Shown here: positions 1 through 64,000 of the stretch, piece after piece
Layout: every line of letters begins with the position of its first letter
Numbering within the stretch: the stretch's first letter is position 1
Origin: Dactylorhiza incarnata
Taxonomy: Eukaryota; Streptophyta; Magnoliopsida; Asparagales; Orchidaceae
Direction: 5' to 3'
NCBI GenBank assembly: GCA_033032865.1
Contig: JAWHQI010000040.1
Span: 5,935,001 to 5,999,000 of the forward strand
DNA: 64,000 bases
The notes under the pieces: model-generated
What the model was told of the DNA's origin: nothing
What the model saw: only the letters and a program-made list of their open reading frames with translations
Databases searched by the model: none
Position numbers and translations under genes: made by a program

Positions 1-900
1 ATGGTATATATAGCATAGACATTGATTTCTTCTTATAGAAAGTGATGATGCTAGGACGAAAATTTTATGGTAACAAGGTGCATGGTTATGTAAAGATTAC
101 AAGCATATGATTTGTTGGAAGGGGACACAGGGGCCTGCGTCATAAATCCGTAGACACCAAAAAAAATTACCGAAAAAGAAAAACTGATATAACTTCTAAA
201 CACAGTTGAATTTTGGCAATTTTGAGGGTCCAAATGAACTCAAACGAGCAAATCTCGTTTGCCATTGCATAGATCTTCTCGTCCTCATTTTGAAAAGTTA
301 TTATGGTCAAAAATTGGACAAGCAGATCAAAAGTTATGACCATTTGAAGTTTGCGTCAAAATCTCGCATATTTTTGTAAATTTAATTTTGGTTTTTGTTT
401 AAAAACATATGATTTTTGCAATTATTCAATTCTGATTTTTCGTGATTATGATTAAACATATTATAGGCTATCAAATGACATAAGGATATTAAATAAGTAA
501 TCAATCACTTATGCATTTTATACATTTTGCCAAAGACCCCATAATCTTCCTTTAAATCCTTTTTAGATAATTATTTTATTAGTATTGATAATATCATATA
601 AGCATTTAGCATTTAATTTATAATGATAATATAAGACATTTAAAGGTAATGGATTTAGAAGGTTAAAAATAAAAAGGATAGATAGGTCACTTGAGAGATG
701 ATATGACTTTTATTCAATTTCATTCAATTTCATTCATTAATGAATTTGTGGCTTAATGTGTGAAAATCATATCACATGTTATACAAAATGACCATAGCAT
801 GATGGTTAAAAAAGAAAACAAACAAAAAGGTTTAAGCATATCATGAGAGTTGATGATATTTCATATTTAACTATTTCTACTTCATGCATTTGTATGATAC
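1..900. other. Non-coding 3' region of C0
   Basis: AT-rich sequence downstream (minus strand) of the C0 gag. I find no credible coding frame, primer site or LTR end here. It corresponds in position to the long non-coding tract that follows gag in the related element N1, but I could not align them in detail by eye. Confidence 0.55.
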
Positions 901-2388
901 CTAATGAATAAGATATTTAAGTATCCAAAGGGGACCAAGTGGGATGGTTCCTTTGGGTACCCAAATACATTGTGTTTGCTTTTGGGGAGATGGAAATGAA
1001 TGAACCCTTTTGAGTAGAGTTTGTATTTCATTTTTAACTTTGGGTCTCCATTCAAACCTTGGTTTAATATTATTTTTATGCATCAAATTTCCATTATGAT
1101 TGTCTTTATTTTGAAGAGTATAATGGTAATGATGATTGAAAATATTTTTCATAGGAAATTTGTGCACTTCTATTTTTAAGTTGGGAGAAGAATGACTTTC
1201 TAAATAATAGTGATTGGGATTTTGATTTACAAATACTTTATGTTCCTTACTCCCATTTTTAGGTTTAGTCAAGACATTCATATTCAACTTGTTTTTAGAT
1301 ATTACTTGATATTGTGAATTAATGTTTTGAGAATTTGTCTTTACGATTTCCTTAAGCAACTTGATTTTAGTTTCTAATTCATTATTCTTAATTTTTAAAT
1401 TATGTCTAGCTTTATTATAAGCTATTGTGCCATTTTTAAGAGTGGAAACAATTGAATCAATATGATTTTGATAGTTATTTCTATATTCCTCAAAAGTTTC
1501 ATCCATCTCTTTAATTTCAATTTTATAGTCTTTACACTTAGCACAATTATTTTTCAAAGAAAAGTTTTCTAAACATAAACTTTCATTTTGTTCTTTTACA
1601 AAAAGAAGTTTCTTTTCAAGTTCCTTGTATTTTTCTTTTAAATCATTAAATTCTATACACGGCGTAAAATTTTCAATTAATGAAACATGGGTAGAACTAG
1701 ATAAATTAGAATTTGATTCTTCATTAATTTTTGCCTTTAAATCTTTATTTTCTAAGCGCAATTTGCAATTAGCATTTTTTAATTTCATAATTTTGCGCTT
1801 TGTAATTTGTAGCAATTGTAATGAAGAAATAGAATTACACACAATAAGAGATTTAGATTTCCTTACGGCGCTTGTGGATGAGGGAAGATTTGAACATATT
1901 GTTCCTTTGTCTTCTTCATCTTCCTCTTCCAAACAAGAGTTTCCATCATCCTTTCCGCTTGATGAGCATTATATGAATCCATCATTTGAGTAACTTTCTT
2001 GAATATTTGTGCAAGCTTGTATGTTCTCCAATTCTTGTGTTTGTTCCATACCTACAGAAGGAGAATCATAAGTTCTTTCAAGAAAATTCCAAATCTCATA
2101 AGCGGTGGGTAAAGTATAAATAAGTTTGAAAATATTTTGATCTAACGCACAAAATAAACTATTTATAGATTTTGCATTTAAAACAATTTCGTTTCTAGTT
2201 AGTATGTTAGGTGGCTTTTCAATAGTAATATTCCAAACTTTTTCATCTAAGGCCTTAAGAAAAATTTTCATTAATATTTTACACCCTTTATAATATTTGC
2301 CTATAAATAAAGGTGGTGATAATACTTTTTCATTTATATTAAAATTTTCCCCACTAATAGAAGCGAGATCATGATCAAGTGACGACAT
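901..2388 (-). pseudogene. gag: Copia gag (C0), one in-frame stop
   Basis: Capsid-type polyprotein of the Copia UBN2/DUF4219 kind. A single minus-strand frame runs about 495 codons from the ATG at 2388 to 901, broken only by one TAA at 1969-1971. The first 139 residues contain the N-terminal gag motif (PPLFIGKYY, then LNAKSINSLFCAL and AYEIWNFLERTYD). The rest is a long polar, coiled-coil-like region rich in Lys, Asn and Glu, ending near an IWVPKG motif that in autonomous Copia elements lies just before protease. No CX2CX4HX4C knuckle is evident. N1 carries the same protein in a more broken state. The near-intact frame suggests either recent insertion or purifying selection on gag while pol is absent; the first is simpler. 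Confidence 0.8.
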
Positions 2389-2424
2389 TATTCCCGGTTG
2401 TTAAGCCAATTTGGAATAACCTCA

Positions 2425-2435
2425 CTCTGATACCA
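2425..2435 (-). promoter_or_regulatory. Primer binding site of C0 (tRNA-iMet)
   Basis: The minus strand reads TGGTATCAGAG two bases after the LTR end. This is complementary to the 3' end of plant initiator tRNA-Met, the usual primer of Copia elements. Confidence 0.88.
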
Positions 2436-2437
2436 CT

Positions 2438-3702
2438 TGTTGGATCTTGAGGGGCCCTTAGAGGGGGGTGAATAAGGGTTTTAGAAAACTTTATAGAAAA
2501 CATTTGATACTTTGGTAAAAGTAAGTTAAATCAAAAGTAAAGAGATGATGAAATTAGAAATGAACTTAGAAATGAAATCAATTTTATTAAACAAGAAAAG
2601 ACATGATTATCATTTATAAATTTGATTACAAAATCTGATTTCTATGACGCTAGAAATCGAAGCGAATAATATGAAAACTCTTTTTGTTTTCTATACCGAC
2701 TCGTATCCCCACGAACCGGTTGGCTTTAGCCGATCTCTCTCCAGATACGGCCTCAAGCCGCTCTAGCCAATCTATCACCAGAAAGGCCTCGAGCACCGCC
2801 TAGATCTACTCCCTAGACCTAGTCGCCAACACGAGGCAAATTCCTCTCTAAGTCCCACCCAGACCTAGTCGCCAACACGAGGCAAATTCACGAACCGATT
2901 ACAAAGATAAAATTAAAAGACAAATACAAAAGACAAATATAAAACTCCCTATGAGGTCATCTGAAGGAGACGCCGAAGAACCGCTGGAGGTCGTTGAAGT
3001 CCAAGCCTCCTTCGATTCCTCCTTTTGAATTTGTGTGGGAGATGATGATCTAGAAAAATACAGCCCTCAAGGAGTTTCTGAAGTGCTGGAATAGGGCTCT
3101 TTTTAATCAGTCGTTGGAGAAGATGAAATCCACCTTTTTATAGGACTGGAAGCTAATGCCGGCTTTAAGAGTTAACGTCGGGCATTGACTCTGTATAGAA
3201 ATAACTTGATGGCTCGGATCTTCAAAATAGGAAGGAGATTCTGCAACTTTGGAAACTTTCATTTTAGGCAACCTTAACGCTGGCGTTGACTCTAACGCCG
3301 GGCGTTGAGTCAAATCATTCCCGAAGTGCTCCTGCAATTACGGCTGCTTCCCTCCATTCATTTTGCATCTTGGCAGGAATAAAAGTTAACGCCGGCGTTA
3401 AGAGTTAACATCGGGCGTTGAGTCAAATCATTCCTAAATTGCTCATGCAATCACGACAGCTTCCCTCCATTCATTTTGCATCTTGGCGGGAACAAAATTT
3501 AACGTCGACGTTAAGAGTTAACGTCGGGCGTTAGCTCTCTTCCTTTCTTTTCAGCATGAGAACAAGTCCAGACCAATAGCAGCAACCTAGTGTCATATAT
3601 GTTCAAAACATGCATGCTAAAAACACAAAGGCAAACAAGATCAAATACAAGTAGGATTTGTTATTCTCCAATCAAAGGGATGCGGAAAACCATGTTCCAA
3701 CA
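2438..3702 (-). repeat. 5' LTR of C0
   Basis: 1265 bp with TGTTGG...CCAACA ends. Its start and end sequences match the LTRs of N1 and, more weakly, C3 (the C-tract near the 3' end, the GGCTA-GCCAACC block, and the end CCAACA). On the minus strand a TATA box (CCTATAAAAAGG) lies at 3133-3144, and an array of TAACG/CGTTA palindromes at 3160-3540 lies directly upstream of it. A 23-bp sequence reading CCTCGTGTTGGCGACTAGGT on the minus strand occurs twice (around 2822-2887). Confidence 0.88.
3160..3540. repeat. TTAACGCCGGCGTTAA palindrome cluster in C0 U3
   Basis: At least seven variants of a TAACG..CGTTA dyad in 380 bp. Two are perfect 16-bp palindromes: TTAACGCCGGCGTTAA at 3386-3401 and TTAACGTCGACGTTAA at 3499-3514. 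They differ at two symmetric positions, so the dyad is kept while the sequence changed. The cluster sits immediately upstream of the TATA box. Confidence 0.85.
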
Positions 3703-5374
3703 ATATGCTCCTAAGTCTGAAGGGAAGAAGAAGGAAGGGCTGAGATGTTACAGGTGAAATAAGCTTGGTCACTTCAAAAGAGATTACGAGGTCAATCTTC
3801 AGCCAGGGCATGCTGTAGGAAAGGAGGAGGCTGGTTCCAATGCAGATGATAGATGGGTTGATGGAGCTTTCATAATGGGCACGTGTGTTCGGGCTATGGC
3901 TTCCGTCAATTATCAGGATGATTAGATAGTTGATTCGGGTTGTGGTCATCACCTAACAGGAGACGAGTTGAAGTTCTCTTCTTTGCAGGCATATACAGGT
4001 AATGATGCTATCATTACGGTTGATGATACTATACATGCAGTAGAGAAGGAGGGTGTAGTTTCTTTGAACGATGATAGAGGTACTCTTACGTTGAAGAGTG
4101 TCTATCATGTTCCAGCGATGAAGAAAAACCTCTTCTCGGTGACCAATATTGTGGATGATGGCTATCACGTTCTGTTTGGTCTAAAAGAAGTGAAGTTTCT
4201 TAGAAACATGTCAGCAGTGGAGGCTGAAGTCACTCATGTCGGCAGAAGGGTGAAGAACTTGTTTATGTTGTCTACAAGTTCTTATGTTGATAAGATGAGG
4301 ACTAATAATAGCGCTGCTATATGGCATGAAAGACTCGGACATGTTGGGATGGACAAGTTGAATGTTATAGCAGGGAGAGGCCTTGTGAGAGGTTTGTCAA
4401 GTTTGTCATCCTTCGGCGAAGGTCATATTTGTGCAGGTTGTCAATATGGTAAGGCTCAATGTCTTCCATTTGACAAGTCACAAAGCAGATGTAAAGCACC
4501 ATTGCAGTGTATTCATGTTGATCTGTTTGGACTTACCGCAACTGTCAATCTTGGAGGCAGCAGGTATATGCTGGTTTTGATTGATGACTTCACTAGATAT
4601 ACTTGGGTATATTTTCTGAAGAAGAAGTCGGAAGCATTCATGAGGTTTGTGGAGTTCAAGGAGCTAGTGGAGGGTCGGCTCAACTTGCGGATCAAGAAGC
4701 TTAGAACTGGCAATGTAGGGGAGTTTACCTCCAAAGCGTTCTTTAACTTCTGTAGGAAGCATGGCATCCATAGAGAGCTTTCTTTTGCTCACACTCCACA
4801 ATAGAATGGCGTTGCAGAGCGGAAGATCCGTCATCTGACGGAGACCTGCAAGTGTTGGCTTCATGCCAAGAGTATCCCAAAGTCCTTCTGGGCAGAGGGA
4901 ATGTCTTGTGCAACTTATGTCATCAATCGGATGCCTCTCAGTCCCATCAACATGAAGACCTCTCATGAGTTGATGTTCAAGATAAAGCCTACGGTGGAAT
5001 ACCTTCGATTGTTCAGATCTACCTGCTACATGCATGTTCTTGATGCCCTCGGAATGAAGCTAGATGCGAAAGAAAGGAAGCTAGTCTTTGTTGGTTATGA
5101 TGACCAGAAGAAGGGTTGGAGATGCATTGATCCAGAGACACTGAGTGCTGTGGTCTCAAGGGATGTGGTATTCGACGAGCTGACATCATACCAGGGTAGC
5201 TCATCTGTTGAGCTACAAGGAAGCAGGGTAGATGGTGGACCAGGAGAAGCTATAAAAGAGTTTTTGGTGGAGTTGCATGTTTCTCCAGGTGCTTCTAGCT
5301 CTAGGTCAGGTACTTCAGGTTCTAGAAGCAGGGGGGCGATGCTCCAAAAATACCTGAAAGGAGAGCTAGTCTAG
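3703..5374 (+). pseudogene. pol: C1 gag knuckle, protease and integrase remnant
   Basis: The frame opens with a decayed CX2CX4HX4C knuckle at about 3745-3790 (second Cys is now TGA, last Cys is Tyr). The aspartic protease motif DSGCGHHLTG follows at about 3933-3962. A long open frame (3968-4804) contains the GAG-pre-integrase box (HERLGHVGMDKL, then CAGCQYGKA) and the start of the integrase core (HVDLFG, then YTWVYFLKKKSE). The second catalytic region reads RTGNVGEF where the family has an Asp at the third position, so a catalytic residue is lost. A TAG interrupts at 4801-4803, then the integrase C-terminal part continues (NGVAERKIRHLTE, 4901-5374). Confidence 0.85.
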
Positions 5375-5384
5375 AATAAGTAGC

Positions 5385-7060
5385 TTAAGAGGTGGATCGG
5401 AGTAAAGCTCTGAGGAGGTCCAAGAGGACCCTTATTCCACCAGATCGGTATACGGGGGGAAACTTGGTGAGCTTTGTCTCATGTTTCTTTGCAGTTCCCC
5501 TGGATGAGAGAGAGCCATCTTGTTTTGAAAATTTTGTTGGAGTTAAGGAGTGAGAAGGAGCCATGGATGAAGAAATGGCTGCCCTCAGGAATAATGAGAC
5601 TTGGAACTTGGTGCCTAAGGTTGAGGGTGTTACTCCGGTGACTTGCAAGTGGGTCTTCAAGCTGAAGAAGAAGGCTGATGGTAGCATTGAGCGGTACAAG
5701 GCTCGCCTTGTAACTCGAGGATTCTCTTAGAAGTATGGGGAGGATTAAGAAGAAACCTTCAGCCCCGTTGCTAAAATGACTTTGGTTCGGGTGGTGATCG
5801 CATTGGCAGCGTGCCAAGGATGGAAGATTTGGCAACTCAATGTAAAGACTGCTTTATTGTATTGCAAGATTGACAAGGATATCTTCATGGATCAGCCACC
5901 TGGTTATGTTACCGAAGAGCACCCAAGATATGTGTGCAAGCTCAAGAAGGCTCTTTACGGCTTGAAGCAGGCGCCTCGGGCATGGTATGGAAAGATTGCA
6001 GAATACCTCCAGTTCTTCGGATACTTTGCTTCTGATTCTGATTCGACCTTATTCGTAAAGAAGACGGGGGAGCTTCAGTTCTTGGTGCTGTTATACGTTG
6101 ACGATATGATCGTCATGGGGAATTCTAAAATGGAGGTAGCTAGACTCCGAGCTGAGTTAGCTATAAGATTTGAGATGAAGGACTTGGGTGAGCACCACCA
6201 TTTCCTTGGACTCAAAGTGGAGAGGAAAGAGAGCGGTATGCTTGTTTCCCAGAAAGGCTATGCAGATCGGATTGTGAAGAGGTTTGGTATGGAAGGGGGG
6301 GAAGAGAAGCTCTACTCTGCTTGAAGTTGGAGTTCATCTTTGACGAGATGAAGGGGAGATTCGTTCTGATCCTTTGGTGTTCCGAGCTTTGGTCAGTAGT
6401 CTGATATACTTGACGATCACGAGGCCAAATATTGCTTATGCAGTTGGCAGGGTGAATCGGTTTATGGTAGAGCCTCGGAAACCTCATCTTATGGCAGCTA
6501 GGAGTATCTTGAAGTATGTAAAATCTACCTCAGATTTGGGTCTCTTTTACGGGAGAGATTCAGGCTTTTGCTTGCATGGACACATGGATGCTAATTATGG
6601 AGGAGATTCAGCTGATCGGAGATCGACTTCTGGATATGTCTTTATGACAGGCTCTATAGTTATATCATGGTGCAACAAGAAGCAAGATTTTGTGTCTGTC
6701 TCTACCACGAAAGCGGAGTACAAAGCTTTGGCTTTGGCAGCTCAGGAATCCATCTAGCTTAAGAGGCTTGTGGAGGACATTCATAGGGAGGTGCGAGGTC
6801 CTACTCTGCTACATGGTGACAATGAGAGAGCTCTCAAACTGGTGAACAATCCAGTTTGTCACGCACGTACAAAGCACATAGAGATTCATCATCATTTCAT
6901 TCGTGAGAAGGAGATGGAGGGATCTCTGAATGTGGAGCATGTGCAGAGCAAGGATAATGTTGCTGACATATTTACAAAGTCATTGTCGAAGGGACCATTT
7001 GGTCGGTTGCGGAGTTTGCATGGGTTTACTTCCACTTCCCACTTTAAGGGGGAGTGTTAA
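5385..7060 (+). pseudogene. pol: C1 reverse transcriptase and RNase H remnant
   Basis: Copia RT with stops near 5551, 5728 and 5746, then an open stretch from 5776. The YVDD catalytic box is intact (LLYVDDMIVMG, about 6090-6115). A frameshift in the G-run near 6295-6302 separates the end of RT from the next part (6374-6757, SLIYLTITRPNIAYAVG), and a TAG at 6757 separates that from the RNase H end (6770-7060), which closes with the Copia signature NVADIFTKSL. The terminal TAA lies six bases inside the 3' LTR. Lineage within Copia is not certain. Confidence 0.85.
7046..7054 (+). other. Polypurine tract of C1
   Basis: AAGGGGGAG directly abuts the TGTTAAA start of the 3' LTR, the expected position for plus-strand priming. 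Confidence 0.85.
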
Positions 7061-8222
7061 ATTTTTGAAGTATAAGTGGAAGGGGTCTGGGCGGTCTGCA
7101 GAATGGAGAACGCAGAGACCGCGCGATCTGTGTGGGTGTTCTGGTCGGTCTGTTCTGGGAGACCGTAGGTGTCTGGGCGGTTTGCACAGGTTGTTCTGGC
7201 GACTTGTTCTAAGTCGGACAGATGTTCAAGTAGGTTTGCCTTCTTGCAGTGACCGAGCGGTCTGACGACATGTTCTAGTCAGTCAGGGTTGCTGAAGAAG
7301 TGTTATGCTCTTATTACGAGACTGGGTGTTTTGGTAAGTAACTGCGAAGTTTAATAAGGAAGTTGATGGCCATGCTGAGCTCGGGTGGTGAGCCATATGA
7401 GATCGATCGCGATCTGATGGGCGGTTAGTGTATCTCTTTTTAGGCGGTGATGACATCCATCAGCTTGCCTATAAATATGGGTGCAGGGACTGTCATTTGA
7501 GATAGAGAACTGTAATAACTACAACTTGGGTTGTTTTTGTCGGTCTCTTATTGAGGTTGTGCGGTCTCGGAAGTGTCTTGACTGTTTGTTGTGTTCGCAG
7601 GTCAGCGGACAGCATGGTGCGGTCTCATTCCTTGGTAATTTCCCAGTTGTGAATAACCAGTTCGCCAGCAGTCTTCCTCTAGGCGATCTGCGGTTTAGTT
7701 CTTGAGCTGTTCACGGTGAACTTGGCGATCAGGCGACCTCAGCGGTCAGGCGATCTTAGTTTGTGGTTTGGCGACAGCTTGTGTAGTTCTGGTTTCTGTT
7801 CGCTGAAGCTTCTGTGACAAGGCGACCTCGCGGTCAGGCGGTCTTGAAGTGCGGACAAGTTTTGGTTTTCAGCTGTTCAATAAAGTAGCAAGTCGAGCGG
7901 TATGTGGTTGCAGTCTGGCAGTTCAAGGTCATCAAGCCTGCTCTGTTCGCATGGCCTCAGTGATAGTCGTGCGGCTTGTTTGTTTGAGCAGTCTGGCGGT
8001 CTCTCCTTTGGCAGTTCGCTAATGGTTTGTTTTTGTGTCTTGTGCTTCTCTCCTTTGTGATTCTTATGAATCATGTATCGCCATGTATGTCTCGAGTTGT
8101 ATAGAGATAGCAAATAACAAGAGCACTATTCTGTCTTCCAATTATCACTGATTGTCATTCTTGTGGATTGTGTTGAAGTGTTCCGCATTATTACTTCACT
8201 CTGGACCTCTAAAATTTTAGCA
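7055..8222 (+). repeat. 3' LTR of C1, dense in GCGGTC/GCGATC/GCGACC words
   Basis: 1168 bp from TGTTAAA to TTTAGCA. A TATA box (TATAAATA) lies at 7470-7477. By hand count the hexamers GCGGTC, GCGATC, GCGACC and their complements occur about 17 times (for example 7091, 7117, 7257, 7561, 7683, 7725, 7742, 7830, 7838, 7996), against fewer than two expected by chance in this length. The interior of C1 is not enriched. The same words fill the unrelated Tat element at 19435-32039. Confidence 0.85.
7470..7477 (+). promoter_or_regulatory. TATA box in C1 LTR
   Basis: TATAAATA lies at 7470-7477, about 415 bp into the LTR, which would set the U3/R boundary some 30 bp downstream. Confidence 0.7.
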
Positions 8223-9057
8223 TCTACCACTACACATATGTATATAGATAATTGAAGCTGTAATAGAGCATGGTATAGAGCAAGTAAAGAACAGTAAGTA
8301 AAGATAAGTACATAATAGAAAAGTAACCATTGATTTATAGGAATGACCATACAAACCTATAGACCAAGGGGTCGTTTAGCAAGGCCTATCATAGAAAAAG
8401 TACCATAACCAATTTATACGATAGGGGTAGGGGTTGAAATGAAAAGCTTATGCCATGACTTGCAGAGTTATGCAGTTTAATGTTATGTTCACATAAGTGC
8501 AACTCACACACTTCGACTCTATGAGCACAGACCTTTAGTTCCCCCTTTTAGGAGCTAGCAAGACTCCCAGCATACTCCCGTAGTGGCAAATGGAAGCGGT
8601 GGGTTGGGCCTCTCCCACGCCATACCCACCTCTAGGATGGTATTCACACTACCTAACCTAGACCTATCGTACGCCTCAACGCAAAATAGCGGAGCGCCTG
8701 CGTACTCTTACTGGCTGGACCACCAGACTTTCACGACTAAGTGCAAATTCCACACTTGCTGAGTCAACGTATTGAGGTCGGTGTGAACGACCGTCCAATA
8801 CCAAACACCCACCACCTTTATGCACATGCAATTATGAATTACTATCTATCTCCGAACCATAAGCTCCCCAGGCTAACCTGCCCGTCACCATAACCTTCCG
8901 AGCCACCGGCTCACCGGACTAACCTGTCTGTGCCTGCAACCACCGAGCCTACCGCTCGTATGACCAAACCAACTAACCACCCTTTGTAACGGGGTGTGGG
9001 TGAGTGTATTATTAAGTTAATCTTGTACATCAACTTATTCCTACAGCTTAGGGATAA

Positions 9058-9148
9058 TCTTGGACTTCCCGAGGTCTACCCTGTGAGGGGCTCGCAGCGG
9101 TACTAGGAGCTATAATGGGATGACACCCCAAAGCTCCCTTTCTCAAGA
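9058..9148 (-). ncRNA. Structured motif copy A (about 90 nt)
   Basis: On the minus strand it folds as TCTTG...CAAGA closing stem, then GGAGCT...AGCTCC enclosing TGGG...CCCA, then a CCC(CTCACA)GGG hairpin inside CGAG...CTCG. The stretches CTAGTACC and CTCGGGAAGTCC are shared with copies B, C and D. The flanking sequence is unrelated to the flanks of the other copies. Role unknown. Confidence 0.65.
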
Positions 9149-9264
9149 CACTTAATGTTATTGGTAACTAACCATAAGAATACCCCTCTTATCTTTACAC
9201 TTGGTTTACCCTAAGTGGTTTATGACTCTCTAGGGGAAAGGCGATTTATCGTCAATCCCGAACA

Positions 9265-10788
9265 TGATGCGTGTCGGCAAGTGCACCGGTCGCTGTCAAG
9301 TAATAAATGTGGAGAGTGGACTCCCCGAATGTCAATCTCTTGAGGAATGCAGGTTGGGTGAACGAAAAGCGTAGCATGACTCTTGTTACACAAGCAAAAC
9401 ACACATGAAAAAGGGGGGTTCTTGGTTGGGTTTCCTAGTCTTAACAACAACAAAAAGAGATGCGGGTCGAAAACACCGCTTCGCAAGGTGAGATGGATGC
9501 AACGGCCGTGATGTCGTGCTTCGTGAGGCGGAATGGAGTGTGTTCTAGCGCGAAAGGGTGAGGGTCGTAAACACCTCTTCACAACCATTGTTAGCTCTTG
9601 CTAACACGGAACAAACACCTTGTGTGCGTGTGCGAGTGAGTGAGTGAGAAGGGAGTGGATCACAAACAAACCATGAAGAACAACAAGGAAACATTCATTT
9701 CAACAAACGTCATCATAATATTCGAGTTTACGCGGTTCAACGAGTACAATGGAGGAAAGAGGAAAGAAATAACCGATGGTGAAGACTAGCGGCCGTTCAC
9801 GGCCGGAATGGTAGGTTGTCGGGCTACCTCCGGACTCGGGCGGACTATGCTTCCGGCGTAGAGAGCTGTCACGATCTCCCTACGTAGCTCCGTCGTCTTC
9901 GACTTCAGGTTCCTTCTTCTTCTCACCGGCCGGAATGAGAGAATGGTTGCTTGGAGGCTTGCGGACGATGGAGAACACTCACGGACAATGGAGGAAGGCT
10001 TGGAATGGATGGAGGAGGCTTCCCCTTGCGTAGAAGATGAAGTGGAGGCGTCCCACGGTGAAGGTCGGCGGCGTACGGAACAGGAATCCCGCTCCCGGCG
10101 GCTGATAATGCCCTAAAAATTGCAACAGGCGTTTAAATAGGCGCTGGAATAAATACTGCGCACGGTCATTGGCGCACGACCAGTGGTCGTGCGCACTAGC
10201 GTTGATGGTCGTGCGCAATACAGCAAACAGAACTCAGAATTTTAATGATAAGTGCGCACGAGTAGTGGCGCACGACCGGTGGTCGTGCGCACTGGCGTTG
10301 GTGGTCGTGCGCACTGGCGTTGGTGGTCGTGCGCACTGCACCAAACAGAACTCAGAATTTTAATGATAAGTGCGCACGAGCAGTGGCGCACGACCGGTGG
10401 TCGTGCGCACTGGCGTTGGTGGTCGTGCGCACTGCACCAAACAGAACTCGTGAAAAAGGGTTAAGTGCACACGATCAGTGGCGCACGACCAGTGGTCGTG
10501 CGCAATAGAACCGGCGATCGTGCGCAGTGTTCCTGTGCAGAATTGCACCGGGAACACTCGCACGACTCCTATTCCAGGCACAACCACAAATCTAGCCACT
10601 GAAAGTGGCACTTGACAGCACATGAATACTACTAATGACAATAAGCACGAAAATCACACCAAAGTGGGCCTAGATGTGCACCTAGCATGGATTATCAAAT
10701 ATAAGCTATAACAAGGCTATAGTGCGGTGAATTGACTAAAAAACGGCCCGGATGAGTCCATAAATGTGTAAATGATCAGGACTCATCA
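9265..10788 (-). mobile_element. Solo LTR of an Athila-like Gypsy family
   Basis: 1524 bp with TGATGC...CTCATCA ends, flanked by GAACA at 9260-9264 and again at 10789-10793. No internal sequence or second LTR is attached, so it is a solo LTR left by LTR-LTR recombination. The TGATGAGT start on the minus strand resembles the LTRs of N2. A TATA-like CTATTTAAAC lies at about 10131-10140 on the minus strand, preceded by a palindromic repeat array at 10150-10525. Confidence 0.88.
10150..10525. repeat. GTGCGCAC/GGTCGTGCGC tandem array in solo LTR U3
   Basis: About three and a half diverged tandem units of 85-120 bp, each with GTGCGCACGA and a long dyad. The dyad at 10268-10290 has perfect 10-bp arms (GCGCACGACC and GGTCGTGCGC) around GGT. 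Units are joined by a shared CAGAACTCAGAATTTTAATG segment. The array lies just upstream (minus strand) of the TATA-like box. Confidence 0.85.
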
Positions 10789-12884
10789 GAACACAAGCTT
10801 GCCTCTTAACTACCAGGCACACTCAACATATAGACTCCTTTTGGTGACCTCAAATCTCTTCAACCAGCCAAGGTACATTAACTACCTCCCATTCCCACTA
10901 GTGGCTACTAGTTATGTTAACTCTACAGTTTCTACTATACGCAGACCAAATGAGCTACATGAATTGTATGAGAGGAGGTACTTCAAATATTCATCCAAAT
11001 GAGACAAGGTTATTACCGGGAGTCTATCATGATATTATAATACTAAATCCAGAAGATCATAATTTTCCTTATTTATTTGGCATTTATTATAATTTCTCCA
11101 ACATTGGTCAAGTATGAAATTGAACATGAAGTGTAAGATCTTCTTATGATATGACCCCCACAAAATTATGGAAAGTATATGATATCAAAATAACAGCAAC
11201 TACAGAATGTCACAATTTTATAGTAAATTATTGGCCTCTAATTATAATATTAAATAATTATCCAATATTGGAAGTTACAAAAAGAACCACCAAAAATACC
11301 TGTCTAAAAATTATGGTAAAATTACCAGACCGCTATAATGATCAGAAACGTTTACTGACTGAGTTTCATAATTTATCAAAATCATTTAGTCACATAAATA
11401 AATATTTCAAGTAAATCCAAGCTAGGGAACATTGTGAAGTAACCTACAGATAAATAATTCCAAAAATTATACAAAAATTCACAGAGCTTTCTAATGCCCT
11501 GAAATGTCCTATCACCAAGTTTCATAATTTTTGAGAGAATATTTTGCCCTCATTTACTTATCATAATCTTAAGGCAACATAGATGACTTGTGAATGAAGT
11601 ACTAATTAACTCAATTCAAAAATCACACAAAAATTACCAGAGGTTTACATCATAATTATATGAGCACTGCCAAACTTTCATCAATATCCAAGATAAATTG
11701 AGCATGTAAATTCCTCTTATAAGAAAGTGCCCTATAAGGTTATAATCTAATTCAGAGGGGACAAGTGTTCCTAAAATTCTCATAAAATTACCTAGGTCAT
11801 ATTTACACCCTATCAACTTTTCTACCAAGTTCCATGACCATTCAAGGACATATGACCATATGTCCTTCACAAGGCTCAAAGTGCAACCCTAGGGTTAGAA
11901 CTAGGGATCTAGGGCACATCCACCCCAAACCACCTCAAACCACTCATGGGGGTGTTTTATATGATTCTAAACCAGTGACCAAAGTTTCATCACCTTTGGA
12001 TGAGGGTTGACCCCTTAAATCCACCAAGAGCACTTTTTACCTAAATAGGCCTAGTTTGACCAAACTTGGGTTAATTAATTACCCAACCAAATCAGTCCCA
12101 ATTTGGATGAAATATTTACCAGAGTCATGTTATGACCCTAAGAGCCACCCACCAAAATTTGGAGGGGTTTGGATGTCATTAGACCATACAATTAATTTAT
12201 ATATGGATTATTAAATTTTTACAAAAAACTTAGAAAAAGTTTATACAAAAATACCCATTTTGGGATATGATTAGGGGGTAGGTATAATTAGACTATGCTC
12301 CAAATTTTAGGCCATTTGGATGGCTGGTTTAATGGGGGGCACTCAGATCAAGGTCTGGTCAACCCTTTGGACATGTTGCACCATTTTGAGTGATGTGGTC
12401 AAACCCCTGGTCATATTGGGCTGAAATCAATTTTAAATTACAGTAGACTCCAAGGACTACAACTTTGGTATTGACCACTTTTCCATCATGAAGGCCTAAG
12501 TATTTTTAATATTTAATTCTAAGAACAGCCATATTTGTGGCAGAAAATACAATTACATAAGGATTTATGTTATACGATTCAGCACGAATCCTGAAGCAAA
12601 TCGGATGGCAGCTGGTCATCTTCCTCCTTCAGCTAAGGGTTCAGATCAACCCGTCATGTAGCCTTTCTACCTTGGTTTTCTCAGCCACCCACGCCACTCC
12701 CCGGCCGGCCAATGCCACCTCCACCTTCCTTGAGGTGGTGGCCGGCGATAGGAGGTCTCGGTCGGCCGGTGGTGGCCGGAACCGGTGGTTTTGGCGAGAA
12801 GAAAAACCTCCAAAAATGGAGATTTCGGGCATTTTGATTGGGGACCAATTGGCCCCAATCCTTGCCGATTTTAGATGTAGATCT

Positions 12885-14945
12885 TGTAACACCTCCACTA
12901 TAATGACTATATAATATAGGTCCGGTCGGGACCCCACAGCATATAATCACCACAGCTTTAGTATTAAAAAGTGATATTGATCTAACCGTCTAAAAACTCA
13001 GAACAAACACAGTGGAAACATTAAATAAACCATATAAGTTGTCCACATCTACATAAGAGTACCATGGCCTTATGGCCTTACAAAACTCGTACTCTAGGCA
13101 AACAAACATGGCATAAAAATGTCCAAAAGATCATCACAATCCTAAGCTACCTCGGCATGCAAGCCGGAACAAGTAAAGACATCATAGCCTCACAAGAAAA
13201 TAGGAAAAATGCACTTCATGAAGCTTAGGTCTTCTTGGCCGGCGAGCTAGGTCCAGCCTACAATCCTTGCCCTGCATCCAAATCACAAAGAGTGGAATAA
13301 TGAGGGTCAGCTTTGGCTGACCAACAATGGTATAACAACGCCACTCCTCCCGGCCGTCCTAGCGGACCCCGGGGAACTACATCACCCTGCAAGTCAGCAC
13401 TTCGTATGCAAATGTAATAAACAACAATAACATAAAAATGACAGGCATGAGTGTCACAAGCATCATCCACGTTTCTATGTTGAGCAATAAAAGTAAGGGG
13501 CCTAACAATGCAGCATGTATGCAAACCTGGGTTTCACCCAAGGCTCCCTATGGCGTGTATGCTTCTAACATAACAACACACATCAACATTTCACAACAAA
13601 CCAAGGGTACTTATCATTTCCCCATGGGCGTGCAAGCCCAAGGCCAAGAACTCCACTGGGACCTCACCCCTTACATGGCTCATCTTGCCAACGGGCGCAT
13701 CAGCATACTTATTCTTGCCACAAATACTAAGCTAAAAGCCAAGAACTCCATTAAGACCTCACCCCTTACATGGATCATCTTGCCAATGGGTGCATCAGCA
13801 TACTTGTTCTCGTCAGTTAGCCCAAAAGGGGACTTTTGTTGCCGGGACACTCTCACCATATGAATCCAAGCATTCACGGGCTAGCCTGCCGACCACAAAG
13901 ACAAAGTCACGCCTTCACTTTCACATAAAAATTACCCTTTCCAAACCAACGTTCATTCTCACACGAAACATAAGGGCAACACATACGACGTTTTCGCCGT
14001 CATCGGATTTCTAGCAAAATCCCTAAAATGCATGTTAAGCAACATCACCGAATCGGACAACCGGTCATGATTTCGGCTTCACCAACAATGCCTAATCCAC
14101 TAACGGAGCGGATCTCTAGTGCAAAATCATGTCGAGGACAGACACAATCAACCTGATGGTTCTTCTTGAACCAAGGCGACCAAAACCCCTCTCATTTGAG
14201 AGATCTGGTTCCATAAATTTCAGAAAAGGGAAGGTAAAACCAAAGATGCCATGAACGCATCCTAAAACCGAGAGGAGAGATGTCGTTACCCTAAGAGCTC
14301 TCTTCCTCAGCATGGATCGGTTGAAAGGCGCGGATAGAAAGAAACGCCTTCTAGTCCTCTCCATGGATCTGGTTTTGGATCGGCGAACGGAGCTCTGGTG
14401 CTCCAACAATGGCGGATCTAGCCTTCTTCTTCCTCCAAACCCTACTCCTTTCCTTAGCCTCCAAAAGCACCAAAAGACTTGATGGAATGGAAAAGAAACT
14501 CCTCTGCCCTATTTAGGACATTAGGATGAACTGATCTGAGCCATTGGATCAAAGTTTAAGATGATCGGAAGCCCAGAAAATTGCTACTTACGGAGTAGGT
14601 TCCATCCGCTAAAGTCGGCGTTAGTTCTAGCGCCTGCATTAGCCCCTCGACGAAGTCCCCCTCGACGAAGCCAACTCATCGACCCGACGGCACTGCATTA
14701 CCCGACAAAAAGCTATCGCCGACGTTAGTGCTACCGCCCGTGTTAGCTATTCGACGAACTCCCTTCGACGAAATTGCCTCGACGAATCCAACTTGACGAG
14801 CGCCATCGACACAAGGGCTTTACTCGACGGGGCAGCTAACGCCTGCATTAGCTCTTAATGTCAGTGCTAGCTCCCAAATACAGAAAAACCTATACTAGCC
14901 TTAGGCATTCCAGCCTCCACGCTCAGCGAAACCTGGGGTGTTACA
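12885..14945 (-). repeat. 3' LTR of the Tekay-like element
   Basis: TGTAACACC...GGTGTTACA, 2061 bp. It includes U3 words of the GCGTTAGC and TCGACGA types at 14610-14875. On the minus strand an AT-rich CCTAAATAGG near 14510 may act as the core promoter. Confidence 0.92.
14610..14875. repeat. GGCGTTAG and TCGACGA word cluster, Tekay 3' LTR U3
   Basis: Mixed array of CGGCGTTAG / GCCTGCATTAGC dyads and about eight TCGACGA words, 70-340 bp from the U3 start on the minus strand. The same array is present in the 5' LTR at 34115-34385. Confidence 0.8.
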
Positions 14946-14948
14946 AAT

Positions 14949-14962
14949 CCACCCCCCCTTAA
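14949..14962 (-). other. Polypurine tract of the Tekay-like element
   Basis: The minus strand reads TTAAGGGGGGGTGG three bases before the 3' LTR start, the expected priming position. Confidence 0.85.
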
Positions 14963-14982
14963 AAGAATTTCGTCCTCGAAAT

Positions 14983-16420
14983 TTAAGACGTTAACGAAAG
15001 CACAATTACACACATACCTGAAACAAATAGTTTTGGAAAGTCATCCTGCATTGCTTGCTCGCATTCCCACGAGAACTCGTCTCGTCCGCAATTATCCCAA
15101 CGGACTTTTACCAGTTTGACCTCTTTGTTCCGCAACTGTCGGACTTCAGAATCCTCCACGAAAACTGGATTAATTATCGTCCTCAGATCTTCGGTTACGG
15201 TAACTGTCGAAGACTCAACAACATCTTTCGTCTCCACCAACGTTTTCCTCAGCACTGAAACATGGAATACATCATGTAATCCGCTTAGCTATGCGGACAA
15301 TGCTAACCAATTTGCCGCTTCGCCTATGCGCTCTGTAACCTCAAACGGACCCAAATACCTCGGACTCAACTTCTTGAGTCGCCGAATTCAAGAAACGCCT
15401 TTAAAAGGCTTGATCTTTAAGTAGACCATGTCACCTACCGCAAATTCCACATTTCTGTGGCGCGCATTAAAATACTTTGCCTGCCGATCCTGAGCAACCT
15501 TCATGCGCTCCTGGATCGTTCGCACCAACTCATAAGCATCCGCCACCACTTCTTTTCCTAACAGCTGGGTGTCTCCCGCCTCTATTCAAGTCATCGGCGT
15601 TCGACACTGCCTTCCATACAAAGCCTCGTATGGTGCCATTTTGATGCTCGCCTGGAAACTATTATTGTAGGCAAACTCCACCATGAAGAGGTGGTCTTCC
15701 CAACTCTTACCGAAATCGAGGGCACGCTTCCTCAACATGTCCTCCAACGTACGATTCGTTCTATCCGTTTGGCCATCGGTCTGCGGATGAAATGCGGTAC
15801 TAAACTTCATTTTTTTGCCCAAAGTTATCTGCACTAACCTCCAGTCCTTGGACGTGAACCGCACATCGCGATCACTCACGATGCTCTTTGGAATTTCGTG
15901 CAACCGCAAAATGTTACAAATATAAATCTCCACGAGCTTCTCCACGCTATCGTCCTTCCGATTTGGAATGATGTGGGCTACCTTGGTCAGGCGATCAACA
16001 ATCACCCAAATCGCATCGTTACCTTGTCGCGATTGAGGCAAACCAAGCACAAAATCCATGGAGATGTCATCGGATTTCCACTCAGGGATAGGATGAGGTT
16101 TCAAGAATCCACCCGGCCTTTGGCATTCAGCCTTCACTAAGGCGCGCGTCTGACACCGGCTTACATACAAAGCTACATCCCGCTTCATCCCAGGCCACCA
16201 AAAGGATTTCTTCAAATCCAAGTACATCTATGTACTTCCTGGATGAATGGAGTACTTCGTGAAGTGAGCCTCAAACATCAATTCCTCATGGAGTTTGCCA
16301 AATTGAGGGACACACACCCTTCCATTTCTCTTTAAAAGTACATCGACCATCTCCAAAGCACTGTCATCGCTTTGCTGAGCTTCCAACACCAAATTCTAAC
16401 AATCCTCGTCTGTATTGGTT
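14983..16420 (-). pseudogene. pol: Tekay-like integrase with C-terminal chromodomain
   Basis: Minus-strand integrase. The best open part (16227-15586) has FWWPGMKRDV with a CX-type knuckle remnant, a first catalytic Asp in SMDFVLGLP, a second in IVSDRDVRF and the FHPQTDGQTDRTNRTLE segment with the Glu. Stops occur near 16230 and 15585. Downstream (about 15165-14985) a chromodomain is recognisable by PVFVEDSEVRQLRNKEV, LVKVRWDN and WECEQAM. In chromoviruses this domain reads histone marks and directs integration to heterochromatin, which fits the surroundings. The stop of the domain lies just before the polypurine tract. Confidence 0.88.
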
Positions 16421-16589
16421 GCCTCTCGGATTCGATATGCTAGATCACACTGCATCTCGATCTAGTTCATCCGAGCTGCGCTGGACTCACCCTTAGCCAC
16501 ACACACAATGCCAAGAGACTCAAACTCTCGCACCAAGCGCCGTCATGAGCTTCAATCTAATTTCCCTGCCCGGAATACTTTCTACTCAA

Positions 16590-17999
16590 GGCGTCAGCCA
16601 CCACATTGGCCTTGCCTAGCGTATACTAAATCGCTATGTCGTAGTCCCCAAGGAACTTGACCAACCTACGCTGCCTCATATTAAGATCCTTCTGATCTAA
16701 AAGATACCTCAAGCTTTTGTGGTCCGTGAAGATTTCAACCTTCGCACCATACACGTAGTGCCGCCACAACTTCAACGCAAAAATCACCGCCTCCAACTCC
16801 AAGTCATGGATGGAGCAATTTCTCTCATAAAGCTTTAGTTGCCTCGACCCATAAGCTATCACGTTGTCGTGCTACAGCAGCACGCAACCCAAACCGCATC
16901 CTGACGCATCGCTGAAAATCTGAAATCCTTCAGTCCCACTAAGAAGACTTAGGATTGGAGCAGACATCAATCTTTCCTTCAAGGTCTCGAACGCATGGGC
17001 ACACTCCGGCGTCCACACAAACTTCTGGTCCTTTCGGGTAAGAGTGGTGAGGGGCAAAGCCATCCACGAAAAGTTCTCAACGAACCTTCTGTATTAACCG
17101 GCTAGTCCAAGGAAACTCTGGACTTCCGCCACGGTTCTCAGTACAAGCCAATCCCTAATGGCTTCAATCTTCGTAGGATCCACTGCCACCCCATCTCCAC
17201 TAATCATGTGGCCCAAGAATGCCACTTTCCTGATCCAGAACACGCACTTTGAGAACTTCGCATAAAGCTGGTTCTCCCTCAAAGTCTGTAACATTAATCT
17301 CAGATGAGACTCATGTTCCGCCTTCGACTTCGAATACACTAGGATGACGTCGATGAACGCCACCACGAATGAATCTAAGTATTGCCGAAACATTATGTTC
17401 ATTAAATCCATGAACACTGATGGCGCGTTCGTCAAGCCGAACGGCATCACCGAGAACTCAAAATGACCATATCTCATCCCAAACGCCGTCTTGAGAATAT
17501 CCTCTTCTCGAATCCTTAATTGATAGTAGCCCGACTTCAAGTCCAACTTGGAGTACACCGACGACCCCACTAATTGATCGAACAAATCATCAATTCGCGA
17601 AATTGGGTACTTTTTCTTGATGGTCAACTTATTCAACTCGTGATAGTCTATGCACAGCCGCATACTACCATCCTTTTTCTTAACGAACAACATCGGCGCA
17701 CTCCACGGTAAGGAGCTGGGCCTAATGTACCCCTGCTCGAGCAACTCTTGCAACTGCACCTTTAGCTCAGCCAGTTCCTTCGGTGCCATCCTAAATGGAG
17801 GACGCGACACTGGCCTTGCACCCGGCACCAACTCGAATGAAAAGTTGATTTCACGCTGAGGAGGCGCTCCCAGAAGCTCCTCGGGAAACACATCCTCGAA
17901 TTCCTCCACCACTGGCACTTCTCCGATTGCCAACTTTGTGGAGTGAGTCTCCAACAAAGTGATAAATGCCTCACCTCCTTGATTCACCGTACGCACCAT
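16590..17999 (-). pseudogene. pol: Tekay-like reverse transcriptase and RNase H
   Basis: RT (17999-17094) has [32 protein letters not shown] and [12 protein letters not shown]. The catalytic box reads [10 protein letters not shown] at about 17360-17335 instead of the family's FIDD, so the second metal-binding Asp is Val and the enzyme is inactive. RNase H follows (17063-16626: [35 protein letters not shown]), broken by stops near 17096 and 16870. The order and motifs are typical for Tekay/Del chromoviruses. Confidence 0.9.
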
Positions 18000-18398
18000 T
18001 TACACGGCAGAAATCAGGGAGCAAGCCACTCTGCATAGGCCCTCAAACTTGACCTCCGCTCTACCTTCACTCCTTAGGGTCACCACCTTCAACAGGCAGT
18101 CGATACTAGCTCGTTGCTCTGTAAGCCAGTCCATCCCCAGGATGATGTCAAATTCGGATAGTGGTAGGAACGTTGTTACCAAGTTGAAGTCACAATCGCC
18201 AATACTCAAAACAATGTGTCCATTCCTTCTAGTGGTCATGAAAGACCCATTCGGCATGTGCACGCTAAGCTCCACCTCTGCCTCGACAGTCTCAACACTG
18301 ATTCTCCGGATAAAGCTTTCCGCGAGAAAAGAGTGTGACGCTCCCGTGTCTACCAACACTCTAGAGGGGTAGCCCAAAACTAGCACGAAGCCTAACAC
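18000..18398 (-). pseudogene. pol: Tekay-like aspartic protease
   Basis: Retropepsin region with the active-site triad context VLVDTGASHSFLAESF and a conserved C-terminal part FDIILGMDWL. It is open for 132 residues and ends in a stop right at the start of the RT frame. It would cut the Gag-Pol polyprotein. Confidence 0.88.
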
Positions 18399-18430
18399 AC
18401 ATATAACAAAATGAAAGGTCGCAAACAGTT

Positions 18431-19429
18431 TTAAGCTATCGAACGAAACTCTAAACTTTTCATACCTGTCACCACATCGGGTTGACGAATCGCTTCTTGC
18501 TGCCCGAGGTTGTACGCTCTAGGCTTTATAGGAGGGAAACGAGAAGCACTGGACTCTGCTGCCTTCCCTTTCGCCCCAACACTAGGACCGGAACGCACCG
18601 ACTGCTCTTGCCTCTGCTCTGGCTCAGCTCCACCCTCGAAACAAAACCGAGCTATGTGGCCCTCCTTGCCACACTTGTGGCACATCACTGGTCCCTTGGA
18701 ATGAAACTCTCCAGAAGCCGCACCTCTCCTTTCGCCAGTCCTAAAAGGACTGGGCTTTTTCTTCCACCAACTTCTCTCAAACTTCCCCTGAGACTGAGAT
18801 GGCTAACTTTCTCCCTGCTTGGCCTCCAAGCCCTTGCGGCGTTGGGTTCGCTCCATATCATTCTCCAATGTTCGAGCAGCCTCGATTAGCTCATTAACCC
18901 CATATTCTTTAAGGCTATCAGAGGTTGCCTTTAATTCTCTCTCAGACCCTGGTAGAAGAGATTATCCCTCTCCTCATCATCTGTCATGGTCGTCCCCGCG
19001 TAACGACCCAACCGAGTAAACTCCTGCAAGTACTCGACTGTCGTCTTCTCGCGATGCACCAAGTGCAAAAACTGTCGCTGAAGGTCTAACCTTGTCGAAG
19101 AGGGGATATAGCGCTTCAGGAAGGCATTCCCAAACTCTTCCATGGATGGGACACGTCCAGGAAAATGACGACCGCTATGATTCACCCACCACAGCTTGGC
19201 GTCACCTTCTAACATAAACACCGCGAACTGGGACTGCTTGTCCTCTAGGTTCTCTGCCGCTTTCAGGAGTTCTTGAATTCTCGCCTACCAATCCTCGGCG
19301 TCCGTCGGAGTGCCAACTCCTTTGAACGTCATAGGATAGAAACTCAGATAGTACTTCATCTGATGATCTCCTAGCCCAACCGCACTCTCGGCTAACGGCT
19401 CTACCTTCCATACTCCCACCTCCGGTGTC
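18431..19429 (-). pseudogene. gag: Tekay-like gag, main part
   Basis: Retrotransposon gag capsid domain (19221-18931: MLEGDAKLWWVNH, FLKRYIPSS, TVEYLQEFTRLGRYAG), followed by a CX2CX4HX4C knuckle (CHKCGKEGHIARFC, about 18685-18640). A TAG near 19290 and a frame change near 18930 break it. Its N-terminal part continues at 32167-32045, on the far side of the Tat insertion. Confidence 0.88.
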
Positions 19430-19434
19430 ACAGT

Positions 19435-19916
19435 TGTTTGCCCAGAAAGCCCGCGACCTCCCCTTATTGTTCAGTTTTCTCAGTCTCAGCGGTCTCAATT
19501 GTAGTGATCGCCCAGATCGTCAGATGCCTCCTCAACTGGGATTTGCTAAGTACCAAGCGGTCAAGACAGTGCGAGACCGCCAGCTTAAGCGGTCTGGTCG
19601 TTTTCCTTATTTTTGTTATTTGTACCCCATTTCCCTGCTCCGGCTCTCCTGTACCCCGGGCAGCCCGTAGTTTTTAGTTCTGCCTGTTTGGGCATCCCCC
19701 TCGTCTATAAATAGAGGGGTAGGGGTACCAGAAAAGCACCTTTAGCTCGGAGGCTCCAGCTTACAACCTGTGTAAGCGGTCTCATTTCTTCGTGATCGCC
19801 ATTTCGTGATCGATTTCCCTTTGTTCCAGCATCTTCTGTCTTAGTAACCTGCACTTCGCAGTTTTCTCCCGTCCCCTTTAGTGTGAATTTTGGAGGTACC
19901 ATTTTTGGCACCAACA
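19435..19916 (+). repeat. 5' LTR of the Tat element
   Basis: 482 bp with a TATA box (TATAAATAG) at 19706-19714. It contains eight GCGGTC/GCGATC/GCGACC words or complements, against fewer than one expected. Confidence 0.92.
19706..19714 (+). promoter_or_regulatory. TATA box of the Tat 5' LTR
   Basis: TATAAATAG preceded by CGTC and followed by AGGGG; the same box is present in the 3' LTR near 31829-31837. It would drive the sense genomic transcript. Confidence 0.75.
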
Positions 19917-19973
19917 GAACAAACACGCGACCTTCAGATTTGAAGTGTCAGGTGAAATCCATAGACTTTCAGG

Positions 19974-22900
19974 ATGGCTGATCGCCGTAGAGGTCGTCCC
20001 CTGCGATCTCCCAGCATTCCCCCTTCCGATCACAACCCGTTAGAAGCGCTTGAGCGCCGCTTCGAGCTTCGTGTTGAACAAGCTCTCCGTGAGGCCGCCC
20101 GAGCTAGGCAGGACGCCACCTCTGTTCAGCAGGAGATCGCGCGGTCTCAGCAAGAGGCCGCTCGAGATCGGCAAGAAGTCGTCCGGGCTCAGCAGGAGTC
20201 TGCGAAGCAGATTGAGGCTATGAACCAGGTTCTAGCCGCGATCTCCCAAAAGATCCTTCCTCAAACCTCTCAGGTCGCTACTCCTGACCGCATGGCAGGC
20301 GGTCACCCGAGCGATCACCCCGTCTTCCAGCCCGCAACTCCTCAGCGATCTCAGCATGAGGAGTTCGCCGCCCGCCGAAATTCTTTCCGAGCTGCAGCCC
20401 AGGGGCCTCCGGCTCAAACCCTGAATTTTGAAGAAGGGTTTGCTTACCCTCAAGATCCTCCCGCACCTTTTCTTCCTCCAGGACCTTCTGTTTTTGGGGA
20501 GCCTTCCCCCTTTACCGATGAGATTCGTCGGGATCCGATTCCTCATGGATTCAGAGAACCTCGCCTTCCAGTGTATATAGGAGAAACCGACCCAATGTGT
20601 CATCTTCAAGCCTTCGAATCTGTTGTTGCCCTCAGGACCATTTCAGATGGGGTAAGGTGCAAGCTGATGGTCACCTCCTTTGATGGGTCGGCCATGGAAT
20701 GGTTCTATAAGCTGCCTTGTCAATCTATCTCGAGCTTTGCTGCCTTGAGGCAAGAGCTGCTTCTAAGATTTGCCACTGCGAAGAAAAGGAAGAGTGGTCC
20801 TGCGACCCTCTTCAAGATTAAGCAAGGCGACAACGAAACTGCGGCGCATTTCGTTGACCGTTTTCAGAAAGAGATCTTGGGAGTTAGGGATATGGATCCC
20901 AAGCTCTATATGGTGGCTTTGATTAGTGGCCTGCAGGAGGGTCCTCTGAAGTTCAAAGTCACAACCAAGGAGCCTAGCTCCTATCAGGAGCTGATCAGCA
21001 TTGCCAATCGCTACATAGAAGGGGAGATCAACAACCCCACCTATGTGAGCAATTTGACAAGCAGGGCCACTCAGAAAGGCTCTGCGGGATTTTATCCGGC
21101 TCCGTCTTCCTCAAAACCTCGACCAGAACTCCCACCTCCAGCTCTGAGAGGTAAGAATTATTGCAACGGCCGCTTCAATCGAGGTAACCATTCTTTCCCA
21201 CCTCAAGGTTCATTTCTTCAAACTCCTGCTACCCCTGCTCCGCAAGTCACCTCAGTCCACCAGATCCAGTACGCCCAACCTCCTCTTCTGCCCATTCATT
21301 CGCTCTACAATGAATCCCAAGAGTCTTTTACAGACTTTGGTGTTCCTATGAGTGAAGTGCTCCAAATCCTTCAAAAGCAACCCTTTTTCAAGAAGCCAGC
21401 TCCGCTAAACTCGGATCCAAAGACCAGAAATCCTACTCTCTACTGTGAGTACCATAGAGATAGGGGACATTTGACAGAGGATTGTAGAGCTCTCCGCCTG
21501 TTCTTAGAGAAGCTTCTGAAGGAGGGTAAGCTTCGAGATCTCATCCAGAAGAATGATTCTACCAAAGCCTCAACCTCCAAAGCTAAGGAAGTAGCGGAAG
21601 TCCATTGGGAATGCGAAGAAGTGGATGATATTGGCCATCTCGGCAATATCGGCTTTCCCAATGAATGTGTGGATGCTGATGACAAAGGCGCCTTGGGCAA
21701 TCTCTTCTGCATCCACAGAGGTGCAGGTCCGGAATCTTCAAGGAAGGCGAGTCTGAAAAGGGTTTATCAATCAGAGGTTGATGCCACCTCTTCAGCCCCG
21801 GTCCGGGGAACGGTCACTTTCGGTGACGAAGACCTTCCTCAGACCGCGAATCCTTTTGACGACGCGGTCGTCATCAAAGCTGTAATTGAAAATTATACAG
21901 TAGAGAAGATTCTGATTGACACGGGAAGTTCAGTCAATGTGCTCTTCAAACCTGCCTTCGAGGCGTTGAAGACAGGTAAAACCCTCCTTTCAACTGAAGG
22001 CCCCCTTTATGGTTTTTCAGGAGAGAAGAAAGAGGTAGAAGGGCTCGTCACTCTTTCTGTGATTTTGGGAGGGATAGTGAAGCTGGTCAAATTTATAGTC
22101 GTTGATGCTCCCAGTAGCTACAACGCCATCTTTGGAAGACCCTTCTTGAATGCATATCAAGCCATTGTCTCCACCTATCATCAAGCGGTGAAGTTCGCCT
22201 TGAACGGCAAACAACACCGAATAAGGAGCGACCCGAGGAAAGCCAGGGAATGCTACGTAAAGACGGTCACCATGATCGTGTCCTCTTCTCCTCAAGAAGT
22301 TATGATGGCTGAATCAATTGAAGTTCCTGAACAAATCCAATCTGCAGAGGAAATTGAGGAGGATGCAAGAGATGGAGTTCGCTTGGAACCTGCCCAAGCA
22401 ACTCAAGAGGTCCGGATCAGCGAGGAAGATGAGAGCAAGAGCCTCTCCATCAACGCTGAGTTATTTGAAGCTGACAAGAGTCAGCTCATCTCTTGTCTTC
22501 TGCAAAATCTAGATATCTTCGCTTGGTCGGCGGATGATATGCCTGGAGTGGATCCGAATGTTGCTTGCCACCATCTCAATCTTGACCCAAACTTCATCCC
22601 GATCCAGCAGAAGAAGAGGTCTGTTGCAACTACTCTAGCACAGCCCATCCATGAAGAGGTAGGGAAGCTCCTGAAGGCAAAGTTCATCCAACCAATCCAA
22701 TACCCGGAATGGGTGTCAAACGTTGTAATGGTAAAGAAGTCAGGTGGGAAGTGGAGGATGTGTATTGACTTTACTAAACTCAATAAAGCTTGCCCCAAGG
22801 ATTGTTACCCCTTGCCTCGAATAGATTCTTTAGTAGATTCCGCGGTAGGTTATTCTTTTATGAGTTTTTTAGATGCTTTTTCAGGTTACCATCAAATCAG

Positions 22901-23129
22901 AATGCATAAACCAGATATACCTCATACTTCATTTATCACAAATGATGGTTGCTTCTGTTATCTCGTAATGCCTTTCGGGCTAAAGAATGCTGGAGCAACC
23001 TATCAGAAAATGATGGATACAGTTTTCAGGAGTCAAAAAGGAAGAAACCTTGAGGTATACGTTGATGACCTCTTGGTAAAAAGTAAATTATTCTCTTCTC
23101 ATCTTGAAGTGTGTTTTCGGGGCAAGTAA
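19974..23129 (+). pseudogene. gag-pol: Tat gag, protease and N-terminal reverse transcriptase
   Basis: 1051 codons from the ATG 57 bp after the LTR. The first 100 residues are an Arg/Glu/Gln-rich coiled coil. The gag domain follows (about residues 195-350: MEWFYKLP, LFKIKQGDNETAAHFVDRF, LISGLQEGP), then a Tat-type knuckle CEYHRDRGHLTEDC near residue 490 and retropepsin LIDTGSSVNVLF near residue 648. RT starts near residue 860 (WVSNVVMVKKSGGKWRMCID) with an intact YVDD at residues 1029-1032. The frame then ends abruptly: the RT segment that normally links SSHLE to KCVFG is missing and the reading frame shifts, so about 20 codons appear deleted. Gag looks intact and could be made; RT could not. 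Confidence 0.92.
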
Positions 23130-25542
23130 AGGAAAATTCCTGGGTCACCTCCTTACTCCAGAAGGGTTGGAACCCAATCCTGACAAAGTAAGAGCTATAC
23201 TGGAAATGCCACCTCCCAAGTCCCCAAAAGAAATTCAGCAGCTGGGAGGGAGGATGGCAGGCTTAAGTCGCTTTATCTCCCGGTCAGAGGATAAGAGTGC
23301 ACCTTTCTTTAAAACCCTCCGGGGAGGGAGTAGGTTCGAGTGGACGAAGGAATGTGATGATGCTTTCACTCAGCTTAAGAAGCAATTGACATCAACCCCT
23401 TTGCTCCAAAGCCCGCGAGAGGGAGAAAATCTATTTCTGTATATGGGAGTCGGAGCCGATGCCATAAGCTCTGTTTTGGTCCGAGAGGAGAAAAAGAAGC
23501 AATTCCCAGTCTATTACGTGAGTCAAATTCTGACGAATGCAGAGACTCGTTATCCTATTCTCGAAAAGTTGGCCTTAATGCTTATAACTTCAGCAAGAAG
23601 ATTAAGACCATATTTTCAAGCTCATTCGATTCTATTCATTACTGATCTTCCATTGAAGAATGTCTTGGAGAAGCCAGAGCATTCAGGCAGGTTGGCAAAG
23701 TGGGCAAAAGAGCTCAGTGAGTTTGACATATCCTATGTCCCAAGGGTGGCGATCAAAGCTCAGGTCTTAGCAGACTTCATGGTGGATGCCAAAGAAGTTG
23801 AGTCGCAGAAGGGGGTCGGAGTGCCCCTTGCCTGGAAAATCTTCGTGGATGGAGCCTCAGGGAAAAATTCTTCCGGGGCAGGAGTTATCTTAATCAACCC
23901 AAATGGAGTAAGGCTGGATCAAGCGCTGAAGTTCTATTTTCAAGTAACAAACAATCAGGCGGAATATGAGGCTTTGCTAGCTGGTCTTAAGTTTGCTAGA
24001 GAGCTGGGAATTGATGATGTCAAAGTCTTCACAAATTCTTTAGTAATGGCTTCTCAAGTAAATGGAACTTTCGAAACTAGAGATAGTATTTTAAAGCGGT
24101 ATCTAACTCTGGTAAAAATTGAGGTAGGGAAGTTCAAAAGCTTTACCATCGACCATATTCCAAGAGGTGAGAACGTGGAAGCAGATGAGTTGGCAAAATT
24201 TGGACTTCTCTCAGGAGGAATGACTTCGGAATTGTTTCGCCCGGCAATTGAAGAAGGAGAGGTCATGGAGATTGATCAGCATCCGTCACGGATGGACCCA
24301 TTTGTTCTATATCTTTCGACTGGAGAGCTCCATTCATCAATAAAAGATAGAAAAAGGTTTAAACGAAAAGCGACTAACTATTATCTTGTTACAGGAGTGC
24401 TTTATAGAAAAACTTTCCTTTCGCCATTAGCACGGTGTGTTTCGGAGGAGGAAATTCCAACGGTCATTCAGGAGGTCCATTCTGGAGAATGTGGAAGTCA
24501 CTCTGGGGCTAGAACTTTGGAGAAAAGAATTCTGAGGCAAGGCTATTTTTGGCCTCAAATGAGGAAAGATGCGAAAAAATTTGCTAAGAAATGTGTAAAG
24601 TGCCAGAAGTTTGCTCCTCTCCAAAATCAGCCGGCTCAACAACTCAAGTCGATAGCAACTCCATGGTCGTTTGCAGTTTGGGGAATGGATTTGATTGGGC
24701 CTTTCCCTATGGCAAGTGGGCAACGTCGACATATTATAGTCATGATTGACTATTTCAGCAAATGGATAGAGGCAAAGGCATTGGCCAAAATTACGACTCA
24801 AGCCGTGAAAAATTTTATTTAGGGAGAGATAGTATGTTGGCACGGAATCCCAAGGGCAATCATCACGGATAACGGTTCTCAGTTCAACAATTCAATTATT
24901 ATTAATTTATGTAAGCAAATTGGTGTTGAGTTACGTTTCGCTTCCGTGCATCATCCAAGAAGCAATGGGCAGGTAGAGGCCGCCAACAAACTCATCATAA
25001 ATCTCTTGAAAAAGAAGGTAGAAAATGTCAGGGGCAATTGGGCAGAACAACTACCTTCCGTCTTATGGGCCTTGAGGACAACTCCAAGTTCTGCTACTGG
25101 GGAGACTCCATTCAAATTATCACACTATTCCGAAGCCCTTATTCCGGTGGAATTTGAAGTAAAAAGCCCAAGAGTATTATTAGCACAACAGAATCAAATT
25201 GACTGGATGGAAGGAAATGATGAGGAGCTAAAATGCAGCCTTGATTTAATTGAAGAGTTGAGAGATACGGCAATCATCAGGCAAGAAGAGGTGAAGAGAA
25301 GAATGGCGAGGCTATTCAATAAAAATGTAAGAACCAAAGAGTTCGCTGTTGGGGATCTAGTCCTGAAGAAAATAGATACAGCAGCGAGAGCTGGTTCAGT
25401 TGGAAAGCTTAACCCAATCTGGGCGGGGCCGTTTATGGTGAAGAGCGTGCTTAAAAATGGTGCTTACCATCTCCAAACTTATGAAGGAAAAGAATTGTCT
25501 CATTCATGGAGCGGAGATGATCTCAAACTCTTCTTTTCTTAA
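23104..25542 (+). pseudogene. pol: Tat RT end, two RNase H domains and integrase
   Basis: Continues pol in another frame. RT ends with KCVFGASKGKFLGHLLT, then the connection/RNase H domain (FEWTKECDDAF, LFLYMGVGADAISSVLV). The second, archaeal-type RNase H typical of the Tat lineage begins at about 23840 (FVDGASGKNSSGAGVIL, NNQAEYEALLAGL, GENVEADELAKFG). Integrase has the HHCC knuckle (HSGECGSHSGARTL, CVKCQKF), first Asp in WGMDLIGPFP, second in ITDNGSQF, and HHPRSNGQVEAANK. A TAG at 24820-24822 cuts integrase between the first and second Asp. Confidence 0.92.
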
Positions 25543-27035
25543 ATGTTCGTATCTGATTCACTCATTCTTGTTCTCACTTTTCTTCTCTCAAATATCACGC
25601 AGGTATTATCAAAGCATTCACAATATGAGTGATGGGTGATAAGTTTTAAGAATAAGTTATTTTTTGAAAAGCCAAAAACCTGTCAAGTGAGACATCGACG
25701 GATCCTACTATCTTCCCCCTCGACTTGTTAGCTCGACGTGTAATTCTGCCGGGACCACAGATGTCGGGGAGATTTTGAATCTGTGTAGCAGTAGCTCGCC
25801 AAGCTTGAGCGGTGGAAGTTTAGGATACCGGGTCCTTGCTGACATCTGGCACACCTCAGCATTTCAAGGGGGTCTAGGTGGCTGGCTCAGCTCTGTCATG
25901 CATTAGGAAGGGCATTGTTACGATCTTAATGATCATTCAGGGAAAGCAATGTTGGTATAGCCTCCGCGGCATGACCACACCTGCCCTACCGATCATTTTG
26001 GTCCGTAACTCTCGAATACTCGTTGAAGCGTGGTTAGGTAAGGGGCAGTCAGAAACATCCATGACCGTCGCCTGAACCTTAGATTGGCATGTTTGCAGTA
26101 AACTCGGTAATCCTTTTAAAAAAAAAAAGAGGCAATGTCGGTATAGCCTCCGCGGCATGACCACACAATCCTTTTGGATCATTTTTTGAGATCCCTTTTT
26201 CCCATCTTCTTACTACAAAAAGAAAATCTTATTCATCCCTTTGTACTGGGATCGGGCGGTCAGCAATTCATGAGACCGCATGTTCTTCTTTCCTACTATT
26301 CTCCAAAGAGCGATTTGAGTCATTTACGATCGTCGGATATAACTTTTTCAGGATAATTAAGGTCGCTATTCAGAAATCTCTTATGCCAGCTTGATAGAGA
26401 TCGGCCCGATCCCGGAAAACTTGAGATTCCAATACTTTCTGCTATTCAAAGCTATATGGAATGATCATGATACTCTGTTCCTCATCAAGTGAAAGTTGGG
26501 TTTTTCTTCAAAAGGGGCGGTCTGAATATAATATGATCGCTGAACTGGAAATCCATGAAGAGCTATCATTTTCCTTTTCAAATAATATTGGTCATCAAGG
26601 GGTCATCAAACGGGTTTCCTGAAAGTCATTTGGGAGCCGATCACCCAGAGTGTAATGAGTTCAAATCATCTTCAAGTTATAGTTTCCTTATATTGCGACC
26701 TATGTAATATGAGACCGCATGACTATTATGGATAAGTTGGCTATTTTCTGATCACAGTTAAGTTGCTGAATTTCTTTGTGACCTGATTATCTCAAGATCG
26801 CAGAATAGTCTTGTGTATATAAAGTATCGGTTTTTACTTCGTCTTTAGCGGTTTTCCAAGAGATCGCCACCTGAAGTTCTTTAATGTTGATATAAAAATT
26901 GTGATAAACCTAGGGCATTGAGATCGAATGCTGATTCTAACTCAGAACAAATAAATATATACATCAAGAACAAATTCACTCAGAGTCTAACAGAAATCCA
27001 ATTTTCTATATATTTTCTGAAATATCTATTACAAC
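25543..27035. other. Non-coding spacer of the Tat element
   Basis: No coding frame. It contains a direct repeat of about 36 bp with shared core TATAGCCTCCGCGGCATGAC (25947-25981 and 26131-26166), a poly-A run near 26120, and about ten GCGGTC/GCGATC/GCGACC words between 26250 and 27040. Such spacers between integrase and the antisense genes are normal for Tat elements. Confidence 0.7.
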
Positions 27036-27051
27036 GAGACCGCTCGGTCTC
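27036..27051. terminator. 16-bp inverted repeat after antisense gene A
   Basis: GAGACCG-CT-CGGTCTC, a perfect 7-bp dyad around CT, 29 bp past the stop of the minus-strand gene A. The identical 16 bases lie 11 bp past the stop of gene B at 29116-29131. It may be a 3'-end processing or binding element; the 'terminator' label is only by position. Confidence 0.55.
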
Positions 27052-27080
27052 CAAAAAAGAAAAATGAAAATCATTACAAT

Positions 27081-28807
27081 TCACTCTCTCCTTGACCTTT
27101 TAGAAGACCGCTCACTCGAGGGGGAAGAACCGGTCTCTGCAGAGGATTCTTCTAAACTATTCCCCAGAATTCTAGATCCAGAGCTTGAACCCGAACTGGA
27201 ATCTAGGCCAAGGGTATAGTGGCTTCCACTTTCTTCATCCTCGATCACCACATTCTCCTCTTGGACTGCGGTCTCATCAGCAGCATCCACGGTCTCTTCA
27301 GCGGTCACAGATTGTTCTTCAATTTTTTGCGCCGCATCAGGGAAGAGATCGGCGAACGAAACATCTTTGAATTCTTCAGTGAATCCACCACGGTTACGGA
27401 CCTCATCCAGCACCTGGTCGGCGGTCTCTTTTATATGGTGCATCAAAGCCCTCTGGAAAGCTGGATTCTCAGGGTCATAAGCTGCTTTTTCAAATTGCTG
27501 CAAAAGAGACATATGTTAGACCGCGCGATCATAGGTAACACGTTCATAAAATATAAGCAAAATTCTCACTTTTCTTTCTTCTTGCAAGGCAGTTATTTCG
27601 TCTAGAGCGCTGCGAAGAGACCGCCCCATATGATGATTTAAGATTGTACTTCTGGCAGTCACCTGGGCACAGAGATCGGGGAGCGCATCGGTCTCGATAT
27701 TTAATATTTCATTTGTATTTTTTCTCCCATACAAAGCCGAAGTGACCGCGTATGCGTGACGGGTCACCTTCTCGCTCCACAGGGGCAGATCAGTGGACAC
27801 CTTCACAGACTTCCCTTTGGCCGCCCATTTGAGAAGAGATTTTCCTTTGATGTCCTTCATTTTTCTTTTAAAACCCACCAAGGGAAAAACTCGCTCGGCG
27901 GTCTCAGAAGTAATGCCGAACACGTCGGCCTCACGCTTCAGCCTCCTCTCCCTTTGAGTAAGAACCTCTGCAGCTGGGGAGATAGGATCTTGAGCAGGGA
28001 CCGCGAAGCTCGCTAAAAAGCGGGAAAAAGTTAGGAAAGTATACAAAAGACATGAAAGGAAATTATTCGAGACCGCAAGAAAAGCTTACTTTCAGCCGGA
28101 GTAATCTCGGCGATCTCGGGCCAGATCGCTAGATAATGAACAAGATCGATCCTCTTGCCAGCCAAGAAAGCCAAGATTTTCAGCTCCTCTTCTGAGACCG
28201 CTTTTATCTTCTTAAAGATACTGTCAGGTCGCGGAGAAGGCGAGTTTTTGAGACCGCCAAGGTCACCTTCAAAGATAAGAAACCTCTCTGTCCAGAAAGA
28301 GATTTTATTTGGAAGATTCAGGATTTTTATTCCATCTGCTGAAAAGTACATCAACCCTTTGAACTCTTCCTTCTTTCTGCCTTCCTTCAAGATCTTCGCG
28401 GTGAAGGTTGCGCGGAACAGATTCATTGTAAATTTCACTCTTTTCGATCTCAAGTAATTGATGAAGACATTAACTAGACCAATGGAGTTCGGGGCCAACT
28501 GGGCAAGCACGAAGCCGTAATATTCCAGGATCTCTAGCCATTCCCATGGGAGGGGAATCCTCAACCCATTATCAAAGTGATCGATGGGAATAATAAACTT
28601 TTTCTCCTCCGCAAAGTTCAACCTTTCTTGTTCAGTTGGCGGTCTCACAACTACCTGAGTTTGGATCATATATTTCTTTATAAACTCAATATATTCATCC
28701 TTTGATAGGCGACCTTGTTTGTGATCGGCATTCAGGAAGATGGTGGCAGAAGAAGCACGAGCGGATACCATTTTTAGCGATCGATGAGATTGGTGTTTAG
28801 AGCGCAT
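27081..28807 (-). CDS. Antisense gene A of Tat element: putative gypsy-type transposon (PF04195-like) protein, three exons
   Basis: Read on the minus strand, exons 28807-28090, 28012-27570 and 27497-27081 join into 525 codons. Intron 1 (28089-28013, GTAAGC...TTTTTAG with a CTAAC branch sequence) and intron 2 (27569-27498, GTGAGA...TTTGCAG) keep the frame, in phases 1 and 0. Exon 1 has the 'putative gypsy type transposon' domain as I know it (IPLPWEWLEILEYYGFVLAQ, FINYLRSKRVKFTMNLFR, MYFSADG). Exons 2-3 are basic then helical, with an Asp/Ser-rich tail ending KRSRRE, a possible nuclear signal. A TATA box lies at 28851-28842. An alternative start is the Met at 28771. Function of the family is unknown; a DNA-binding or regulatory role is only a guess. 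Confidence 0.78.
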
Positions 28808-28841
28808 TCAAGAAAGCGTAAAATAAAGGTCATGAAGACGG

Positions 28842-28851
28842 CTATTTATAG
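28842..28851 (-). promoter_or_regulatory. TATA box of antisense gene A
   Basis: The minus strand reads CTATAAATAG, 35 bp before the ATG at 28807 and 71 bp before the alternative ATG at 28771. The short distance favours the inner start or a very short leader. The 336-bp spacer upstream contains several GCGGTC/GCGATC words. Confidence 0.6.
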
Positions 28852-29115
28852 AAGACGAAGGGTCATTTCGTAATCATTACATCTTGAAGATCGCCCAGCA
28901 AAACATATTCAGACCGCTCGACCTATGCAAAGTTATGTGAGCATACTATGGTTGGCGATCTCAATCAATAAAAACACAGCAGCAATACAAGCAACCCAGG
29001 CATAAAGAGATCGAAACTTAACAAATCAAGACCGCACAAAACATTAAAATTAAAACAGCCACAGATATATGGAAAAATAACAGTAAAATTTTACAAAATA
29101 TATTGTTTAAATCCA

Positions 29116-29131
29116 GAGACCGCTCGGTCTC
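29116..29131. terminator. 16-bp inverted repeat after antisense gene B
   Basis: The same 16 bases as at 27036-27051, 11 bp past the gene B stop codon. The label is by position only. Confidence 0.55.
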
Positions 29132-29142
29132 AAATTAAATGT

Positions 29143-31395
29143 TCATCTCCTAGGAGGCCTGTTTCTCCCTATATGAGCTGCGACATCTTGCATGTCGTTC
29201 ACTGCGGCCATAACCGACACCAAGCTATGATTGGCCAGCATTGCAGATCGATGAATTTTTGACATCTCCTTGTCCACCTGCTCCATAGGGATCAGTACAA
29301 TTTCAGGTTGCGGTCTCTCCGCTGGATGATCGCTGGAGGTACCCGGTCGCATCAGCATCTTTCCATGACCGCTCCTCAGCCTCTCATTCTCCGCGGACAG
29401 CGCCGCAGCCTTCCCCTTGTAGTACTCAGCCTCCTTTTCAGCCTTCTTAAGAGCTCGCGCGATCTCTGCAATCCTCAGATCGCATTCTTCTCGAATCCTC
29501 TTCTCATTGGTGCGCAATTTCCCTTCGAGATCGCGAATCTGATCATTCTGAGTTCGCCCCCTCATCAGCATAGAGCGAACATCCTCGAACATTGGGTTAA
29601 GGATGTTGGTTAGCTGAGGGGAGATCTTGATGTGCTGAGGAAGTTCTCCCTCCTCGATCTCAGCATCATGGTCGTCTGCGGTCACAAGAGATGGATTATT
29701 TCAATCACGAACATACGATCAGATAAGCTCTTTAAATAAACAGAAAGAATACTTGGAAAGAAGTTGAGACCGCAGTCACGTAAAGCTCTCCTGGTATCTT
29801 TAGTGACCGTGGGATCTGCGGTCAGTGAAAGGCGATCAGATCCCCTTAAACGCTCCAGATCCATTCTTTCCAAATCTCTTTTCTGCGACTTTTCTCCCTC
29901 TTTTCTTCTTCTTTTCAATTCTTCATTACTCAAGGGGATATCGTCGGTCTCAATAAAGACGATCTCACGCTTTCTTTCAGGAGAAACAGAACGAACTGTA
30001 GGTAATGGAAGGAACTCAACTGACTGGAGAATCATTTTATTCTTACCAGCTCGCGAAATCGAGACCGCCGCCGCACGATCTGCTGCAGCCTTGTTCGAAC
30101 GATCTCCCTGAAGAGAATCGTCCAGGAGACCGCTAGAAAGTGCAGCTTTCTCCTTAGCGATCTGCAGCATCTCCGCGATCTCCTCACTGTTTTTGTCCGA
30201 AGTCTGCAAGACAACTTTTTTCCTCTCTTCAGCGATCAGGGCCGCCTTTTCCTCAGCGACCCTGACCGCTTCTTTCTTCCTCTCCTCAGCAATCAGAGCC
30301 GCTCTCTCCTCAGCAACTCTGATCGCCTCCTTTTTCTTTTCTTCCTCGACGGTCTTAGCCACCTCTCTCCTCTTCTCCTCTTCCTCTCTTTCTTTTTTCT
30401 CTTTCTTCTCCTTGTCTTTCTTCTTCTCCTCGTCCTCTCTCTTTTTCTTCTCCTTCTCCCTCTTTTCTTTCTTATCTTTTTCTTCTTTCTCCTTTTCTTT
30501 CTCTTTTTTCCTCTGTTCCTCTACCTCTTTCTCTTTCTTCCTCTTCATCATCTCTTCCATTTCCATCTTTTTCCTTTCTTCCTCCTTTGCCTTGATCGCT
30601 GCGTCAGCGATCTCCTTCTCCCTGTCCGCGATCTCCTCATCAACGGCGGCATTTCTGAGAGCTGAAGCCTCTAAGGGATCCAACACCTGCAATGATGAAA
30701 AAGATGAATTATTAGAAGAAACCTCATCAAGGTAGGCGATTAATCCAGAATCATCCTCTCTTGGTAAGGTTGAGACCGCGGGAAGGAAAGGGGAGATCGC
30801 CCTTAGCATTCACCTTCTGAAACTCAGCGGAGTCTTCCAGGTCGATGGATTCAGAAAATACGATCGCCTCCATGGCGGTCACATCTTTTCCTTCCTCATT
30901 TCTTCTGCTCCTCTTATAAGTCAAACTAGATGGACTTGAATTTTTTCTCTTCTTGCCCTTTGCAGCGATCTCCTGGTCAGCAATCTTCTGCCTCAAGGAT
31001 TCGGCCTCGGCTTTCTTCTGACGCAGCCCAGCCAGAATGACCTCGGTAGAGGCGGTCTCAGGAACTTTGGAAGATGTTTGTTCCAGTGCCTCCAGGGATT
31101 TCTGACAATTAAAAGAAATGGAAAAGTCAGGCAATTTCCATACAGGATCTGAAGAAGTATTAGACGGATCAGAAGCAATAGAGACCGGCACGATCGAGCC
31201 CTCGGGAAGCTCAGTTTTCTTTAACGGAGATCGGGCGGTCTCCTTTGAAGTGCTCACTTTTGTTAAGATTTTTGGCACTTTCTTTCCTTTCTTCGAGCTA
31301 ACACTCTCCTTCTTCCCAGGAGAGTTCGATTTTGATGGAAGAGTCTTTAAGAGATCGAGCATAGTCATCTTTGCAAGAAGATCGAACCTAATCAA
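29143..31395 (-). CDS. Antisense gene B of Tat element: Lys/Glu-rich coiled-coil protein, three exons
   Basis: Exons 31395-30814, 30686-29753 and 29675-29143 (minus strand) join into 682 codons. Intron 1 (30813-30687) starts GTGAAT after AAG and ends CATTGCAG; intron 2 (29752-29676) starts GTATTC and ends GACCGCAG. Phases are 0 and 1, so the frame is kept in both. Exon 1 is Ser/Lys-rich with a KKGKK motif and an RKSR-type patch near its end. Exon 2 holds about 120 residues of almost pure Lys/Glu/Arg helix and repeated EERKK(E/V)A units. Exon 3 is a coiled coil (LEGKLRTNEKRIREE, ENERL). I find no catalytic domain. It looks like the linker and coiled-coil half of PF04195-type proteins split into its own gene. 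The plus-strand Ser/Phe-rich frame opposite exon 2 is a shadow. Confidence 0.72.
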
Positions 31396-31458
31396 TTATC
31401 AAAGACCGCTCAAAGTTTGGAATATCTTAATGTCTTACAGAATGGAGGTTTCAGCCGG

Positions 31459-31467
31459 TATTTATAG
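31459..31467 (-). promoter_or_regulatory. TATA box of antisense gene B
   Basis: The minus strand reads CTATAAATA 64 bp before the gene B ATG at 31395, just inside the 3' LTR boundary. An antisense transcript could therefore start next to the LTR. Confidence 0.6.
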
Positions 31468-31557
31468 ACCAAGCCGCATTAATTATGGTCGCGGTCTCAG
31501 CGGTCAAAGCTTACATTTTCGAAGTTCCAGGTGCAACTTAAAAATGTGCGGGGATTA

Positions 31558-32039
31558 TGTTTGCCCAGAAAGCCCGCGACCTCCCCTTATTGTTCAGTTT
31601 TCCTAGTCTCAGTGGTCTCAATTGTAGTGATCGCCCAGATCGTCTGATGCCTCCACAACTGGGATTTGCTAAGTACCAAGCGGTCAAGACAGTGCGAGAC
31701 CGCCAGCTTAAGCGGTCTGGTCGTTTTCCTTATTTTTGTTATTTGTACCCCATTTCCCTGCCCCGGCTCTCCTGTACCCCGGGCAGCCCATAGTTTTTAG
31801 TTCTGCCCGTTTGGGCAGCCCCCTCGTCTATAAATAGAGGGGTAGGGGTACCAGAAAAGCACCTTTGGCTCGGAGGCTCCAGCTTACAACCTGTGTAAGC
31901 GGTCTCATTTCTTCGTGATCGCCATTTCGTGATCGATTTCCCTTTGTTCCAGCATCTTCTGTCTTAGTAACCTGCACTTCGTAGTTTTCTCCCATCCCCT
32001 TTAGTGTGAATTTTGGAGGTACCATTTTTGGCACCAACA
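31558..32039 (+). repeat. 3' LTR of the Tat element
   Basis: 482 bp, same length as the 5' LTR, ending GGCACCAACA before the ACAGT duplication. Confidence 0.92.
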
Positions 32040-32044
32040 ACAGT

Positions 32045-32167
32045 AACCGGAGTAACAGGAGTCGCAGCCTGCACAATGGGCGTTGCAATCTGTGGTATTA
32101 CCGCAGCTTGAGCCGCCACCATCGCCTCCGCTAGCATACGACAGAAGTCAGTCAGGGACACGCCCAT
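32045..32167 (-). pseudogene. gag: Tekay-like gag, N-terminal fragment
   Basis: Starts MGVSLTDFCRMLAEAM and continues Ala/Thr/Pro-rich until the Tat insertion at 32044. It rejoins the part ending at 19429. The ATG lies about 220 bp after the primer site, as expected for a chromovirus leader. Confidence 0.8.
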
Positions 32168-32386
32168 ATTTATAAGGGTTGGGTTCGTAGCACTGCTTGC
32201 CGAAGGCTCCTCTTGTCGCCTCGACGTCCCCGCATCATCGCCACCATCCTAGCATAAGCAATGAAACACGAATCAAAGTCTATTCGCAAGAACGTAAGGA
32301 CACTCATGGTCCCGCAAGGTACTCGTATGTGGACAATCTCTTAACGTGATCTAAACACGCTAAACCTTAATAAGAACGCTAACCTC

Positions 32387-32398
32387 GCTCTGATACCA
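32387..32398 (-). promoter_or_regulatory. Primer binding site of the Tekay-like element (tRNA-iMet)
   Basis: The minus strand reads TGGTATCAGAGC, starting three bases after the 5' LTR end. It matches initiator tRNA-Met, the usual chromovirus primer. Confidence 0.9.
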
Positions 32399-32401
32399 AA
32401 T

Positions 32402-34460
32402 TTTAACACCTCCACTATAATGACTATATAATATAGGTCCGGTCGGGACCCCACAACATATAATCATCAGAGCTTTAGTATTAAAAAGTGATATAGATCT
32501 AACCGTCTCAAAACTCAGAACAAATATAGCGGAAACATTAAATAAACCACAGAAGTTGTCAACATCTACATAAGAGTACCTTGTCCTTACAGCCTTACAA
32601 AACTCGTACTCTAGGAAAACAAACAGGGCATAAAAATGTCCAAAAGATCATCACAATCCTAATCTACCTCGGCATGCAAGCCGGAACAAGTAAAGACATC
32701 ATATGCAAACAAGAAAATGGGAAAAGTGCACTTCATGAAGCTTATGCCTTCTTGGCCGGCGAGCTAGGTCCAGCCCGCGATCCTTTCCCTGCATCCAAAT
32801 CACAAAGAGTGGTATAACGAGGGTCGGCTTTGGCTAACCAACAACAGTGTAACAACACCCCTCCTCCTGGCCGTCCTAGCGGACCCCGGGGAACTATATC
32901 ACCATGTAAGTCAGCACTTCGTATGCAAATATAATAAACAACAATAACATAAAAATGACAGGCATGAGTGTTACAAGCATCATCCACGTTTCTATGTTGA
33001 GCAATAAAAGTAAGGGGCCTAACAATGCATCATGTATGCAAACCTGGGTTTCACCTAAGGCTCCCTATGGCGTGTATGCTTCTAACATAACAACGCACAT
33101 CAACATTTCACAATAAACTAAGGGTACTTATCATTTCCCCATGGGTGTGCAAGCCCAAGGCCAAGAACTCCACTGAGACCTCACCCCTTACATGGCTCAT
33201 CTTGCCAACGGGCGCATCAGCATACTTGTTCTTGCCACAAACACTAAGCCAAAATCTAAGAACTCCACTGAGACCACACCCCTTACATGGCTCATCTTGC
33301 CAACGGGCGCATCAGCATTCTTGTTCTCATCAGTTAGACCAAAAGGGGACTTGCCTTGCCGGGACACTCTCCCCACATGAATCCAAGCATTCACTGGCTA
33401 GCCAGCCGACCACAAAGACAAAGTCACGCCTTCACATTCACATAAAATTACCCTTTACAAACCAACGTTCGTTCTCACACGAAACATAAGGGCAGCACAT
33501 ACTACATTTTCGTCGTCATCGGATTTCTAGCAAAATCCCTAAAATGCACGTTAAGCAACATCACCGAATCGGACAACCGGTCAAGATTTCGGCTTCACCC
33601 ACAATGCCTAATCCACTAACAGAGCAGATCTCTAGTGAAAAATCATGTCGGGGATGGATACAATCAACCCGATGGTTCTTCTTGAACCAAGGCGACCCAA
33701 ACCCCTCTCATTTGAGAGATCCGGTGCCATAAATTTCAGAAAAGAGAAGGTAAAACCAATGATGCCTAGCACGCATCCTAAAATTGGGAGGAGAGATGTC
33801 GTTACCCTTAGAGTTCTCTTCCTCGCCATGGATAGGTTGAAAGGCACTGATAGAAAGAAACGCCTTCTAGTCCTCTCCACGGATCTGGTTTCGGATCGGC
33901 GAACGGAGCTCTGGGGCTCCAACAATGGCGGATCTAGCCTTCTTCTTCCTCCAAACCCTACTCCTTTCCTCAGCCTCCAAAAGCATCAAAAGACTTGATG
34001 GAATTGAAAAGAAACTCCTCTGCCCTATTTAGGACATTAGGACGAACTAATCTGAGCCATTGGATCAAAGTTTAAGATGATCGGACGCCCAGAAAATGCT
34101 ACTTACGGAGCAGGTTCCATCAGCTAATGCCGGCGTTAGTGCTAACGCCTGCGTTAGCCCCTCGACGAAGTCCCCCTCGACGAAGCCAACTCAGCAACCC
34201 GACGGCACTGCATTACCCGATGGAAAGATATCACCGGCGTTAGCGCTACCTCCCGCGTTCGCTCTTCGACGAACTCTCTTCGACGAAACCGCCTTGACGA
34301 ATCCAACTTGACGAACGCCATTGACACAAGGGATTTACTCGACGTGGTAGCTAACGCCTACGTTAGCTATTAATGTCGGCACTAGCTCCTAAATACAGAA
34401 AAACTTATACTATCCTTAGGCATTCCATCCTCCGCGCTCAGCGAAACCTGGGGTGTTACA
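32402..34460 (-). repeat. 5' LTR of the Tekay-like element
   Basis: 2059 bp, ending GGTGTTACA at the outer edge; the inner edge has decayed from TGTAACACC to TTTAACACC. U3 word array at 34115-34385, including GCTAACGC-CT-GCGTTAGC at 34141-34158 (perfect 8-bp arms). Confidence 0.92.
34115..34385. repeat. GCGTTAGC palindrome and TCGACGA cluster, Tekay 5' LTR U3
   Basis: Same cluster as in the 3' LTR: CTAATGCCGGCGTTAG, GCTAACGCCTGCGTTAGC and several TCGACGA words, within about 350 bp of the U3 start. Confidence 0.8.
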
Positions 34461-34465
34461 GATCT

Positions 34466-35612
34466 ATCCACTGGAGAAGAGGAGAAGAACCAGACATGTA
34501 TGGAGCCTTGAAGCCTTGCCGATTGGCCCATCACCATGGTTGACATTAGAGCTTGGAAGCCATGCAACCTCCATACCATGTTGCACAATTTCTTCAGGTA
34601 AATGGTGGAAAACACTCCTCTCAGTCCTCTGAAGCTTTTTAAAGGACCAATTTGGGGAGAGGAAGAGCCACCACTTTGATTCCACCATTAATGGCCATTA
34701 AGCCTAATTTCGTCCATGGTGAAATCCATTGAATTCAGCCCCCAACACCTAAACTTCTTGTAACATCCAGAGGAGATGAATTCCCATCAATTTGGAGATC
34801 AATTGGCCTCCCTTAGCCATGAATGTCATTACTCCCTTTCTCTCTCTCTCCTCCATTTTTTGGGAAAATGGTATTTTCTCTCTCCTCGTCAATGGCAATT
34901 TCAGTAAGTCCTAGCCCCATTAGCTAGTGTACCACCTCAATTGGGTCTAGCCCAAGTGGATTGGGCTTGATTAGGTCAAAATAGGTCATTTTGACCAAAA
35001 TTTAGGGTGGAGTTGACTTTGGTCAATTGGACCATTTTGGTTGACCCCCAATGGGTGGCTAGTGACTCATTGGCCTTTCGTAAGGCTTAGGAAGGTCTAG
35101 GTAGGGTCAATTTAGCAAACTGGAGGCCAATTGACCCACAATAGGGCAATTTGACCAAAACATGGCTAGAGTTGACTTTGGTCAAATTGGCCAAATTGGT
35201 GGCCCCATGGTGGGGCTTTTTGGTCCATTGGGTCCCTAATATACTTATAAGGGTAGGGGCAAGGTCAATTTGGAATGGTGGATGTCAATTGACCCTAATT
35301 AGGCAACTTTGACCATTTTAGGGTTAATGTTGACTTTGGTCAACTTGACCTCTTTGGTTGACCCCAGTGGGTCCTTGGTGCTCTAAGGGACCCTCCAAAG
35401 GGTTAGGGTATGCTATTGTGGGGTCAAAGGGTCAAGGGGAGGCCCTTAATTCCAACCCTAAGCTTGTTAACTGGAAATTGCTATTTGCAGACCAAGGTGC
35501 TCTTCTCCTTTAAGCCTAAGGCCAAGTGGTCTCTTCAAGCTTCCCAGGGTTTTGTCATGACCTAGTCATGACAAAACCACTCTATGGGTTTAGGTTTTTT
35601 GGGGATGTTACA
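34466..35612 (-). mobile_element. X, outer part of its LTR
   Basis: Continuation of X beyond the Tekay insertion, ending GGGGATGTTACA. About 20 TTGAC(C)/(G)GTCAA words, which match the W-box core bound by WRKY factors, lie between 34975 and 35440, in three diverged tandem units of roughly 130-180 bp. X's end at 35612 abuts sequence homologous to the C3 LTR. Confidence 0.65.
34975..35440. repeat. Tandem W-box-like (TTGACC) array in X LTR
   Basis: Three diverged units, each with GAGTTGACTTTGGTCAA and neighbouring TTGACC words. Position from the U3 start (about 170-640 bp) is like that of the palindrome clusters in the other LTRs. Confidence 0.7.
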
Positions 35613-36924
35613 CGATGATCCTCTATCATTATGACGCTTTGTTGCTAACGCGGCGCGTTAATGCTACCGCTGGCGTTAGCTTCTGCATATTTGGAAATAT
35701 CGTCGAGATGGCAATATCGTCGAGAACGAAATATCGACGTGACTCATATATTGCAAGTTCTACCACTATGCGTTAACGTTACTACTGGCGATAGCATTGG
35801 CATATTTGGAAACAACGTCGAGAAGGCAATATCGTCGAGAAAGGAATGTCAACGGGACTCTAATATAACAAGTCCTACCCGCAGCGTGTCAAAGCTAACA
35901 CCGGACCATAACTTATGGAAGTCCCACCATCATGTTTTTGATTGAGGAGCAAAAAAGGAAGGAGATCTGATTGCAAGAAAACAAATTGTACTAACGTTGC
36001 GCGTTAGTATTACAGCGGTGCGGTAGGAGGGGATGCCAAATTTGGAGCCAATATATTGTCAAAGTTGACTAAATCTGTGTGTCAGCCTATTGCCTAAGAG
36101 GCCACTGCTCGGCGGTAGCACTACCGTTGGAGCTAGATTTTGAGTCTATTTAAAGAGCAGTCCTCCTTCGGTTAGATGTGCTGAATTACGACGAACCAAA
36201 GCCACATCTCCTGAACTATCGTGAGAGTCTCCTCCTTGCAGCCCAGAGAACTCCATCAACGCTCATGAACGCTAAGATCTTGAAGAAGGATCAATCACGC
36301 TTACATCATCTTCAAGTTCAACATATGAAGGATTTTTGATGTTGTAGTTTCATTATTGTTTGTAACTCTTATCTTTTGTCGGTAGAGAAATTTACCCGTG
36401 GCTGGCAACTAGGGTCTTGCGAGGACTAGAGAGAATTCACTGCGTGGGTGTGACGACTAGGTCTAGGGTTAGATCTAGGGGGTGGATAGAGGCATCATCT
36501 GGGAGAGATAGGCTAGAGCCAACCGATCCTTGGGAGAAGGGTTGGTATAGAAAACCAAAAGGGTTTTTACATTCTTCTCAATTCCAAGTGTCATTGGGAT
36601 TAAGTTTTGTAATCATGTCTAAAGCAATAATATTATCTTTTTCTCTAGTATTGACTTGTTAAATCTAATCTTTGGAATCTAAACAAAAAGGGTGTTCCCT
36701 GTCACTAACGTCGGGCGATAACTTATACCGCTGGCAGTAGCAACAAAGTCTACATCTCTCTTTCTTTGTGCACTACTGTCTCATAAAAGCATAAAGCATT
36801 GTCTTGACTGAAATAATTCGTAAAATATATTCAACATATTTATATAATTTCACTTGAGCTCTAAAAGTTTTTAAGACTCTTATTCACCCCCCCCCCCTCT
36901 CTAAGGGTGCCTACAGATCCAACA
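35613..36924 (+). repeat. 5' LTR of C3 (partial)
   Basis: Homologous to 50387-50975, ending in the C-tract, CTCTAAGGGTGCC and CCAACA. TATA-like TATTTAAA at 36147-36154. The region 35640-36135 upstream carries TAACG/CGTTA dyads and TCGTCGA words. Confidence 0.85.
35640..36135. repeat. CGTTA dyad and TCGTCGA cluster, C3 5' LTR U3
   Basis: GCTAACGCGGCGCGTTA, CCGCTGGCGTTAGC and about four TCGTCGAGA words, directly upstream of the TATA-like box. A matching cluster is at 50405-50925 in the 3' LTR. Confidence 0.78.
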
Positions 36925-36926
36925 AG

Positions 36927-36938
36927 TGGTATCAAAGC
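36927..36938 (+). promoter_or_regulatory. Primer binding site of C3 (tRNA-iMet)
   Basis: TGGTATCAAAGC two bases after CCAACA. It shares the A-for-G change at the ninth base with the N1 site (47831-47842). Confidence 0.88.
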
Positions 36939-36973
36939 GAGGTTATTCCAAAATCGTCTAACAATCGGGAATA

Positions 36974-38870
36974 ATGGCACTCCATGATCTCGCTTTTTAG
37001 GAGTGGTAAGGGATAAGTAGACCTCCACTTTTTACTAGAAATGATTATAACTACTTGCGAATATGTATGCGTTATTTTATAATGAATTTAGATTTAGATG
37101 TCTGGACTTGGGTAGAACAACGTTATACTACTCCTACATATGTAGTTGGATATGTAACCATGGAAAAGCCTAGAGATAAATGGGATGAGGGAGATAAAAG
37201 TGGATGCAAAAAGAGCACTAAAGCAATGAACGGCTTATTTTGTGCTCTAGATAGAATTGAATTCAATCGAGTTAGTGCTTGTGAAACTGCTTACGATATC
37301 TGGAATTTATTGGAAATGACTCATGAGGGTACTTCGCAGGTTAAAGACTCAAAGTTATTCCAACTGGAGTCGGAGTTTGAAAGATAAAGGATGGATACAG
37401 ACAAGGACATAGACTTGATGTACACTCACTTCACTAAGATCGTCAACACCTCAAAAATACTTGGGAAAACCTTCTCTAACGGTGACTTGGTGAGGAAAAT
37501 TTGACGATCTCTCGCCCTGAAGTTCAATCTGAAGGTGACAGCCATCTCCGAGTCAAATGATCTAAGATGTCTCTAGATTGAGAGCCTCATGGGAATCTCA
37601 TAAACCATAAGGTTGACTCAAAATCCAAGATGAAGAATACAACAAAGAGCCGAAAAAGAAAGCCTTGGCACTGAACTCAAGAAAAAGAGGACGACGATAA
37701 GAAGGAGGATGAAGAGAGCCTTTTGTGAAAAATTTCACAAAGTTCATGAAGAATCCGAAAAGGAGGAACACCTTTCGTAAGTATTTCTGAAAAGGCTCAT
37801 CATCCAAAAGAGAGAAAAAGGAGAAAGCAAGCGACGACGACGACGACGAGCAACCTCCACTGGAGTGCATCCACTGCAAGAAGGTCGGGCATATATGAAG
37901 CAAGTGCCCAAAGTACTTGAAAGAACAAAAAGAAAAGCGACACAAAAGAAAAGAAAATAAGAAGGTTCTAAAGGCGGCAACATGGGATGACTCTTCATCT
38001 GAAATCTCAAACGACTCTACGTCAAGAGATGGCATAGAGGCAAATATGTGCCTCATGGAAAGAAGTCATGAATCGTCGTACGATAATTGTAGTGTCCAAA
38101 GCGGCACTGAGGTACTTCCTTCTAATAACGAAGAACTTTATATTGAATATATGACAACCTACAAACTTTTCAATAGAAGTCTAAGAGATCTTGATCTTTT
38201 AAAAACTGAAAATAAAATTCTTTTAAAACAAAATCAAAAGTTAACTAAGGAAGTAAAATCTTTGGGAAAAGAGAAGGATTCTTGCCAAGAGAATAATCAT
38301 TACTTGGCAAGGCTAAAAGAACTAGAAAATGACCTTTCTAAGGCTCTCTCAAATATTGAATCTCTTACAAAACAAAAGGGAGACTTAAAAAAGAAGTTTA
38401 AAAACTCTCATTCTCAAATTGAAGATGAAAAGAATTTTTTTGCAAATAGGTGTGGAAATCTAGTTAATGAACACTTTCTTAAAAGCACGGATCCATGACT
38501 TGAACATGGCTATAGAAAAATTTGGAGTTGGACAGAAGACCCTTGACATGATTTTGGAAAACCAAATGCAATGAAGTGCAAAATATGGGTTTGAGTATGG
38601 CTCTGGAAGTTATCGCCCGACAGTACCTCTTACCGATGGCGGTAGTATCAGAATCAATAATTCTTATAAGAATAAATCTATATTGTTTTCTTCTAGCTCC
38701 CCACCCTCCAGCAAGAGTCCAAAGAAAAATTTAAAAAAGCTCCCAACCCCTTTTGTGTCTTGTGCTAAGTGCTTTCACTTTGGACACACCATGGACCCTT
38801 GTAGGATGAAGGGAGATGTGCGTTCAAACAAATCTGGGTGCCTAAGGTTTCCACCTACTATATGAGAGGA
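36974..38870 (+). pseudogene. gag: C3 Copia gag remnant
   Basis: Starts MALHDLA at 36974, with stops soon after. The UBN2 region is seen at 37055-37387 (MNGLFCALDRIEFNRV, AYDIWNLLEMTHEG) and decays to about 37590. A knuckle CIHCKKVGH..SKC sits near 37860-37905 with one stop inside. A coiled-coil stretch (38140-38498, LKTENKILLKQNQKL) and a second Cys/His motif (CAKCFHFGHTMDPC, about 38761-38802) follow, then IWVPKV-like sequence. The order equals that of the C0 and N1 gag proteins plus the knuckles. Confidence 0.8.
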
Positions 38871-38911
38871 ACCTCTTGGGTATCCAGATCTTTACTCTCA
38901 TCTCCTTTTTA

Positions 38912-39240
38912 GGTGTGTTGGCAGGCTAAGGAAAAGGAAGACATGTGGTACTTGGACTCGGGATATTCCAAACACATGACACGCGACAATGCAATGTTCC
39001 TTAGCCTCACAAAGAAGAAAGGAGAAATGGTGACAAAGGAAAGGGAAGAATCTTAGGCATCGGTACATTGGATCCTAAAATTGTAGGAGAAGAAGAGGAA
39101 CTTATTTCCCCCTTGGAGCATAAGGATGATGAACCGCTTGGAGTTGATAAAAAAAAGAGGCGGTGCAAGAAGATTTTGTTCCTCTAAGCGTGCTTAGATT
39201 TATAAAAGATCATCCAGGGGAGCTTATAATTGGAGAACCA
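38912..39240 (+). pseudogene. pol: C3 protease fragment and integrase deletion junction
   Basis: The protease signature WYLDSGYSKHMTRD is at about 38945-38990. Soon after (near 39030-39070) the sequence moves directly to the acidic linker before RT (GEEEELISP, HKDDEPLGVD). The GAG-pre-integrase and integrase domains, over a kilobase in relatives, are absent. Confidence 0.8.
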
Positions 39241-39299
39241 TCATGAGGGGTAACAACACATTCTTCTATTCATGAATCTTTTTCTAATTTATGCTTTGT

Positions 39300-40816
39300 T
39301 TCCGAAATTAAATCGAAAAACATTTCAACCGCTTTAAATGATGAATTTTGGTTTATTGCTATGAATGAAGAACTAAATCAATTTGAACAAATTAGGGTTT
39401 GGAAGTTAGTAGAAAGACCATCTAATCACCTAGTTATTGGTGTAAAATGGATATTTAAAAATAAATTAGATGGAGATTCTAGAATCACTAGGAACAAAGC
39501 TAGATTAGTAGCACAAGGATACTTTCAAATCAAGGAGGTAGATTTTGATGAAAAGTTTGCACCTGTTGCTCGATTAGAATCTATTAAAAAAATTCTTGCA
39601 TTTGTGAGTTATAAGAAGTTTAAATTATTTCAAATGGATGTAAAAAGTGTTTTCTTAAACAGGATAATAAATGAAAAGGTTTATGTTGAACAACCCCCCA
39701 GTTTTATTGATGAAAATTTCCTAATCATGTATATAGATTAGAAAATGCATGTTATGGTGTAAAGCAAATGCCACGTGCTTGGTATGAGCATTTAACAACT
39801 TCTTTATTAAAGCACGATTATAAAATGGGTAATGCCTATAACACACGCATCATTAAGCATTTTAATAATGATTTGATTATTTTACAAATTTATGTTGATG
39901 ATATTATTTTTAGAGCCACTAATGAAGAGTTGTGTAATGAAGTAGTACTAGTGATGCAAAATGAATTTGAGATGAGCTTAGTTGGAGAACTTACATATTT
40001 TTTATGTTTTTAAATCACACAAAGAAATGATGGAATCTTTATTTGTCAAACTAAATATGTACATGATATGCTAAAACGCTTTGAATTTGAAAACTTAAAA
40101 CTAGCTAGCACACCAATGAGCGCATCACTAAAATTAGGAAAGGATAAAGCCGAAATTTCAATTGATCAAACTTTGTATAGAGGAATAATTGGATCATTAT
40201 TGTATTTAAGTGCTACTAGACCCGACATTACTTTTGCATATGCTTATGTGCTATATTTCAAGCTAATCCAAAAGAATCTTATTTAAAAGTGGTGAAACAA
40301 ATTTTTAGATATTTAATTGGAGCATCTTGATTAGGTCCATGGTACCTAAATAATGATTCTTTTCTTTTACATGGCTATTCTGATTCTAATTATGCTAGGT
40401 GCTCATTAGATAGAAAAAGCACTAGTGGCACATGTCATTTCTTAGGCCCTTCCCTAGTTGCATAGTCAAGTAGAAAACAAAATTCGGTAGCCCTCTCCAC
40501 CACCGAGGCCAAATATATCGCACTAGGAAGTTGTTGTGCACAAGCGTTATGGATGACTCGGACCTTAGAAAACTTTGGAGTTCATCAAACCAACATTGAA
40601 CTAAAATATGACAATAAGAGTGCTATTGACCTAACAAACGTTCATCACTCAAGATCCAAACACATAGACGTGAGACATTACTTCATTAGGTATCATATAA
40701 AGAAAGAACATGTTCATGCAAACTTTATAGGAACTGAATCCCAACTTGCAGACATCTTTACCAAGACTCTACCTGATGCACGATTTGCTTTACTTAGGCT
40801 AGAATTAGGGGTTTGA
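39300..40816 (+). pseudogene. pol: C3 reverse transcriptase and RNase H remnant
   Basis: RT begins MNEELNQFEQIRVWKLV (39361), with KWIFKNKLDGDSRITRNKAR and FKLFQMDVKSVFLN. Frame changes or stops occur near 39741, 40013 and 40286. The YVDD box is intact (QIYVDDIIFRA, about 39889-39920). RNase H shows TRPDITFAYAY (40230s), SSRKQNSVALSTTEAKY in a broken part (40470s) and the end HVHANFIGTESQLADIFTKTL before the stop at 40816. Confidence 0.85.
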
Positions 40817-41678
40817 GACATCTTAGCTTAAAAACGACAAACCTGTATTTTGTGTTCTTGTCTGATTTCTTTGCTCTAATACATAGCCCTAACATTGAAC
40901 AATCATAATCAGGCGAAAATTTCAAAAGACACATTTTTCTAAAAACAAAGACTTCTATTACTAGTGCGCGACGGTAGGTTTTACTGCTGGCGGTAGTATA
41001 AAACTCTGAATTTCCTTTATTCTTTTAAAAATTATGTATTGGTATTTATTTTCTGTTATTCTTTAAATACTAAAAACAAAAAACTATAAAGAAAATAAAA
41101 ATCAAACAAAAAACATTTTCTTATATATCAAAAATCAACTACAAAATTGAAAAACAAACTAAAAACACAAAAATATGTTTTTAATTGTTTTTGATGTAGT
41201 CTTTACAAAATTCAATAATTTATGAAAACTGATTGTTATTCATTGAAATGTTTCAAGGATGATTAGGTTTATCTTTTCATGATTAAAATACAATGTTAAA
41301 TTAAAATTTCAAGTATCTTAAAACATTATTTTGTGTCATGCCTTGAACATTATCTTGTAATGTGCAATTAAATTGATTATAGAAATCATGTGTAGGATTG
41401 TTTAGCATGCCTCTAAGTATGAGTAATGTTTTATGTTTGATAATGATATACGCACTCACATCTTTGATAATCTACATATGATTATAATCTTTCTTGCATG
41501 ATTTAGTAGTGTAACAACTTAACATTATTAGATGTGTGATTAATTTACCTACACCACAATAAAAATCTCTTTCATGCACTCATATATGAAGAAGTGTGTT
41601 CAATCAAAAACTCTATGTTTGCAAAAACAAGTGAATTCAGAAACCTTTGTCACCAAACTAAAATTCAAATGAATAAAT
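40817..41678 (+). other. C3 3' untranslated region, first part
   Basis: AT-rich, no coding frame. One CGGTA dyad (40967-40998) of the type found in the LTR. It ends at TAAAT (41674-41678), the target of N1, and resumes at 49016. Confidence 0.7.
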
Positions 41679-42852
41679 TGTTGGATCTAAAGGCGCCCTT
41701 AGAGGGGGGTGAATAAGGGTTTTAAAAAATTATATTATATTTTGGAATACTTGAAATAATAATGATCAAAATAGTGATTTTGAATAAAGATCTAAATTGT
41801 TTTATAATGAAGGAGAGGATAATAAACAATTGAGAGAAATGAAGATCAAATCAAATTAATTACACAAAGAGAGACATGATTATTATTAATAAAATTGATT
41901 ACAAAATTCGATTTCAATGACGCTAGAAATCAAGGCGAAATATGAAAGACTCTTTTTGTTTTCTATACCGACTCGTATCCCCATGAACCGGTTGGCTTTA
42001 GTCGATCCTTCCCCGGATACGACCTCAAGCCGCTCTAGCCAATCCTTCCCCGGATATGTCCTCAAGCACCCCCTAGATCTATACCCTAGACCTCGTCACC
42101 AACACGAGGTGAATTTCTGCCCTAAGTCCTACCCAGACCTAGTCGCCAATACGAGGCGAATTCACTAAACGATTACAAGAAATGATGTAAAATAAATAAC
42201 AACAATATAAAAACTCCCTATATGGATCTCTTGGAGAAGTAGATGAAGACTTGCAGAGTATGATCGTAGTCGATGTGGTCTTTCGTCACGATGATGACGG
42301 GTGTTGAAATCTTCTCCACGGATCTCCTTAAGCCTTCATGGATTTATGGGAGTATCTCTCTGAACCTTCCTATATATGATGTGGAACGAAGCTCTGGAAT
42401 TTGGGAGTGGGAGAGGGATGAAGAAGACGGATCCAAGGGGTTCTTTTTATAGCCTTGGAGATAGTGCATGCACTAACGCTACTGTCGGTGCTATCCCAGA
42501 TTAGGCAATATCCTTCATTTTAAGCAAGTTGATCGCCTTCCTCTTGTGCTTTGCACTACCGCCTACGCTAGTAGATACCGCCCGTGCTAGTTTCTACCAC
42601 CTGCATTAGCTGTTATCGCCTGGCGCTAGCACCTTCTATAACTGCTCCCGAAATTTTCTCAAATCAGAGCTAGCGCTAGCGCCGGCTCTAGCGGGCATGT
42701 TGGAATTTTGGCTTCAAATTTGGGCGCAACCTTCTTATGTTATCTTTGAGTCATGTGGACTTATTTTCCTGCACACTTAAACACACAAGATCAAATACAC
42801 ATAGGATTTGTTATTCTCAAACCTAGGAGATGCGGAAGACCATGTTCCAACA
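41679..42852 (-). repeat. 3' LTR of N1
   Basis: 1174 bp, TGTTGG...CCAACA. TATA box GGCTATAAAAAG at 42443-42454 (minus strand) with a TAGCGC/GCGCTA dyad cluster at 42470-42710 upstream. Confidence 0.93.
42470..42710. repeat. GCGCTAG/CTAGCGC dyad cluster, N1 3' LTR U3
   Basis: Variants such as CTAGCGCTAGCGCCGGC and ACCGCCTACGCTAG; the equivalent cluster in the 5' LTR is 48630-48870. Related to the TAACGCC..GGCGTTA dyad of C0. Confidence 0.75.
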
Positions 42853-42854
42853 AA

Positions 42855-42865
42855 CTCCCCCTTTT
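42855..42865 (-). other. Polypurine tract of N1
   Basis: The minus strand reads AAAAGGGGGAG two bases before the LTR start, identical to the C3 tract at 50243-50253. Confidence 0.88.
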
Positions 42866-43438
42866 GATAATAACAAATCCATTAATGATAAATCAGAGCA
42901 TTAATATATACGCATGATGAAACCAACTTGTGTGTGTGTGTGAAAGTGATGACTTAGGATAATTGTCGATTTTGGTATTTAGAATTGCTCCCCTTAAATA
43001 CATGTTCCTCCTATGTGAATGCTCCCCTAATATGTAAGTTATCATCTTAATCATTAGTCATGTTAGTTTTTCTCATTTGCTAGCGATTAATATTTATCAT
43101 ATTAGTTCTCCCCCTTTTGTTATTAGCAAAAGTGGGCAAGGAAGCAAGAGATATAAAAAAGGATTTTTGATAATAAGATAAGGCATGATCGAGCTTTTTA
43201 GAGGAAATGAAATGATAAGGAGTTTTAAGCATAAAAACAATTTTTATAGAAATAAATTCGAGTTTTTAGCATAAATATTTTCATAGAAATAGATCCGAGT
43301 TGTTAGCATAAAGATGAACAATATAACATTTGCCAAGTAATCAATATTATCATGTTAGTTATCCCCCTTCATATAAGAGTTTTATGCATAAAAAAGGTAA
43401 TGATTTCCAAGTAACCAATCTACTCAGACAATATGTCT

Positions 43439-43506
43439 ACACCCTAGCCCCGTACTAAGTGACGGATGGTCATGAGGAGCTGCATACATGTCGTAGGTTG
43501 GGGTGT
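43439..43506. ncRNA. Possible 11-bp stem-loop in N1
   Basis: ACACCCTAGCC (43439-43449) can pair over its full 11 bases, two of them G-U, with GGTTGGGGTGT (43496-43506). The 46-nt loop contains AGGAGCTG and GTACTAAG. Only one copy is seen, so there is no comparative support. Confidence 0.35.
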
Positions 43507-44449
43507 TAGTCCCATATGCAAATACTAGAAAATACTCAACCTAGCACTCTTTCCCCCCAGTGCCTCGCAAGACCCCACTAGAACCCTCCCCGGTTAAGGA
43601 CAAGACGTGACTTAGAGGTCAGGTTATCTAATGTGTATGACCCTACGCATTCGCTATGGTGAGATGTGAAATTATGGGATAATAATCATTGGAATCATTA
43701 AGCATTTGAATCTAATGATAAGTTCATATCCTATGGTTTTATATTTTTATTTGAATGTTTTTTGAAAAACTCTCATAGCTATTTTGAAATCCATTAATGA
43801 ATCAGAGTTTTTAGCATAAAAGTGATATTCGTGTCAGAACAACCAATATAAATTCTACCAAGCAAGTCTACCATTTGTTGAAAAAGGAATTTCAAGATTT
43901 AAGACATTGATATAAGCATTAAAGCGCAAGGTAAAAAATACATGGTGATGATGCGGAAGACTTATAAAAATACAAGAAACATCTTTTTGTAAACATGACG
44001 ATTCATAAGAAGATATATGAGTTAAATTCCAAAAATGAAGATGTTTTTGTAAATCAATTTGCGTTTAAAATCTTTAAGTTTGACAATAAAGTAACCAAGC
44101 ATGAAATAATGTTTTCAAAAGAGATTACTACAATGTTATATTAATTCAAAAATTCAAAACATACAAAACATTGTAGAGAGCATGCTAGGTTATCTAGTGC
44201 ATTTATATATATAAAGAGTAGTATGGAACTTAGCATTAGGATTCAATACTCATGAGAAGAAGTGTTATAGAAGATAATGATGTGCACATAAGTGTATTTT
44301 GAATAGAGTAAACAAATGATTTAATCAAAAATACAAGACATATGTAGAGTAAAGTGCACAATAAAACACAAATAATTTTACTTCCACACACTTCAATGCA
44401 CATAGGAAAAAAATTGTAAAACTACCAAGGTGTTTTGCACACACAATGC

Positions 44450-44655
44450 TCATTAAGACTTATCAGGGGGCAATGTAGTGCTTGGGGGATCACACACTTT
44501 ATTATGCAATATATATTTTTTTTTTTGTGATCTGGTGTACTTAAGAATAAGTGGTGTAAAAATGAAGGTTTGCACAAGACACTTTACTATTCTTTCCAAG
44601 GTGCTCAACCTCACAACGCTTATTAATATTTATTAGGAGGTTCAAGTAGTGCTTG
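44450..44655 (-). repeat. Two copies of the CAAGCACTAC 3' untranslated motif in N1
   Basis: Minus-strand copies near 44650-44590 and 44500-44450 read CCAAGCACTAC, then a spacer with CTCCTAATAA or CCCTGATAA, then TTAATRAGCRTTGT. In the first copy CTCAACC and GGTTGAG flank the unit and could pair. C3 has the same pair at 49034-49250. Confidence 0.65.
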
Positions 44656-45173
44656 GTTGAGTTATCTTTGTCAATTTATTTCATGATTATTTTTTGTACA
44701 AAGTTCTCTGAATACACTTGTTTTGCAAACCAATGTAATTTGAAAGGACAACCACTTTTCTTAAAAATTAAGAGTGCAAATAAAGGTGGTGTAGATAAGA
44801 TACTTGTGCAAAATTTAATTCATTGTATAGTTACAATTCATAAGCAAGCATTCTTAGATTAAAAGCACAAGTAGACTTTGCCAAAATAAGTGAGTGAATA
44901 AAAATCATTATCAACCATAAAACATTTACTCATACTTAGAGGCATGCTAAGCTTGGTTCTACACAACCTTTTCATTACAATTGGTGCACATATGAGTAGA
45001 TATATCAAAGCATGATAAAAACAATGTTCAAAGTAGTTTGAAAAGAGGAATTGTAACATTATAGACGGTCTAAATGATGGATTAAATCATGCTTTATTTT
45101 CACAATAAAGTCCATACAGTATTTTTGATATTTAGAAAAAAATTTTGATTTAAAGTTTGAACTCTTAAGATTG

Positions 45174-45265
45174 ATCTTGGACTTCCCGAGGTCTACCCTG
45201 TGAGGGGTTCGCCCGGTACTAGGAGATGTGATGGGATGATAGCCCAAATCTCCCTTTCGCAAGAT
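45174..45265 (-). ncRNA. Structured motif copy B
   Basis: On the minus strand ATCTTG...CAAGAT closes it, GGAGAT...ATCTCC replaces the GGAGCT...AGCTCC pair of copy A, TGGG...CCCA sits inside, and ACCC(CTCACA)GGGT follows. The A-T for C-G exchange keeps the stem. Located 1.1 kb after gag. Confidence 0.65.
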
Positions 45266-46353
45266 ACATGTAAATAGAAAAGTTTAAGTTCAAAAAATGA
45301 TTTTTGATAATTCTTTGTTTTATATTTTTGTATTTGATTTTTGCATATATAAATAGAAATTAAACAAGTAAATAAAGAATCGAAGAGAATAAAATATTTT
45401 TTGCAATTTTGGCTTTTGTAGTTTTTTTTTATTATAATTTTTCAAAAATCAATTAATGGCATAAATGCAAAAATGAGTAGTACATATAAGGTAATATATT
45501 TATAGTGATTTTTTAGAATTTTAAAATGACATAAAATCGGACACTTGAGCTAGCGTCGGTGTTAGGTCCTAGCGCCTGCGTTAGCTCACAAAGAGTGCTT
45601 ATTTTAATCGTATAACCTAGATTTTCTTGATTTCACTTCCGATTTTGCTTAATTATGTTTGTGCAATGTAAGACCTGTCTAATGAAGTGAAGAGACGAGA
45701 AGAAATCGCAAAAAGTTGCAGAAATTAAAATTTTAGAACATGGGCTCCATATTCATTAAACCTTAATTCTTGAGTTTTGCACAACCATTTAAGCTTAATA
45801 TTATAGGATATGCAAACAAAGAAGACATGATTGAACAAAACAGATATGCATGATTTTAGTGATAATAGATTTGTCATTTATAAATGAAAAACTGACTTTT
45901 TCTTTTGATTTAATTTGATTTGCAAACTTCATTTAGGCTTTAGGGGACAAAGTCAAATTTCAAATATTATATTAGATGACCATGCCATGATATATATTTT
46001 CTTATATCTTCATTTTGATTTTTCTAATGCCATGATAAATATCTCATAACAAATTTAGAGTTTGATTCATATGCATAATATAAGATATTTATTGGCAATG
46101 AATATAAGAATAATAGATAGGTCATCAAAATAAAATATGATTTTGAATTTTGATCAATTTGATTTATAAACTCATTAAGTTTTAAGAGATAAGATCATAT
46201 TTCCTATAATATATAAGATGACCATAACATGATAGATTAAAAAAAAGACATTAAAGCATATCATAAAGTAGAAAATTTGTATATTTCATTTTTGAAAATA
46301 TTCTACTTCATGCATTTGGTGATATATACCTAATGAATAAGAGATTTATGTAT

Positions 46354-47795
46354 TCAAAGGGGACCAAGTGTGGTGGTTCCTTTGGGTACCCAAATATAAC
46401 ATGTAGGTTTGTGGGTAGATAGTGATGAATGGGTCCTTTCATGTGAAGTTAATGTTTCAGTTTTAATTTTGGGCCTCCATTCAAACCTTGGTTTAGTGTT
46501 ATTCTTATACATCAAAATTCCATTGTGATTATTTTTATTTTGAAGGTTATAATTGAAAGTATCGTGTATAGGAAATTTGTGTAAATTTAATTTTAAGTTG
46601 GGAGAAACATGATTTTGTAAATAATGATGATTTTGGTTTTGATTTACAAATACTTTGTGTTTCTTACTCCCATTATTAGGCTTAGTTAAGATATTCATAT
46701 TCATATTCAACTTGTTTTTAGGTATAGCTTGATATTGTGAATTTGTATTTATAAATTTCATAAGCAAGTTGATTTTTTATTTTAATTCATCATTTTGATC
46801 ATCAGATTATGTCTAGCTTTATTATAGGCATTTGTGCTATTTTTAAGAGTGGAAATAATAGAGTCAATATGATTTTGATAATTATTTCTAAATTCCTCAA
46901 ATGTTTCGTCCATCTCCTTGATTTCAATTTTATAATTTTGGCACGTAGCACAATCACTTTTCAAATATGAATTTTCTAAAGATAATTTTTCATAATGTTC
47001 TTTTACAAAAATAAGTTCTTTTTCAAGTTCCTTGAATTTTTCTTTATTATCGTTACAATCAAAACAGGGTTTTGTATTTTCAATTGAAGTGACATGGGTA
47101 AAACTAGATAGATCAGAATTTGATGCTACTTTAACTTTTGCTTTTAAATCCTTATTTTCTAAGCGCAATTTGCAATTCGCATTTTTCAATTTCTTAATTT
47201 TTGCGCTTTGTAATTTGTAGCAATTGTAAAGTGGAAATAGAATTGCAAACAATAAGAGAATTTGATTTCCTTATAGTGCTTTTGGATGCGGTAAGATTTG
47301 AGCATAGAGTTTCTTCATTATCTTCATCCTTTTGGCACACCTCTTCCAAAGATAAGATTTCTTCTTTTCCACTTGATGTGCACACCATTGGTCCATCATG
47401 AGCGGAGCCTTTTTGATTATTTGTGCAAGTTTGTATGTTCTCCACTTCTTGTGTTTGTTCCATACCTGTGAGAGGAAAATCATACATTTCTTTAAGAAAT
47501 TTCCATACTTTGTATGCACTAGAAAAACAATATATTAGTTTAAAATTTCTTGAGATAAAGCACAAAAGATACTATTCAAACCCTTTGCATTTAGGTGACG
47601 TTCCTTTTTATTTGTTTCATCCATTGGTCATGCTATTGCTATATTCCATTCTTCGATATCTAAATTTTTAATAAACTTTTCCATTAAAAATTTCCACCTT
47701 TTATAATTTCTTCCTTCAAATAAAGGTGGTGCTAGTGATTTTCCTTCTTCATAAAAATTTCCCCCACTAATGGAAGTGAGATCATGAGACGCCAT
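46354..47795 (-). pseudogene. gag: N1 Copia gag, broken
   Basis: Starts MASHDLTSISGG at 47795 (like C0's start), then PPLFEGRNYKRWKFLMEK. It continues through frames 47565-47194, 47252-46782 and 46767-46354, with frame changes near 47560 and 47220 and stops near 46780. Later parts match C0's coiled coil (LKNANCKLRLENKDLKAK, MDETFEEFRNNYQNHIDSI) and end with IWVPKGTTTLGPL. No knuckle, no protease. Confidence 0.85.
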
Positions 47796-47830
47796 TATTC
47801 CCGGTTATTAAGCCGAGTTGGAATAACCTA

Positions 47831-47842
47831 GCTTTGATACCA
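47831..47842 (-). promoter_or_regulatory. Primer binding site of N1 (tRNA-iMet)
   Basis: The minus strand reads TGGTATCAAAGC two bases after the 5' LTR, with the same variant as C3. Confidence 0.88.
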
Positions 47843-47844
47843 CT

Positions 47845-49015
47845 TGTTGGATTTGTAGGCGCCCATAGAGGGGGGGTGAATGAGGGTTTTAAAAACTTAT
47901 ATTATATTTTGGAATACTTGAAATAATAAGAGATCAAAATAGTGATTTTGAATAAAGATCTAAATTGTTTTATAATGAAGGAGAGGATAATAAACAATTT
48001 AGAGAAATGAAGATCAAATCAATTTTATTACACAAAGAGAGACATGATTATTATTAATAAAATTAATTACAAAATTCGATTTTCAATGACGCTAGAAATC
48101 AAGGCGAAATATGAAAGACTCTTTTTATTTTCTATATCGACTCGTATCCCCACGAACCGGTTGGCTTTAGTCGATCCTTCCCCGGATACAGCCTCAAGCC
48201 GCTCTAGCCAATCCTTCGCCAGATATGGCCTCGAGCACCCCCTAGATTTATACCCTAGAGCTAGTCGTCAACACGAGGCGAATTTCTGCTCTAAGTCCAA
48301 CCCAGACCTAGTCGCCAACACGAGGCGAATTCACTAAATGATTACAAGAAAAGATGTGAAATAAATAACAATAATATAAAAACTCCCTATATGGATCTCT
48401 TGGAGAAGTAGACGAAGACCCGCAGAGTATGATCGTAGTCGATGTGGTCTTTCGTCATGATGATTACGCGTGTTGAAATCTTCTCCACGGATCTCCTTAA
48501 GCCTTCATAGATTTGTGGGAGTATCTCTCTGAACCTTCCTCTATATGATGGTACGAAGCTCTGGAATTTGGGAGTGGGAGAGGGATGAAGAAGACGGATC
48601 CAAGGGGTCCTTTTTATAGCCTTGGAGCTAGCACCGGTGCTATCCCTGATTAAGCAATATTCTCTGCGTGAGAATCCTTCATTTTAAGCAAGCCGGTCGC
48701 GTTCCTCTTGTGCTTTGCGCTACCGCCTGCACTAGTAGATACCGACCGCGCTAACTGCTACTGCTCTCGTTAGTTGCTATCACCTTCTATAACTGCTCCC
48801 AAAATTTTCTCAAATCAGAGCTAGCGGCGGCGCTAGCGCTAGCGCCGGCTCTAGCGGGCATGTCAGAATTTTGGCATCAAATTTGGGCGCAACCTTCTTA
48901 TGTTATCCTTGAGTCATGTGGACTTGTTTTCCTGCACACTTAAACACACAAGATCAAATACACATAGGATTTGTTATTCTCAAACCTAGGAGATGCGGAA
49001 GACCATGTTCCAACA
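47845..49015 (-). repeat. 5' LTR of N1
   Basis: 1171 bp, pairs with 41679-42852; differs by scattered substitutions and small indels, roughly several percent in the first 250 bp. Confidence 0.93.
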
Positions 49016-50255
49016 TAAATGACAAAGATAACTCCACCAAGCACTACTCACTCTCCTGATAAGTCATAATGAGCATTGTAAGGTTGAGCAGCTTTGAGAG
49101 AATTGTAAAGTGTCTTGTGCAAACACTTTTATACACTACTTCTTATACATCTGATCACAATTAAATCAAAGAAAACATAATATATGTGATCCCCCAAGCA
49201 CTACTTTGCACTATGATAACTCTTAATGAGCATTGTATGTTAAAAACACCTTAGTAGTTGTACTATTTTTATGTGCATTAAAATCAACTATAACTTTTTG
49301 GGTGGAAGTAATTCTAAAAACACATTTTTCAATAATGTTGTGTTTATTCCACTATACATGTGATGTGTTATGATTAAATCATTTGTATACATTTATCAAA
49401 AACACTATTTGTACACATCATTATCTCTTATAAAACTTCTACTTATGAGAATTGAAGTCTAATCCATATCAACATTTCTTCTCAACAATCTTTAGTAGAT
49501 ACACTAGATAACATTGCATGATCTCTACAATGTATAAGTTTTCTTGAAATATGAATTTAAAACATTGTATCTCTCTATCTCACCTTGATAAAGTGAAACA
49601 TGCTAACATTCTTTTTGAATTTACTTTCCGATACGCCTTGTATGCTCAATCTTGATTATTTACTCTCTAAACAAGTGATATTATGTTTTGATAACAAGTG
49701 ATATTTGATCTTGGCCTTTAAATGATAAAACATCTGTTTTCTACTAGACTAAAACTCTTACTCATTTACTATGCTTCAAACTCTTATAAAGATGTTTCTT
49801 CACAAAATCTTTCAACGTGCTTTCCACAAATTTCCTACTTGTAAGCTCGATCATGAATATTTTTCTTACCCTACGAGTGGTCTATTATTTACTAATTTAA
49901 TGGTACCCACACTTACAAATCAAATCACTTTTACTCATTCACCATATGGTATCACTAAGTCATAAATCTTTATTATGCTCATTCTTTTCTCTAAAAAATA
50001 TTAAACCTTAAATGATATATTTTCTCTCCACCCTCTTTTGATAATACCAAAAGAGGGAGAATAACTTTAAAAGAAATTCACAATGGGGAGTAAAATACAT
50101 AGGATACTTTGAAGTAGGGGGGGCACTCATATAGGGGAGCATCTATATAAGGGGAACATATGTATACTATCATGCTTATCCTTTACTATAAACACAAATC
50201 TTATATTTGAATGATTTCTTTCTATGAGGATTTGTTATTATTAAAAGGGGGAGTT
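49016..50255 (+). other. C3 3' untranslated region, second part, with duplicated motif and polypurine tract
   Basis: Non-coding. Two copies of CCAAGCACTACT...TAATGAGCATTGTA lie at about 49034-49080 and 49190-49245, the same motif as in N1. The polypurine tract AAAAGGGGGAG is at 50243-50253, directly before the LTR. Confidence 0.75.
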
Positions 50256-50975
50256 TGTTGGAACATGCTTTTCACGTCTCTTGGTTTGAGAATAACAAAT
50301 CACATTGTATTTGATCATACTTACCAAGTATTTATAGTGTGTAGGAACTTCAGCATTCAAGCTCCTATGAGTACAAACAAGAAAGATGATGATCCTCTAT
50401 CATTACGACGCTATGTTGCTAATGTGGCACATTAATGCTACCGCTGGCGGTAGCTTATGTAAACTTGGAAATATCATCGAGATGGCAATATTGTCGAGAA
50501 TGGAATATCGACGTGACTTATATATATCAAGTTCTACCACGATGCGTTAACATTGCCGCTGGCGATAGCATTGGCATATTTGGAAACATCGTCGATAAGG
50601 CAATATCGTTGAGAAAGAAATGTCGACGAGACTCTGATATAGCAAGTCCTATCGCGATGCATTAAGGATAACGCCCGACGGTAACTTATGTAAGTCCCGC
50701 CATCATGTTGCTGATTGAGGAGCAAAAAAGGAAGGAGATCTGATTGCAAGGAAACATATTGAACTAATGTTGCATGTTAGTATTATCGCGATGCGGTAGG
50801 AGGTGATGCCAAATTTGGAGCCAGAATGTTATCAAAGTTGACTCAATCTGCGTGCCAGCCTATTGCCTAAAGAGGTCACCACTCGGTGGTAGAACTACTG
50901 CTGGCGCTAGGTTTCGAGTCTATTTAAAGAGCGGTCCTCCTCCGTTTAGCTGTGCTGAATTATGATGAGAGTCTC
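50256..50975 (+). repeat. 3' LTR of C3, interrupted
   Basis: Begins TGTTGGAACATGC. The first 131 bp are the part lacking from the 5' LTR at 35613. Dyad/TCGTCGA cluster at 50405-50925. It stops at GAGAGTCTC where C4 begins. Confidence 0.85.
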
Positions 50976-51824
50976 TGTTGGGAATATTACCCTCAATGTT
51001 CCCTTGATTTGAAGAAGCTTCACACTCAATGCTAAGTATAAGTTGTATTTGATAAACCCTATTTTACATCATGTCTATGCAGGGTTAGGTCATTCCCAAG
51101 ATATGGAATAAGTTCAGAGGTTTACTGCCAAAAGGTTGTTCCTCTTGATTAGGTTGTTCCTCTTGATTAACTCAAGATAGAACAAGTTGATCCCCATTCA
51201 TTCTCTGAAGAAAAGGATCCGAAGAATCAGAGTTGAGGCCATTGGACTCATCCCTGTTTCAAGACTGCTACAGTAGTAGTTCAGCAACAGAAGACCAAGG
51301 CTCTATTTCTATTATAGATTCTGTTGTAATCTTCTCTTATTATCCTCTGTAGGAACATCATTTGTTCTGAGATTGTAGGGCATTTTGCCTGAGGAAGTAG
51401 GGTTGTTTGTGCCTGAGTGTAGAGCTGAAGGTTCAGCTTGAGTGTAGGATCTCAGTGGAGATCTGAGGTAGAACTTCTTGATAGGTCTGAGCATGTATGG
51501 CAGATGTGCCTGAGGTAGGATTGTTGATCCTGAGGTAGGGTTTGGGAAAACCGGAGAGATCCTGAGGGATCTATGTTGTAAGCTCAAGGAGCTGAGTTTG
51601 GAGGTGTTGGCCTTGTCTAACTCATTGTTAGAAAGATGAAGGGGGAAAGAGGACTCAAGACACCCTGTCTTGAGGAACCTCTATAAATGCTTGTGTGTTT
51701 TCTGTGTCCTTATTTTTACTAATACTAACTCAGAAAGCATCTAGGCTAAAGCAAAAAATAAAAGAAACCTATTCACCCCTCCCCCCCTCTAGGTAATTAA
51801 GACTACATCCTTTATAAACTATCA
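50976..51824 (+). repeat. 5' LTR of C4
   Basis: 849 bp from TGTTGGGAATATT to AAACTATCA, two bases before the primer site. It lacks the CpG palindromes of the other LTRs. The C-tract near 51780 (TTCACCCCTCC) is like that of other Copia R/U5 regions. The end is set only by the primer site because the partner LTR is outside. Confidence 0.75.
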
Positions 51825-51826
51825 AG

Positions 51827-51838
51827 TGGTATCAGAGC
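51827..51838 (+). promoter_or_regulatory. Primer binding site of C4 (tRNA-iMet)
   Basis: TGGTATCAGAGC, a full match to the usual site. Confidence 0.9.
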
Positions 51839-51905
51839 TAGGTTGGTCAAGAAGGACATAACTGTCTAACCAGATCCTACAAAGGAGTAGTCAATATCTG
51901 AATCC

Positions 51906-52211
51906 ATGGCCTCCACTGGATTGCGAAGTAGATGTGATCAATGAAGTTGCCCATATGCAACAATGAAAATTGTGGCATATAGAAGCAAAGGTTAGGTTGT
52001 TTATGGAAGCATCATACCTAAGGATCTACATCACTATAAAGTAAGGGCCTTTCACTTTTCAAACTGCTTCCACCATAGATCCAACTAGGAGAGTGGTCAA
52101 GGCTTTTAAATACTTGACCAAGGATGAACTTGCATTGTTCACTATGGACAAAAGAGCCCAAAACATCATTGTTAATGCAATTGATAATTCCACCTTTCAG
52201 AACTTGGTGCA
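51906..52211 (+). pseudogene. gag: C4 gag, N-terminal part before N2
   Basis: Decayed start near 51906, then LTKDELALFTMDKRAQNII and FQNLVH up to the N2 insertion. It continues at 58559. Confidence 0.75.
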
Positions 52212-53939
52212 TGATGCACAAAACTTATGACTCACAAACGAAAACGGCAAGTGTACTGTATCGAATGTAGTATAGGTTATAAAAACCAAGGTCGTATTAG
52301 ACTCGGGGTGGTTGAGTATTCTTACTTCAAGAAAATCTCTATTATTTTATCAATTAAACTTTGGGTTGATTTTGCAAAAACAAAATAAAAATAAGATTAA
52401 AACGATGAGTAAAAAGGCTAGCACTCGATCTTAGAATCACCGCGGAATAAAGAATAAGAAGAAGAAATAAAATCGCACTCTCTTACTAAAATAACTTTGA
52501 CCATGGGGATTCCCGAATTATGTACGTACATTGGGTCGAGGATACGCCCAACTAAGATTAGGAATATCAACCAAATTTTCATTCTATAATCGATAACCTA
52601 ATACTCGCTTTATGAGATGAATCCCGTTATTGGCTTTTACTCTAATCCGGAAGGGTAACGTCGACCTCTCTCGAGGAGTGCATTCTACTCTTCTTTATCC
52701 TTGAGTTGATCGATTCGTCTTACGAGCTGGTTCGGCTAACTAAAGAATGAAAACAAGAACGAGAATTATATATCGAAAATATAATCTCATTTCATTAAAA
52801 TCAAGGATAAATCTTAAGCGTTTTAGAAAAGAGAAAGAGCAATTCTAAATTACTTCAAAACCAATATTATTCCTTGGATCATCTCGATCGAGTACTAATA
52901 ATATTTTAGTTACTCATGGAGATGGAGGAATCAAAAGAAATAAAAGAATACATAATGAAGAAAGAAAAGAATAAGACAACAAAACTATTTTATTAAGTGA
53001 GGCAAAAGATATTACAAACTATGAAAAGGAAATTAAAACAATTGAATTGAAAAGTACAATTTGCAAGAAGTAAAAGGATGATTATAAGAACTACTAAAAA
53101 CATGAAAATAATATACGAAAATGAAAGTTCTAATCCTAAAAATTGGTCTTCAATCTCTCACTAATCTAAATAAATCACATCCCCCCAATGAGCCCTATTT
53201 ATAGGTGCAAAACAATAACAGCCGGCCCAAGCATTTGAAGAAAGGTAATCAATAGGGGGTGGGGCCATGGCTAATTTAATGGAGACGTTTCTTGGAGCAG
53301 GCTGGACAGCTGGTGGAGCTTGGGCGGAGGAGGTGCTGCTTCTAGCTGGACATTGGAAGAGGCGCACATGGATTGCTGATGTGGCATGCATGGGAGTAAA
53401 GGTAGCCAGACCGCTAATGTGGAGGTAACGGCGGTGTTGTTGAACATTCGTCAAACTCTCGCCCGTTCATCGATCGGAGGCCGCTAGGAGACAGTTTGTC
53501 GATCTTCCGCAAATTTGTCGAACGTAGTTCATCGAACGGAAGTCGCCAGGCGGCAGTTCGTCGATCTCCTACAATTTCGTCAAATGCAGTTCGTCGACGG
53601 AGTTCCCCAAGCAGCAGTTCGTCGAATGCCCGCAATTTTGTCGAACGCAGTTCGTCGAACGGAGTTTGCCATGAGGCAGTTCGTCGATCTCCCACCAATT
53701 CGTCGAATGCAGTTCTTATCCAGTGGTCACACCCCCAGGTCACGCCCGTGACCTTGGGCGTGTACTTATAAATATCGTCCAAAATTTTCTAGAAAACCTG
53801 AAAAATATAAAATGAGCTTAAATTAGTTAAAGAAATAAAAAGGAATGAATTCGATTGGATAATTCATGTTATTTATTCAAATTCATATAAAAATATCAAT
53901 AAAATTATATTAAAGGATGAGTACAAAAAGTACTCATCA
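52212..53939 (-). repeat. 3' LTR of N2
   Basis: 1728 bp, TGATGC...CTCATCA. TATA box CCTATAAATAGGG at 53193-53205 (minus strand), TTCGTCGA array at 53440-53715. A purine-rich ATGGGGGTGT precedes the LTR (53940-53948). Confidence 0.92.
53440..53715. repeat. TTCGTCGAACG tandem array, N2 3' LTR U3
   Basis: About four to five units of roughly 60-70 bp, each with GCAGTTCGTCGA and TTCGTCGAACGGAG. The same array at 58040-58335 in the 5' LTR has a slightly different unit number. The TTCGTCGA core is shared with C3 and Tekay U3 words. Confidence 0.82.
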
Positions 53940-53950
53940 AACACCCCCAT

Positions 53951-55001
53951 ACTTGAGTTTTTGCTATTCCAGAGCAAAAGAATGAGGAAAGAATTACAAG
54001 AAATTGATATTATTTTTAATTAACTAAAATTTTGTTAAATCAAGAGTAAGTTAAAAGTAAATTCTAGGAATTCAAGAATTAAGTCATAAATTATGGTGAT
54101 AATTTAAAAGGAGAAAATTATTTAGCTAACTACTTCTCAAGATAACTATTTAGCGATCGAAATTATAGAAATTTTCAAACAAAATTAGATTGAAATTATA
54201 GATACTCTAACATAAAAGAAGCTTAAGGAAAAGAAACCTACCAAAAACTACTCTCTTAATAATTTAGTTTAGGACTAGAACTAATGAAATTGGCTAAGGA
54301 TGTGGGTTTACTTGAAAATGGCAAATGAAGAGATACAAAAATAAAGGTGATGAATTTTATCCTCTCACCTTATTTGAATACGAGTTTGCATATGTTTAGG
54401 AAAATAAAGAATTTTTCCATGCCATTTAATTTTTTAAAATTTCTCTTCAATTAAAAACCCAAAATGAAAATGTGTAAAAGTAATGAATTTTATCCTCTTA
54501 CTTTATGACATATAATCTTTTAAATGATTTTGGGTGCATATGTTTAGGGGATAATGAATTTTATCCTCTTATTCCCATGACATATTATCTTTTTTCTACA
54601 TTTTTTTATTTGCCAACAAAGGGTGAGGGGGAAGAAATACTTCTAGTTTATAAATTAAACTATTTTGAGGGCAACTTTTTAATGGAATGAAATTTCCTAA
54701 GATCTTTAAAGTTAAAAGAGAATATAATAGAAATCTAGAGATGTTTAGCCAATTTACTACAAGTGAAGCTATTTAAAATTAAACGGAGAAGTAGTGCTAA
54801 ATAAATTCTCTATTTGAATTAAAAACATAAAGTGTTTATTAAAACTAAATTACATCAAATTTAAATTTAACTAATTCTGATAAAACAAAAAAATTAGCTA
54901 AATTAAAAATGTAAGAATACTTATAATCAAACCTCAAACTAAATTTCTAGAAAAATAAAAACAACAAGGCTAGGCATATTTATTATTTTTATAAAATTTT
55001 A
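53951..55001. other. Non-coding interior of N2, AT-rich
   Basis: No coding frame. Three copies of TAATGAATTTTATCCTCTTA-like sequence near 54350, 54481 and 54549, each followed by a partly shared stretch with GCATATGTTTAGG in two cases. Confidence 0.6.
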
Positions 55002-55095
55002 TTTCTTGGACTTCCCGAGAGCTACCTGGTGAAGGGTTCGCAAGGTACTAGGAGCTGTGATGGGAGTTCAAGCTCAAAGCGCCCTTTCCAAGAAA
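55002..55095 (-). ncRNA. Structured motif copy C
   Basis: Closing stem of nine pairs, TTTCTTGGA with TCCAAGAAA, longer than in the other copies. The inner hairpin is GAG(CTTGAA)CTC. It shares CAGCTCCTAGTACCTTGCGA and CTCGGGAAGTCC with the other copies. It lies 230 bp after the N2 gag-like frame (minus strand). Confidence 0.68.
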
Positions 55096-55324
55096 TTAGA
55101 TTTTTATTAAATTATAATTTTTTTCTTTTTCAAATAAAAATACAGTGAACGTAAATCTACACCCTCATACTTAAAATTAAACATTGTCCCCAGTGTTTAA
55201 AACTAAGTATGAAGAACACTTGAAAAATATACTTTAAAAGAAAAATACATAAAATTAAAGATAAGCAAGGGGTGCCTCCCAAGAGTGCTTTCTTTTTCCC
55301 GTCTTTAAGCTAGACGGTTAGGGG

Positions 55325-56485
55325 TTAGCTAAAAGGAAATTTAAATTGGAAATGGACAGGTAACTCCCTTAATTCACGTGTAGGTGAATGTGTCGACGTC
55401 AGTCGGCCGGCTTCTCCTCCGCTTAACATGTGATTCTCTGTTTGTCGTTGGACTTGAATTTGCAAATCCAAATCACCTATACATACCTGAGGTGATTTGG
55501 AAATATAAAGATGAGCGGCATATGGATCATCAATTCTTTGGGGTAGCAACAACTCATCTTCAACTGGAAAATTATTCATTTTTAAAGAATCACAAGTAAA
55601 TGATTCAGATAATTTTTCGCAAGGAGGAGGAGCTTGCAAAAATATAAAATTAAGCTCCGGTTGTTCCTTTTCTAAAATAAAATTTTCTGTAGAAAAATCT
55701 AGTGCATTACCAAGTAGAATTAAATTATCGGACACTAAATTTTCATGAATTTTCGGTTGAATTAAAATAGAAGAATTTTGTGAAAATTCATGACAAAGAA
55801 AAGAAGATCTGGGTGGAGTAGGGGAAGAAACTTGTTCTTCTTCTAGTTCATCCGGGGTGCCCAAAACATTAAGAAAATCATGGTAAGAAAATTTTTCTTC
55901 ATCTTTGGTAAAAGAAGTTATGGGATTACATGAAAGCACATGTTCCACCATAACTAAATTATCAAGAGGTGGAGAAAAAACACTAGACGAAATAATATTT
56001 TCCTCTAAATTTTGGGGGGAAGTATCTATTGGAATCTGCGGAATTTCCCCAAAATTAGAGAACGAAAATTGCGGTGTATAAGAAGAAAAACAAAAATTCG
56101 GATCTAAACATTTATCTTCATCACTCCGAGAACTATCCGGGTGAGCTTGCCACCAGGAATAATCTACTTCGGAGCTAGAAGAACAATTATTAAACACCGA
56201 AAAATTATTCTCATTAGAAAAAACATTTTCATCAAAGTTTGAAAAATTATTTTCATGAAAAGAGGAAAAATTATGATCGTAATTATAATCAAAATTATTC
56301 GCATAATATTGAGGATAATTATTTTCATAATAATTATTTTGAGAATATGAATGTAAATAACATTCCTCACGTTGATGGGGCGCGCCATAATAATAACAAC
56401 TAAATTGGCGCCTTCGTGCGGCTTGTAAGAGATAAAGTTGGTTTTGAAGCTCGGCAACTTTAACGGCCAATTCAGATAATTTCAT
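55325..56485 (-). CDS. N2 gag-like protein, 386 aa
   Basis: Intact frame from MKLSELAVKVAEL. Residues 1-25 are a short helical segment. CYYYGAPHQREEC (about residues 30-42) resembles the Athila gag knuckle CX2CX3HX4C, but the second Cys is Tyr. The next 80 residues are Asn/Tyr/Phe-rich, low complexity, and the rest is acidic and Ser-rich. No capsid domain, protease or RT is present, so it corresponds to the tail end of an Athila gag kept alone. An intact frame of 386 codons in a region with stops elsewhere suggests a recent copy. Confidence 0.6.
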   Translation of the reverse strand: MKLSELAVKVAELQNQLYLLQAARRRQFSCYYYGAPHQREECYLHSYSQNNYYENNYPQYYANNFDYNYDHNFSSFHENNFSNFDENVFSNENNFSVFNNCSSSSEVDYSWWQAHPDSSRSDEDKCLDPNFCFSSYTPQFSFSNFGEIPQIPIDTSPQNLEENIISSSVFSPPLDNLVMVEHVLSCNPITSFTKDEEKFSYHDFLNVLGTPDELEEEQVSSPTPPRSSFLCHEFSQNSSILIQPKIHENLVSDNLILLGNALDFSTENFILEKEQPELNFIFLQAPPPCEKLSESFTCDSLKMNNFPVEDELLLPQRIDDPYAAHLYISKSPQVCIGDLDLQIQVQRQTENHMLSGGEAGRLTSTHSPTRELRELPVHFQFKFPFS

Positions 56486-56598
56486 AATAAAAATAAAAAG
56501 GAAACAACTTTCACTTAAATGAATGGAATTTTTAGAATGTTATTAATAAAAAATATTTATATAATGTTTTTCTTCTTTTAAAAAGTGGGTTTAGTTAG

Positions 56599-56688
56599 TC
56601 CCGGACTTCCCAAGGTCAACCCGGTGAAGGTCTCGCAAGGTACTAGAGGTTGTGATGGGAATTCAAGCCCAAAGCGTCCTTTTCGAGA
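56599..56688 (-). ncRNA. Structured motif copy D
   Basis: Closing stem TCTCG with CGGGA, where relatives have TCTTG with CAAGA: an exchanged pair plus a G-U. Inner hairpin GGG(CTTGAATT)CCC. The outer part of the second stem is weak. It lies between the primer site and the gag-like frame. Confidence 0.62.
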
Positions 56689-56788
56689 ATTTAGATTGCG
56701 CTTTTTAAGTTTTTTTTTAAGAGAAGGGGGAGAAGAAAGAGAACGATAAAATTAATAGATATTTCTTTTTTCGAAATATCAACTGTGC

Positions 56789-56806
56789 TCCCCGGCAACC
56801 GCGCCA
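56789..56806 (-). promoter_or_regulatory. Primer binding site of N2 (tRNA-Asp type)
   Basis: The minus strand reads TGGCGCGGTTGCCGGGGA, one base from the tRNA-Asp complement typical of Athila-group Gypsy elements, six bases after the LTR. Confidence 0.85.
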
Positions 56807-56812
56807 AAAACT

Positions 56813-58558
56813 TGATGCGCATAACTTATGACTTGCAAATGACAACGGCAAGTGTACCGTATCGAATGTTGTATAGGTTATAAAATCCAAGGTCGTATTA
56901 GACTCTGGGCGGTTGAGTATTCTTACTTCAAGAAAATCTCTATTATTTTATCAATTAAAACTTTGGGTTGATTTTGCAAAAAGAAAATAAAAATAAGATT
57001 AAAATGATGAGTAAAAAGGCTAGCACTCGATCATACAATCACCACGGAATAAAGAATAAGAAGAAGAAATAAAATCGCACTCTCTTACTAAAATAACTTT
57101 GACCGTGGGGATTCCCGAATTATGTGCGTACCTTGGGTCAAGGATACGCCCAACTAAGATTAGGAATATCAACCGAATTTTCATTCTATAATCGATAACC
57201 TAATACTCGCTTTAAGAGATGAATCCAGCTATTGTCTTTTACTCCAATCTGGAAGGGTAACGTCGACCTCTCTCGAGGAGTGCATTCTACTCTTCTTTAT
57301 CCTTGAGTTGATCGATTCGTCTTACGAGCTGGTTTGGCTAACTAAAGAACGAGAATTATATATCGAAAATATAATCTCATTTCATTAAAATCAAGGATAA
57401 ATCTTAAGCGTTTTAGAAAAGAGAAAGAGCAATTCTAAATTACTTCAAAACCAATATTATTCCTTGGATCATCTCGATCGAGTACTAATAATATTTTAGT
57501 TACTCATGGAGATGGAGGAATCAAAAGATATAAAAGAATACATAATGAAGAAAGAAAAGAATAAGACAACAAAACTATTTTATTAAGTGAGGCAAAAGTA
57601 ATTACAAACTATGAAAAGGAAATTACAACTATTGAATTGAAAAGTATAATTTGCAAGAAGTAAAAGGATGATTATAAGAACTACTAAAAATATGAAAATA
57701 ATACAAGAAAATGAAAGTTCTAATCCTAAAAATTGGTCTTCAATCTCTCACTAATCTAAATAAATCGCATCCCCCCAATGAGCCCTATTTATAGGTGCAA
57801 AACAATAACAGCCGGCCCAAGCATTTGAAGAAAGGTAATCAATAGGGGGTGGGGCTATGGCTGATTTAATGGAGATGTTTCTTGGAGCAGGCCAGATAGC
57901 TGGTGGAGCTTGGGCGGAGGAGGTGCTGCTGTTAGTTGTACATTGGAGGAGGCGCACGCGGATTGCTGACGTGGCATGCATGGGAGTAAAGGTAGACGGA
58001 CCGCTGATGTGGAGGTAACGGTGGTGTTGTTGAACATTCATCGAACGCAGTTCGTTGAATGCAGTTCGTCTAACTCTCGCTCGTTCATCGATCGGAGGCC
58101 GCTAGGAGACAGTTCGTCAATCTCCCGCAATTTCGTCGAACGCAGTTCGTCAAACGGAGGTCATCAGCCGGCAGTTCGTCGATCTCCTGCAATTTTGTCG
58201 AATGCAGTTCGTCGAACGGAGTTTGTCAGGCGGCAGTTCATCGAACGCCTGCAATTTCGTCGAACGCAGTTCGTCGAACGGAGTTTGCCAGGCGGCAGTT
58301 CGTCGATCTCCTGCCAATTCGTCGAACGCAGTTCTTATCCAGTGGTCACGCCCCCAAGTCACGCCCATGACCTTGGGCGTGTACTTATATATTTCGTCCA
58401 AAAATTTCCAGAAAACCAGAAAAACATAAAATGAGCTTAAATTAGTTAAAGAAATAAAAAGGAATGAATTCGATTGGATAATTCATGCTATTTATTCAAA
58501 TTCATATAAAAATATCAATAAAATTATATTAAAGGATGAGTACAAAAAGTACTCATCA
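56813..58558 (-). repeat. 5' LTR of N2
   Basis: 1746 bp, closely similar to 52212-53939; TATA box at 57783-57795. The array at 58040-58335 is slightly longer than in the 3' LTR. Confidence 0.92.
58040..58335. repeat. TTCGTCGAACG tandem array, N2 5' LTR U3
   Basis: Tandem units with CGCAGTTCGTCGAACGGAG and GGCAGTTCGTCGATCTCCT, upstream of the TATA box on the minus strand. Confidence 0.82.
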
Positions 58559-60680
58559 GTGCACTGCACAATAGGCAAGGAAATGTGGGATACACTAGTG
58601 GTATATATAGAAGGGACAGGTGAAGTGAGAGATGATAGAAAATCACTCCTCAATCAAGAATTTGAAGCTTTCAGGCAGCTGAGCCAAGAAAGCATTTCCA
58701 TATGCTATGAAAGGTTCTTTAGGATAGTCAATGAACTAAGAACCTATGAAAGAGTGTTCAGTGACTATGATCTAAATGACAAGTTCCTAATATCTCTAAC
58801 TAGAGACTGGGACACAAGGATATGTGCCATTAGGGAAGTGGCCAAGCTTGGTGAAACTCCCACCCATACACTGTTTGGGAAGCTGCTCTCTTATGAGATG
58901 CAGTTGCCAGCAAGGAAGGAAGAGGCCACTTCCACCAGAGCTTATGCAAGGGAGAGAGCTATTGCTTTCAAAGCTGACAGCTCCAAGAAAAGCAAGGCCG
59001 GGATAATGTCTCCTCCAAGGAGGACTGTTGAATCTGAGAAATCTGAGAACAGCACCTCAGACAACTCTTCATCTGATAAGGAGTTTGCTGCCTTCTCAAG
59101 GTAGTTCAAGAAAATGATGAGGAGGAAGAAGTGGATGAACAAGCCTTCCTCCTCCTCACATTCCAAGAAGGACCACAACAGATTTAAAAGACAGCACTCC
59201 AAGGGAGACAGGTATGAATCTAAACCTGGTAAACATGTTTCAAATAACATCATATGTTATTGCTGCAGCAATCCTAGACATGTCATTGCTGACTGTCCAG
59301 TCAAAAGGAAGGAAAAGGGTGATAAGAAACATCATCACCAAAAGGATAGGAAAGGGGAAAATCCTTCCTAGCAAAGAAAGGAAAGAGCTTGAATGAATCT
59401 AAATCCTCAACTTCAGATTCAGATGATGAAGAGGAAGCCTATATTGTGTTGTTTGCAGCAGAAAGGGATGATGATTTTCCTGCTGCCAAGGTTGGAATCA
59501 GGGCCCCTTTATCACATTCAGATAGTGATACTGAGGAGGATGAAGAGGACAAAGTTCAGCTAGGCCTCATGGCCTTCACTGATGAGGAAGCCAGTTAGAA
59601 CAATTCTGATAGTGAACTGGTACTGATTCATTCCATCTCGTCTTCTGATTATGAGACAAGCCCAGAATCTGAAGCACCTTCATCAATTGGTGGAAGTGAT
59701 TCAGAATCTGAGGAAGAAGTCATTCAATTGATTGACAAGTATGGTGCTCTCTTGGAAGCTCTGAAAAAGAGTAAGAAGCTGGCCAAGAGGCAAGCCCAAG
59801 AAATTGTTTCCCTTAAGATGGATAAGAAAGAGTGCCCTGAGTCACTTACCATGGTGGCTCAAATATGTAGAGAAATAAGCCATCTAAAGGGGATAACAAT
59901 TGTTCAATTGAGCACCATCTCCCTAAAGAACAAGGTCATCAAGGACCTTGAGGTCAAGCATCTGAAAGAAAAGAGCCTAGTGGCTCAATTCTCCAATCCC
60001 AAATCTGTGCTTCTAATTATTGACACCTTCTCTTCTCAAACCAATAGGAGAGGACTAGGGTTCAATAAAATGGAAGAAGGAGAAGGGAGTGGAGAAAAGA
60101 GCAGGGACAAGGCTAAGCCTCATACCACCTTTCAAAAGGTATTATTTCCTTCTAACAGGTATGACCATGACAGTATGTATGGTCACTAGAAGAATGGAAG
60201 CTCCTATAGGAAGGAGAACACTCCTTCTCATAGTGGAAGAAAGGGCATGGGAATGAGTGTTATGAAGGCTCCCCATGAAGAAATTCAAATGGCCCAACCT
60301 GGACCATTTGTATTTGGTACCTCAATTCCTTCATTCAAGAGTAAGGAAGCTAGCCCTTCCAAGTTCTGTCCAGCAAAGAAATTGGCTATTGTTAAATCTG
60401 TAGACAAATCCTGATGCTCAGTGTCTGATGCCATCCAATCTTGCCTGGCTTCCAAACCAAAGCAAGTTGATGTCACTAATACAAAGGGTGCCAAGACTGT
60501 TCACAGGTTAACATTCAGCCAGATCATTCCTGAAAGAAACAAGAAAAATGATGTTGTCTCCCCTCCTGAACACGAGCATATTAATGCTCATTCCTCAAGA
60601 AATGTTCAGAAGAGGAAATACAATATTCATGAATGTTGGTATTGTGGTAAGGTGGGACACTTTGCCATAGATTGTTAGCA
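58559..60680 (+). pseudogene. gag: C4 gag, C-terminal part after N2
   Basis: UBN2 domain (58559-59104: MWDTLVVYIEGTGEV, SISICYERFFRIVNELRTYE, FLISLTRDWDTR), then a Ser/Lys-rich linker. A first knuckle CYCCSNPRHVIADC is at about 59255-59298. A long acidic and coiled stretch (59389-60189) and a second knuckle CWYCGKVGHFAIDC (about 60635-60677) follow. Stops near 59104, 59598 and 60189 interrupt it. The two knuckles far apart are unusual for Copia gag. Confidence 0.82.
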
Positions 60681-60844
60681 CAATCCCAATGTGCCAAGTG
60701 CAAAGAAGAGCCTTCCTGCAAAGGGTGCAGTAGGTGTGAGATCATTTTATCATGCTAACAAGGACCTAGGACCCAAAATCTTTTGGGCTCCTAAGGGTAA
60801 CTAAATTCCTTCTTGCAGGTGAGTTCAAGTACCAGTCTTAAACA

Positions 60845-61973
60845 AATATGGTACCTGGACAGTGGGTGCTCAAGGCACATGACAGGTACCAGGAGTCTTC
60901 TACGGGACTACACAGCTGTGAAGAATGGACCTAAAGTCATCTTTGGTGGATCTGAAAGGGGAATCACCAAAGGATAGCTTCAATGGCATATTTTCAATCA
61001 CAAGGGTAGCTTATGTTGAAGGTTTGGAACACAACCTATAAGCATAAGTCAACTATCTGATTTAGGCTATGTCATTGAATTCCACAATGACAAGTGCTTG
61101 ATCAAAAAGTCTAATGACTTAGAGACCATTCTCTCAGGCACTAGGAGTGAGAATGTTTATTGTTTAGATTTTATATGCAATAATTCTCTATCATATGTAT
61201 GTCCTGTGGCCAATGAAAGTGAGTCTCTTTGTGTTCAATGGCATAAGAGACTTGCCCGCATTAACTACAAGACAATGTATAGACTATTCTCTAAAAACCT
61301 TGTTAGGAATAGTCCAAACTTAAAATGTATTAAAAGTGGTCCCTGTCATGCTTGCCAAATGGGTAAGCAAACAAGGGCCACCTTTAAAAGTATTGGCTCC
61401 AAAGACACAGAAAGATGTATATATCTATTGCACTTGGAATTGTTTGGTCCTTTGCCAATTCAGAGCCTAGGTGGGAAGTTGTATACTTTGGTGATTGTTG
61501 ATGATCACTCAAAATATACATGGGTATTCTTCCTAAAGAAGAAGTCAGATACTTTAAATATCCTTATAAACTATGTCAAGGCAATTCAGAATGACTTGTA
61601 ATGTTCGGTGGTCAGGATTAGGACTGACCATGACACTGAATTTCAATTTTAAGCCATGACAAGGTTTTGTCAAGAATTTGGTATCACCCAAGAGTTCTCC
61701 TCCCCAAGGACACCACAACAAAATGGTGTGGCTGAGAGGAGGAATAGAACCTTGATAGAAGCTGGGAGAACATTGCTTAGTGACACCTCACTCCCAGAAT
61801 ACTTTTGGGCTGAGGCAATCAATACTGCATATTATTTTCTCAATAGGGCTTCCATCAATATGGTTCATGGAATTACCCCCTATGAGATTCTGAATGGCAA
61901 ACAACCAACAATTTCATACTTTAGAATCTTTGGTTCAAAATGCTACATCTTAAACAATGGAAAATCTCAGTAG
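60845..61973 (+). pseudogene. pol: C4 protease and integrase remnant
   Basis: Protease WYLDSGCSRHMTGTRSLL at about 60851-60905, then stops. The GAG-pre-integrase box WHKRLARINYKTM and CHACQMGKQTRATF and the integrase core (LELFGPLP, VIVDDHSKYTW) lie at 61098-61601. A stop near 61601 separates the IRTDHDTEF catalytic part. NGVAERRNRTLIE and the C-terminal domain are at 61656-61973. The first catalytic Asp reads Glu (HLELFG), so the triad is incomplete. Confidence 0.82.
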
Positions 61974-62173
61974 AGCTTACAGAGTCTATGCATGGAAAAT
62001 CTCAGTAGAGTTTGTAGAGAAATGCAATGTGGGGGTTCTTGTTGGATATAGCTCACATAGTAGAGCTTACAGAGTTATAACAAGAAAACTCATGTTGCAG
62101 AAGAGTCTATGCATGTGATATTTGATGAGACCAGCCTAATCTATAAGGGCTGGTTTGGTCTAGTTCTTCTGTT

Positions 62174-63166
62174 TTGACAGGAAATGAAAATGACATGGAA
62201 AAGATATCTGTGCAAGACATACCCAGCAGTGGCAAAGCATATACAGATGCCGCAATTACAGAAGATGAAGAGGTGCAGGGTGTTGAAGATATAGCTGATC
62301 CAGTAGAAGAAATACAGCCTATTGAGGACAGATTGCATGCAACTATAAGACATCGAAGGGATCATCCAAGAGAACAAATCATTGGAGATCAGAACCAAGG
62401 TGTACTAACCAGAAGCAGGGCTCACAATGAGGCCCTATTCTTGAGCTTCTTATCACAAATGGAGTCCAAGAAGTTTGAAGAAGCCAACCAAGACACTTTT
62501 TGGATTCAAGCAATGCAAGAAGAACTTCTTCAATTCAAAAGATGCAAGGTATGGAAGCTGGTGCCAAAACCTCAAGGACACGACATTATTGGCACCAAAT
62601 GGATTTACAGGAACAAGCTGGATGAAAATGGAGTAATCATCAAAAACAAGGCTAGATTTGTAGCCAAGGGCTATAGACAAGAAGAGGGAATAGACTTTGA
62701 TCAATCCTTTGCTCATGTGGCAAGGTTAGAAGCAATTAGGATATTCCTTGCCTATGCTGCCCACAAGGGGTTCAAAGTATATAAAATGGATGTCAAATCA
62801 GCCTTCCTCAATGGTGACTTGAAGGAAGAGGTATATGTTGAACAATCATCAGGTTTTGTGCATCCAGCCCTCTCTTCCCATGTGTATTTACTTAGAAAAG
62901 CTATATATGGTCTAAAGCAAGCCCCTAGGGAATGGTATGAGACCTTGTCTAGCTTTCTCATCAAGAACAAGTTCTTGAGGGGAAAGATAGATAGTACATT
63001 GTTTCTTAGGGAAACAAGGGGCAAGTGTCTCCTAGTCCAAATATATGTTGATAACATAATATTTGGGTCTACTGATGACAACCTCAACAAAAGGTTTGCC
63101 AACCTTATGCAGGGGGAGTTTGAGATGAGCAGTATGGGAGAGCTCAAGTACTTCTTAGGCCTCTAA
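62174..63166 (+). pseudogene. pol: C4 reverse transcriptase
   Basis: Open for 330 codons: linker, then [39 protein letters not shown] and [14 protein letters not shown]. The catalytic box is YVDN (about 63046-63057) instead of YVDD. A TAA or TAG near 63164 ends it before the last RT segment. Upstream (61965-62120) a short segment is duplicated around AGAGCTTACAGAGT. Confidence 0.88.
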
Positions 63167-63987
63167 GTGAAATAGTCTGAGAAAGGGATAATCATCTCTT
63201 AGACCAAGTACACTAGGGAGCTTATAAAGAAATTTGGGATAGAATCTGCTTCCACCATGAAAACTCCCATGGGGTCCAACATTTCCCTAGACAGAGATGA
63301 GAAGGGCAAGGCCTTTGATGAATCCATGTATAGGTGTATTATTGGATCCCTATTGTATCTAACTGCTAGTAGACTAGACATTATATATGCTACATGTGTT
63401 TGTGCTAGGTACCAGACATGCCCTAAGGAATCTCACTATTCGGCTGCAAAGAGGATCTTGAGATACCTTAAAGATAGCATATATCTTGGCCTTTGGTACC
63501 CTAAGAACAATGACTTTGAACTACAGGATTTTCAGATGCAGATTTTGCATGATACAAAGAAGACGGGAAAAGCAAAAGTGGCACTTGTCAATTCCTAGGA
63601 AGGAGGTTGATATCTTGGAGCAGCAAAAAGCAGACAAGTGTGGCAATATCTACTGCTGAGTCTGAATACATTGCTGCAGGAAGTTGTTGTGCAGAACTAT
63701 TATGGATACAACATCAGTTAGACGACTATAACCTCAAGGTAAGTGAGTCTCCTCTTTATTGTGACTCATTCAGTGCTATCTCTATTGCTAAGAATCCTGT
63801 CTCTCATAGCAGGACTAACCACATAGAGATAAGATATCATTTTATAAGAGAACATGTTGAATGTAAAGATATTTGCCTTGAATTTGTCCCCACTGACAAT
63901 CATGTTGCTGATATTTTTACAAAGCCATTGGATGGGGCAAAATTTAATGCTTTCAAGATTGATCTTGGAATGTTAAATTTTGAATAG
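63167..63987 (+). pseudogene. pol: C4 RNase H and connection domain
   Basis: 63257-63598 has YRCIIGSLLYLTASRLDIIYA. A frame change near 63540-63600 leads to ISWSSKKQTSVAISTAESEYIAA and the end FVPTDNHVADIFTKPL before the stop at 63987. The polypurine tract and 3' LTR lie beyond the window. Confidence 0.88.
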
Positions 63988-64000
63988 TGTCAAATATTTC

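Follow-up and report, generated by a model that had tools for sequence, protein, structure and literature searches.

Four copies of a compact motif of about 95 nt stand in three unrelated retroelements within a single 64,000-nt window (the whole stretch of Dactylorhiza incarnata DNA analysed here), which raises the question of what one and the same sequence does in such different hosts. We conclude that it is a cis-acting RNA element on the sense strand of LTR-retrotransposon RNA and very probably a structured element under selection. A sequence-only reading had placed the four copies on the minus strand; their coordinates were checked and the strand agrees (Table 1). We searched with a covariance model, R1, made from 9 copies with X and N1 among them, and at E <= 10 it returned copies X, N1, N2a and N2b in the window and none further. 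The claim of a common core between unrelated flanks also held, with an identity of 0.75-0.89 in the motif versus 0.35-0.54 in the 100-nt flanks on either side. Two other window pieces, at 28320 and 35820, gave fairly high alignment scores and were rejected as gapped matches that R1 misses, and no motif was found in the relative of N1 at window positions 586-2984 (L141).

Table 1. Motif copies and host features by window position.
Feature	Position	Strand	Details
Motif copy X	9054..9152	-	R1 119.8 bits; P1 9148-9144/9062-9058; P2 9138-9132/9111-9105; plus inner hairpins
Motif copy N1	45171..45268	-	R1 117.6 bits; noncoding stretch of Copia-type element
Motif copy N2a	55000..55097	-	R1 69.6 bits; ~230 nt downstream of N2 ORF
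Motif copy N2b	56595..56692	-	R1 58.2 bits; in leader
Repeat around motif X	8223..12197	-	similar to L019-L025, L040, L050, L051 and others
N1 host 5' LTR	47844..49015	-	self-comparison; 88.7% to partner 41678-42852
N1 host 3' LTR	41678..42852	-	self-comparison
N1 PBS	47842	-	iMet-type, 1 mismatch
N2 host 5' LTR	56813..58558	-	self-comparison; 92% identical to partner 52212-53939
N2 host 3' LTR	52212..53939	-	self-comparison
N2 PBS	56806	-	Asp-type, 1 mismatch
386-aa ORF between N2a and N2b	55325..56485	-	no Pfam match

When 41 motif places were tested, their hosts formed three unrelated groups, each corresponding to one element of the window (X, N1 or N2), so that the proposal of three unrelated carrier lineages is borne out. 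Copia hosts have the motif in the spacer after pol and Athila-like Gypsy hosts have it in the leader and after pol; in the third group, an iMet-primed element that is probably also Gypsy, it lies in the LTR. The motifs of N1 and N2 sit in internal regions, outside the LTRs, with N2b starting 114 nt past the start of the PBS and ending about 110 nt ahead of the ORF, for which a database search at E <= 0.001 returned no relatives. Six pol or gag-pol domain queries from the window gave no match inside N1 or N2, and both elements look non-autonomous. The repeat around X, in which some 1.5 kb at 9265-10788 is other sequence, appears to be LTR-derived when compared with its relatives. Two of these, L050 and L051, act like an LTR pair with a PBS following L050, and the LTR of this lineage measures at least 2.9 kb, with the motif inside it about 1.4 kb before the PBS. 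The sense orientation claimed for all copies was confirmed wherever it could be read: the PBS of both N1 and N2 lies on the minus strand like the motif, and for X the relative L050 has motif, LTR end and PBS on one strand. Upstream of the motif, on the same strand, there is a Copia RT remnant in relatives of N1 (L026, L034) and integrase sequence in relatives of N2a (L067, L039, L046, L064). When relatives of X were selected by flank and not by motif, 19 of 20 retained the motif, and in these 19 site conservation was higher in the motif (0.921) than in the flanks (0.867 and 0.884), with a permutation p of 0.0008.

The motif fold comprises a closing stem, P1, an arm, P2, capped by a hairpin, and then a second arm whose strands bear AGUAC and GGGAAGUCC. 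The stems named in the sequence-only reading are present, with P1 of the TCTTG/CAAGA type and P2 reading GGGAGCT/AGCTCCT in X and GGGAGAT/ATCTCCT in N1. As read in alignment A4, P2 is imperfect in the N2 copies, with one mismatch in N2a (C facing U) and two in N2b (C facing C and C facing A); the folding program assigned it a probability of 0.00 in both, and P1 was absent from the single-sequence folding prediction for N2b. Single-sequence folding of the four copies was unremarkable (z -1.42, -0.75, -1.65 and +0.51), and RNAalifold on the plain MAFFT alignment, A2, gave another, weak fold and did not recover the proposed one. Because the N2 types are shifted by one base, which MAFFT overlooks, the model was built from 9 unshifted rows, and A4, which derives from this 9-row model, is biased towards the proposed fold. 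One locus, L049, whose 5' half consists of other sequence, was for that reason left out of the pair-by-pair and per-helix tests, of the comparisons with 5S and P5SM (shuffles, window pieces, promoter boxes and loop blocks) and of the P1/P2 folding test.

Over 88 distinct rows, paired cells amounted to 90.7% versus 85.6% after shuffling and 36-52% with slid partners. Double-change cells in these rows numbered 119 versus 38.8 in shuffled data, a count that none of 500 shuffles reached, and the number of further pair types was equalled in 20 of 500. Our conclusions rest on a per-helix test of 87 rows against 300 simulations of a tree-based null, in which pairing and double changes were placed ahead of the covariation score. 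For P1 the null reached the observed pairing in 0, the double changes in 16 and the covariation score in 99 of the 300 simulations; the corresponding figures for P2 were 0, 0 and 11, and the covariation score of the whole motif was reached in 31. Pairing in P3, P4 and P4a was reached in 12, 7 and 84 of 300, respectively; P3 and P4 showed no excess of double changes in either the shuffle or the tree-null test, and P4a was paired in only 65% of cells. Pairing thus supports P1 and P2 beyond what phylogeny explains, and double changes add support for P2; for P3 and P4 the support comes from pairing only, and P4a has none. Both sides of pair 20-43 changed on 7 branches, 6 of these changes being from pair to pair. 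In the pair-by-pair tree-null test two pairs had E < 0.05, namely 20-43, which belongs to the structure, and 66-71, which is non-canonical (C/A vs U/C). Of the paired stem changes that had been claimed, the pairing of P1 and P2 therefore stands, and covariation is weaker than was implied, with one proposed pair at that level.

We then compared the motif with the genome's own 5S rRNA, and found a likeness in two collinear blocks for which 27 of 20,000 shuffles were as good, 5S being a comparison chosen from a prior idea with an unknown number of other RNAs implicitly in play. By part, the 3' portion was matched by 15 and the 5' portion by 268 of 20,000 shuffles, and none of 2,100 window pieces scored as high as 5S against the motif. 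One block resembles loop C (AUCCCAUCAnAnCUCC) and the other the loop E region on its 3' strand (GGGUnGACCUCGGGAAGUCC); both were picked after the match had been seen, and 1 and 0 of 300 shuffled blocks, respectively, were as good. Boxes A, IE and C of the 5S promoter, within limits that we take to be correct, were equalled in the motif by 59, 56 and 37 of 300 shuffled boxes, and a retained Pol III promoter is unsupported. The likeness drops to 94 of 1,000 shuffles when the last 25 nt are removed, and for N2a alone 91 of 1,000 shuffles were as good. Compared with the anatomy of 5S rRNA, the motif lacks an equivalent of helix II, and its P2 is paired differently. No Rfam family matched the motif, whether we applied the gathering score or allowed E values up to 10, and whether we searched the window or the X stretch alone, in line with the idea that the motif belongs to no known family; this includes the 5S model RF00001, which fails to match the 5S-like exon of TFIIIA too. 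R1 matched neither the genome's 5S nor that exon (L162), and the notion that the motif is P5SM was rejected on this miss and on a likeness to the genome's TFIIIA exon that 648 of 1,000 shuffles equalled. Altogether, the comparison points to a modest sequence likeness to 5S beyond chance, a suggestive addition to what had been noticed earlier, and whether the motif is derived from 5S rRNA or mimics it on the one hand, or does neither on the other, appears to us evenly balanced.

By analogy with systems in which 5S-like RNA is bound by host protein, the motif may be a 5S-like handle. It would have descended from 5S rRNA or been moulded into a 5S mimic, and would be the place where a host protein that binds 5S rRNA docks, with L5 as the first candidate and TFIIIA as the second; the bound protein would then steer unspliced element RNA, for instance into nuclear export or a packageable pool. 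Taken as a whole, this mechanism is the reading that we favour among those considered, though we put it forward tentatively, as no more than possible. The wider form, in which Copia and Gypsy LTR retrotransposons trade a common RNA module mimicking 5S loops, capture L5 or TFIIIA and so ride 5S RNP traffic, seems to us rather unlikely. L5 is described as binding the viroid PSTVd via loop E, as well as a 5S mimic in TFIIIA pre-mRNA (PMC6164485). That mimic, P5SM, is like the motif in being a 5S-like RNA within a Pol II transcript, with a loop C-like sequence and AGUA/GAA in our reading of L162; it differs in being a host splicing switch in TFIIIA pre-mRNA that L5 binds (PMC6164485). The IAP RTE and MusD MTE, which according to a late-2025 review act in mouse via RBM15 or a pseudoknot fold and NXF1, are alike as structured cis elements that steer unspliced element RNA, a role proposed for the motif here; the same review presents nuclear export of plant LTR-retrotransposon RNA as being without direct study (PMC12786077).

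Other roles at the RNA level would account for some of these observations. A packaging or dimerisation signal bound by Gag, through which non-autonomous elements are packaged in trans and the motif spreads by template switching in shared particles, would explain why N1 and N2, seemingly non-autonomous, both retain it, and N2b, placed in the leader after the PBS and ahead of the ORF, occupies a usual site of packaging signals. In three loci (L057, L065 and L114) the 5' half of the motif is closest to N2b and the 3' half to X (tied between X and N1 in L114), and these apparently chimeric sequences, which fit such template switching, hint at an exchange between lineages. However, a single signal would have to suit Gag proteins from two superfamilies, the leader is far upstream of N1 and N2a, and a likeness to 5S would not be predicted; we regard packaging as a live alternative, though a rather unlikely one. 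A translation element, acting by internal entry or as a cap-independent enhancer and recruiting ribosomal parts via its 5S likeness, would draw on the position of N2b ahead of its ORF, and on frames of at least 140 aa (stop to stop) that open 147-426 nt past the motif start in L047, L057, L063 and L065, of which a single one, in L057, was typed as gag. It would have to act before gag in N2b and after pol in N2a and N1, yet the latter two are followed by AT-rich sequence with no listed ORF of at least 200 aa, and in X the motif precedes the PBS from within the LTR; this role is a live alternative too, but an unlikely one.

As a relic without a role as RNA, left from a Pol III promoter or short mobile element of 5S origin, the motif would be in keeping with Cassandra and Ajax, which bear 5S sequence in their LTRs (PMC10853983, PMC10886601), and the X lineage likewise has its motif in the LTR. 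Cassandra depends on the 5S promoter (PMC10853983), whereas here the promoter boxes are not retained and the loop blocks are, and some of the hosts, Copia and Gypsy elements, have the motif in leader and spacer. Cassandra and Ajax are short non-autonomous elements with the 5S part in the LTR; among our hosts the LTR location is confined to the long LTR of X. A relic would also not be expected to keep P1 and P2 paired or to accumulate double changes in P2, so that this reading, already strained by the per-helix test, is very doubtful. An undescribed class of self-cleaving ribozyme would suit a compact motif with a conserved core; hammerhead-bearing plant retroelements do exist (retrozymes; PMC4918200), and in two loci (L053 and L054) two copies stand 159 nt apart, an arrangement that a ribozyme could use. 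Against this, none of the ribozyme models in Rfam, which to our knowledge covers the known self-cleaving classes, matched the motif, and cutting in leader or spacer would break the genomic RNA. Self-cleavage, one of the functions suggested from the sequence, is thus unsupported and a ribozyme is most unlikely.

Found in sense orientation and outside long reading frames in three unrelated lineages, the motif is a candidate common host-facing signal, and a functional RNA module of this kind may cross retrotransposon superfamilies in a way that gene trees cannot reveal. Conserved noncoding motifs are known from the LTR and spacer of Sireviruses, a single Copia genus, and are comparable as conserved noncoding sequence of plant LTR elements; in contrast to the present motif, the available part of that source does not describe them as a single RNA fold common with Gypsy (PMC2829016). 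No earlier description of the motif was found among the best-ranked matches in freely accessible journal papers. R1 gave 0 matches on viral contigs in 80 of at least 120 pattern-matched loci (700,522 bases), and 17 viral-contig matches from another pattern scan proved on reading to be unlike the motif. If the 5S-like handle is real, it would be a trafficking element common to plant retrotransposon RNA that has been amplified to over 25,000 copies within a single genome. Searching the 3.27-Gb genome for both conserved blocks gave 25,294 exact matches and the reversed control 0, and a looser pattern gave 25,106 matches versus 769 for its control. Relatives of N1 at 99-100% identity occupy at least 40 places, N1's own included.

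The four copies of the motif (X, N1, N2a and N2b), an element of about 95 nt, are 0.75-0.89 identical in pairwise global alignments, whereas their 100-nt flanks reach 0.35-0.54, which bears out the sequence-only reading of a compact common core in unrelated surroundings. A model of sequence and structure (R1), built from nine copies with X and N1 among them, recovered these four and no further ones from the window (G000:C2529:5935001-5999000) at E <= 10. Comparison with Rfam gave no matching family, and R1 detected no motif in 80 of at least 120 viral-contig loci. In the 3.27-Gb genome, the pattern CTAGTACCN{15,45}GGGAAGTCC gave 12,536 forward and 12,758 reverse matches and its backwards-read control 0, while a second pattern gave 12,493 + 12,613 genome-wide against 377 + 392 for its control.

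Coordinates of motif copies, host LTRs and related features
Feature	Position	Strand	Identity
Motif copy X	9054-9152	-	
Motif copy N1	45171-45268	-	
Motif copy N2a	55000-55097	-	
Motif copy N2b	56595-56692	-	
N1 LTR pair	41678-42852 and 47844-49015		88.7%
N2 LTR pair	52212-53939 and 56813-58558		92%
Motif pair, long N2 relative	C11:1445854/1440100		
Motif pair, long N2 relative	C22:2559416/2565299		
Motif pair, long N2 relative	C22:2631030/2625149		
Motif pair, long N2 relative (L063/L064)	C11:3830732 and 3836921	same strand	
5S-like stretch in TFIIIA intron	L162 1740-1835, G000:C2673	sense	

Host elements were grouped by single linkage of the 1-kb flanks of 41 places, a part of the fetched copies (4 in the window and 37 from fetched 3-kb loci). 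Exactly three groups were obtained (n = 18, 15 and 8), each containing one of the three elements proposed earlier as unrelated hosts, which upholds that proposal. The motif occupies the sense strand wherever orientation is readable, again as claimed, and among the copies listed no frame of at least 140 aa overlaps it.

The X copy lies within a repeat at 8223-12197, interrupted at 9265-10788. Two relatives, L050 and L051, are 8,155 bp apart and 95% alike across 2,930 nt, and the similarity ends where a PBS follows L050; we interpret them as an LTR pair belonging to a single element, in which the motif precedes the PBS by about 1.4 kb, a spacing shared by L023. An integrase-like remnant on the motif-sense strand of L283 points to Gypsy for the X lineage, but neither of two L283 frames checked against Pfam gave a convincing domain. 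The 1.5-kb stretch that splits the X repeat carries a tandem array (10183-10434) of 118- and 22-nt units (GGTGGTCGTGCGCACTGGCGTT). A Gypsy element at 12884-34464 (LTRs 12884-14949 and 32401-34464, 92%; exact iMet-type PBS word at 32398 on the minus strand) encloses a second, nested Gypsy (19435-32039) whose own LTRs share 97.5% identity, and R1 found no motif in either.

The Copia-type N1 has an iMet-type PBS at 47842 with one mismatch. In 2 of 12 N1-type loci (L026, L034) the motif is preceded, on its own strand, by Copia reverse-transcriptase remnants; none was found within 1.5 kb in the remaining 10. An inverted pair of about 555 nt (44129-44679 and 49015-49569, 72%) has one arm within N1 and the other just beyond its LTR.

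N2, an Athila-like Gypsy element, has a PBS at 56806 with one mismatch that we take to be of Asp-tRNA type. N2b is in the leader and N2a follows a 386-aa ORF, the two copies lying 1,595 nt apart; this frame (55325-56485) had no Pfam match and no database relative at E <= 0.001. Motif pairs in longer N2 relatives are about 5.75-6.2 kb apart, with gag sequence downstream of the upstream copy (L057) and integrase sequence ahead of the downstream copy (L067, L039, L046, L064). In L046 the opposite strand carries a Copia RT remnant as well, taken for a neighbour element. The L064 copy is N2b-like even though integrase precedes it; the type of sequence therefore does not strictly follow position. 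L063 and L064, 6.2 kb apart and both N2b-like, look like two motif copies of one element, the former ahead of a long frame, and exchange between upstream and downstream positions is possible.

We then examined pairing in 92 copies from the window and 86 loci aligned by R1 (A4), most of them picked by a pattern demanding the AGUA/GAA letters. Across 88 distinct rows, 90.7% of cells paired, against 85.6% when shuffled and 36-52% with slid partners; double changes filled 119 cells against 38.8 (0 of 500 shuffles as high), and further pair types numbered 40 against 36.4 (reached by 20 of 500). Because the copies are related, substitutions were also simulated along a built tree (87 rows, 300 simulations). 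The closing stem P1 paired in 94.5% of cells and the P2 arm in 91.7%, values that no simulation reached; the 84 double-change cells of P2 were likewise never reached, and the 26 of P1 in 16 simulations. For the inner helices P3, P4 and P4a, pairing was reached 12, 7 and 84 times and double changes were ordinary. Support from the covariation score was weaker, with 99 simulations attaining it for P1, 11 for P2 and 31 for the whole. The paired stem changes noted earlier hold for P2 and show no excess in the inner helices, and support beyond phylogeny comes from the pairing of P1 and P2 more than from the score. Pair by pair, significance was confined to pair 20-43, the clearest (C-G 41, A-U 23, G-C 12 rows), and one non-canonical pair. 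Two C-G pairs flanking AGUA/GAA are invariant across rows and therefore uninformative, the pattern-chosen copies being required to carry those letters.

Mean pair probability over 91 rows was 0.71 for P1 and 0.57 for P2. Since predicted P2 probability was 0.00 in N2a and N2b, and that of P1 0.02 in N2b, N2-type copies may fold somewhat differently. Single-sequence folding energy was unremarkable (z between -1.65 and +0.51), and the motif would have been missed by energetics alone. The evidence for P1 and P2 is good; the structure beyond them is a model. Columns 66 and 71, in a hairpin loop, show strong non-canonical coupling (C..A vs U..C) that ranks second of 4,560 column pairs.

For a sample chosen by flank, the genome was searched with the 501 nt downstream of X and 20 of at least 39 other matches were fetched, 19 of which contained the motif by R1. 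Site conservation in these 19 copies stood at 0.921 for the motif, against 0.867 in the upstream and 0.884 in the downstream flank (permutation p 0.0008, sites treated as independent). AGTA and GAA were both intact in 14, and conservation of these blocks (0.94) was hardly above that of the rest of the motif (0.918).

As a comparison RNA, a choice of our own rather than the outcome of a search, we used 5S rRNA, represented by this genome's own gene (L098). Gapped local alignment matched ATCCCATCAnAnCTCC of the motif, and GGGTnGACCTC(..)GGGAAGTCC, to regions that we take to be 5S loop C and the 3' strand of the loop E region, respectively; both blocks are collinear in X, N1 and N2b, and N2a aligns at the first only. 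A score as high was reached by 1 of 2,000 shuffled 5S sequences when 45 non-redundant copies were used, and by 27 of 20,000 for a more diverse set of 16; the 3' part alone was equalled by 15 and the 5' part alone by 268 of 20,000. None of 2,100 window pieces scored as high as 5S. Speaking against the likeness, window copies taken singly were equalled by 0 to 91 of 1,000 shuffles, trimming the motif's final 25 nt weakened the result to 94 of 1,000, and R1 gave no match to this genome's 5S. Promoter boxes A, IE and C did no better than shuffled boxes, whereas the blocks at loops C and E, chosen post hoc, beat shuffled ones; if the likeness is real, RNA-facing parts were retained and the promoter was not. 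We give descent from 5S, or mimicry of it, roughly even chances. The AGUA/GAA pair would be compatible with a bulged-G (loop E) module, although X can also pair UACC with GGUA.

A TFIIIA gene intron (L162, between two coding matches) contains a stretch resembling 5S, with a score of 45 that 0 of 1,000 shuffles equalled; it is presumably the P5SM exon, a 5S mimic. The Rfam 5S model did not list this stretch at E <= 10, so the Rfam miss of the motif is compatible with a distant 5S relative. That the motif is P5SM itself was rejected on sequence grounds, its likeness to the stretch being at chance level (648 of 1,000 shuffles).

We propose that the motif RNA would be a handle for a host 5S-binding protein, most likely L5, and that the bound protein would affect export of element RNA or its entry into the packageable pool. 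The sense context where readable, the conserved P1 and P2 pairing and the sharing across lineages are observed, and the 5S likeness is suggested. Passages of PMC6164485 describe L5 binding to PSTVd via loop E and to the TFIIIA pre-mRNA mimic, and passages of PMC12786077 describe structured export elements used by mouse retroelements. A packaging signal recognised by Gag would suit these hosts, which look non-autonomous, nearly as well. Structured cis elements are already known; new here is one common to Copia and Gypsy with a likeness to 5S. Top-ranked literature results and portions of their texts held no description of the motif; a structured-RNA screen of 130 plant genomes reported 16 candidates, and the word retrotransposon is absent from its main text (PMC12218528).

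Three N2-type loci (L057, L065, L114) have a 5' half nearest N2b and a 3' half nearest X, or equally near X and N1. The 3' halves differ at few sites, and the comparison is suggestive, not proof, of exchange inside the motif. At L053 and L054, two motif copies of differing type lie 159 nt apart (1493-1591 and 1652-1747), within two repeats 5.2 kb apart; L053 further contains a reverse transcriptase/RNase H frame that extends to the repeat boundary.
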